From NCBI GenBank assembly GCA_000415505.1, contig KE354310.1, forward strand, positions 1-35,786: DNA of 35,786 nt, given 5' to 3'. Each line of letters begins with the position of its first letter. Position 1 is the first letter of the stretch. The notes below the pieces were generated by a model. That model did not search any database. It had not been told where the DNA came from and saw nothing but the letters and a program-made list of their open reading frames with translations. The DNA comes from Streptomyces afghaniensis 772. GTDB taxonomy: Bacteria > Actinomycetota > Actinomycetes > Streptomycetales > Streptomycetaceae. The translations under genes and the position numbers were made by a program. Of this stretch, positions 1 to 35,786 are shown piece after piece.

Positions 1-127
1 ACCCGCCCGCCGGCCCGGCCTCCCAGGTCCGTCGTGGTCGTGGTCGTAGGAGAGTCCAACGCGCACGCGCGCGTGCCGGTCGATAGCTCTATTCCGCGCT
101 GTCGGTCGCGTGCGGCACGATGGAGGC

Positions 128-589
128 ATGGCATCCACGAACGATCACCCGGGTGAGCAGGCCGCGCAGGATCCGATCAGGCTGATCGGTATCCGGGACA
201 CGGCCCTTTCCGTGGACGAGGTGTTCCGGGCCGTCGGGGACGACGCGGCCGGCGGCACCGCGCTCTTCGTGGGCACCGTGCGGAACCACGACGGGGGTGC
301 CGACGTGGCGGAGCTGGGGTATTCCTGCCACCCCAGTGCGGAGGCCGAGATGAGGCGGATCGCCGAGAAGGTCGTCGCCGAGTTCCCGGTGCGGGCGCTG
401 GCGGCCGTGCACCGGGTGGGGGAGCTCCGGGTCGGTGACCTCGCCGTGGTCGTCGCCGTCTCGTGTCCGCACCGAGGAGAGGCCTTCGAGGCCTGCCGGA
501 AGCTGATCGACGACCTCAAGCACGAAGTGCCCATCTGGAAGCACCAGAAGTTCTCCGACGGCACCGAGGAGTGGGTGGGCGCCTGCTGA
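128..589 (+). CDS. moaE: Molybdopterin synthase catalytic subunit MoaE
   Basis: Large subunit of molybdopterin synthase, which with thiocarboxylated MoaD inserts sulfur into precursor Z (cPMP) to make molybdopterin in the cytosol. The 153-aa product has the family core: TALFVGTVRNHDGG near residues 42-55, a central VHRVGELRVGDLAVVVAV strand region, and the C-terminal VPIWKHQKFSDGTEEWVG segment carrying the catalytic lysines. The ATG at 128 is chosen because the N-terminus MASTNDHPGEQAA resembles Streptomyces homologues I remember. The GGAGG at 122-126 is unusually close to it (1 nt), and an in-frame GTG at 110 without a visible ribosome site is the alternative. No moaD lies next to it. A short hairpin follows the stop. 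Confidence 0.92.
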   Translation: MASTNDHPGEQAAQDPIRLIGIRDTALSVDEVFRAVGDDAAGGTALFVGTVRNHDGGADVAELGYSCHPSAEAEMRRIAEKVVAEFPVRALAAVHRVGELRVGDLAVVVAVSCPHRGEAFEACRKLIDDLKHEVPIWKHQKFSDGTEEWVGAC

Positions 590-605
590 ATCCGGGACGC
601 AGCCT

Positions 606-623
606 TCCGGTTGCGTAACCGGA
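606..623 (+). terminator. Short hairpin after moaE
   Basis: A perfect 7-bp stem (606-612 with 617-623, loop GCGT) begins 17 nt after the moaE stop. It is short and has no T-run, so it is only a plausible weak terminator. Confidence 0.4.
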
Positions 624-704
624 CCCCTGGCGTGAGCGTTGTCACTGCGGATGGTTAATCTGCTGATCAGTCAGTTGCGGACGCTCAAGGGGTTGGAGGT
701 CGGC

Positions 705-869
705 ATGGCGGCGCTCGCCTGGTTGCTGATTCCGCTTGTGGCTGCGATCGGCGCGGGGCTCTGGGGCAGTTGGGCCAACCGGACCCGCAAGGTCCGTGGC
801 GACGGCCCGGAGCTCATCGGTTACGCCCGCTTCTGCGAGGCCATGGAGAGGCCTCGGTCGGGTAGCTGA
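705..869 (+). CDS. Small membrane protein, 54 aa, unknown function
   Basis: A 54-residue protein with one clear hydrophobic segment (LAWLLIPLVAAIGAGLWGSW, about residues 4-23) and then a basic, arginine-rich tail. This suggests a single-pass membrane peptide with a cytoplasmic C-terminus. The ATG at 705 has GGAGG at 695-699 with 5 nt spacing, much better than any upstream in-frame start. A strong hairpin follows at 907-935, so it is probably a monocistronic unit. I recall small proteins of this kind between moaE and the ylbL-like gene in other Streptomyces, but no function is known to me. Confidence 0.65.
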   Translation: MAALAWLLIPLVAAIGAGLWGSWANRTRKVRGDGPELIGYARFCEAMERPRSGS

Positions 870-906
870 CGGCCAGGAAAAGAGCAGGTCACAGGCGTTT
901 GAGACC

Positions 907-935
907 TCAGGGCCGCCCCGGACGGGCGGCCCTGA
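907..935 (+). terminator. Intrinsic-type terminator
   Basis: Perfect 12-bp GC-rich stem (907-918 pairs with 924-935; loop CGGAC), 37 nt after the stop of the 54-aa gene and upstream of the protease gene. No T-tract, as is usual in Streptomyces. Confidence 0.7.
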
Positions 936-971
936 CGGTGCGCTGACAGGACCGTCCCGTACTGTCGAGTC

Positions 972-2063
972 ATGCCACGCCGCACCGCGACGATGCTCGC
1001 CTCCACCCTGATGCTGATCGCGCTCCTGTGCGCGGGAGTGTTCATCCCCGTGCCGTATTCGGAGATGTCCCCGGGGCCGACGGTGAACACGCTGGGCGAT
1101 CACGGCGGAGAGCCGGTGCTCCAGGTCTCCGGGCGGAAGACGTATCCGACCAGTGGCCATCTGAACATGACGACGGTCCGGGTCACCAGCGCCGACTACC
1201 GGATGAACCTGGTCGAGGCCGTCTACGGCTGGCTCGCGCACGACAACAAGGTGGTGCCGCACGAGACGCTCTACCCGGACGGCAAGACCGAGGAGCAGTC
1301 CACGCAGGAGAACGCCGAGGAGTTCAGCCAGTCCCAGGAGAGCGCCAAGGTCGCCGCGCTGAAGGAACTCGACGTTCCGGTGAAGTCGTGGGTCATCGTC
1401 TCGACGGTCGTCAAGGGATCCCCGGCCGAGGGCGAGCTGCACGCCGGAGACGTGATCAAGGCCGTCGACGGTACGGCGGTGAAGGAGCCGGCCGACGTCG
1501 CGAAGCTCGTCACGAAGCACAAGCCGGGCCAGGCCGTCCGCTTCACGATCGTGCCCGCCAAGGAGCAGGCCGCCGCGGAGAAGGAGAAGCGGACGCCGAC
1601 GAAGACGCAGGACGTCACCATCACCACGACGACGTCGGACGACGCCGGCGAGAAGCGGGCCATCGTGGGGATCTCCGCGGGGACCGACCACACCTTCCCG
1701 TTCACCATCGACATCAAGCTGGCCGACGTCGGCGGGCCGAGCGCCGGTCTGATGTTCGCGCTCGGTATCTACGACAAGCTCACGCCAGGCAGTCTGACCG
1801 GGGGCAAGTTCGTGGCGGGTACGGGGACGATCGACGACGAGGGCAAGGTCGGTCCGATCGGCGGCATCGAGATGAAGACGGTGGGCGCGCGGGCCAAGGG
1901 CGCGCAGTACTTCATGACGCCCGCTGACAACTGCGAGGCCGCCGCCAAGGACACCCCCGAGGGCCTGACCCTCATCAAGGTCAAGACCATCGAGGACGCC
2001 CTCGGCGCTCTCAAGGACATCCGCAGCGGTGACACGGCCGATCTGCCGAAGTGCGGTAAGTAG
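972..2063 (+). CDS. YlbL-family membrane protease (PDZ plus Lon-type S16 domain)
   Basis: A 363-aa predicted membrane-anchored serine protease. An N-terminal hydrophobic anchor (residues about 7-27) is followed by a conserved region, a PDZ domain (about 140-215, with the KGSPAEGELHAGDVIKAVDG core), a charged linker, and a C-terminal Lon-type peptidase domain. The catalytic Ser/Lys dyad is visible: S257 in GGPSAGLMFAL and K302 in VGPIGGIEMK. PDZ and protease domains would lie outside the membrane. Substrates are unknown; the B. subtilis relative YlbL has been linked to proteolysis of cell-division and DNA-damage-response proteins. No convincing ribosome site precedes the ATG at 972, so translation may be leaderless or start elsewhere. 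It converges with the PPA1309 gene across a shared terminator. Confidence 0.88.
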   Translation: MPRRTATMLASTLMLIALLCAGVFIPVPYSEMSPGPTVNTLGDHGGEPVLQVSGRKTYPTSGHLNMTTVRVTSADYRMNLVEAVYGWLAHDNKVVPHETLYPDGKTEEQSTQENAEEFSQSQESAKVAALKELDVPVKSWVIVSTVVKGSPAEGELHAGDVIKAVDGTAVKEPADVAKLVTKHKPGQAVRFTIVPAKEQAAAEKEKRTPTKTQDVTITTTTSDDAGEKRAIVGISAGTDHTFPFTIDIKLADVGGPSAGLMFALGIYDKLTPGSLTGGKFVAGTGTIDDEGKVGPIGGIEMKTVGARAKGAQYFMTPADNCEAAAKDTPEGLTLIKVKTIEDALGALKDIRSGDTADLPKCGK

Positions 2064-2066
2064 TCC

Positions 2067-2090
2067 CCCGGGCCGGAGGACCGGCCCGGG
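2067..2090. terminator. Bidirectional terminator between convergent genes
   Basis: Perfect 10-bp stem, all G/C (2067-2076 with 2081-2090; loop AGGA), sitting between the ends of the YlbL-like gene (+) and the PPA1309-family gene (-). Confidence 0.75.
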
Positions 2091-2105
2091 CCGCGCAGCC
2101 GTCGG

Positions 2106-2648
2106 CTACTCCTCGAACGTCGCCGCCAGTGCCTCCGCCAGACCCGGTACCAGATCGGATCCGGTGAGGACCTCCGTCGGGGAGTCCTTCTCGCGCAGGC
2201 GCAGGGCCGACTCTCGGGTGCCGTCCCGCAGGACCGCGACCGTCATACGGACCTCCTGACGGTCCGGGTGCTCCGCCACCCACTTCGTCAGCGCGGCCTC
2301 GTCCAGACCCTGCGGAACCTGGGCCTCCGCGGACGGCGGCAGCATCAGGCGCTCCACGGCGAGGGCACAGCCGGCCACCGCGTCGGGCCAGGCGATGGTG
2401 GCCAGGAACTCGTCCAGCGGCTTGCCCGTTGGAACTTCGTCCTGCTCGATCGGGGTGAGGCCGGTGTTCTCCGACGCGTCGTCCAGACCGAGCCGGTCCG
2501 CGAGCGAGGGCTGTTCGGCCCGGAGGCGGGCGGTGTCGACGAGTGCGAAGAGGCGGGCGGACTGGTCCCAGCCGAGGCCGGAGACGTACTCGTCGATCTC
2601 GAGTACGGCCCGGGTGAGCGGGCTCGCCGCCATGGGAGTGTTGGACAT
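2106..2648 (-). CDS. PPA1309-family protein
   Basis: A 180-aa soluble protein matching what I remember of the actinobacterial PPA1309 family (N-terminal LTRAVLEIDEYVSGLGWDQSARLFALVDTA region; acidic C-terminus). Function is unknown. No catalytic motif, signal peptide or membrane segment is visible. The ATG at 2648 is chosen because an AGGA lies about 8 nt upstream and the longer reading frame gives an unrelated arginine-rich extension. It is divergent from the UPF0182 gene and convergent with the YlbL-like protease. This trio is a conserved actinobacterial neighbourhood, so the proteins may act together at the membrane (inference). Confidence 0.8.
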   Translation of the reverse strand: MSNTPMAASPLTRAVLEIDEYVSGLGWDQSARLFALVDTARLRAEQPSLADRLGLDDASENTGLTPIEQDEVPTGKPLDEFLATIAWPDAVAGCALAVERLMLPPSAEAQVPQGLDEAALTKWVAEHPDRQEVRMTVAVLRDGTRESALRLREKDSPTEVLTGSDLVPGLAEALAATFEE

Positions 2649-2799
2649 GGTCACAATCCTGCCTCGTTCCCGGCCGGAATCGGGAACCGAGTAAACGGTG
2701 AGTAAGTTGCATAGGTGGGGGCCCGCGATCACGGGGGCCACGGACGGTCCGTGAAGACGCGGGCCTTACGAATCAACAGCGAACTTCGAGGTGCGCACC

Positions 2800-5751
2800 T
2801 TGGCTTTCCAGATGCCGGACCGCGGCGGAGGCCCGACAGGGCCGCGGATCAGAGTGGGCCGCCCGTCCCGGCGTGTCCGGACCCTGCTCATGACACTGGG
2901 CGTCCTGGCCGTCCTCGGCATGGTGTTCACCATGTTCGCGGGCTTTTGGACGGACTGGCTCTGGTACCGGTCGGTGAACTACTCGTCGGTCTTCACCACC
3001 ACCCTGTGGACCAAGATCGGGCTCTTCTTCGTCTTCGGCCTGCTCATGGCCCTGGCGGTCGGGGTCAACATCTGGCTGGCGCACCGGCTGCGGCCGCCGC
3101 TGAGCGCCATGTCCATGGAGCAGCAGAACCTCGACCGCTACCGGATGGGCATCGCGCCCTACAAGAAGTGGCTGCTGCTCGGGATCACCGCTCTGGTGGG
3201 CCTGATCGCCGGAGCCTCCGCGTCCGGCCAGTGGCGGACGTGGCTGATGTGGGTCAACGGCGTGCCCTTCGGCCAGAAGGACCCCCAGTTCAAGCTGGAC
3301 GTCTCCTTCTACGCCTTCGACCTGCCCTGGTACCGCTTCCTGCTCGGCTTCGGCTTCGCCGCCGCGATCCTGTCCGTGATCGCCGCCGCGCTGACGCACT
3401 ACCTGTACGGCGGGCTGCGCGTCACCAGCCCCGGCGCCCGCGCCACGGCGGCGGCCACCGGGCACCTGTCGGTGCTCATCGGCGTCTTCGTGGCCCTGAA
3501 GGCGGTCGCCTACTGGCTCGACCGGTACGGACTCGCCGTGAAGTCCAGTGACTTCAGGGCGACCGACAACTGGACGGGCCTGAGGTACGTCGACGCCAAC
3601 GCCTATCTGCCGGCGAAGACGATCCTGTTCTGCATCGCCGTCATCTGCGCCCTGCTGTTCTTCGCCACCCTGTGGCGGCGCACCTGGCAGCTGCCCGTGA
3701 TCGGCTTCGGCCTGATGGTGCTCTCCGCGATCCTCATCGGAGGCCTCTACCCGGCGATCGTGCAGAAGTTCCAGGTCCAGCCGAACGAGCAGGCCAAGGA
3801 AGCGCCGTACGTCGAGAAGAACCTCGAGGCGACGCGCAAGGCCTACGGCATCGACGGCACCAAGGTCACCGACTACTCGGGCACGAGCAAGACCGAGGAC
3901 AAGACCACGCTCCGCGACGACGTCGGTTCCACGGCGAGCATCCGGATCATGGACCCGAACATCGTCTCGCCGACGTTCCAGCAGCTCCAGCAGATCAGGA
4001 ACTACTACGCGTTCCCGAACAACCTGGACGTCGACCGGTACACCAAGGACGGCAAGGACCAGGACACGGTCATCGGCCTGCGTGAGCTGAACCTGGCGGG
4101 CATCCCGAAGAAGAACTGGATCAACAACCACTTCCGTTACACCCACGGATACGGAGTGGTCGCCGCCGAGGGCACCAACGCCGACGCGCAGGGACGCCCG
4201 GTCTTCACGGAGTCCGACCTGCCCTCCGAGGGCAACCTCGGCACGTACGAACAGCGGGTCTACTACGGCGAGAAGACCACCACGTACTCGATCGTCGGCG
4301 GTCCCCAGAAGGAGATCGACTACTCCGACGACAACGGCGAGAAGACCACCAGCTACAAGGGCGACAGCGGGGTCAACCTCTCCAACCCGGTCAACCGGGC
4401 CGCGTACGCGGTGGCGTTCGGCGAGCCGCAGATCCTGTACTCCGGGGCCATCGGCGACGGTTCGCGGATCCTGTACAACCGCACGCCCAAGGAGCGCGTC
4501 GAGGCGGTCGCCCCCTGGCTGACCATCGACGGCGACGCCTACCCGGCGGTGGTGAACGGCCGTATCCAGTGGATCGTCGACGCGTACACGACGACCAACG
4601 GATACCCGTACTCCTCGCGTACGACCCTCGGTGACACCACGGCCGACTCGCTGACCGCGACCAACGACAACCGCGCGGTGGTGGCCCAGCAGAACCAGGT
4701 CAACTACATCCGCAACTCGGTGAAGGCGACCGTCGACGCGTACACCGGCGAGGTCAAGCTCTACCAGTGGGACACCAAGGACCCGGTCCTGAAGACCTGG
4801 ATGAAGGCCTTCCCGGACACGGTGAAGCCCAAGGGCGAGATCTCCAAGGACCTGATGGACCACCTGCGCTACCCGCAGGACCTGTTCAAGGTCCAGCGGG
4901 AGCTGCTCACGCGCTACCACGTGCGGGACGCGACGACGTTCCTCAGCGGCAGCGAGGTGTGGCAGGTGCCGGACGACCCGACGAACCGGTCGGGCAACGC
5001 GGTGCCGCCGTACTACCTGAGCATGAAGATGCCCGACCAGAAGGCACAGGCGTTCTCGCTGACGACGACCTTCACGCCCAACGGCCGGGACAACCTCAGC
5101 GCGTTCATGGCGGTCGACGCCGAGGCGGGCGCCAGTGACTACGGCAAGATCAGAATCCTGAAACTGCCGACGAACACGACGGTCAACGGACCCAAGCAGG
5201 TCCAGAGTCAGTTCAACTCCCAAGAGGACATCGCCGAGTCGATCAGGCTCCTGAGAGGCGGCGACTCCGAAGTCGAGTACGGCAACCTGCTGACGGTGCC
5301 GCTCGACGGCGGACTGCTCTACGTGGAGCCGGTCTACGTACGCGGTGGCGGACTGAAGTACCCGCTGCTGCGCAAGGTGCTGGTCACCTACGGAGGCCAG
5401 ACCGCCTTCGAGAACACGCTCGACGAGGCCCTCAACAAGGTCTTCGGAACGGAGGGCGCGGCCCCCGAGCCACCGGACGAGGGTGACACCACGACGCCAC
5501 CGCCCACGTCCGACAACCCGACGGTCCAACAGGCCCTGCAGGACGCCCAGAAGGCGTTCGACGCGGGCCAGGAGGCCCTGAAGGAGAACGACTGGGAGGC
5601 GTACGGCCGGGCGCAGAAGGATCTCGAGGACGCTCTGCAGCGGGCCGAGGACGCGCAGGCCGAGGCCGGCCGCTCGGGCGCCGAGAGCAAGCCCAGCGCG
5701 AGCCCGAGCGCCAAGCCGAGCGGCAGTCCGAGCCCGAAGCCGAGCAGCTAG
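2800..5751 (+). CDS. UPF0182-family large membrane protein
   Basis: A 983-aa member of the UPF0182 family, common in Actinobacteria and of unknown function. Seven transmembrane helices occupy the first ~330 residues (for example [40 protein letters not shown] and [20 protein letters not shown]). They are followed by a ~550-residue extracytoplasmic domain rich in Y, N and T, an acidic coiled-coil-prone stretch ([11 protein letters not shown]...), and a low-complexity Ser/Pro/Lys tail. I prefer a TTG start at 2800 because GAGGTG at 2788-2793 is spaced 6 nt from it. A GTG at 2791 lies inside that ribosome site, and an ATG lies at 2812. An initiator tRNA gene follows 56 nt after the stop. Confidence 0.88.
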
Positions 5752-5760
5752 GGCCTGGCC

Positions 5761-5793
5761 TGGTCAAATGCCCACTCCGCGCCGTGATACGGT
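5761..5793 (+). promoter_or_regulatory. Possible promoter of first initiator tRNA
   Basis: TGGTCA (5761-5766) and TGATAC/TACGGT (5785-5793) lie at roughly -35/-10 spacing, 15-20 nt before the tRNA 5' end. The match is weak. Confidence 0.3.
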
Positions 5794-5807
5794 TGTGAAC
5801 ACAACGG

Positions 5808-5881
5808 CGCGGGGTGGAGCAGCTCGGTAGCTCGCTGGGCTCATAACCCAGAGGTCGCAGGTTCAAATCCTGTCCCCGCTA
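5808..5881 (+). tRNA. Initiator tRNA-fMet (CAU), copy 1
   Basis: A 74-nt cloverleaf with anticodon CAT in loop CTCATAA. Initiator features: an unpaired first acceptor position (C1 opposite T72) and three consecutive G-C pairs in the anticodon stem (GGG/CCC). The T-arm GGTTCAAATCC is intact. CCA is not encoded; the genomic sequence after A73 is CTG. It is identical over all 74 nt to the copy at 8047-8120 and is followed by a perfect terminator hairpin. Confidence 0.96.
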
Positions 5882-5912
5882 CTGAATCGCGAAGTCCGAG
5901 TGACGGAGCGAC

Positions 5913-5953
5913 CACGAAGGCCCGGATTCCACAACGGAATCCGGGCCTTCGTG
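5913..5953 (+). terminator. Terminator after tRNA-fMet copy 1
   Basis: Perfect 18-bp stem (5913-5930 with 5936-5953) and 5-nt loop ACAAC, 31 nt downstream of the tRNA. Confidence 0.85.
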
Positions 5954-6114
5954 ATGTGTGAACGCATGTGCTGGCACAGGCTGCGGCCGCGCCGCCGGGG
6001 GGAGTTGGGAGATCTGTGTTTGACTTGTCTCTCTGTGGGCATGTCGACAAAACGCTGTAGTGACCTCACTGGCTGCGGTATACCAGGTGTACCCAGGTTG
6101 CAGGTGGTGCGACG

Positions 6115-7938
6115 ATGGACGTTATGGGGGACAAGGCAACTCTGTTCGAGACAGGGCGTTTTGTGCAGCCTTCCAGCCGGGAGGACACCGAGACCCCGGA
6201 CGAGACCGGGGAGATCGCCGACGAGGCGGCCGAGGAGCTGCGTCAGCGGCTTGCCGCGGAGGCCGGCGACGTCGAGGCGATGAGTGTCCTCGGGGCCATG
6301 CTGCTGCGCCGTGGTGACCTCGACGGTGCCGAACCCCATCTGCGTGCCGCCACCGCCGCGGGCGACCGGGCCGCCGCCAACAACCTCGGAGTCCTTCTCC
6401 ACCAGCGCGGATACGCCGACGAGGCCGCCGGCTGGTGGCGGATCGCCGCGGTCGCCGGATCAGCGGCGGCCGCGCACGCCCTCGGACGGCACCACCGTGA
6501 GCGCGGCGACGAACCCGCCGCCGAGTACTGGCTGCGCCAGTCCGCAGAACAGGGACACACCCTGGGCGCGTACGCCCTCGCCGACCTGCTGGAGCACCGC
6601 GGCGACGCCGGGGCCGAGAAGTGGATGCGGGTCGCGGCCGAGCGCGGGCACCGGGAGGCCGCGTACCGCCTGGCCCGGGCGCTGGACCGGAAGGCGGCGC
6701 GGGACACCGACGGTGACGACGGTGGCCAGGTGCCGGACGAGGTCGAGCAGTGGTACCGGCAGGCCGCCGCACGCGGCCACCGGCGGGCCGCCCTGCACCT
6801 CGGGACGATCCTGGAGAAGCGCGGCGAGCTCAAGGAGGCCGGGCGCTGGTACCTGACGTCCGCCAAGGACGGCGAGGCGCGGGCCGCCTGCGCGCTCGGG
6901 TTCCTGCTGCGTGACGCGGGCGACACCGAGAACGCCGCCGTGTGGTGGCTGCGGGCCGCCCAGGACGGCGACGGCAACGCGGCGAACGCGCTGGGCGCGC
7001 TGCACGCCGAGCGGGGCGAGACCCAGACCGCCGAGCGCTGGTACCGGGCCGCGATGGACGCGGGCGACGTGAACGGCGCCTACAACCTGGGGCTGCTCTG
7101 CGCCGAGCAGGGGCGCACCGCGCAGGCCGAGCAGTGGTACCGGCGCGCGGCCTACGCCGGGCACCGGGAAGCCGCGAACGCGCTGGCGATCCTGCTGCTG
7201 CGGGCCGGGGACGAGACCGGCGCCGAGCCGTGGTTCTCCAAGGCCGCGGAGGCCGGGAGCGTGGACGCCGCCTTCAACCTGGGCATCCTGCACGCCGGCC
7301 GGGGCGAGGAGCAGGCCGCGCTGCGCTGGTACGAGCGGGCCGCGGCCGCCGGGCACACCGAGGCGGCACTTCAGGTCGGCATGGCCCGGCTGCGGGACGG
7401 CGACGACCAGGAGGCCGAGCGGCATCTGCGGTGTGCGGCCGGGGGCGGGAGCGCCGAGGCCGCGTACCGGCTGGCGACCGTGCTCGACGCGCGCCGGCCG
7501 CCGGAGCCCGCGCACGAGCTCGGGGAGCCGGTGCACCGGCGGAGCGAGTGCGAGGAGTGGTACGAGAGAGCGGCCTCGCAGGGGCACCGGCGGGCGCAGG
7601 TGCGGGTGGGCATGCTCGCAGCCGCCCGGGGCGACGTCGTCGAGGCGGCCCGGTGGTATCGGGAAGCGGCCGAGGCCGGATCCCGCAACGGGGCGTTCAA
7701 TCTCGGGCTGCTGCTGGCCCGGGAGGGGAGCGAGCCCGAGGCGGCGGTGTGGTGGACGCGGGCGGCTGACGCGGGGCACGGGCGGGCGGCGTTGCGGCTG
7801 GCCCTGGTCTACGCGCGTCGGGGGGAGCTGGCGGAAGGGCAGCGGTGGGCTGACCGGGCGGTGTCCCTGGGGCCGGCGTCCGTGGCGGAGCGGGCGGCCC
7901 GGCTGCGGGATGCGTTGCGGCAGGAGCTGTCGGCCTGA
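6115..7938 (+). CDS. Sel1/TPR-type repeat protein
   Basis: A 607-aa cytosolic protein made almost wholly of ~35-residue helical repeats of Sel1/tetratricopeptide type. About 16 B-helix units are visible (variants of AEQWYRRAAYAGHREAANAL), starting near residue 60 after an acidic N-terminal segment. One insertion, after repeat 4 (DRKAARDTDGDDGGQVPDE), and another, after repeat 12 (RRPPEPAHELGEPVHRRSE), break the periodicity. Such solenoids scaffold protein-protein contacts; the partner is unknown. ATG 6115 has AGGTGG 7-8 nt upstream; an ATG three codons later is possible. There is no signal peptide. It stands alone between two identical initiator tRNA genes. Confidence 0.88.
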   Translation: MDVMGDKATLFETGRFVQPSSREDTETPDETGEIADEAAEELRQRLAAEAGDVEAMSVLGAMLLRRGDLDGAEPHLRAATAAGDRAAANNLGVLLHQRGYADEAAGWWRIAAVAGSAAAAHALGRHHRERGDEPAAEYWLRQSAEQGHTLGAYALADLLEHRGDAGAEKWMRVAAERGHREAAYRLARALDRKAARDTDGDDGGQVPDEVEQWYRQAAARGHRRAALHLGTILEKRGELKEAGRWYLTSAKDGEARAACALGFLLRDAGDTENAAVWWLRAAQDGDGNAANALGALHAERGETQTAERWYRAAMDAGDVNGAYNLGLLCAEQGRTAQAEQWYRRAAYAGHREAANALAILLLRAGDETGAEPWFSKAAEAGSVDAAFNLGILHAGRGEEQAALRWYERAAAAGHTEAALQVGMARLRDGDDQEAERHLRCAAGGGSAEAAYRLATVLDARRPPEPAHELGEPVHRRSECEEWYERAASQGHRRAQVRVGMLAAARGDVVEAARWYREAAEAGSRNGAFNLGLLLAREGSEPEAAVWWTRAADAGHGRAALRLALVYARRGELAEGQRWADRAVSLGPASVAERAARLRDALRQELSA

Positions 7939-8004
7939 CGCCGGGTTTCGCAACGACTGCCCGCAGCTGAGCGAGACTGCAGCTCGCGGCTCCGGCTAAG
8001 CGAT

Positions 8005-8034
8005 TTGCATCCGCCCTCCGCGTTGACGTAACGT
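8005..8034 (+). promoter_or_regulatory. Likely promoter of second initiator tRNA
   Basis: TTGCAT (8005-8010), an 18-nt spacer and TAACGT (8029-8034) end 12 nt before the tRNA 5' end, a reasonable vegetative promoter layout. Confidence 0.45.
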
Positions 8035-8046
8035 TGCATTCACCGA

Positions 8047-8120
8047 CGCGGGGTGGAGCAGCTCGGTAGCTCGCTGGGCTCATAACCCAGAGGTCGCAGG
8101 TTCAAATCCTGTCCCCGCTA
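8047..8120 (+). tRNA. Initiator tRNA-fMet (CAU), copy 2
   Basis: 74 nt, identical to the copy at 5808-5881. It has the CAT anticodon, the mismatched 1-72 position and the GGG/CCC anticodon stem of initiator tRNA. Both copies are followed by CTGA and then by different hairpin terminators, so the duplication covers little more than the tRNA itself. Confidence 0.96.
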
Positions 8121-8127
8121 CTGAAGG

Positions 8128-8163
8128 CCGAGGGCCGGAATCCGAAAGGGTTCCGGCCCTCGG
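8128..8163 (+). terminator. Terminator after tRNA-fMet copy 2
   Basis: A 13-bp perfect stem (8128-8140 with 8151-8163) that extends by three more pairs to close a GAAA tetraloop at 8144-8147. Confidence 0.85.
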
Positions 8164-8168
8164 TGCGT

Positions 8169-8252
8169 CTACCGGCGGTGGCCCACCGCCTCCTCGTAGA
8201 GGGAGCGGGTGGGTTCGCCGTCGACCCGGCGCCATACGGGTCGAGCGGCCAT
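8169..8252 (-). CDS. Possible 27-aa peptide gene
   Basis: ATG at 8252 with a GGAGAG ribosome site just upstream and a TAG at 8169. The product begins MAARPVWRRVDGEP and ends EEAVGHRR. Third-position G/C is 22 of 26 codons, as in real genes here. It could be a small conserved gene, the remnant of a larger one, or chance. It sits between the second tRNA terminator and the terminator of the Fur-family gene. Confidence 0.3.
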   Translation of the reverse strand: MAARPVWRRVDGEPTRSLYEEAVGHRR

Positions 8253-8305
8253 GCTCTCCAGAGATATGGCGAACCGTCAGGTACGGGAGGGCGCGGGCAC
8301 GGCGA

Positions 8306-8334
8306 AGCCCCGGCACCCATCGGGTGCCGGGGCT
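8306..8334 (-). terminator. Terminator of the Fur-family gene
   Basis: Perfect 13-bp stem (8306-8318 with 8322-8334; loop ATC), 15 nt beyond the stop of the leftward regulator gene. Confidence 0.8.
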
Positions 8335-8348
8335 CTCGCGTGCAAAGG

Positions 8349-8765
8349 CTAGGCGGCCGCGCAGTTCGGGCAGACGCCGCGGTACGTCACCTCGACGTCC
8401 GAGACCGTGAAGCCGAAGCGCTCCGAGTCGGGGAGGTCCGCCAGTGGGTTGCCGACCGGGTGGACGTCGCGGATCGCGCCGCACCGGGCGCAGACCAGGT
8501 GGTGGTGTGGCTGGTGGGCGTTCGGGTCGTACCGCTTGGCGCGCTGGTCCGTGGAGACCTCGAGCACCTCGCCGAGGGACACGAGCTCGCCGAGCGTGTT
8601 GTAGACGGTCGCCCGGGAGATCTCGGGCAGCTTGGCGACGGCTCGGGAGTGGACCTCGTCGGCCGTCAGATGGACGTGTTCGCCGTCGAGGACCTCGGCC
8701 ACGACGCGCCGCTGCGCGGTCATCCGCCATCCGCGTCCGCGCAGCCGTTCCAGAAGGTCACTCAT
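8349..8765 (-). CDS. catR: Fur-family peroxide-type repressor, likely CatR
   Basis: A 138-aa Fur-superfamily metalloregulator. A winged helix (WRMTAQRRVVAEVL ... ISRATVYNTLGELV) is followed by the HHHLVCARCG metal/dimer region, and two CxxC pairs (CARC, CPNC) form the structural zinc site. In S. coelicolor the Fur paralogue in this neighbourhood is, as I recall, CatR (SCO5206), an H2O2-responsive repressor of catalase and of its own gene. The location and sequence type fit that rather than Zur, Nur or FurA. ATG 8765 is used; a GTG two codons earlier is possible. A palindrome about 70 nt upstream (8835-8843) is a candidate operator. No catalase gene is adjacent. Confidence 0.8.
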   Translation of the reverse strand: MSDLLERLRGRGWRMTAQRRVVAEVLDGEHVHLTADEVHSRAVAKLPEISRATVYNTLGELVSLGEVLEVSTDQRAKRYDPNAHQPHHHLVCARCGAIRDVHPVGNPLADLPDSERFGFTVSDVEVTYRGVCPNCAAA

Positions 8766-8834
8766 GGCCACCAGCCTAACAGCAAGAGGGACCAGGTCGC
8801 GAACAGGTGTGGAGTTAGAGTTCCACTTACTTTG

Positions 8835-8843
8835 GACAATGTC
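8835..8843. promoter_or_regulatory. Candidate Fur/CatR operator
   Basis: GACAATGTC is an inverted repeat inside an AT-rich patch (TTTGGACAATGTCTAAT) that stands out in this GC-rich DNA, 70 nt upstream of the Fur-family start. AT-rich palindromes of this kind bind Fur/PerR proteins; autoregulation is an inference. Confidence 0.45.
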
Positions 8844-8871
8844 TAATTCGAGCTGGCTGGTCGCGCAGGGG

Positions 8872-8902
8872 CGGCCCGGGCTCCTGTGAGGGGCCCGGGC
8901 CG
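8872..8902 (-). terminator. Terminator of the CBS-domain gene
   Basis: A 13-bp stem with one G-T pair (8872-8884 with 8890-8902; loop TGTGA), 10 nt beyond the stop of the leftward CBS gene. Confidence 0.75.
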
Positions 8903-8911
8903 TTCGTGTCG

Positions 8912-9304
8912 TCAGGCGGGTACCTGCTGGCGCGCCGGTGCCCAGCAGCGAATGATGTCGCGGACCGAGACGACGCCGGCGGGCTCGTCGCGGTCCAGCA
9001 CGATGAGATGACGGAAACCGCCGTGCGCCATGGCGGCGGCCGCCTCCTCCAGGGTCCAGGCCGGAGCGGCGAACACGACGTCGGTGGTGGTGTGGGCGTG
9101 GACGAGTTCCGCGTCCGGGTCCTGGCCCTGGCCCACGGAGATGAGGATGTCGCGTTCGGTGAGGATGCCGATGCCGCCGGCGTCGGGGTCGTGGACGATG
9201 GCCGCGCCGACCTTGCGGGCGGCCATCAGCGCGGCGGCCTGGCGGAGGGTGTGGGTCGGGCCGATGGTGAGGACGACTGTGCTCATGGCGTCACGGACGA
9301 GCAT
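8912..9304 (-). CDS. CBS-domain pair protein
   Basis: A 130-aa protein consisting of two CBS domains (about residues 1-60 and 65-128) and nothing else. Typical CBS segments are visible: GPTHTLRQAAALMAARKVGA, GILTERDIL in the first, and HLIVLDRDEPAGVVSVRDII in the second. Paired CBS modules bind adenine nucleotides or SAM and usually regulate a partner; none can be named here. ATG 9304 is supported by AGGAGG 7 nt upstream; an internal ATG at 9286 is less likely. It is monocistronic, with its own terminator. Confidence 0.88.
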   Translation of the reverse strand: MLVRDAMSTVVLTIGPTHTLRQAAALMAARKVGAAIVHDPDAGGIGILTERDILISVGQGQDPDAELVHAHTTTDVVFAAPAWTLEEAAAAMAHGGFRHLIVLDRDEPAGVVSVRDIIRCWAPARQQVPA

Positions 9305-9481
9305 GGATAGGCCTCCTGGGGGTGTCCCCGCCGTTTGTTCATGTTTTCACAAGTTCACAAGCGGGCGGACTCTCAGGGTGGCAGGCAAAGGGAGGGTCAA
9401 CAAGGGGGCGCCCGGTAACAGGGGGCGCGCTCAGTGGTGGTGGTTGCGCACTCGCGGTGGTCGCTCAGCGGCGGTGGCCGC

Positions 9482-10282
9482 TCAGTACCGCTGGTTGAGA
9501 TACCCCAGCAACTCGTCGTGGAGCAGGCCGTTCGACGCGGCCGCGTTGCCGCTGTGCGGGCCCGGGCGGGAGTCGAGTCCGGTGAAGGTGCCGCCGGCCT
9601 CGGTGACGATGATCGCGTTGGCGGCCATGTCCCAGAGCGACAGCTCCGGCTCGGCGCACATGTCGACGGCGCCCTCGGCGACCAGCATGTACGGCCAGAA
9701 GTCGCCGTACGCGCGCGTGCGCCACACCTCGCGGGTGAGGTCCAGGAAGCCGTCCAGGCGGCCCTGCTCCTCCCAGCCGCTGAGCGAGGAGTACGCGAAG
9801 GAGGCGTCGGCCAGTTTCCCGACGCGCGAGACCTGGAGGCGGGACGCCTTCGTGAGGCTGCGGCCGGTGAACGCGCCGTAGCCCTTCGCGGCCCACCAGC
9901 GGCGGCCGAGGGCCGGGGCGGAGACCACGCCGACGACGGGCTCGAAACCGCCCTCGCCGGCTTCCATCAGGGAGATGAGGGTGGCCCAGACGGGGACGCC
10001 GCGTACGTAGTTCTTGGTGCCGTCGATGGGGTCGATCACCCAACGGCGGGGGCCGGTTCCCTCGACGCCGTACTCCTCGCCGAGGATCGCGTCCCGGGGG
10101 CGGGCGCGGGCGAGTTGGCCGCGGATGAGTTCTTCGGCGGCCTTGTCCGCTTCGCTCACCGGGGTCATGTCCGGTTTGGTCTCGACCTTGAGGTCGAGGG
10201 CCTTGAACCGGTCCGTCGTCGCGGCGTCGGCGGCGTCGGCGAGGACGTGGGCGAGACGCAGGTCGTCGAGGTAGTCGGGCAT
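9482..10282 (-). CDS. hisN: Histidinol-phosphatase (inositol monophosphatase family) HisN
   Basis: A 266-aa metal-dependent phosphatase of the inositol monophosphatase fold. The metal-binding motifs are complete: ILGEEYG (near residue 68), [12 protein letters not shown] (near 82) and [16 protein letters not shown] (near 218). Streptomyces and Corynebacterium proteins of this subtype dephosphorylate L-histidinol phosphate in histidine biosynthesis; the [21 protein letters not shown] stretch is typical of them. The gene is not in a his operon. ATG 10282 has AGG 8 nt upstream. An inositol-1-phosphatase role cannot be excluded from sequence alone. Confidence 0.85.
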
Positions 10283-10326
10283 GTAACGAACCTATCTGCC
10301 GAGGTGGGGGTGGGGCTACAGGGGGC

Positions 10327-10363
10327 TTGCGGGCAGGGCTGCCGGCGGTACGACTGCCCGCAA
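10327..10363. repeat. Inverted repeat, possible dispersed intergenic palindrome
   Basis: Perfect 10-bp arms TTGCGGGCAG / CTGCCCGCAA (10327-10336 and 10354-10363) in the space between divergent hisN and a TetR gene. The 13-mer at 10350-10362 recurs exactly at 7953-7965 in another intergenic region. It may be a Streptomyces extragenic palindrome or an operator. Confidence 0.5.
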
Positions 10364-10424
10364 CCGGGACGATCGCACCCGCGCAGGTCGGCTCAAAGGC
10401 GACCCCGCGTGCTCTCGTGAACCC

Positions 10425-10453
10425 TTGACAGTGGTTTCGTGCGCGTCAAATCT
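10425..10453 (+). promoter_or_regulatory. Promoter of TetR-family gene
   Basis: Consensus -35 TTGACA (10425-10430), 17-nt spacer, and AAATCT (10448-10453) as -10, 36 nt before the regulator start. Confidence 0.55.
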
Positions 10454-10488
10454 GGGCGCAGAGCCGCTCGCCCCAAGGGGAGGCGATG

Positions 10489-11094
10489 ATGCCTGCAGCG
10501 CGGGAATCTCTACTGGACGCCGCTTACACGGCGCTGGCGCGCCGGCCGTGGTCCGCCGTGCGGATGGTGGACGTGGCCGCGGCGGCCGGAGTGTCCCGGC
10601 AGACGCTGTACAACGAGTTCGGCAGCAAGGACGGGCTCGCCCGGGCGCTCGTGAGGCGGGAAGCCGACGGGTACCTCGCCGGGGTCGACCGCGCGCTCAC
10701 CGCGCACAGCGACCCGCGCGAGCGGCTCACCGCCACCGCCGAGTGGACCACTTCGGCGGCCCGCGAGAACGCCCTCGTCCGTGCCATGCTCACCGGCTGC
10801 TGGAGCGAACGGCTGCCGTCCCCGGCCCTGTCGGCCGTGCCCTCCACCTCCGCCGTACCGGCCCAGCGCCGCGCCGACGGCCCGCTGCCCTCACCCGGCG
10901 ACTTCGTCACCCTCGTCCGCGACCGTGCCGTCACGGTCCTGGCCGGACCCGGCACCCCCAAGTCCGCCACCGCCGACCTGGCCCGCTCCTGCGAACTCGC
11001 CGTCCGGCTCGCCCTGTCCTGCGTGGCCGCGCCTCCCGGCGAGGGCGGCGTCGCCGAGCTGGTCCGCAGCGCCCTTCAGCGGCAGGCCGCATGA
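10489..11094 (+). CDS. TetR-family transcriptional regulator
   Basis: A 201-aa TetR-type repressor. The N-terminal helix-turn-helix is clear (RMVDVAAAAGVSRQTLYNEFGSKDGLARAL, residues about 24-53); the C-terminal ligand domain is divergent and contains a Pro/Ser-rich stretch (LPSPALSAVPSTSAVPAQRR). ATG 10489 is preferred over the adjacent ATG at 10486 because GGGGAGG ends 5 nt before it. It converges with the SMR exporter gene only 7 bp away, so the exporter may be its target (inference). Ligand unknown. Confidence 0.87.
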   Translation: MPAARESLLDAAYTALARRPWSAVRMVDVAAAAGVSRQTLYNEFGSKDGLARALVRREADGYLAGVDRALTAHSDPRERLTATAEWTTSAARENALVRAMLTGCWSERLPSPALSAVPSTSAVPAQRRADGPLPSPGDFVTLVRDRAVTVLAGPGTPKSATADLARSCELAVRLALSCVAAPPGEGGVAELVRSALQRQAA

Positions 11095-11101
11095 CGGGAC
11101 G

Positions 11102-11425
11102 TCAGTGCGCCGACCCGGACAACTGCAGCCCGATGACGCCGATGATGACGAGGCTGATCGACACGATCTTCAGCGTCGACACCAGGTCGCCCAGGAACAC
11201 CATGCCGTAGATCGCCGTGCCCGCCGCGCCGATGCCGGTCCACACGGCGTAGGCGGGACCCACGTCGAGTTTCTTCAGCGACAGGGTCAGCAGGCCGAAG
11301 CTGCCGAGGGCGAAGATGCAGAACGCGACCGTCGGCCAGAGCCGGGTGAAACCGTGCGACAGCTTCAGGCACACGGCGAAGCCGGTCTCCAGCAACCCCG
11401 CCACAATGACCAGCAGCCACGCCAT
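11102..11425 (-). CDS. Small multidrug resistance (SMR) transporter, SugE/Gdx-like
   Basis: A 107-aa, four-helix proton antiporter of the SMR family. The essential membrane glutamate is E13 (VAGLLETGFAVCLK) and the helix-3 motif PAYAVWTGIGAAGTAIYG is intact. The spacing and the G-rich helix 1 look closer to the SugE/Gdx (guanidinium or quaternary ammonium exporter) branch than to EmrE, but this is a family-level judgement. It would act as a dual-topology dimer in the membrane. GGGAGGA lies 7 nt before ATG 11425. No guanidine riboswitch is recognisable upstream. It converges with the TetR gene. Confidence 0.85.
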   Translation of the reverse strand: MAWLLVIVAGLLETGFAVCLKLSHGFTRLWPTVAFCIFALGSFGLLTLSLKKLDVGPAYAVWTGIGAAGTAIYGMVFLGDLVSTLKIVSISLVIIGVIGLQLSGSAH

Positions 11426-11572
11426 GAGTCGTTCCTCCCGTATCCCACGTTCAGCGACCGCTTAGTCAGTTTGAGGATGTTCGCCAGATTGTTCAGCTTC
11501 TGGTCGGTCTTGCATCCGGCTTGGTGCGATTATGCACTTACCGTCCTCACGCCATGACAAACAACGCGGAGG

Positions 11573-12583
11573 TCAGTCGCCTTCCTTGCGCTCCCGCGTG
11601 GCCAGCAGCCGCCGCAGCGAGTACAGCCGCGCCGGATCCGCGTGCCCCTCGGCCACCCACGCGTCCAGCGCGCAGTCGGGCTCGTCATGGCTGCACGCGC
11701 GCGGGCAGCCCTCGGTGCCCGGCTCCAGGTCGGGAAAGGCGTGGATGACCCGGGACGGGTCGACGTGGTGCAGGCCGAAGGACCGGATGCCCGGTGTGTC
11801 GATCACCCAGCCGTCGCTGCCCGCAAGCGGCAGCGCCAGCGCCGAGGTGGTGGTGTGCCGGCCACGGCCCGTCACCGCGTTCACATGCCCGGTCGTGCGC
11901 CGCTGCTCCTGCGGCACCAGCGCGTTGACCAGGGTCGTCTTGCCGACACCGGAGTGGCCGACGAACGCGGTGATCTTGCCGTCGAGCTGCTCCCGTACGC
12001 GGGCGACGGCCGTGCCGTTCTGGAGTTCCTCGCGGCTGGTGACGACGTAGGGGATGTCGAGGTGGCCGTACAGCTCCAGCAGCTTGTCGGGCGGGGCTAG
12101 GTCCGACTTGGTCAGGACCAGCAGCGGGTCCAGGCCACCGGCGTAGGCCGCGACCAGACAGCGGTCGATCAGCCGGGGGCGGGGCTCCGGGTCGGCCAGG
12201 GCGGTGACGACGGCCAGCTGGTCGGCGTTGGCGACGACCACGCGCTCGTACGGGTCGTCGTCGTCCGCCGTGCGACGCAGGACCGAGGTCCGCTCCTCGA
12301 TGCGGACGATCCTCGCGAGCGTGTCCTTCTTGCCGGACATGTCGCCCACGAGCGCCACGCGGTCGCCGACCACGGCCGCCTTGCGGCCCAGCTCCCTGGC
12401 CTTCATCGCCATGACCACGCGGTCCTCGACGAGGCAGGTCAGGCGGCCCCGGTCGACGGTGAGGACGAGGCCCTCGGCGGCGTCCTCGTGCTTGGGCCGG
12501 ATGTTGGTCCGGGGCCGGGTGTTCCGGCGGCCGGGACGGCTGCGGATGTCGTCCTCGTCGGTGTGCTTGCCGTAGCGGCGCAT
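11573..12583 (-). CDS. rsgA: Ribosome small-subunit-dependent GTPase RsgA
   Basis: A 336-aa circularly permuted GTPase that checks late 30S ribosome maturation. After a basic N-terminal tail (RRNTRPRTNIRPKH) and an OB-fold, the G motifs run in permuted order: G4 LTKSD, then G1 GHSGVGKTTLVN, then G3 DTPGIRSFG. A C-terminal zinc knuckle follows (CPRACSHDEPDC). ATG 12583 lies 17 nt after the aroA stop, so the two are almost certainly co-transcribed. The longer frame starting inside aroA has no ribosome site. Confidence 0.92.
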   Translation of the reverse strand: MRRYGKHTDEDDIRSRPGRRNTRPRTNIRPKHEDAAEGLVLTVDRGRLTCLVEDRVVMAMKARELGRKAAVVGDRVALVGDMSGKKDTLARIVRIEERTSVLRRTADDDDPYERVVVANADQLAVVTALADPEPRPRLIDRCLVAAYAGGLDPLLVLTKSDLAPPDKLLELYGHLDIPYVVTSREELQNGTAVARVREQLDGKITAFVGHSGVGKTTLVNALVPQEQRRTTGHVNAVTGRGRHTTTSALALPLAGSDGWVIDTPGIRSFGLHHVDPSRVIHAFPDLEPGTEGCPRACSHDEPDCALDAWVAEGHADPARLYSLRRLLATRERKEGD

Positions 12584-12600
12584 GACCTGATCCCCGCGTC

Positions 12601-13917
12601 CTATGCCCCGAGCATCCCGGTCCACAGGTCGGGGAAGTCGGGCAGGGTCTTGGCCGTCGTCGCCACGTTCTCGATCTGCACGCCCTCCACGGCGAGGCCG
12701 ATGATCGCGCCGGCCGTGGCCATGCGGTGGTCGTCGTACGTGTGGAAGATCCCGCCGTGCAGACGGCGCGGGCGGATGTGCAGACCGTCGGCGGTCTCCG
12801 TGACGTCACCGCCGAGTTCGTTGATCTCCTTGGTCAGCGCCGCCAGGCGGTCCGTCTCGTGCAGCCGCAGGTGCGCCACGCCGCGCAGGGTCGACGGGGA
12901 GTCCGCGAGGGCCGCGACCGCCGCGACGCCCGGCGTCAGCTCGCCCACTTCGCTCAGGTCGACGTCGATGCCGTGGACCGAGCCGGAACCGGTGAACACG
13001 AGCCCGAACTCGGTCAGTTCGCAGGACCCGCCCATCTCGGTGAAGATCTCGCGCAGCCGGTCACCGGGCTGGGTGGTGCGGGCCGGCCAGTCCGGGATGA
13101 CGACCTTGCCGCCGGTCACCAGCGCCGCCGCCAGGAACGGCTGGGCGTTGGACAGGTCCGGCTCGATGACCAGGTCCCGGCCGAGCAGGGCGCCCGGCGT
13201 GACCCGCCAGACGTTCGGCTCGCCGCCCGACTCGGGCGTGTCCACCTGGGCGCCGACCGCGCGCAGCATGTCGACGGTCATGCGGATGTGCGGCATGGAG
13301 GGCAGCGTGGCGCCGGTGTGGCGGACCTCGACGCCCTGGTTGAAGCGCGGGCCGGACAGCAGCAGGGCGCTCACGAACTGCGAGGAGGAGGACGCGTCGA
13401 TCGCCACCGGGCCGCCGTCCAGGGCGCCGCTGCCGTGCACGGTCAACGGCAGCGCGCCACGGCCGTCGTCGTCGATCCGGGCGCCGAGCTGACGCAGGGC
13501 GTCGATGACTCCGTTCAGGGGACGCTCGTACGAGCGGGGATCACCGTCGAAGCGGACGGGCCCGTCCGCGAGCGCGGCGACCGGCGGCAGGAACCGCATC
13601 ACCGTGCCGGCGTTGCCGACGTCGACCGTGGCCGGGCCGCGCAGGCCCGTGGGGAGCACCCGCCAGGCCTCACCGGTGCCGTCCGGGCCCACGCCCTCCT
13701 CGATCTCGATGCCCATGGCGCGCAGCGCGCCGGCCATCAGCAGGGTGTCGCGGGAGCGCAGGGGGCGGCGCAGCCAGCCCGGTTCGGAGGCGAGGGAGGC
13801 GAGGACCAGGGCGCGGTTCGTGACCGACTTGGACCCGGGCACGTGGACCGTCGCGTCGACGGCTCCGCTCGCGTGCGGGGCGGGCCAAAGGGCGGTGTCT
13901 GCGGTGTTCGGGGCCAT
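12601..13917 (-). CDS. aroA: 3-phosphoshikimate 1-carboxyvinyltransferase (EPSP synthase)
   Basis: A 438-aa EPSP synthase that joins shikimate-3-phosphate and phosphoenolpyruvate in the shikimate pathway. Signature motifs are present: [18 protein letters not shown] (residues about 26-43), the [13 protein letters not shown] loop (about 100-112), [44 protein letters not shown] and a terminal [15 protein letters not shown]. It is the first gene of an aroA-rsgA operon. ATG 13917 has a weak GTGAAG ribosome site. In S. coelicolor I recall this gene as SCO5212, a few genes from sigR. Confidence 0.95.
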
Positions 13918-13961
13918 GGCTTCACTTTATAAGGAGCAGTGGTTCGGGTGCGGCGCCGTGG

Positions 13962-13976
13962 GGGCCGGTCGGGCCC
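13962..13976 (-). terminator. Possible terminator after the M50 protease gene
   Basis: A 5-bp GC stem (13962-13966 with 13972-13976), flanked beyond a mismatch by further pairing, 39 nt past the leftward stop at 14015. Weak. Confidence 0.35.
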
Positions 13977-14014
13977 ACGAGGCGGAGCCGCACAACGGCA
14001 GAGCCCCGCGTCCC

Positions 14015-14749
14015 TCAGGCCGGCCGGTCACAGGTCCAGCAGCCAGCGCCCCCGCCGATCAGCGAGCACAGCGACACCGCGTGGAACAGGAAGAACCACA
14101 ACGCCGCGGGCACATGCGTCAGCCGCGACAGCTGGTCCGCGTCCGAGTCTCCCGCCCCGCCCCGCGCCCGCTTGGCCTGGAGCTCGAACGCCGGACGCAC
14201 CCCGCCGATCAGCAGGAACCACACCACCACGTAGGCGAACGCCGCCTGGACCTGGGGGCCGGCCAGCCAGGACACCAGGACGAACAGGCCGCCGGTGACG
14301 ATCATGGTGAGGGCGCCGTACGCGTTGCGGATCATCACGAGCATGGCCAGCAGCAGGGCCGTGGCCAGCCACAGCAGCAGGGTGATGCGGCCGGCGCCCA
14401 GCAGGGCCGCGCCGCCGAGGCCCAGCAGGGGCGGGGCGGTGTAGCCGGAGGCCGCGGTGAGGATCATGCCGATGCCGTACGGCTTGCCGCGGCTGACGGT
14501 CAGGCCGCTGGTGTCCGAGTGCAGCCGTATGCCGGTGAGGGTGCGGCCGCTGAGCAGCGCCACGAGCCCGTGGCCGCCCTCGTGGGCGATGGTGATGGCG
14601 TTGCGGGAGACGCGCCACAGTCCGTGCGGGATCACCACGGCGAGCGCGGCCACCAGGGTCGCGATCACGACCCACAGGTCGGGGTCGGGCTGGGTGCCGG
14701 AGACCTCGTCCCAGAGGGAGGCGAGCGAGGCGGTTGCGGTGCTGTCCAT
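14015..14749 (-). CDS. M50-type membrane metalloprotease
   Basis: A 244-aa integral membrane protein with the zinc-protease motif HEGGH (in NAITIAHEGGHGLVALLSG, residues about 51-69) inside a hydrophobic helix, followed by at least five more membrane segments (for example ITLLLWLATALLLAMLVMI and AAFAYVVVWFLLIGGV). This matches the M50B-like family of Streptomyces; the substrate is unknown. ATG 14749 gives the N-terminus MDSTATASLASLWDEV. A GTG at 14797 is an alternative without a ribosome site. It is the last core gene before the polyketide cluster. Confidence 0.82.
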   Translation of the reverse strand: MDSTATASLASLWDEVSGTQPDPDLWVVIATLVAALAVVIPHGLWRVSRNAITIAHEGGHGLVALLSGRTLTGIRLHSDTSGLTVSRGKPYGIGMILTAASGYTAPPLLGLGGAALLGAGRITLLLWLATALLLAMLVMIRNAYGALTMIVTGGLFVLVSWLAGPQVQAAFAYVVVWFLLIGGVRPAFELQAKRARGGAGDSDADQLSRLTHVPAALWFFLFHAVSLCSLIGGGAGCWTCDRPA

Positions 14750-14867
14750 GTGCGGCGATGGCTCCCTGGCGTCGTGTGGAATCTCGCAGTGTGGCACGGA
14801 TGTGCGGACGGTATTTGAGACGCCGACGTAGTGGGGATCGTTCCTGACGGCACGCGCGGGCAGCAGA

Positions 14868-14902
14868 GAAGGAGCCGTACCCGTCCTGGGTTCGGCTCCT
14901 TC
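14868..14902 (-). terminator. Terminator at the left edge of the polyketide cluster
   Basis: A 10-bp stem (14868-14877 with 14893-14902) extended internally, past one T-T mismatch, by four more pairs closing loop GTCCT. It lies 18 nt past the stop of the NmrA-like gene and separates the cluster from the core M50 gene. Confidence 0.75.
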
Positions 14903-14920
14903 ATGTTCGGTGGTCTGCCG

Positions 14921-15775
14921 TCAGGCAGCGGTGAACGCCGTACGGTGTTCCAGCGCCCAGTCGGCGAAAGCCGTCGGCGGGCGGCCGGTGACCCGGCCGA
15001 CCGTGTCCGTCACCGGGGCGGTGGTGCCGACCGAGGCCGCGTACGTGCCGAGGACGGAGTCGACGAGGCCGGGCACTCCGAACGCGCCGTACTGATCCTC
15101 CAGTTGGGCCCGAGCGGCATCGCCGACCAGGTCGACGACGGTCACCGGACGACCGATTGCCGCCGCGATCAGCTCGACCTGCCGGCGCTGCGTCATCGAC
15201 TCCGGGCCGGTGAGCTCGTACGTCGCGCCCTCGTGTCCGTCGGACAGCAGGGCCTGGACGGCGACCGCCGCTATGTCCCGCTCGTGGATCGGGGAGACGG
15301 TGCTCTCGGCGTACGGGACGCGGACCTCACCGCCCTCGCGGATCGCGGGGGCCCACTGCAGCACATTGCTCGCGAAGGCGCCCGGCCGCAGCACCGTCCG
15401 GGCGAGACCGCTGTCCTCCACCGCCCGTTCGACCGACAGGTGCATGAGTCCGATCGGACCGGCGGTCTCACCGGGCTCGCTCACCGCGGCGGACGACAGC
15501 AGTACCACGTGCTTGACCCCGCTGGCCCTGGCGAGGTGCAGGAAGCCGGCGACGCCGGACGGGTTGGGGAACAGGAAGAGCTTCTCCACGCCCGCCAGCG
15601 CGTCCCCGAACGAACCGGGGTCGTCCAGGTCCCCGGCGCGCACGTCGACGCCCGCGGGCAGTTCGGCGGTCTTCGGATTCCGGGAGGTGGCCCGCACCGG
15701 GGCACCGGCCGCGAGCAGCAGCTCGACGACGTTGCGGCCGACGTTGCCGGTCGCGCCGGTCACCAGAATGGTCAT
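14921..15775 (-). CDS. NmrA-like NAD(P)-binding reductase
   Basis: A 284-aa atypical short-chain dehydrogenase of the NmrA type. The N-terminal Rossmann motif is TGATGNVGRNVVELLL (residues about 6-21); an arginine that would favour NADPH follows the second strand (RATSRNPKTAEL). The classical YxxxK catalytic pair is not evident. In this setting it may reduce a quinone or enone of the polyketide, or relieve quinone stress as QOR2-type enzymes do (inference). AGGAG is 8 nt before ATG 15775. It lies downstream of the FAD hydroxylase gene and ends at a strong terminator, so the two form an operon. Confidence 0.8.
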   Translation of the reverse strand: MTILVTGATGNVGRNVVELLLAAGAPVRATSRNPKTAELPAGVDVRAGDLDDPGSFGDALAGVEKLFLFPNPSGVAGFLHLARASGVKHVVLLSSAAVSEPGETAGPIGLMHLSVERAVEDSGLARTVLRPGAFASNVLQWAPAIREGGEVRVPYAESTVSPIHERDIAAVAVQALLSDGHEGATYELTGPESMTQRRQVELIAAAIGRPVTVVDLVGDAARAQLEDQYGAFGVPGLVDSVLGTYAASVGTTAPVTDTVGRVTGRPPTAFADWALEHRTAFTAA

Positions 15776-15855
15776 GAGGTGGACTCCTACGTGGGGGAAA
15801 GGGGGCGCTGGGGGAAATTGGGGCGCACATGGCCGGCGCCGGGGCCGGCCGTGGG

Positions 15856-17316
15856 TCAGGTCCGGGCCGCGCCGAACCAGCGGTGGAGTGCTTCCGTGAG
15901 CGGCGTGCCGGCCACCCAGCAGATGTAGCCGTCGGGGCGCACCAGAACGGCCTCGGCGCCGAGGCCGGGGAGCTCCGGTACCTCCACGGCGTCCACCCGG
16001 CCCGTCCAGGGCGCCGCCTCGGCGACCAGTTCCGTCCGCGTGGTCAGCAGGACGCCGTGCCCCTGGTGGAACAGTTCGCTGGCCCAGCGGCCGTCGGGCA
16101 GGGCGAAGTCGGTGAGCCGGGCGCCGACGGGCTCGTCGCCCCCGAGGTCGTAGCGGATGGAGAGGCCGGAGATCGCCCCGCCGAGCAGGCGGTTGGCCTC
16201 CGGCAGTTTGATCAGCTGGGTGAAGATCTCCCTCAGCGCCTCGTGCTCGATGCCCTTCTGGCCGAGGGCGACCTGGGCCCGGGTGTTCGTGAGGACGGCG
16301 GCGCCCACCGGGTGGCGTTCGCCGTGGTAGGTGTCGAGCAGCCCTTCGGGGGCCCAGCCGGCGATCTCGGCGGCCAGTTTCCAGCCCAGGTTCATCGCGT
16401 CCTGCACGCCGGTGTTGAGTCCTTGGCCGCCGAGCGGCAGGTGGACGTGCGCGGCATCGCCGGCGAGGAAGGCCCGTCCGACGCGGTAGTGCTCCGCGAG
16501 GCGTGAGGCGTCGCTGAACCGGGAGGCCCAGCGCACCTCCTTGACCTCGGTGTCCGAGCCGTAGAACTCCTGGATCGCGGCGATGACCTCGTTCTCCGGC
16601 ACCTTCGCGCGCTGGTCGTCGATCACCTGGTCGGCGATGCTGTAGAAGATCCGGTAGACGTTGTCCGACTCCGTGCCGATCGGGAAGATGTTCGCGAACG
16701 ACCCGTCAGGACGCATCCGGGGAGAGCCCTTGGTGTCCCAGGTGGTCGCGATCCCCTCAGCGGTGATGCCCAGCACGACGTCGGAGACGGTGCCGAACCA
16801 CCGCGCGTCCAGCCCGGGGAACTCGACCCCGAGGTGCTTGCGGACGAAGCTGCGGCCACCGTCGCAGCCCGCCAGATAGCGTGCCTCGATCCACTTCCCG
16901 CCGGTCTGGACGCGGACCCGCTCCTCGTCCTGCTCGATGCCGGTGACCTCCGAGTTCCACTGGACCCGTACTCCCAGTGCGGCGAGGTGCTCCTCCAGCA
17001 CGTTCTCGACCTCGGCCTGCGGAATGGCCACCTGGTACGGGTAGCGGGAGTCCCAGCCGTCCAGCGTCAGCGGCACGGGCAGGTGTGCGAAGTGGGTCGT
17101 CTCCAAGCGGGCCCTGGCCTGCTCCTCCGCGCCGTCGAGCATGCCGCGCAAGGCCAGCATCTCCGCGGTGCGGGGGTGGAGGTTCAGGGCCCGGCTCTCG
17201 CCGGTCCGGCCGGGGCCCTTGTCGAGCAGGGCCACGCGTGCGCCGGCGAGGGCCAGCTCGTGGGCCAGCGTCAGACCGGTGGGTCCGGCGCCCACCACGA
17301 TCACGTCAGCGTCCAT
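15856..17316 (-). CDS. FAD-dependent aromatic hydroxylase (UrdE/PgaE type)
   Basis: A 486-aa group A flavoprotein monooxygenase that would use FAD and NAD(P)H to hydroxylate the aromatic polyketide. All three family motifs are visible: GAGPTG (residues 9-14), the DG motif in GCDGGRSFVRKHLG, and the GD motif in FLAGDAAHVHLPLGGQGLN. Members such as PgaE, UrdE and JadH act on angucyclines; this one is single-domain, not fused to a reductase as in PgaM. GAGAGGA precedes ATG 17316 by about 8 nt. A promoter with an embedded two-dyad operator lies at 17343-17381, so it is probably controlled by the cluster TetR. Confidence 0.9.
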   Translation of the reverse strand: MDADVIVVGAGPTGLTLAHELALAGARVALLDKGPGRTGESRALNLHPRTAEMLALRGMLDGAEEQARARLETTHFAHLPVPLTLDGWDSRYPYQVAIPQAEVENVLEEHLAALGVRVQWNSEVTGIEQDEERVRVQTGGKWIEARYLAGCDGGRSFVRKHLGVEFPGLDARWFGTVSDVVLGITAEGIATTWDTKGSPRMRPDGSFANIFPIGTESDNVYRIFYSIADQVIDDQRAKVPENEVIAAIQEFYGSDTEVKEVRWASRFSDASRLAEHYRVGRAFLAGDAAHVHLPLGGQGLNTGVQDAMNLGWKLAAEIAGWAPEGLLDTYHGERHPVGAAVLTNTRAQVALGQKGIEHEALREIFTQLIKLPEANRLLGGAISGLSIRYDLGGDEPVGARLTDFALPDGRWASELFHQGHGVLLTTRTELVAEAAPWTGRVDAVEVPELPGLGAEAVLVRPDGYICWVAGTPLTEALHRWFGAART

Positions 17317-17342
17317 TACGGGTTCCTCTCTGCCTTCCGGTT

Positions 17343-17381
17343 CCGAACAACGTTCTATCAGCGAACGTCGTTCTTTCACAA
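17343..17381 (-). promoter_or_regulatory. Promoter with tandem-palindrome operator, site 1
   Basis: Leftward -35 TTGTGA (17376-17381) and -10 TAGAAC (17352-17357), 18-nt spacer. Overlapping them, 17343-17373 reads CCGAACA-N3-TTCTATC-N3-GAAC-N3-GTTC: two GAAC-N3-GTTC dyads (17345-17355 and 17363-17373), centres 18 bp apart. The same pattern recurs at 21906-21936 in the tetR/MFS promoter. Confidence 0.75.
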
Positions 17382-17462
17382 GTACGGCGTTCTGCGCAGG
17401 CCATCAGGAGCCGATCACGTTTCCCGGGGGCCTGCGAGGACGCTGGGGCGCTACCGCGACTA

Positions 17463-17492
17463 CCGCGAACCGCGCTGTTCCGCGGCTCGCGG
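17463..17492 (-). terminator. Terminator after the acyltransferase gene
   Basis: A 12-bp stem with one A-C mismatch (17463-17474 with 17481-17492), starting 8 nt past the leftward stop at 17501. It separates the P450-LLM-acyltransferase operon from the FAD hydroxylase promoter. Confidence 0.65.
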
Positions 17493-17500
17493 CAGGAGGG

Positions 17501-18709
17501 TCACCAACTGTGGGTCGGGGTGAGGCCCCACGCGTCGAGCTCCGCCTCGACCAGCCCGGCTCCGACCGAGACGCCGGCGGACTGGAAGCCGATCGACACC
17601 GTCCCGCCGGCCCTGAGGACGAAACAGTTCATCCGGCCGGGCGGCCCCCCGGCGCCCGAGACCGTGCGGAAGAGGACACCCAGGGCGGGACCGAAGACGT
17701 CCCTGGCCTCCGGCAGCATCTCGCCGGCGTTGGACAGCGCGGCGTCGGTCTGCGGATAGCCGGTGAGGTGCCGGCCGACCACCTCGGCGTACACCGCCTT
17801 GCTCAGCCGGCGGATGTGGGCCAGGTCGGTGTAACGCCCGCGCAGGCCGGCCAGCCGCAGGGTGGCGATCCCGACCATGTTGGAGGACTCCAGGTCGTCC
17901 GGCCGCCGGAAGCTCACGGGCAGCCCGACCGTGAACGGCCCGCCCGACTCGGTGGTGCCCCGCGCGGCGCGCAGGATGTTCGCGGTCATGGCGAGCATCA
18001 GCCCCGTCACGCTGCCCCCGCCGCTCTCCGCCACCCGCTCGGCGTCGGCGGCCGACACGGTGAAGGCGAGCCGGGAGCGGACGGGCGCCGCGCCGTCTGC
18101 CTGCCGTGAACGGCCGAGCAGCATCCGGGTTGCGGTGGCGGGCACCTCGGCGACCTTGCCGCGCAGCCGGGACAGCGCCAGCCGGGAGTACGTCCACATG
18201 CCTTCCGTCACCAGATCGGTGAGGTCCTCGACCAGCGACGGCTGCCCGGAGCGCCACTGCCGAGCGGTCTCCCGGGCGGCCAGTGTGGCCGCGCCGATGA
18301 GACCCTGGCCGTCGGTCAGCGCGTGCGAACCCACCAGGGACACCACGGACGTGCCGTCGCCGATGTGCGCCGCGCTCAGCACCCAGCCGCGGCCCGCATG
18401 GGCGTCGAGTTCGACCCGGCAGGCGGCGTCGGCCCAGTCCATCACCTCTTCCGGCGCGATCGTCCGAGGGGAGACACGCAGGGCGGAGCAGTCGGTGTGC
18501 CGCTCCCAGACCGGGCGGGCCAGCGGCAGCCGGGCGGTCCGCATCCGCCGGTTCAGCGGGCCCTGGGCCAGATTGGCGTGGAACTTCCGCAACGCTTCGG
18601 GAGCCGGCCGGCCCTGCACCCGCCAGAGCAGCTGCACCGGGGGGTCGATCTTCAGCTGTTGCATCAGTACATCGCCTCCGGTGAAGCGCTGCGATCCGGC
18701 CATGTTCAT
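17501..18709 (-). CDS. WS/DGAT-like O-acyltransferase
   Basis: A 402-aa member of the CoA-dependent acyltransferase superfamily (condensation domain, wax ester synthase/DGAT, PapA). The catalytic motif is SHALTDG (H129, D133, G134); the first histidine of the usual HHxxxDG is serine, but the essential second one is kept. The C-terminal half holds a VSGAGGPPGRMN segment resembling the NVPGP region of WS/DGAT proteins. A likely role is esterification of a polyketide hydroxyl with an acyl-CoA; donor and acceptor are unknown. ATG 18709 overlaps the LLM stop by 4 nt (ATGA), so translation is coupled. It is the last gene of the P450 operon. Confidence 0.75.
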   Translation of the reverse strand: MNMAGSQRFTGGDVLMQQLKIDPPVQLLWRVQGRPAPEALRKFHANLAQGPLNRRMRTARLPLARPVWERHTDCSALRVSPRTIAPEEVMDWADAACRVELDAHAGRGWVLSAAHIGDGTSVVSLVGSHALTDGQGLIGAATLAARETARQWRSGQPSLVEDLTDLVTEGMWTYSRLALSRLRGKVAEVPATATRMLLGRSRQADGAAPVRSRLAFTVSAADAERVAESGGGSVTGLMLAMTANILRAARGTTESGGPFTVGLPVSFRRPDDLESSNMVGIATLRLAGLRGRYTDLAHIRRLSKAVYAEVVGRHLTGYPQTDAALSNAGEMLPEARDVFGPALGVLFRTVSGAGGPPGRMNCFVLRAGGTVSIGFQSAGVSVGAGLVEAELDAWGLTPTHSW

Positions 18710-19713
18710 GTCGTCGTCCCCGTCTCCGGCGCGAGCCCGACCAGCGGGGCCAGCGTGCGCCCGGTCAGTGCGATGGCGTCCGGATCGTGCGCGTTGACGA
18801 GCATGTTGGCCATGAGCCCGTCGATGCCGTGGCACAGCACCCGCTCCTGGAGCTGCTCGGTGACCTCGGCCGGGGTGCCGACGAAGAACCGGTCGCTCGC
18901 CGCGGCCCGCTCGGAGTCCGTCAGTTCCGCCACGTTCACGCCCGACCTGGCCAGTGCCTCCTCCAGCAGCTTGCGGGCCCGGTCGCCGTCCTCGTCGATG
19001 ATCAGGGGCGTGGCGAAGCTGGTCTCCAGCGTCGCCGGGTCCCGGCCGGCCTCGGCGCACCGCGTCCGCAGTGCCGCCATCTTCCGCGGCAGCTCGGAAG
19101 TGGTGCAGATGATGTTGAGGTGGTCGGCGTGCCGGGCGGCGAAGGCGAACGTCTTCTTCTCGCCCCCGCCTCCGATCAGCAGCGGCAGGTCCTCCCGGAG
19201 CCGGGGCTCGTTGATGGCACCCTCGGCGCGGAACCAGCGCCCCTCGACTCGCGGCCGCGCCCCGCGCAGCATCGGGACGACGACGCCGAGCGCCTCCTCG
19301 AACCGGCCGAAACGCTCGGCGACGGTACCGAACTCGTAGCCGTACTCGCGGTGTTCCTGCTCATGCCAGCCGGCGCCGACGCCGAGCACGGCGCGCCCCT
19401 GGCTGATCACGTCGAGCGTGGTGACCATCTTGGCCAGCAGGGCGGGATTGCGGTAGCCGATGCCGGTCACCATGGTCGACAGCTGCACACGGCCGGTGGC
19501 CGCCGCCAGCGCCCCGAGCAGGGTGTACGCCTCCAGCATCGGGCCGTCGGGCGGCCCGATCAGCGGCGGCTGGTAGAAGTGGTCCATCGTCGTGACCAGG
19601 TCGAACCCGGCGTCCTCCGCGGCGCGCACCTGGTCGACCAGTGCGGGGAAGAGACCGGTGACCGTCTCCGTGTGATGGAAGTACGGGATGTGATAGCCGA
19701 GACGTATGCTCAC
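18706..19713 (-). CDS. LLM-class (F420-type) oxidoreductase
   Basis: A 335-aa luciferase-like TIM-barrel oxidoreductase. Family segments: LGYHIPYFHHTETVTG at the N-terminus, AEDAGFDLVTTMDHFYQPP (about 30-48), LGALAAATGRVQLSTMVTGIGYRNPALLAKM and RAVLGVGAGWHEQEHREYGYEF. Actinobacterial proteins of this subtype mostly use F420; FMN cannot be excluded. It could reduce a double bond or carry out a flavin-type oxidation of the polyketide. GTG 19713 is the start: its ribosome site (TAGGAGA) is formed from the P450 stop codon itself, 11 nt upstream. The 3' end overlaps the acyltransferase start (ATGA). Confidence 0.88.
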   Translation of the reverse strand: MSIRLGYHIPYFHHTETVTGLFPALVDQVRAAEDAGFDLVTTMDHFYQPPLIGPPDGPMLEAYTLLGALAAATGRVQLSTMVTGIGYRNPALLAKMVTTLDVISQGRAVLGVGAGWHEQEHREYGYEFGTVAERFGRFEEALGVVVPMLRGARPRVEGRWFRAEGAINEPRLREDLPLLIGGGGEKKTFAFAARHADHLNIICTTSELPRKMAALRTRCAEAGRDPATLETSFATPLIIDEDGDRARKLLEEALARSGVNVAELTDSERAAASDRFFVGTPAEVTEQLQERVLCHGIDGLMANMLVNAHDPDAIALTGRTLAPLVGLAPETGTTT

Positions 19714-19724
19714 GTGCTGGTCTC

Positions 19725-20951
19725 CTACCAGGTGACGGGAAGTTCGACGGGGCCGAAGAACTGGCCGAAGTACTTGTAGGGCAGGGCGCCGGGTTCCACG
19801 GCGAGCCGCAGGTCCGGGACGCGGTGGAAGAGGCGGTCGAGGACCACCTGGAGCTCGGTGCGCACGATGTTCTGGCCGAGGCACTGGTGCGCCCCGTAGC
19901 CGAACGCGACATGCCGGGTGCCCGAGGCTCGCCCGATGTCGAAGCGGTCGGGGTCGGGGAAGGCGTCGGCGTCGCGGTTCGCCGGCAGGGTGGGAATGAT
20001 GACCCCGTCGCCCGCGCGGATGCGTACGCCGCCGATCTCCACGTCCTCCAGGGCCAGCCTGAGCGGCCCGGTGTCGGTGATCGACAGGAAGCGCAGGAGC
20101 TCCTCGACCGCGGCCGGCGTGCGGGCCGGATCGGTGGTGAGCTCCTTCAGCTGCTCCGGGTCGGCCAGCAGGGTGAGCACCGACAGCGAGATCATCGCGG
20201 CGCTGGAGGCGTGTCCGGCGATCTGCAGGAGCTGCACGAGGCTGGCAAGTTCGAAACGGTCGGCGGCACCTCCGTGCTCCCGGCGGGACCGCTCGATCTG
20301 ACGGCTGAGGAAGTCGTCGGCCGGATTCTCCTCCTTGGCCGCGATGACCCGGTCGAGGTGGGCGTGCAGGGCCTCGGCGGCGGCCCGCTGCTCGTCCTCG
20401 GTCCGGGCCTCGCGCAGCATCTTCCCCGTGTTGCGCTCGATGGTGTCGAGGTCGTCCGCCGGAACACCCAGGAACGCCTCGAGCACCAGTGTGGGTACGG
20501 GGCCCGCGAGGTGCGCGACGAGGTCGACCGGCCGGTCCGGCTGCTCCAGCATCCGGTCGATCGCCGTGTCGACGATGCGCTCGATCCGCGGCTTCATGGC
20601 GTTGATCTTGCGCACGGAGAACTCCCCGAGGACCGCGCGGCGGGCCCGGGAGTGCTCGGCTCCGTCCATGTTCACCAGGAACGGCGAGAAATAGGTCAGC
20701 GCCTTGAGCCCGCCCGGAGAAAGTTCGGGAAATCCGGGCCGAAGTTTCTCGGAGCTGAAACGGGCGTCGGAAAGCACCGCTCGGGCGTCTTCGTTCTTGG
20801 TGATGAGCCAGGCGCGGCGCCCGTCGGACATGCGGACCTGGTGCACCCGGCCGCCCGCCTCGTCCAGTTTCCGATACGTCTCCGGAACGCTGAACGGGCA
20901 GGTGCGGAGTATGGGAAATTCCGGAGCGGCGTCCGCTGCGATCTCATTCAT
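19725..20951 (-). CDS. Cytochrome P450 with atypical I-helix
   Basis: A 408-aa bacterial P450. The heme-binding loop FGYGAHQCLGQN places the cysteine ligand at C357; the K-helix ExxR is EELLR. The I-helix oxygen-activation motif is unusual: residues 245-250 read AGHASS where most relatives have AGHETT, so the acid is replaced by A248 and the threonine by S249. Loss of the acid is seen in some P450s with substrate-assisted or radical-coupling chemistry. ATG 20951 is preceded by AAGGGA. It is the first gene of a P450-LLM-acyltransferase operon, with direct CTGAC repeats upstream at 21014-21033. Redox partners are not encoded nearby. Confidence 0.92.
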   Translation of the reverse strand: MNEIAADAAPEFPILRTCPFSVPETYRKLDEAGGRVHQVRMSDGRRAWLITKNEDARAVLSDARFSSEKLRPGFPELSPGGLKALTYFSPFLVNMDGAEHSRARRAVLGEFSVRKINAMKPRIERIVDTAIDRMLEQPDRPVDLVAHLAGPVPTLVLEAFLGVPADDLDTIERNTGKMLREARTEDEQRAAAEALHAHLDRVIAAKEENPADDFLSRQIERSRREHGGAADRFELASLVQLLQIAGHASSAAMISLSVLTLLADPEQLKELTTDPARTPAAVEELLRFLSITDTGPLRLALEDVEIGGVRIRAGDGVIIPTLPANRDADAFPDPDRFDIGRASGTRHVAFGYGAHQCLGQNIVRTELQVVLDRLFHRVPDLRLAVEPGALPYKYFGQFFGPVELPVTW

Positions 20952-21013
20952 GACAATTCCCTTGGGTATGCCGAGGGGGGATGACATGAACGGTAGCGCG
21001 GCGAATTTTCCCT

Positions 21014-21033
21014 CAGGGTCAGACCAGAGTCAG
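21014..21033 (-). promoter_or_regulatory. Direct repeats upstream of the P450 operon
   Basis: Reading leftward, CTGACTCTG (21033-21025) and CTGACCCTG (21022-21014) are direct repeats with an 11-bp period, 63 nt before the P450 start. TACCGT (20990-20995) could be the -10. The 11-bp period is typical of OmpR/SARP-type DNA binding. Confidence 0.5.
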
Positions 21034-21088
21034 CTCTTTGTTAATTCTGAATCTGGGAAACTGCAGGGAATCGGTGACGGAAAAGCCG

Positions 21089-21118
21089 GCCCCGGATTGC
21101 GGCTGCGGAGGCCGGGGC
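21089..21118 (-). terminator. Possible terminator after the cluster tetR gene
   Basis: A 7-bp GC stem (21089-21095 with 21112-21118) with a 16-nt loop, 8 nt past the leftward stop at 21126. Confidence 0.4.
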
Positions 21119-21125
21119 GGGGCGG

Positions 21126-21830
21126 TCAGTCCGTGACGAACGTCGCCAGCCCGGAGATCAGCATGTCCAGGCCCAGTTCGAACCTGCCGTCGCTGTCGGT
21201 GTCCAGCATGACGTCCACGTTGCCGACGATGGACGGGAACCGGTCCGCGGGCAGGGACGCGAAGTAGTCGCGGACGGGATCGATCCAGTCGGCCAGGTCC
21301 TTGTTCGCCAGGCGCCAGCCCTCGTAGACGTCGGCCGTCGTGTACAGGGTGAGCCGGTGCAGGGCCCAGGCCGCGATCTTCGGGGGGACGCCCACGTTCA
21401 GCAGTACCGACAGCAGCCGCTCGGTGATCGCCACGCCGATTGCGGTGGGCGGGAAGGCCGCGAAGTTGTAGAGGGCGATGTCGCCGTGGGCGGACAGTAC
21501 GCGCTGCATCTTCGTGTAGTGCGCCTTGAGGTCCGCGTCCCACTGCCCGGTGACCTCCGGGACGCCCACCTCCTTCATCACCCGCTCCAGCACCAGGAGC
21601 AGCAGCTCCTCGCGGTTGCGCACGTGCGCGTACAGGCTGGACGCGACCACGCCCAGGTCGCCGGCGATCCGGCGCATGGTGACCGCGCCACTGCCCTCCG
21701 TGTCGACGACCGCGAGCGCGGCGTCGACGATCCGCTCCGCCGTGAGCGGAGCGCGCTGGGGAACCTCGGTCTTCCGGCGCACCTCCCATGGCGGGAGGGG
21801 CACCTCGGCGGAGTTCGACTTCTGACGCAT
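21126..21830 (-). CDS. TetR-family repressor of the polyketide cluster
   Basis: A 234-aa TetR-type repressor. The helix-turn-helix is at residues about 47-70 (VTMRRIAGDLGVVASSLYAHVRNREELL), preceded by a basic arm; the C-terminal domain resembles the tetracycline-repressor-like ligand domain (RVLSAHGDIALYNFAAFPPTAIGV). It is divergent from an EmrB/QacA-type exporter, the classic arrangement for a product-sensing repressor. The intergenic promoters overlap a 31-bp dyad element (21906-21936) that is repeated at the FAD hydroxylase promoter, so it probably represses itself, the exporter and the hydroxylase operon. ATG 21830 is used; a GTG immediately upstream is possible. Confidence 0.88.
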   Translation of the reverse strand: MRQKSNSAEVPLPPWEVRRKTEVPQRAPLTAERIVDAALAVVDTEGSGAVTMRRIAGDLGVVASSLYAHVRNREELLLLVLERVMKEVGVPEVTGQWDADLKAHYTKMQRVLSAHGDIALYNFAAFPPTAIGVAITERLLSVLLNVGVPPKIAAWALHRLTLYTTADVYEGWRLANKDLADWIDPVRDYFASLPADRFPSIVGNVDVMLDTDSDGRFELGLDMLISGLATFVTD

Positions 21831-21899
21831 CACGGAGACCTTACCGGTGAGGAGGCGCCCGAGGGCGCGGGGTCGGATCGGGGTTGGTTCAGATTTGGG

Positions 21900-21944
21900 T
21901 TGACGCCGAACATGATTCTATCGTAGAACAGTGTTCGTTTACAG
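21900..21944. promoter_or_regulatory. Divergent tetR/MFS promoters with operator, site 2
   Basis: The operator at 21906-21936 reads CCGAACA-N3-TTCTATC-N3-GAAC-N3-GTTC, matching site 1 at all 22 fixed positions. Leftward tetR promoter: -35 CTGTAA (21939-21944), 18 nt, -10 TAGAAT (21915-21920), the same geometry as site 1. Rightward MFS promoter: -35 TTGACG (21900-21905), 18 nt, -10 TAGAAC (21924-21929). Both would be blocked by a repressor bound here. Confidence 0.75.
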
Positions 21945-22079
21945 GTACGTGTTCGGCCAAAGGAAACGGTGTTTCCGCAACGTACGTCGTTCATCCCCGC
22001 AGTCGCCTGCGACGTCGTCACGCATCACTGGCTGCCCTGCCGACGGCACTGTCAGCTGTCCCGACCCCAGGAGGTCAGC

Positions 22080-23543
22080 ATGTCCACCACCGAAATGCCG
22101 CAGGCCGTGGCCTTGCCGGACGGTCCTGCGTTCTCTGCCAGGCGGGCTTGGGCGGCCGTCGGCATCATCCTCGTCGGCGAGGTCATGGATCTGCTCGACT
22201 CCCTGGTCACGACCATCGCGGGACCCACGATCACGCGTGACATGGGCGGCTCGCAGGAGTTCATCCAGTGGCTCGCGGCCGGCTACACCATCGCCATGGC
22301 CGCCGGACTGCTCATCGGCGGGCGGCTCGGCGACAAGTACGGGCGCAAGAACCTCTTCCTGACCGGCCTGGCCGGCTTCACCGTGACCTCGCTGGTCTCG
22401 GCGCTGGCGACCAACCCGGAGACCCTGATCACCGCCCGGGTCCTGCAGGGCCTGCTGGGCGCGCTGATGGTGCCGCAGGCGCTCGGCATCATCAGGAGCC
22501 TCTTTCCGCCGGACAAGGTCGGCATGGCCTTCGGGGTGACCGGGCCCGTGATGGCGCTGTCCGGTGTGGCCGGGCCGATCGTGGCGGGCTGGCTGGTCGA
22601 CGCGGACTACTTCGGCTGGAGCTGGCGGATGATCTTCGCCGTCAACGTACCGGTCGGTGTTCTCGCCCTGGTGGCCGGGCTCGTCCTGCTGCCCAGGTCG
22701 CAGCGGCAGCGGGACCTCAGGATCGACCTGGTCGGGGCGGTGATCGCCGCGGCCGGGATGGCCGCCGTGATCTTCCCGCTCGTGCAGGGGCGTGAGCTCG
22801 GCTGGCCGTGGTGGGTGTTCCTGCTGCTGGCCGCCGGCATCGGCACTCTCGCCGGCTTCGTCCGCCACCAGTACCACCGGGCGGACAAGGGCCTGCCGAC
22901 GCTCGTCCTTCCCTCACTGTTCAGGAAGAAGGCCTTCGTCTCCGGGCTGTTCATCGGCATCCTCTTCTTCAGCGTCATGATGGGCGGGGCGCTGCTGTTC
23001 GGCCTCTTCTTCCAGCTCGGTCTCGGGATGAGTCCGCTGAAGGCGGGCCTCGCCACGATCGCGCAGGCGGCGGGCATGGTGCTCGGGTTCGGGTTCTCCC
23101 AGGCGCTCGGGATGGCGCGACGGACCATGTTCATCGGGTTCGCCGCCACCGCCGTCGGCCTGCTGGCCGCGCTGGGCACGATCGCCGTGCAGGACGATCC
23201 GGTGAACGCCTGGTGGCTCTCGCCCGCCCTCGCGGTGCTCGGTGTCGGTTCCGGGCTCGCCATCGCGCCGTTCTTCGACATCGTGCTCTCGGGCGTCGAC
23301 GAGAGGGAGACCGGCTCGGCGTCGGGCACCCTGACCTCCGCACAGCAGGTGGGCAACGCGCTCGGCGCCTCCGTACTCGGCACGGTCTTCTTCTCCGTCC
23401 TGAACGGGCGGCGCGGAGAGGGGGCGTCGGCCTTCACGGCGGCGACCTCGGCGGCTCTTCTGGTGGCTCTCGCGCTCGTCGCGGGCGCCGCGCTGTGCAC
23501 CCGGTGGCTGCCCGAGCGGGCGGTACGGCCCGCGGAGGAGTGA
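22080..23543 (+). CDS. MFS exporter, DHA2 (EmrB/QacA) type, 14 TM
   Basis: A 487-aa major facilitator drug:proton antiporter with about 14 membrane helices. Motifs: helix-1 VMDLLDSLVTTIAGPTI, motif A GGRLGDKYGRKNLF (residues about 80-93), and the helix-5 antiporter motif GVTGPVMALSGVAGPIVAGWL (about 151-171). It is the likely self-resistance/efflux pump for the cluster product. AGGAGG (22069-22074) lies 5 nt before ATG 22080. The gene is divergent from tetR and has a ~140-nt leader from the predicted promoter. Confidence 0.9.
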   Translation: MSTTEMPQAVALPDGPAFSARRAWAAVGIILVGEVMDLLDSLVTTIAGPTITRDMGGSQEFIQWLAAGYTIAMAAGLLIGGRLGDKYGRKNLFLTGLAGFTVTSLVSALATNPETLITARVLQGLLGALMVPQALGIIRSLFPPDKVGMAFGVTGPVMALSGVAGPIVAGWLVDADYFGWSWRMIFAVNVPVGVLALVAGLVLLPRSQRQRDLRIDLVGAVIAAAGMAAVIFPLVQGRELGWPWWVFLLLAAGIGTLAGFVRHQYHRADKGLPTLVLPSLFRKKAFVSGLFIGILFFSVMMGGALLFGLFFQLGLGMSPLKAGLATIAQAAGMVLGFGFSQALGMARRTMFIGFAATAVGLLAALGTIAVQDDPVNAWWLSPALAVLGVGSGLAIAPFFDIVLSGVDERETGSASGTLTSAQQVGNALGASVLGTVFFSVLNGRRGEGASAFTAATSAALLVALALVAGAALCTRWLPERAVRPAEE

Positions 23544-23909
23544 CGGCCCGGCCCGCCGCAGCGAATGCGCAGGCACCTTCTCGTTACGGTGCGGTATTGA
23601 ACGCGTTAAATCGCGCCACACCGAATGAATTCAGCCACGCGGCAGGCTTCTCTGTGGCATTCGATACTTCATGATCGACGGTCTACCGGCTCGGATGCCT
23701 GCGTGTTAGCGTGACGGGCGAAATTCCTGGCGGATCCCTTCAGAACCACACGAAAGAAAGCTCTTACCAGGACCTCGGAGTACCTGCCTGGTTCGCCGCG
23801 GTCGGCAATGAAGCCGCCGTGAGTTCCGACCGGCAAATCCTGATCGACTTCTGCGAGAAGAAGATCAGGACGTCTCCTGTCGCACATCCATGATCATGGG
23901 GGTAGATGG
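23544..23909 (+). other. 366-bp intergenic region between exporter and regulator
   Basis: No confident gene. A 60-codon frame opens at GTG 23711 and ends at 23893 (MTGEIPGGSLQNH... to ...TSPVAHP) but has no clear ribosome site and codon use poorer in third-position G/C than the neighbours. The region is relatively AT-rich (for example around 23595-23680), as expected for the promoter and leader of the OmpR-like regulator. No hairpin terminator, CTGAC repeat or GAAC-N3-GTTC element was seen. Confidence 0.5.
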
Positions 23910-24716
23910 ATGGAAAAGCGTACTGAGATATCGGAAAGTGACATACTCACGGTTGCTGCCGGCGGGGCCGAGCGGCAGCGGTACCGCGGAGGCGTCGGCG
24001 TACTGCCGACGCGGCCCCTCCCGGTCTCGTTCCCGGCCTTCGACACCTGGCAGGTGCTCCTCGTCGAGAGCGAGCAGCGGCAGCAGGAACTGCTCAGACA
24101 GGCACTGGGCCGGCACGTGCACCAGGTGACCTGCGTCGACACGGGTGCCAAGGCGCTCGACGTCTACGACCAGGCGGACGTGGTGCTGCTGGGTCCCGAC
24201 CTCCCCGACATCGACGGGCTGGAGGTGTGCCGGGCGATCCGGGTCAGCTGCGACATCCCGATCATCGTCATCACGGACCGCTCGTCCGAGTTGGACTGTG
24301 TGCTGGCCCTCCAGGCCGGGGCCGACGACTACGTGGTCCAGCCGTACGGATTCCGGGAACTCATGGCCCGGATAGACGCGGTGATGCGACGGGCGACACC
24401 ACGCCGGCAGGGCGAGCACGTCATCGAGCACGGCCCGTTGCGGATCGACACGCTCACCCGTGAAGTGCGGCTGGACAATCGGGTGATCCCGATGAGCCGC
24501 AAGGAATTCGACCTGCTTCACCTGCTCGCGGTCAATCCCGACAGTGTCGTCTCGCGCGAGCACATCATGCGCCAGGTCTGGGAGAACTCCTGGTCCCGCC
24601 GTACGGTCGACACGCATGTCAGCAGCATCCGCCAAAAACTCGGTGGAAAGTCCTGGATTCTCACCGTGCGCGGCGTCGGCTTCCGCATCGGGCGGGGTGT
24701 ACCCATGATGCCGTAA
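23910..24716 (+). CDS. Atypical OmpR-type response regulator (JadR1-like)
   Basis: A 268-aa regulator with a 45-residue N-terminal extension, a receiver domain (about 46-162) and an OmpR winged helix (about 170-262, ending VRGVGFRIGRG). The receiver has lost its phosphorylation site: the acceptor Asp is G95 (VVLLGPDLPDIDG), the conserved Lys is Q144 (DDYVVQPYGF) and the acidic pair is E53-S54; T122 remains. Such degenerate receivers are known in antibiotic regulators, the model being JadR1, which binds the end product instead of being phosphorylated. No sensor kinase is nearby. ATG 23910 has GGGGG 7 nt upstream. It is likely the activator of the PKS operon, possibly acting at the CTGAC repeats. 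Confidence 0.9.
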   Translation: MEKRTEISESDILTVAAGGAERQRYRGGVGVLPTRPLPVSFPAFDTWQVLLVESEQRQQELLRQALGRHVHQVTCVDTGAKALDVYDQADVVLLGPDLPDIDGLEVCRAIRVSCDIPIIVITDRSSELDCVLALQAGADDYVVQPYGFRELMARIDAVMRRATPRRQGEHVIEHGPLRIDTLTREVRLDNRVIPMSRKEFDLLHLLAVNPDSVVSREHIMRQVWENSWSRRTVDTHVSSIRQKLGGKSWILTVRGVGFRIGRGVPMMP

Positions 24717-24748
24717 AGAGAGAGGAAAAAGAAAGAAAAGAATTCACC

Positions 24749-24789
24749 GGCCGCCGCCGCAGCTCTCCCAGCTGCGGCGGCGGCCTTTT
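24749..24789 (+). terminator. Strong intrinsic terminator after the regulator gene
   Basis: Perfect 16-bp stem (24749-24764 with 24770-24785), loop CTCCC, followed by TTTT (24786-24789). This insulates the regulator gene from the PKS operon. Confidence 0.92.
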
Positions 24790-24808
24790 CGTGCCCTGAG
24801 CTGCCCGT

Positions 24809-24835
24809 CTGACCTTTCCCTGACGTAAAGCTGAG
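24809..24835 (+). promoter_or_regulatory. Three direct repeats upstream of the PKS operon
   Basis: CTGAC at 24809, CTGAC at 24820 and CTGAG at 24831 form direct repeats with an exact 11-bp period. They lie just upstream of a possible promoter (-35 CTGACT 24852-24857, 17 nt, -10 TGTAGA 24875-24880). The period and the CTGAC core match the repeats before the P450 operon. Confidence 0.6.
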
Positions 24836-24973
24836 TTGGGCGTGCAGAGACCTGACTGTTCCCTCCATTGGAAATGTAGAAGTTATGAAGTGGATTGAGT
24901 TGAGAGTGTGCCGAGCTCTGGTGAATAGTTCATTGCGTAATCCGATGCGTCGGAACAGAACGGGAGGCAGGAC

Positions 24974-25645
24974 ATGTTCACTGTGGTGAGCGTGGGCAGA
25001 CTGGACGGGGATTGCAGCAAGGAGATAGCAGAGATCTTCGCCGACTACGATGCGGTCACTGCGCCCCGGATATCCGGGCTGAAGCGTCGGCAGCTGTACG
25101 CCTACTACGACGTCCTCGTCCATATTCAGGACTTCACCGGAGAGAACGCCGGCGCGGCGGCCGACGAAGCGGCGAAGGAATTCCGGGCCGCCGAACTCCG
25201 CGAGCGGCTGGCACCGCTGGTCACGTCCTACACGCCGACCGTGGCCGACGACCGTGCCGTCGCCTTCTACCAATGGGAGGGCGAGCCGCCGGTCGACAAG
25301 GAAACCGGTCTCCACAGCACGGTGATCGTGAACCGGGTCGCCGACGAGGTCGTCCCCGAGGTGGCCCGGCTCTTCGGCGAACTGGACGCCACCGACTTTC
25401 CGTACCGGATGGGCACCCGGCGCCGGCAGCTGTTCTCGTACCAGGGCGTCTACTTCCACATCCAGGACTTCCCGAGCGAGAACGGCACCGCCGTGATCGA
25501 CCAGGCCTGGAAGGAGGCCGACCCGCGCTTCGTGAAGATCTGCGCGGACCTGGACCCGCTGGTGAAGAAGTACGCCCCGGAGCGCTGGCGCTCCACGGCC
25601 GACCAGATCGCCACCCGCTTCTACCACTGGGAGGCGGCGGAGTGA
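24974..25645 (+). CDS. Tandem-domain polyketide cyclase (TcmI/JadI family)
   Basis: A 223-aa protein made of two fused copies of the Cyclase_polyket (TcmI/JadI/UrdF) fold, normally a ~108-aa single-domain enzyme that closes late rings of aromatic polyketides. Domain 2 (about 112-223) carries the angucycline-cyclase signature: [26 protein letters not shown] (161-166), [17 protein letters not shown]. Domain 1 (1-104) keeps the fold landmarks ([25 protein letters not shown]) but is diverged. The domains may form an intramolecular dimer, or domain 1 may have a separate role. GGGAGG lies 6 nt before ATG 24974. The stop overlaps the KS-alpha start (GTGA). First gene of the PKS operon. Confidence 0.9.
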
Positions 25646-26913
25646 GCGCGCGACGAGTCGTCATCACCGGCGTCGAGGTCCTCGCCCCCGGCGGGGTCGG
25701 CGCCCGGAAGTTCTGGGAGCTGCTCACCGAGGGACGCACCGCGACCCGGGGCATCACCTTCTTCGACCCCTCACCGTTCCGCTCCCGCGTGGCCGCCGAG
25801 GTCGACTTCGACCCGTACGCGCACGGCCTGACCCCGCAGGAGGTCCGGCGGATGGACCGGGCCGCCCAGTTCGCGGTCGTCGCCGCGCGCGGCGCCGTCG
25901 CCGACAGCGGCCTGGCCCTCGACGGGCTCGACCCCTACCGGATCGGCGTCACCGTCGGCACCGCCGTCGGCTCCACCATGAGCCTCGACGAGGACTACCG
26001 GATCGTCAGCGACGACGGCCGCCTCGACCTGGTCGACCACACCTACGCCGACCCGCACTTCTACAACTACTTCGTGCCGAGTTCCTTCGCGGCCGAGGTC
26101 GCCCGCGCCGTCGGCGCGCAGGGTCCGAGCAGCGTCGTGTCGGCGGGCTGCACCTCCGGGCTCGACTCGGTCGGTTATGCCGCCGAGCTGATCCGCGAGG
26201 GCACGGCCGATGTCGTGGTCGCCGGCGCCACCGATGCGCCGATCTCGCCGATCACCCTCGCCTGCTTCGACGCCATCAAGGCCACCACGCCACGCAACGA
26301 CGAGCCGGAGCACGCCTCCCGGCCCTTCGACGGCACCCGCAACGGATTCGTGCTCGGCGAGGGTGCCGCGGTGTTCGTCCTCGAGGAACTCGACAGCGCG
26401 CAGCGCCGGGGCGCCCGTGTCTACGCGGAGATCGCGGGATACGCCACCCGAAGCAACGCGTACCACATGACGGGCCTGCGCGCCGACGGCGGGGAGATGG
26501 CCGAGGCGATCACCGTCGCCCTCGACGAGGCCCGGATGAACCCCACGGACATCGACTACATCAACGCGCACGGCTCGGGGACCAAGCAGAACGACCGCCA
26601 CGAGACCGCCGCGTTCAAGCGCAGCCTGGGCGACCACGCGTACCGCACACCGGTGAGCTCCATCAAGTCCATGGTGGGGCACTCGCTGGGCGCGATCGGA
26701 TCCATCGAGATCGCCGCGTCGATCCTCGCGATCCGGAACAACGTCGTACCGCCCACGGCGAACCTGCACACCCCCGACCCCGAGTGCGACCTGGACTACG
26801 TGCCGCTCACCGCCCGCGATCAGCTCGTCGACGCCGTCCTCACGGTCGGCAGCGGCTTCGGCGGGTTCCAGAGCGCCATGGTGCTCGCCCAGCCCGAAAG
26901 GAGTGCGGCGTGA
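25642..26913 (+). CDS. Ketosynthase alpha (KS-alpha) of type II minimal PKS
   Basis: The 423-aa condensing subunit of the minimal PKS, which extends the poly-beta-ketone chain with malonyl-ACP. The catalytic triad is complete: C170 in [12 protein letters not shown]310 in [12 protein letters not shown] and H347 in [11 protein letters not shown]. The N-terminal [15 protein letters not shown] and the C-terminal [13 protein letters not shown] are typical. The GTG start at 25642 overlaps the cyclase stop, and the stop overlaps the KS-beta start, both as GTGA, enforcing stoichiometric coupling of the heterodimer. Confidence 0.98.
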
Positions 26914-28103
26914 CGGCCTCAGTGGTGGTGACCGGCCTGGGTGTGGCGGCGCCCAACGGACTCGGTGGCCAGGACTTCTGGAACGCCACCCTCGCCGGCA
27001 AGAGCGGCATCGGCCCGCTCACCCACTTCGACGCCTCCGGGTACCCGGCGCGGCTCGCCGGTGAGATCGGCGACTTCACGGCCGAGGGCCAGCTGCCCAG
27101 CCGGCTGATGCCCCAGACCGACCGGGTCACCCGGCTCTCCCTGGTCGCGGCGGACTGGGCACTCGCCGACGCCGGCGTACGGCCGGCCGAACTGCCCGAG
27201 TTCAGCATGGGCGTGAGCACCGCGAGTTCGGCGGGCGGGTTCGCGTTCAGCCAGCACGAGCTGAAGAACCTGTGGAGCAAGGGCAGCCAGTACGTCAGCG
27301 CGTACCAGTCGTTCGCCTGGTTCTACGCGGTCAACACCGGCCAGATCTCCATCCGCAACGGCATGAAGGGCCCCAGCGGCGTGGTCGTCACCGACCAGGC
27401 CGGCGGGCTGGACGCGGTGGCCCAGGCCCGGCGCCAGATCCGCAAGGGCACCTCCCTCGTCGTCGCCGGCGCCGTGGACGCGCTGCTGTGTTCCTGGGGG
27501 TGGGTCGGACTGCACACCAGCGGCCGCCTCAGCACCGCCGAGGAGCCGACCCACGCCTACCTGCCCTTCGACGACCGGGCCGCCGGCCATGTGGCCGGTG
27601 AGGGCGGTGCCCTGCTCATCATGGAGTCGGGTGACTCCGCGAAGGCCCGCGGCGCCAGGGTGTACGGCGAGATCGCCGGGTACGCCGCCACCTTCGACGG
27701 ACGCGAACCCGGCCTGCGCAAGGCCGTGGAGCTCGCCCTCGCGGACGCGGCCGTGACCGCCGCCGACGTGGACGTGGTGTTCGCCGACGCGGCGGCCGAG
27801 CCGGAGCTCGACCGCGTCGAGGCCGAGGCGATCGCCGCCGTCTTCGGGCCGCACGGCGTACCGGTCACCGCCCCGAAGACGATGACGGGACGGCTGTACG
27901 CCGGGGGCGCGGCGCTCGATCTCGCCACGGCCTTCCTGGCTCTGGGCGAGGACACGATCCCGCCGACGGTCCACACCGAGCCGGCCGAACGCCACGGCCT
28001 CGACCTGGTCGTCTCCCAGCCCCGCGCCGCCCGCCTGCGCACCGCGCTCGTCCTCGCCCGGGGCCACGGCGGCTTCAACTCGGCCATGGTCGTGCGCCGC
28101 TGA
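26910..28103 (+). CDS. Ketosynthase beta / chain length factor
   Basis: The 397-aa KS-like partner that shapes the chain-length cavity and primes by malonyl-ACP decarboxylation. The active-site cysteine is replaced by glutamine (Q163 in [12 protein letters not shown]), the hallmark of CLFs. The fold is otherwise complete, ending [19 protein letters not shown]. Chain length cannot be read with confidence, but the cluster layout points to a decaketide as in angucyclines (inference). GTG start coupled to the KS-alpha stop; 80 nt of non-coding DNA separates it from the ACP gene. Confidence 0.97.
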
Positions 28104-28183
28104 GCGCGCCGCCGCCAAAGCCCGACCGCACCCCCCATCCAGCCGCATCAGGAACACGCAGAAAACAAGAAGGAAGGCTCCCC

Positions 28184-28447
28184 ATGTCCCGCACCTTCAC
28201 GCTCGACGACCTCAAGCGGATCCTCCTCGAAGGCTCCGGCGCCCCCGACGGCACCGGCCTCGAAGGGGACATCCTCGACGCCGACTTCGCCGACATCGGC
28301 TACGACTCGCTCGCCCTGCTGGAGACCGCCAGCCGCGTCGAGCGCGAGTACGGCATCGAGCTGGACGAGACGGTCGTGGGGGAGGCGAACACGCCCCGCG
28401 CCCTCCTCGACGCCATCTCCTCCCACCTGCCCGCTCAGGCCGCCTGA
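28184..28447 (+). CDS. Acyl carrier protein
   Basis: An 87-aa carrier protein that tethers the growing polyketide on a phosphopantetheine arm. The attachment serine is S42 in the canonical context FADIGYDSLALLETA. Helix III ends in NTPRALLDAISSHL. AGGAAGG lies 6 nt before ATG 28184. It is probably modified by the PPTase at the end of the same operon. Confidence 0.97.
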   Translation: MSRTFTLDDLKRILLEGSGAPDGTGLEGDILDADFADIGYDSLALLETASRVEREYGIELDETVVGEANTPRALLDAISSHLPAQAA

Positions 28448-28499
28448 CCACGACACCGCAGCTCGAGACCACAGTGAAACTCGCAGGGAAAGAGGGGAA

Positions 28500-29285
28500 A
28501 TGACAGAGCAGAAGAGCCGGGTCGTCCTGGTGACCGGTGCCACCAGCGGCATCGGTCTGGCCGTCACCCGGCTGCTGGCCGGGCAGGGGCACCGGGTGTT
28601 CATAGGGTCCCGCACCGAGGACAAGGTCGTCACGACCGTCAAGCAGCTCCAGGAGGAGCAGCTCGACGTGGACGGCGTCGTCCTGGACGTGCGGTCCGTG
28701 GACTCGATCCGCGGATTCGTCCAGGCGGCCGTCGAGCGGTTCGGCACGGTCGACGCGCTCGTCAACAACGCGGGGATCCCGGGCGGTGGAGTCACGGCCG
28801 ACATCTCCGACGAACTGTGGGACGACATCGTCGACACCAACCTCAACAGCGTGTTCCGCCTGACCCGCGAGGTGCTGACCACGGGCGGGCTGCGGCACAA
28901 GGACTGGGGGCGCGTCATCAACATCGCCTCCACGGCCGGCAAGCAGGGCGTCGTCCTGGGTGCCCCGTACTCCGCGTCCAAGCACGGCGTCGTCGGTTTC
29001 ACCAAGGCGCTGGGCAACGAACTGGCCCCCACCGGCATCACGGTCAACGCCGTCTGCCCGGGCTACGTCGAGACCCCGATGGCCGAGCACGTACGGCGGA
29101 ACTACTCCCGCCTGTCCGGTGCCTCGGAGGCGGCGATCCTGGAGAAGTTCCAGGCCAAGATCCCGCTGGGCCGCTACTCCACCGCCGCGGAAGTGGCGGG
29201 CCTGGTCGGCTACCTGATGACCGACACGGCGGCGTCCATCACCGCCCAGGCCCTGAACGTCTGCGGCGGCCTCGGCAACTTCTGA
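28500..29285 (+). CDS. C9-type polyketide ketoreductase
   Basis: A 261-aa SDR ketoreductase of the actIII type that reduces the C9 carbonyl of the nascent chain with NADPH. The cofactor motif is TGATSGIG (residues 12-19) and the catalytic tetrad is N114, S144, Y157, K161, the numbering found in actinorhodin KR. The PGYVETPMAEHVR lid and the C-terminal CGGLGNF are typical. It starts 52 nt after the ACP with a purine-rich ribosome site (AGAGGGG). Its presence together with a didomain ARO/CYC predicts a reduced, C7-C12 first ring. Confidence 0.96.
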   Translation: MTEQKSRVVLVTGATSGIGLAVTRLLAGQGHRVFIGSRTEDKVVTTVKQLQEEQLDVDGVVLDVRSVDSIRGFVQAAVERFGTVDALVNNAGIPGGGVTADISDELWDDIVDTNLNSVFRLTREVLTTGGLRHKDWGRVINIASTAGKQGVVLGAPYSASKHGVVGFTKALGNELAPTGITVNAVCPGYVETPMAEHVRRNYSRLSGASEAAILEKFQAKIPLGRYSTAAEVAGLVGYLMTDTAASITAQALNVCGGLGNF

Positions 29286-29313
29286 CCACCTACCGAGCGC
29301 GAAGGAGTCCACC

Positions 29314-30264
29314 ATGCCGTCGGAGCTGCACGAGTCCAGTCACGAGATCAAGATCTCGGCCCCGGCCGAAACCGTCTACCGCATGCTCGCGCATGCCGAG
29401 GACTGGCCCCGTCTCTTCCCCCCGAACATCTACGTCGACCAGGTGGAGCGCGGCGAACGCGAGGAGCGCATCCGCATCTGGGCGACGGCCGGCGACACCG
29501 TCAAGAACTGGACGTCGCGCCGGACCCTCGACCCGGAGAACCTCCGCATCCGGTTCCGGCAGGAGGTCAGTACGCCCCCGGTGGCGGCGATGGGTGGCAC
29601 CTGGCACATCGAGGCGCTCCCCTCCGGCGACGCACTGGTGCGCCTCGACCACGACTACCAGGCGGTCGACGACGAGAGCCTCGCCTGGCTCGACGGCGTC
29701 GTGGACCGCAACTCCCGCTCCGAGCTCGAGTCGCTGAAGGTGACGGCCGAGTCCGACGGCACTGCCGACGCGCTGACCTGCTCCTTCGAGGACACGGTCA
29801 CGATCAGGGGCGCCGCCCGGGACGTGTACGACTTCATCGACCGGGCGGACCTGTGGACCGATCGCCTGCCGCACGTCCTCGCGGTGCGGCTGGAGGAGCC
29901 GGCACCGGGGCTGCAGACGCTCGAGATGGACACCTTGTCCAAGGACGGCACCTCGCACACCACGAAGTCGTACCGCGTGTGCCTGCCGCACCACCGGATC
30001 GCCTACAAGCAGGTCACGCTGCCCGCCCTGATCACGCTGCACACCGGCCGCTGGACCATCACGCCGACCGAGGACGGCGTGACGGCCTCCTCGCAGCACA
30101 CGTTCACGGTCGACACCGACAACATCGGGAAAGTCCTGGGCGCGGACGCGACCGTGCAGGACGCGATCGACTACGTCCGCACGGCGCTCAGCACCAACAG
30201 CATGGCGACCCTGGGCCTTGCCAAAGCGTTCGCCGAGGAGCGCGCCGGGGGCGACCGTCCATGA
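29314..30264 (+). CDS. Didomain aromatase/cyclase (ARO/CYC)
   Basis: A 316-aa bifunctional enzyme of two SRPBCC (START-like) domains: about residues 1-150 (HEIKISAPAETVYRMLAHAEDWPRL) and about 158-305 (EDTVTIRGAARDVYDFIDRADLWTDRLP). The family cyclises and aromatises the first ring of KR-reduced polyketides (ActVII, JadD, UrdL). GAAGGAG is 6 nt before ATG 29314. The stop overlaps the next gene (ATGA), starting a chain of four such overlaps that ties it to the following four small enzymes. Confidence 0.95.
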   Translation: MPSELHESSHEIKISAPAETVYRMLAHAEDWPRLFPPNIYVDQVERGEREERIRIWATAGDTVKNWTSRRTLDPENLRIRFRQEVSTPPVAAMGGTWHIEALPSGDALVRLDHDYQAVDDESLAWLDGVVDRNSRSELESLKVTAESDGTADALTCSFEDTVTIRGAARDVYDFIDRADLWTDRLPHVLAVRLEEPAPGLQTLEMDTLSKDGTSHTTKSYRVCLPHHRIAYKQVTLPALITLHTGRWTITPTEDGVTASSQHTFTVDTDNIGKVLGADATVQDAIDYVRTALSTNSMATLGLAKAFAEERAGGDRP

Positions 30265-31169
30265 CGGTGGCACAGCCGGCCGCCACGGCGGGCGTGCGCG
30301 GCATCACCCTCGACGCGGACGGCATCACCCTGTCCGGGTTGCTCGCCCTCCCGTCACAGGCTCCGTGCAGGGCGATGGTCGTCGCCCTGCACGGAGCCGG
30401 GATGAGCTCCTCGTACTTCCACGGACCGTCCCACCCCGACACGTCGTTCCTCGACCTCGCCACGAGCCTCGGGTTCGCGGCGGTGGCCGTGGACCGCCCG
30501 GGCTACGGCCTGTCGGCCCGGCAGCTGCCCCAGGGGCAGGGGATCGCGGAACAGGCGGCGACGCTCGGCGCGGCCCTGCGCTTCCTGACGGCGCGGTTCG
30601 ACACGGGCAGCGGCATCTTCCTCCTCGCCCACTCCTTCGGCGGCAAGCCGGCGCTGCGGATCGCTGCGGACGGCATGCTCCCGGAACTGCTCGGCCTCGA
30701 CATCTCCGGCTGCGGCGGCGAGTACGCGGTGCCGTTGAGCGCCAGGGACACGCACGGGCGACGGAGCTGGCGGCTCAACTGGGGGCCGCTGCGGCTGTAT
30801 CCGCCGGGGACGTTCCGGGCCAGCGGCAGCGTCGTCGCCTCGATTCCGCCGCGGGAGCTCGCGGACGCAGTCCGCTGGACGCAGGAGTTCGCCGGGTTCG
30901 CCGAGCGGATCCGGGTGCCGGTCCGGTTCACCTTCGCCGAGCACGAGGCCTGGTGGCAGCACGACCAGCAGGCGGTCGCCCGGCTCCGGTCCCGGCTGAG
31001 CTCGGCGCCCCGCGTGGTGACGGACCATCAGCCCGACGCCGGCCACAACATCAGCCTCGGCTGGACGGCCCGCGCCTATCACCTCAGAGCCCTCGGCTTC
31101 GTGGAGGAGTGCCTGCAGTGGCGGGACGACCCGATCAGACCCACGCGAGGAAAGCAGGACCGGACATGA
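30261..31169 (+). CDS. Alpha/beta hydrolase in the PKS operon
   Basis: A 302-aa alpha/beta hydrolase. An oxyanion motif HGAG (residues about 44-47), the nucleophile elbow AHSFGG (S125) and the late histidine DAGHNIS (H262) make a credible catalytic set; the acid is probably in the RFTFAEHEAWW strand. No signal peptide is seen. Possible roles are release or editing of the acyl-ACP, or hydrolysis or decarboxylation of a late intermediate. It is not a classical type II TE. Translational coupling (ATGA at both ends) indicates a function inside the pathway rather than a passenger. Confidence 0.85.
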   Translation: MTVAQPAATAGVRGITLDADGITLSGLLALPSQAPCRAMVVALHGAGMSSSYFHGPSHPDTSFLDLATSLGFAAVAVDRPGYGLSARQLPQGQGIAEQAATLGAALRFLTARFDTGSGIFLLAHSFGGKPALRIAADGMLPELLGLDISGCGGEYAVPLSARDTHGRRSWRLNWGPLRLYPPGTFRASGSVVASIPPRELADAVRWTQEFAGFAERIRVPVRFTFAEHEAWWQHDQQAVARLRSRLSSAPRVVTDHQPDAGHNISLGWTARAYHLRALGFVEECLQWRDDPIRPTRGKQDRT

Positions 31170-31567
31170 CGCAGGACATCGTCGGAGTGTGGCATCTGGA
31201 CGCCTTCCACGACGTGGACGAGGCCGGGCGGCCCGTGGGTGAGGGCCCGCTGGGGCCGTCCCCGTCGGGCATGCTGATCTACACGCCCGACGGCCACGTC
31301 TCGGTGAGCATGATGCCCACCGCGCCGGCTTCGGCACCGGGACCTTCGTACATGGGGTACGCGGGCGAGTGGCGGGCGCAGGACGGGAAGGTCGTGCACC
31401 GCATCCGGATCTCGTCGCGCCCCGACTGGATCGGCATCGAGCAGTCGCGGGACGCCGAGCTCGACGGGGACGTCCTCACCGTCCGCGCCACCCGGGAGGT
31501 GGACGCCCGTCCGCAGCGGCGCGTCCTCGTGTGGCGCAGGGCCGAGCGGTCGGGGGATGCCCGATGA
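31166..31567 (+). CDS. Lipocalin-like domain protein
   Basis: A 133-aa protein matching the lipocalin-like (Lipocalin_5) family: it opens DIVGVWHLDAFHDVDEAGRPVGEGPLG, followed by SGMLIYTPDGHVSVSMMP and YAGEWRAQDGKVVHRI. These small beta-barrel proteins bind hydrophobic ligands; relatives occur in aromatic polyketide clusters with poorly defined roles (carrier, cyclisation helper or non-enzymatic chaperone). No secretion signal, so it would act in the cytosol. ATGA overlaps join it to the hydrolase before and the 63-aa gene after. Confidence 0.8.
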   Translation: MTQDIVGVWHLDAFHDVDEAGRPVGEGPLGPSPSGMLIYTPDGHVSVSMMPTAPASAPGPSYMGYAGEWRAQDGKVVHRIRISSRPDWIGIEQSRDAELDGDVLTVRATREVDARPQRRVLVWRRAERSGDAR

Positions 31568-31755
31568 GCGCCCTTGTGGACACGATCGCCGGGATGGCCG
31601 AGGACGCCGACCACCCGCTGCTGATGGCCCTGAGCATCTTCGCTCCCGGAGCGGTGCACCACACGGCCCCCGGCCCGCAGGAGGCGGCGGACGAGGGCCG
31701 GAGTGCCGCCACGGTGTCCCGGCACCTCGGACGGCTGGGCCTGGAGGGCACATGA
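31564..31755 (+). CDS. 63-aa protein of unknown function in the PKS operon
   Basis: A 63-residue protein (MSALVDTIAGMAEDAD... ending SRHLGRLGLEGT) that I do not recognise. It has a short hydrophobic stretch (PLLMALSIFAPGAV) too weak for a confident membrane helix, a histidine pair (VHHTAPG) and a helical, basic C-terminus. It is real by context: ATGA overlaps at both ends place it exactly between the lipocalin-like gene and the PPTase gene in the same operon, and its codon use matches theirs. Confidence 0.75.
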   Translation: MSALVDTIAGMAEDADHPLLMALSIFAPGAVHHTAPGPQEAADEGRSAATVSRHLGRLGLEGT

Positions 31756-32486
31756 CCCCGGCCGCCGCCCCGCCCCGCGTGCTGCTCCTCGCACACGATC
31801 TGCACTCCCCGGGCACCGAGGAACTCGCGCACACCGTGTCCGAGGTGCTGGCGCCGGCCGAACGCGAGCACGTGCTGCGAAAGCGGCTGGCCGCGGACCG
31901 GACCCGCACGCTGATCGGGCGGTGGCTGGCCCGCCGGGCGGCCGCACGGATCGTCGGCGCGCCGTGGACGACCCTGTGCACCGGGCAGCGCCTCGGCGGG
32001 CAGCCGTACGTGGTGGGCAGACCGCAGCTGTCGCTGAGCATCGCGCACAGCGGCCGGTACGCGCTGGCGGCCGTGGCCCTGGGGGCGCGGGTCGGAGTCG
32101 ACACGGAGCAGGTGGCGCGCGTGACCCGGCTGCCCGACGACGCCTTCCTCGGCCCTGGCGAACGGGCGGCCCTGCACGCCGTGCCGCAGGACGAGGAACG
32201 CCGGGCGGCCCTGTGGGTGCTGAAGGAGGCGGCGGCCAAACTGACCGGCCAGGGCCTGCGCGCGGGCCTGCGGAGCATCGGCTTCGAGTGCCCGGGCACC
32301 CGCTTCCCGCTCGTCGCGCGCACCCCCTATGCGGCGGCGCAGTTCAGAGCCTTCCGGCTCCCTGGCGGATACGTCGCCGCGGTGGGCGTGTCCGCGGGTG
32401 AACCGCCGAGGGGACCGGTGTTCGTGACACCGACTGGCCCAGTGCCGGCTGACCGTGGGACTGCTCGTCCTCCTTCCGTAAAGTAG
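31752..32486 (+). CDS. Sfp-type 4'-phosphopantetheinyl transferase
   Basis: A 244-aa transferase that would convert the cluster ACP from apo to holo form using CoA. Family motifs: LSIAHSGRYALAAVA (P2-like), VGVDTEQV with the Mg-binding acids, and WVLKEAAAKLTGQGLR (WxxKEAxxK). The first ~20 residues (RVLLLAHDLHSPGTEELAH) and the Arg-rich KRLAADRTRTLIGRWLARR are usual for the group. It is the last gene of the PKS operon, coupled by ATGA. A cluster-borne PPTase is also known in jadomycin biosynthesis (JadM). Confidence 0.93.
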   Translation: MTPAAAPPRVLLLAHDLHSPGTEELAHTVSEVLAPAEREHVLRKRLAADRTRTLIGRWLARRAAARIVGAPWTTLCTGQRLGGQPYVVGRPQLSLSIAHSGRYALAAVALGARVGVDTEQVARVTRLPDDAFLGPGERAALHAVPQDEERRAALWVLKEAAAKLTGQGLRAGLRSIGFECPGTRFPLVARTPYAAAQFRAFRLPGGYVAAVGVSAGEPPRGPVFVTPTGPVPADRGTARPPSVK

Positions 32487-32577
32487 TGAAGGCCCTGGGT
32501 CACGAGTGGATGTGGCGCTGACCAGCACCGTGCTGACTTAGGTAGCCGTTATCGCAGGTCGGAGGGGTGGATTTCAT

Positions 32578-33393
32578 ATGTGCGGGCGGTATTCGTCCAG
32601 TCGTAGGCCAGAGGATCTCGCAGGAATCTTCGAGATCGAGAAGTGGGAGCCCGAGGAGACTCTGGAGCCCGACTACAACGTGGCGCCCACCAAAGAGGTC
32701 TACGCCGTCCTCGACCGCCCTGTGAAAGACGCGGACGACCCGCGACCGGTTCGGCAGCTGCGCACGCTGAAGTGGGGGCTCGTCCCGTCCTGGTCGAAGA
32801 CCCCCGAGGGCGGCGCCCGGATGATCAACGCCCGCGCGGAGACCGTCCACGAGAAGCCGTCCTACCGCCGCGCCTTCACCTCCCGGCGCTGCATCCTGCC
32901 CGCCGACGGCTACTACGAGTGGGTCACCGGCACACAGGAGCGCGAGCTGGAGGTCGAGGGCAAGAAGAAGCGGCCCCGCAAGCAGCCCTACTTCGTGACC
33001 CCGGCGGACGGGTCGGTCTTCGCGATGGCCGGCCTGTACGAGTTCTGGCGGGACAAGACGCTGCCGGACGACCACCCGCAGGCCTGGTGGGTGACGTGTT
33101 CCGTCATCACCACCGAGGCGGAGACGAGCCCGCTCGCGGTGTCCCCGGCGGACGGTCCGCGGGCCCTGGCCGAGATCCACCCCCGGATGCCGCTGATGCT
33201 GACGCCCGACCGCTGGGACGCCTGGCTGGACCCGTCCCGCACGGACCCCGACGACCTGCGCGAGCTGCTCGCCCCGCCGCCCGCCGGGCTGATGCGCGCC
33301 TACCCCGTCACCACGGCCGTCAGCAACGTCCGCAACAACGGCCCGGAGCTGCTGAAGGAGCTGGAAGGGCCCGAAGAGGGCACACTCTTCTGA
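32578..33393 (+). CDS. SOS response-associated (SRAP) protein, YedK/HMCES-like
   Basis: A 271-aa SRAP-domain protein that forms a thiazolidine crosslink with abasic sites in single-stranded DNA. The catalytic cysteine is C2 exposed after Met removal (MCGRYSSS); other active-site landmarks are PDYNVAPT, MINARAETV, CILPADGYYEW and IHPRMPLMLTPD. It is longer than E. coli YedK owing to a charged insertion (QERELEVEGKKKRPRKQ). GGAGGGG is 10 nt before ATG 32578. No actinobacterial LexA box (GAAC-N4-GTTC) was found upstream. First core gene right of the polyketide cluster. Confidence 0.92.
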   Translation: MCGRYSSSRRPEDLAGIFEIEKWEPEETLEPDYNVAPTKEVYAVLDRPVKDADDPRPVRQLRTLKWGLVPSWSKTPEGGARMINARAETVHEKPSYRRAFTSRRCILPADGYYEWVTGTQERELEVEGKKKRPRKQPYFVTPADGSVFAMAGLYEFWRDKTLPDDHPQAWWVTCSVITTEAETSPLAVSPADGPRALAEIHPRMPLMLTPDRWDAWLDPSRTDPDDLRELLAPPPAGLMRAYPVTTAVSNVRNNGPELLKELEGPEEGTLF

Positions 33394-33394
33394 C

Positions 33395-34051
33395 GTGACC
33401 AACGTGACGAAAGGGTCCGACGCGACCACGGAGACCGTCGAGACCGAAGCCGGCCCCGCCCGCATCACCTGGCACAAGGCGAAGCAGGCCCGCCTCGTGC
33501 TCGCCGTCAGCCACGGTGCCGGGGGCGGCATCGAGGCCCGCGACCTGAGGGCCCTGGCCGCCGTCCTGCCCGCCCACGGCGTCACCGTGGCCCGGGTGGA
33601 GCAGCCCTGGCGAGTGGCCGGGAAGAAGCTCGCGCCCGCGCCCAGGACCCTGGACCTCGGCTGGCGGGGCATCTGGCCCGCACTGGCCGGGCCCGGACTG
33701 CCGGTCGTCTCCGGCGGCCGCAGCGCCGGGGCCCGGGTCGCCTGCCGTACCGCCACGGAACTCGGCGCCCACGCGGTCCTCGCCCTCAGCTTCCCCCTCC
33801 ACCCGCCCGGCAAGCCCGAGAAGTCCCGCGCCGCCGAGCTGCTGGGCTCCGGGGTGCCCACCCTGGTCGTCCAAGGCGGGAACGACCCCTTCGGGAAGCC
33901 CGGGGAGTTCCCCGAAGGGCCCTACGGGCTCGTCGAGGTGCCGTACGGCGATCACGGCTTCGCCGTCCCCAAGCGTGCGGAGATCACGCAGGAGGAGGCA
34001 GTGGCGGTCATCACGGACGCGGTCGTGGAGTGGACCGGGTCACTCGGGTAA
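33395..34051 (+). CDS. Alpha/beta hydrolase, KANL3/Tex30 type
   Basis: A 218-aa alpha/beta hydrolase-fold protein. [16 protein letters not shown] (about residues 39-54) is followed by the nucleophile elbow [10 protein letters not shown], a [10 protein letters not shown] acid loop and GDHGF with the histidine. The overall layout is that of the small KANL3/Tex30 hydrolases; the substrate is unknown. GTG 33395 is one base after the SRAP stop, so the two are probably one operon. In S. coelicolor I recall a hydrolase immediately upstream of sigR, consistent with this place. Confidence 0.85.
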
Positions 34052-34058
34052 AGCTCCG

Positions 34059-34084
34059 GGAATGCCGGGGCGGCGAGCACTGTT
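34059..34084 (+). promoter_or_regulatory. Sigma-R-dependent promoter of sigR
   Basis: GGAAT (34059-34063), exactly 18 nt, then GTT (34082-34084) is the consensus recognised by sigma-R. It lies upstream of the long sigma-R' start, matching the known autoregulatory sigRp2 promoter that forms the positive feedback loop after thiol oxidation. Confidence 0.88.
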
Positions 34085-34142
34085 GTGCGGGACGTACGTG
34101 CTGGAGACCAGCACCGACGCCGTAGGAGAGGGAGTCCGCCGC

Positions 34143-34316
34143 ATGGGTTCGATCTACTGCCCGAGCCGCAGCAGCCGCGCCGACCTGGACTGGACGGTGC
34201 TGCACGCGGCCAAGACAGCCCCTATTCGGGCGGCGGGCGGACCGGATCGTCGTCTATCCTCCGATTCGGGTGAGACCGGTCTCGGTCTCACGAGAACGCT
34301 CAAGGAGGTGGGTCCG
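34143..34316 (+). other. N-terminal extension of the sigma-R' isoform
   Basis: In-frame 58-codon extension from ATG 34143 ([17 protein letters not shown]...) to the GTC start of SigR. In S. coelicolor an induced, Clp-unstable sigma-R' with a similar ~55-aa extension is known. The sequence is less conserved-looking, and it contains a cysteine at position 6 (IYCPSR). Confidence 0.7.
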
Positions 34317-34994
34317 GTCACAGGGACCGACGCAGGGACCGAACACGGCCAGGCGGAGCAGCCCGAGGGCCAGGGCGGCACGGGCGCGGAGACGGCCGCG
34401 GAGCGCAACGCGCGCTTCGAGCGGGACGCGCTCGAGTTCCTCGACCAGATGTACTCGGCCGCGCTGCGCATGACGCGCAACCCGGCCGACGCCGAGGACC
34501 TGGTGCAGGAGACGTACGCGAAGGCGTACGCGTCCTTCCACCAGTTCCGCGAGGGCACCAATCTCAAGGCCTGGCTGTACAGGATCCTCACGAACACCTT
34601 CATCAACTCGTACCGCAAGAAGCAGCGGGAACCGCAGCGCTCGGCGGCCGAGGAGATCGAGGACTGGCAGCTCGCCCGCGCCGAGTCGCACATGTCGACG
34701 GGCTTGCGCTCCGCGGAGTCTCAGGCGCTCGACCACCTGCCCGACTCGGACGTGAAGGAAGCGCTCCAGGCGATCCCCGAGGAGTTCCGCATCGCCGTCT
34801 ATCTGGCGGATGTCGAGGGCTTTGCGTACAAGGAGATCGCCGACATCATGGGGACACCCATCGGTACGGTGATGTCCCGGCTGCACCGGGGCCGCCGTCA
34901 GCTGCGCGGCATGCTGGAGGACTACGCCCGTGACCGCGGGATGGTCCCGGCCGGCGCCGGAGAGTCGAACGAAGCGAAAGGCTCGGGGTCATGA
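34317..34994 (+). CDS. sigR: ECF sigma factor SigR (sigma-R), GTC start
   Basis: A 225-aa group IV sigma factor controlling the thiol-oxidative stress response. Region 2 ([40 protein letters not shown]) and region 4 ([48 protein letters not shown]) are intact. The strong AAGGAGGTG at 34302-34310 sits 6 nt before a GTC at 34317, whereas the GTG at 34308 lies inside the ribosome site. This agrees with the published non-canonical GTC start of Streptomyces sigR, repressed through IF3. A stable-regulator form, sigma-R', can start in frame at ATG 34143 (58 codons upstream, GGGAG ribosome site), made from the sigma-R promoter at 34059. The stop overlaps rsrA (ATGA). Confidence 0.93.
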
Positions 34995-35302
34995 GCTGCG
35001 GAGAGCCGCACGAGACGGATTGCAGCGAAATCCTCGATCATCTCTACGAGTTCCTCGACCGTGAGATGCCGGACTCGGACTGCGTGAAGTTCGAGCACCA
35101 CTTCGAGGAATGCTCGCCCTGTCTCGAGAAGTATGGGCTCGAACAGGCCGTGAAGAAGCTGGTCAAGCGCTGCTGCGGGCATGACGACGTGCCGGGCGAC
35201 CTGCGCGACAAGGTCATGGGGCGGATCGAGCTGATCCGCTCCGGCCAGGCCGTCCCCGAGCAGGACATCACGGCCTCGTCGGCCACGCCGCAGGAGTCCT
35301 GA
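34991..35302 (+). CDS. rsrA: Zinc-binding redox anti-sigma factor RsrA
   Basis: A 103-aa ZAS-family anti-sigma factor that holds SigR inactive when reduced and releases it when disulfides form. The zinc/redox motif is H37-x3-C41-x2-C44 together with C11; C3, C31, C61 and C62 complete the seven-cysteine set of the S. coelicolor protein. ATG 34991 overlaps the sigR stop, so sigma and anti-sigma are made together. A hairpin follows the stop. Confidence 0.95.
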
Positions 35303-35319
35303 CACTCCTGCGCTTTTCA

Positions 35320-35344
35320 ACTACCCCTGCTCCGAGGGGGTAGT
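35320..35344 (+). terminator. Terminator after rsrA
   Basis: Perfect 8-bp stem (35320-35327 with 35337-35344) with a 9-nt loop, 18 nt after the rsrA stop. A second small dyad (35377-35383 with 35391-35397) lies further on, before the next gene. Confidence 0.65.
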
Positions 35345-35454
35345 CATCCTCGAACGCATCACTCGAACGTGCTAATCCGCGGGTTATCGGCCCGCGGAGC
35401 CCCCCACCGCCGTCCTAGGCTCCGGGCCTGACGGACTTGGCCGGGGGAGGGCTC

Positions 35455-35786
35455 ATGGAAGCGGTACCGGTGCGGGCACGTGTGTACGTGGCCTGTGTCG
35501 TCCTCGCCGCCCTTCTCTGTCTGCTGCCGCTGCCGGGCGTCCGCACGCCCTGGTGGGCCGTGCTGCTGCTCGCCGCGCTGTACGCGGGCTGCGAGCGCGT
35601 CGCCCGGTCCCGGTTCGTCGGGATCTCCCATCCGGCCGGGACCTTCTATCCCGTGCTGCTCGCCGGTGCCTTCCTGCTGCCCGCGCCCGCCGCCGCCCTG
35701 GTGGCCGTGCCCGGTGCGCTGCTCTCGCACGTCGAGCAGCGGCCCGTGGCGCTGCGGCGCGTCTGGCGGGCCGCCCAGCTCGTCCT
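35455..35786 (+). CDS. Membrane protein, 5' part only (cut by window end)
   Basis: ATG 35455 with GGGGGAGG 4 nt upstream opens a frame still open at the window end (110 codons seen). The product begins MEAVPVRARVYVACVV and shows at least three hydrophobic helices (VYVACVVLAALLCLLPL, WWAVLLLAALYAGC, YPVLLAGAFLLPAPAAALVA). This could be the membrane-sensor N-terminus of a larger protein. I vaguely recall an HD-domain phosphohydrolase beside rsrA in Streptomyces, but the visible part does not prove it. Confidence 0.7.
   Translation, partial: MEAVPVRARVYVACVVLAALLCLLPLPGVRTPWWAVLLLAALYAGCERVARSRFVGISHPAGTFYPVLLAGAFLLPAPAAALVAVPGALLSHVEQRPVALRRVWRAAQLV

Follow-up and report, generated by a model that had tools for sequence, protein, structure and literature searches.

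A type II polyketide cluster of Streptomyces afghaniensis 772 that probably entered the aroA–sigR interval as the cargo of a phage-type integrative element

The window, the whole stretch of DNA that was analyzed, spans 35,786 nt of the soil bacterium Streptomyces afghaniensis 772 (contig KE354310.1, positions 1–35,786); G-numbers denote comparison genomes. A 17-gene type II polyketide cluster parts rsgA, aroA and an M50 gene from a SRAP gene, a hydrolase gene, sigR and rsrA. On the left, all on the minus strand, are rsgA (11573–12625; Pfam), aroA for EPSP synthase (12601–13917; PF00275, with synteny and 98–99% amino-acid identity in the empty-site relatives G124 and G009) and, next to the insert, an M50B peptidase-like gene (14015–14797; PF13398). 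On the right, on the plus strand, are the DNA-repair gene SRAP (SOS response-associated peptidase, the target of the element; 32578–33393; PF02586) and the genes for a hydrolase, sigR (sigma-70 factor) and rsrA (zf-HC2 protein) (33395–35302; Pfam, and synteny in G124, G009 and G099). The first-pass annotation had placed the cluster between aroA and sigR core genes, and Pfam backs these flanks and most of the cluster. The gene names sigR and rsrA come from that annotation, the sigma-70 and zf-HC2 families fitting both.

All reading frames of the cluster are open. The minus strand encodes an NmrA-like NAD(P)-binding reductase (14921–15775; Pfam), an FAD aromatic hydroxylase (15856–17316; Pfam) of a third clade, approximately 40% identical to both angucycline oxygenase types, a 387-aa protein (17501–18664), an LLM-class F420-type oxidoreductase (18706–19713; Pfam, and NCBIfam TIGR03560 above its cut-off), a cytochrome P450 (19725–20987; Pfam) and a TetR-family regulator (21126–21833; Pfam). 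The plus strand encodes an MFS exporter (21969–23543; Pfam), an OmpR-type regulator with receiver and Trans_reg_C domains (23910–24716; Pfam) and a 223-aa TcmI-type polyketide cyclase (24974–25645) of two domains, to which Pfam Cyclase_polyket matches in two stretches and whose C-terminal domain resembles TcmI (E 4.6e-7). These are followed by KS-alpha (25642–26913; Pfam), KS-beta or chain-length factor (26910–28103; sequence comparison, including plasmid pSA3239), an acyl carrier protein (28184–28447; Pfam), a polyketide ketoreductase (28500–29285; sequence comparison, including pSA3239) and a BexL-like didomain aromatase/cyclase (29314–30264; PDB). An alpha/beta hydrolase (30261–31169), named from its annotated homologue on pSA3239 (about 50%, tblastn) and not from Pfam, a lipocalin-like protein (31166–31567; Pfam Lipocalin_5) and a PPTase (31752–32486; Pfam) complete the set. 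The earlier gene list mostly stands, but it missed the alpha/beta hydrolase and lipocalin genes and the two-domain nature of the cyclase. Its name of acyltransferase for the 387-aa protein is unsupported, because no convincing family was found in Pfam, NCBIfam or PDB, acyltransferase and condensation families included; the best match was Trypsin (E 0.017), and the family is left unassigned, with only a SHALTDG motif to note. An AlphaFold model from four sequences had a pLDDT of 32 and was left unused. The terminators credited to the cluster are no commoner than in shuffled sequence (5 sites versus a mean of 4.7); one of the terminator-like sites has a 16-pair stem (24749–24785).

The order cyclase–KS-alpha–KS-beta–ACP–KR–ARO, a minimal PKS with a KR, a didomain aromatase and a TcmI-like cyclase, is that of angucycline clusters, and the product is probably angucycline-like. 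Judged from the genes, the route would run through the cyclase, KS-alpha/beta, ACP, KR and BexL-like aromatase, with tailoring by the P450, LLM, FAD and NmrA enzymes and export by the MFS protein. Angucycline pathways have two canonical FAD oxygenases, which we take to be the PgaE/JadH and PgaM/UrdM types. This pair is absent from the cluster, which encodes one FAD oxygenase only; that enzyme is 39–41% identical to representatives of both types from pSA3239 and G086, whereas identity within each type is 64–74%. The class is likely rather than established because of this absence, and the label "angucycline-type" given earlier thus keeps the gene order and the aromatase on its side and lacks the oxygenases. 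A type II polyketide of non-angucycline kind would accord with the missing pair, with the two domains of the cyclase and with the FAD enzyme, for which PDB 4k2x and rifampin monooxygenases give higher scores than CabE/PgaE do. We consider such a product unlikely, as the core gene order and the best relatives are angucycline-like and the aromatase reaches 385 bits with BexL versus 212 bits with StfQ.

A close named comparison is with linear plasmid pSA3239, whose angucycline-type cluster is presumably that of auricin (aur1). The plasmid (NC_024970.2) has the same cyclase–KS-alpha–KS-beta–ACP–KR–ARO order, with 58–77% amino-acid identity across KS-alpha (74%), KS-beta, ACP, KR and ARO, and it also encodes an alpha/beta hydrolase and a PPTase. 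In contrast to the window, it has a single-domain cyclase of 110 aa, two more types of FAD oxygenase and genes for deoxysugars, none of which the window contains. The rubiginone (rub) cluster, as its gene table gives it (PMC8487521), resembles ours as a sugar-free angucycline cluster with P450s, a TetR regulator, a transporter, an alpha/beta hydrolase and an annotated acyltransferase. With its 38 ORFs, 108-aa cyclase, three methyltransferases and GH3-like gene, it is ruled out on gene content as the same cluster, insofar as that table goes. Sister clusters in G314 and G122 share the OmpR regulator, MFS exporter, P450, cyclase, KS-alpha (85–88%), KS-beta, ACP, KR, ARO, hydrolase and lipocalin genes; the NmrA, FAD hydroxylase, LLM, 387-aa, TetR and PPTase genes have no match there within the 36–40 kb compared. 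The first-pass annotation suggested that the product may be new; among the papers listed in a limited literature search, none matched the cluster.

The cluster is found in other strains as a block of 17,573 bp (14859–32431), delimited by blastn against S. spinoverrucosus, an S. camelliae plasmid and S. griseorubiginosus; the endpoints agree in these three comparisons within 8 bp on the left and 1 bp on the right. The last 17 or so codons of the PPTase lie outside it. DNA identity is 88–93% in S. spinoverrucosus, S. griseorubiginosus, the S. camelliae linear plasmid (a plasmid location, as for pSA3239) and CoH27, where part of the locus was compared. None of these four copies is at the M50–SRAP site, and their flanks differ from one another except that S. 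camelliae and CoH27 have theirs in common. No att arms were found beside the four copies within the stretches compared, and no integrase at the three that were searched. The cluster is thus without a known copy inside an intact element.

The site itself is nearly always empty. Among unselected Streptomyces genomes that have the M50 and SRAP genes on one contig, the gap between the two is at most 251 bp in 196 of 216 (130/143 and 66/73 in two sets). In G037 and G156 some 64 kb separate the two genes, both of which lie on one strand, and these genomes were left out as rearrangements rather than insertions. Of the relatives sampled, those closest in their SRAP gene (G124, G099 and G009) have empty and syntenic sites. 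These gap counts rule out the block as the usual resident of the interval. Together with the recombination scars of the insert, they lend strong support to the proposal that the locus receives cluster insertions. The contrary case, a 17-kb block common to most Streptomyces, does not hold: counting the window's own genome, the cluster cyclase occurs at 85% identity or more in 4 of 392 genomes, and the other three do not have it at the SRAP site. A long ancestral interval, deleted through 15-bp repeats in most Streptomyces with no insertion in this lineage, would leave the same single repeat copy as an empty attB. It would also require very many parallel losses, given how many sites are empty, how rare the cluster is and how the contents of the inserts at this site differ, and we regard it as very improbable.

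Both ends of the insert carry scars. A direct repeat, ATGTGCGGNCGGTAT, is present at 14800 and at 32578. Its left copy, ATGTGCGGACGGTAT (14800–14814, plus strand), is the attL core and duplicates, at a displaced position, the opening 15 bp of the SRAP gene; the right copy, ATGTGCGGGCGGTAT (32578–32592, plus), is the attR core, with which the present SRAP gene begins at its 5' end, and 14 of the 15 positions are identical to attL. The core is single-copy in G124, G009 and G049. Next to the left core lies an element arm, TTGAGACGCCGACG...GATCGTTCCTGACGGCA (14815–14848, plus; end approximate), common to G063, G101, G007, G190 and the intact-integrase elements of G256 and G316. With 3 mismatches allowed, a 19-bp pattern of this arm hit 374 of 384 genomes, too loose a search to be of use. 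The right arm, CGCAGGTCGGAGGGGTGG (32553–32570, plus), is identical in G063, with variants in others. Before it lies the 3'-end remnant of a tyrosine-integrase gene (32451–32543, plus), recognized by DNA similarity as two colinear fragments with an internal deletion: 32451–32509 is 81% identical to the integrase gene of G256 and 32507–32539 is 91% identical to that of G036. The remnant matches the integrase genes of G256 and G316 by blastn at E 6e-8, and its DNA score was reached by none of 500 shuffles for each of four integrases. As protein the match is weak (tblastn E 0.04; shuffles beaten in one of three frames only). These fragments are all of the integrase that the window holds, and TraB/FtsK, T4SS and Rep genes had no match in its insert. 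The 15-bp duplication, the shared arms and the integrase 3' fragments that bound the insert are new beyond the first-pass annotation, which overlooked these att and integrase scars. Against its bounds of 14921–32486, the shared block runs from 14859 to 32431 and the interval between the repeat copies from 14815 to 32577. An assembly artefact or contamination could be feared, as the assembly is a draft of 1,724 contigs with a contamination estimate of 2.39% and the window is one whole contig. Coherent junction scars, however, recur in genomes of few contigs (one in G007, two in G036, three in G101), and G+C is 70.3% in the block versus 70.4% in each flank; we judge such an origin of the junctions extremely improbable.

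Intact integrases of the same clade are found in G036, G256 and G316, 35 bp upstream of the SRAP gene. All four loci with an integrase at 72% identity or more (G036, G256, G316 and G244) adjoin the SRAP gene, versus none of the remaining 26 integrase loci examined; phage and plasmid records hold such integrases at less than 60% identity only. This integrase or pieces of it are present in 7 of 10 other SRAP-site insertions of at least 3.5 kb. The insertions of G101 and G207 have arm-like sequence only, and that of G089 neither arm nor integrase; the left arms differ in G036/G048 and in G026, and G021 has lost part of the core to a break. Several of the large inserts at the site look like other natural-product clusters: the cargo includes, in G007, a type II PKS together with a deoxysugar gene; in G026, an ATP-grasp gene set; and in G316, an NRPS beside an intact integrase, with both att ends. 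PF07508 serine recombinases were in no insertion of ten genomes searched. TraB/FtsK, T4SS and Rep had no match in the scanned part of the G036, G256, G316 and G190 proteins.

The reading that we favor, with a probability of roughly 0.7, is that the complete angucycline-type type II cluster entered the aroA–sigR interval as the cargo of a phage-type integrative element and was fixed by the decay of that element. The empty relatives, the 15-bp repeat, arms matching those of intact-integrase elements, the integrase fragments at attR and the occurrence of the block elsewhere with other flanks support the element. Its tyrosine integrase would recombine attP with the SRAP gene at the first 15 bp, the codons for the start MCGRY. 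Integration would leave the displaced SRAP start as attL and regenerate the SRAP gene, with an upstream arm supplied by the element, as attR. Decay would then have removed the greater part of the integrase along with the other genes of the element, with the right-hand deletion extending to the 3' end of the PPTase, and the cluster would have become fixed. Alternatively, an element may have integrated and decayed at the SRAP gene first, and the cluster may have arrived in its remains afterwards through homologous or illegitimate recombination; a linear plasmid such as the S. camelliae one is a possible source. Of the other copies, the only one whose replicon type is known is indeed plasmid-borne, element scraps adjoin the cluster on both sides, and in S. 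spinoverrucosus the SRAP site is an 841-bp relic with the cluster elsewhere in the genome. We hold this sequence of events to be quite unlikely. In other insertions, too, foreign genes are enclosed by an att-like end on the left and the 3' end of an integrase gene at the SRAP gene, and in G316 NRPS cargo accompanies an intact integrase; on this evidence, carriage within the element is the simpler rule. We infer that the cluster traveled within the element and was not a later joiner.

As described in PMC9513070, decayed integrative elements of actinomycetes share insertion sites, a single site can host varied elements, and 14 of 51 targets are protein-coding, e.g., rlmN. In contrast to the elements covered there, the one here targets the SRAP gene at its 5' end, and its cargo is a whole polyketide cluster; the intact-integrase relative in G036 looks phage-derived (it has a head protein), with no TraB or Rep in the proteins scanned. 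Among the best literature matches listed, we found no report of SRAP as an attB or as a site of cluster-carrying elements.

Trees are the usual basis for inferring how whole biosynthetic clusters jump between Streptomyces chromosomes and plasmids. In this case the joint can be read to the base, and it comes with an empty site, scars, relatives with an intact integrase and a plasmid copy of the block. The cluster, which has a two-domain cyclase and lacks the canonical oxygenase pair, is a reasonable candidate in the search for a new aromatic polyketide, and the variety of cluster types among the inserts suggests that the M50–SRAP interval is worth reading by genome miners. The integrase of G316 or G256 is predicted to recombine at the start of the SRAP gene, which is a candidate attB for engineering. 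More tentatively, it is possible that a phage-type integrase clade targeting the SRAP start repeatedly brings natural-product clusters into the Streptomyces core chromosome, as here and in G007, G316 and G026; an element of the G316 type may still move, and integration would swap the region upstream of the SRAP gene, with its promoter and ribosome site.

The window is a single complete contig (C605, 35,786 bp) from a 9.85-Mb draft assembly of 1,724 contigs. Pfam assignments place rsgA, aroA and an M50B peptidase gene (M50) in the left flank, and the genes for SRAP, a hydrolase, a sigma factor and a zf-HC2 protein (sigR and rsrA) in the right flank. Two identical tRNA-Met (CAT) genes (5808-5882 and 8047-8121) lie on either side of a TPR-protein gene (6115-7938). 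The stretch from M50 to SRAP holds 17 genes, all with open reading frames. The leftward genes encode an NmrA reductase, an FAD hydroxylase, a 387-aa protein that fits no known family, an LLM oxidoreductase, a P450 and a TetR regulator. The rightward genes encode an MFS exporter, an OmpR-type regulator, a two-domain TcmI-type cyclase, KS-alpha, KS-beta, ACP, KR, an aromatase/cyclase, an alpha/beta hydrolase, a lipocalin-like protein and a PPTase. No glycosyltransferase, sugar or methyltransferase gene appeared among the family matches in the cluster.

Judged by gene order and relatives, the cluster would be angucycline-like. The pSA3239 cluster, which we take to be the auricin cluster, has the same order cyclase-KS-alpha-KS-beta-ACP-KR-aromatase, with identities to the window of 47, 74, 63, 58, 77 and 65%, respectively. 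The window aromatase scores 385 bits with BexL, compared to 212 with StfQ. PMC11264864 takes the combination of a TcmN-didomain cyclase with TcmI-like ones to mark angucycline clusters. Unlike routine angucycline clusters, the window has a cyclase with two TcmI-like domains. Its single FAD oxygenase is 39-41% identical to each oxygenase type of pSA3239 and of a further genome (G086), whereas identity within a type is 64-74% there. The two TcmI-like domains and the equal distance of the oxygenase from both types thus count against a routine angucycline. The sister clusters in genomes G314 and G122 share the core and the P450 with the window; none of the other tailoring genes was matched there in the 36-40 kb compared.

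The first-pass annotation had proposed that the aroA-sigR interval is short and colinear in other Streptomyces, and this was borne out. We searched for M50 and SRAP in an unselected sample of 149 genus relatives, with the best match per genome taken, and found both on the same contig in 143. Six genomes were left out: G121, G135 and G113 (genes on separate contigs), G120 (without M50), G088 (SRAP missing from the matches listed) and G050 (neither gene). The gap was at most 251 bp in 130 of the 143 and above 400 bp in 13, nine of which had at least 3.5 kb. A second sample of 76 unselected genomes, 73 of them usable, gave 66 gaps of at most 251 bp and three of at least 3.5 kb. Pooled, the short gap was present in 196 of 216 genomes and the long gap in 12. 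The site is empty in G124, G009 and G099, whose SRAP is 96-98% identical to that of the window, and synteny from rsgA to rsrA is otherwise kept. Two long gaps, in G037 (L024-L027) and G156 (contig C33), have M50 and SRAP on the same strand ~64 kb apart, which suggests an inversion with one end at the M50-SRAP site; these were taken as rearrangements, leaving ten insertions.

The cyclase of the cluster was found at 85% identity or more in four of 392 genomes, the window's own among them, and the 387-aa protein, as query in a scan of named genomes, retrieved three loci. S. spinoverrucosus NBRC 14228, S. camelliae and S. griseorubiginosus DSM 40469 each have the full set of 17 genes in the same order, at 82-98% amino-acid identity; in strain CoH27 the 21 kb covered extend from NmrA through ACP. 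The cyclase (24974-25645) has a C-terminal domain that is nearly invariant among the four copies and an N-terminal TcmI-like domain that is far more variable. DNA alignment with the window begins at 14859, 14865 and 14866 and ends at 32431, 32431 and 32432 in these three species, respectively. The S. camelliae copy resides on a 273,284-bp linear plasmid (NZ_CP115301.1), near RepL2 and ParA/ParB genes. On this plasmid (locus L057), part of the NmrA gene (11199-11555) recurs as an inverted 357-bp copy beyond the PPTase (29191-29546, 98.9% identical), so that the plasmid cluster is bordered by inverted repeats. The flanks differ between copies, except between S. camelliae and strain CoH27 (common flanks, 98%); scattered weak repeats are also common to some flanks, for example one response-regulator gene (68%). 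At their own SRAP sites, S. camelliae and S. griseorubiginosus have no insertion (gaps of 5 and 2 bp, respectively), and S. spinoverrucosus has an 841-bp relic containing short integrase pieces. All three copies run ~190 bp beyond the block shared with the window and keep, after the PPTase core, a 46-aa frame (MND...HIWRSVN; L057 ~28,920-29,060), annotated in S. camelliae as the PPTase end. The window lost this frame at the integrase junction, and the ~17 final codons of its PPTase lie outside the block, where it meets an integrase fragment.

The SRAP gene start of empty relatives such as G124, ATGTGCGGACGGTATGCAGCG, is present twice in the window: the copy at 14800 continues into TTGAGACGCCGACGTAGTGGGGATCGTTCCTGACGGCA, and that at 32578 begins the present SRAP gene. 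G036 carries an intact 388-aa tyrosine integrase whose 3' end lies 35 bp upstream of SRAP. Its genus homologues fall into two clear-cut sets. In G036, G256, G316 and G244, whose four loci reach at least 72% identity, the integrase adjoins a SRAP gene in every case, the G244 integrase being shortened and its neighbor a SRAP paralogue; none of the remaining 26 loci lies next to SRAP (30 loci examined among 32 places listed). The G244 locus (G244:C1 6549-18925, L093) has 252 of 388 residues matched and a similar left arm before the paralogue (54%); the main SRAP site of this genome is empty, with a gap of 75 bp. Window positions 32451-32509 are 81% identical to the G256 integrase 3' end and 32507-32539 are 91% identical to that of G036, the pieces being colinear. 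The DNA score of this remnant was reached by none of 500 dinucleotide shuffles with each of the four integrases. As protein, one frame beat 300 shuffles with each integrase and the other two frames did not; plain tblastn gave only E 0.04.

Background blastn matches to the integrase reached E ~5e-4, and therefore only those beside SRAP were counted. Integrase or its pieces were found there in seven of the ten other insertions (G026, G021, G063, G007, G036, G048 and G190); G101 and G207 had arm-like sequence only, and G089 had neither. The window's left arm recurs in G063, G101, G007 and G190; another is common to G036 and G048, and a third occurs in G026. The right arm, CGCAGGTCGGAGGGGTGG, occurs unchanged in G063, and most other insertions have a recognizable version of it. 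The att core stops after 11 bp in G021. G256 and G316 have the window-type left arm beside M50 on one contig and the intact integrase on another. The available portions of the open-access matches listed hold no description of SRAP as an attachment site; PMC9513070 describes the same decay pattern at another site (partial integrase, cargo and two repeats).

The cargo at the SRAP site is diverse. The G316 element, with an intact SRAP-targeting integrase and both att ends on two contigs (its middle not covered), carries a two-module NRPS, an AMP ligase, a PapA-like protein, a thioesterase, regulators and transposases. The 53-kb M50-SRAP interval of G007 (C1:8444000-8500000), with left arm and integrase remnant, holds a different type II PKS (KS-alpha 73%) and acyltransferase-domain, carboxylase, SARP-type and NDP-hexose 2,3-dehydratase genes. 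That of G026 holds ATP-grasp/L-amino-acid ligase, HPPD-like, PhyH and aminotransferase genes. Read from translations, the G063 insertion includes a large regulator and the G101 cargo looks like a copper-oxidase set. The G036 element has integrase, repressor-like and major-head-protein genes and, for this reason, looks phage-derived.
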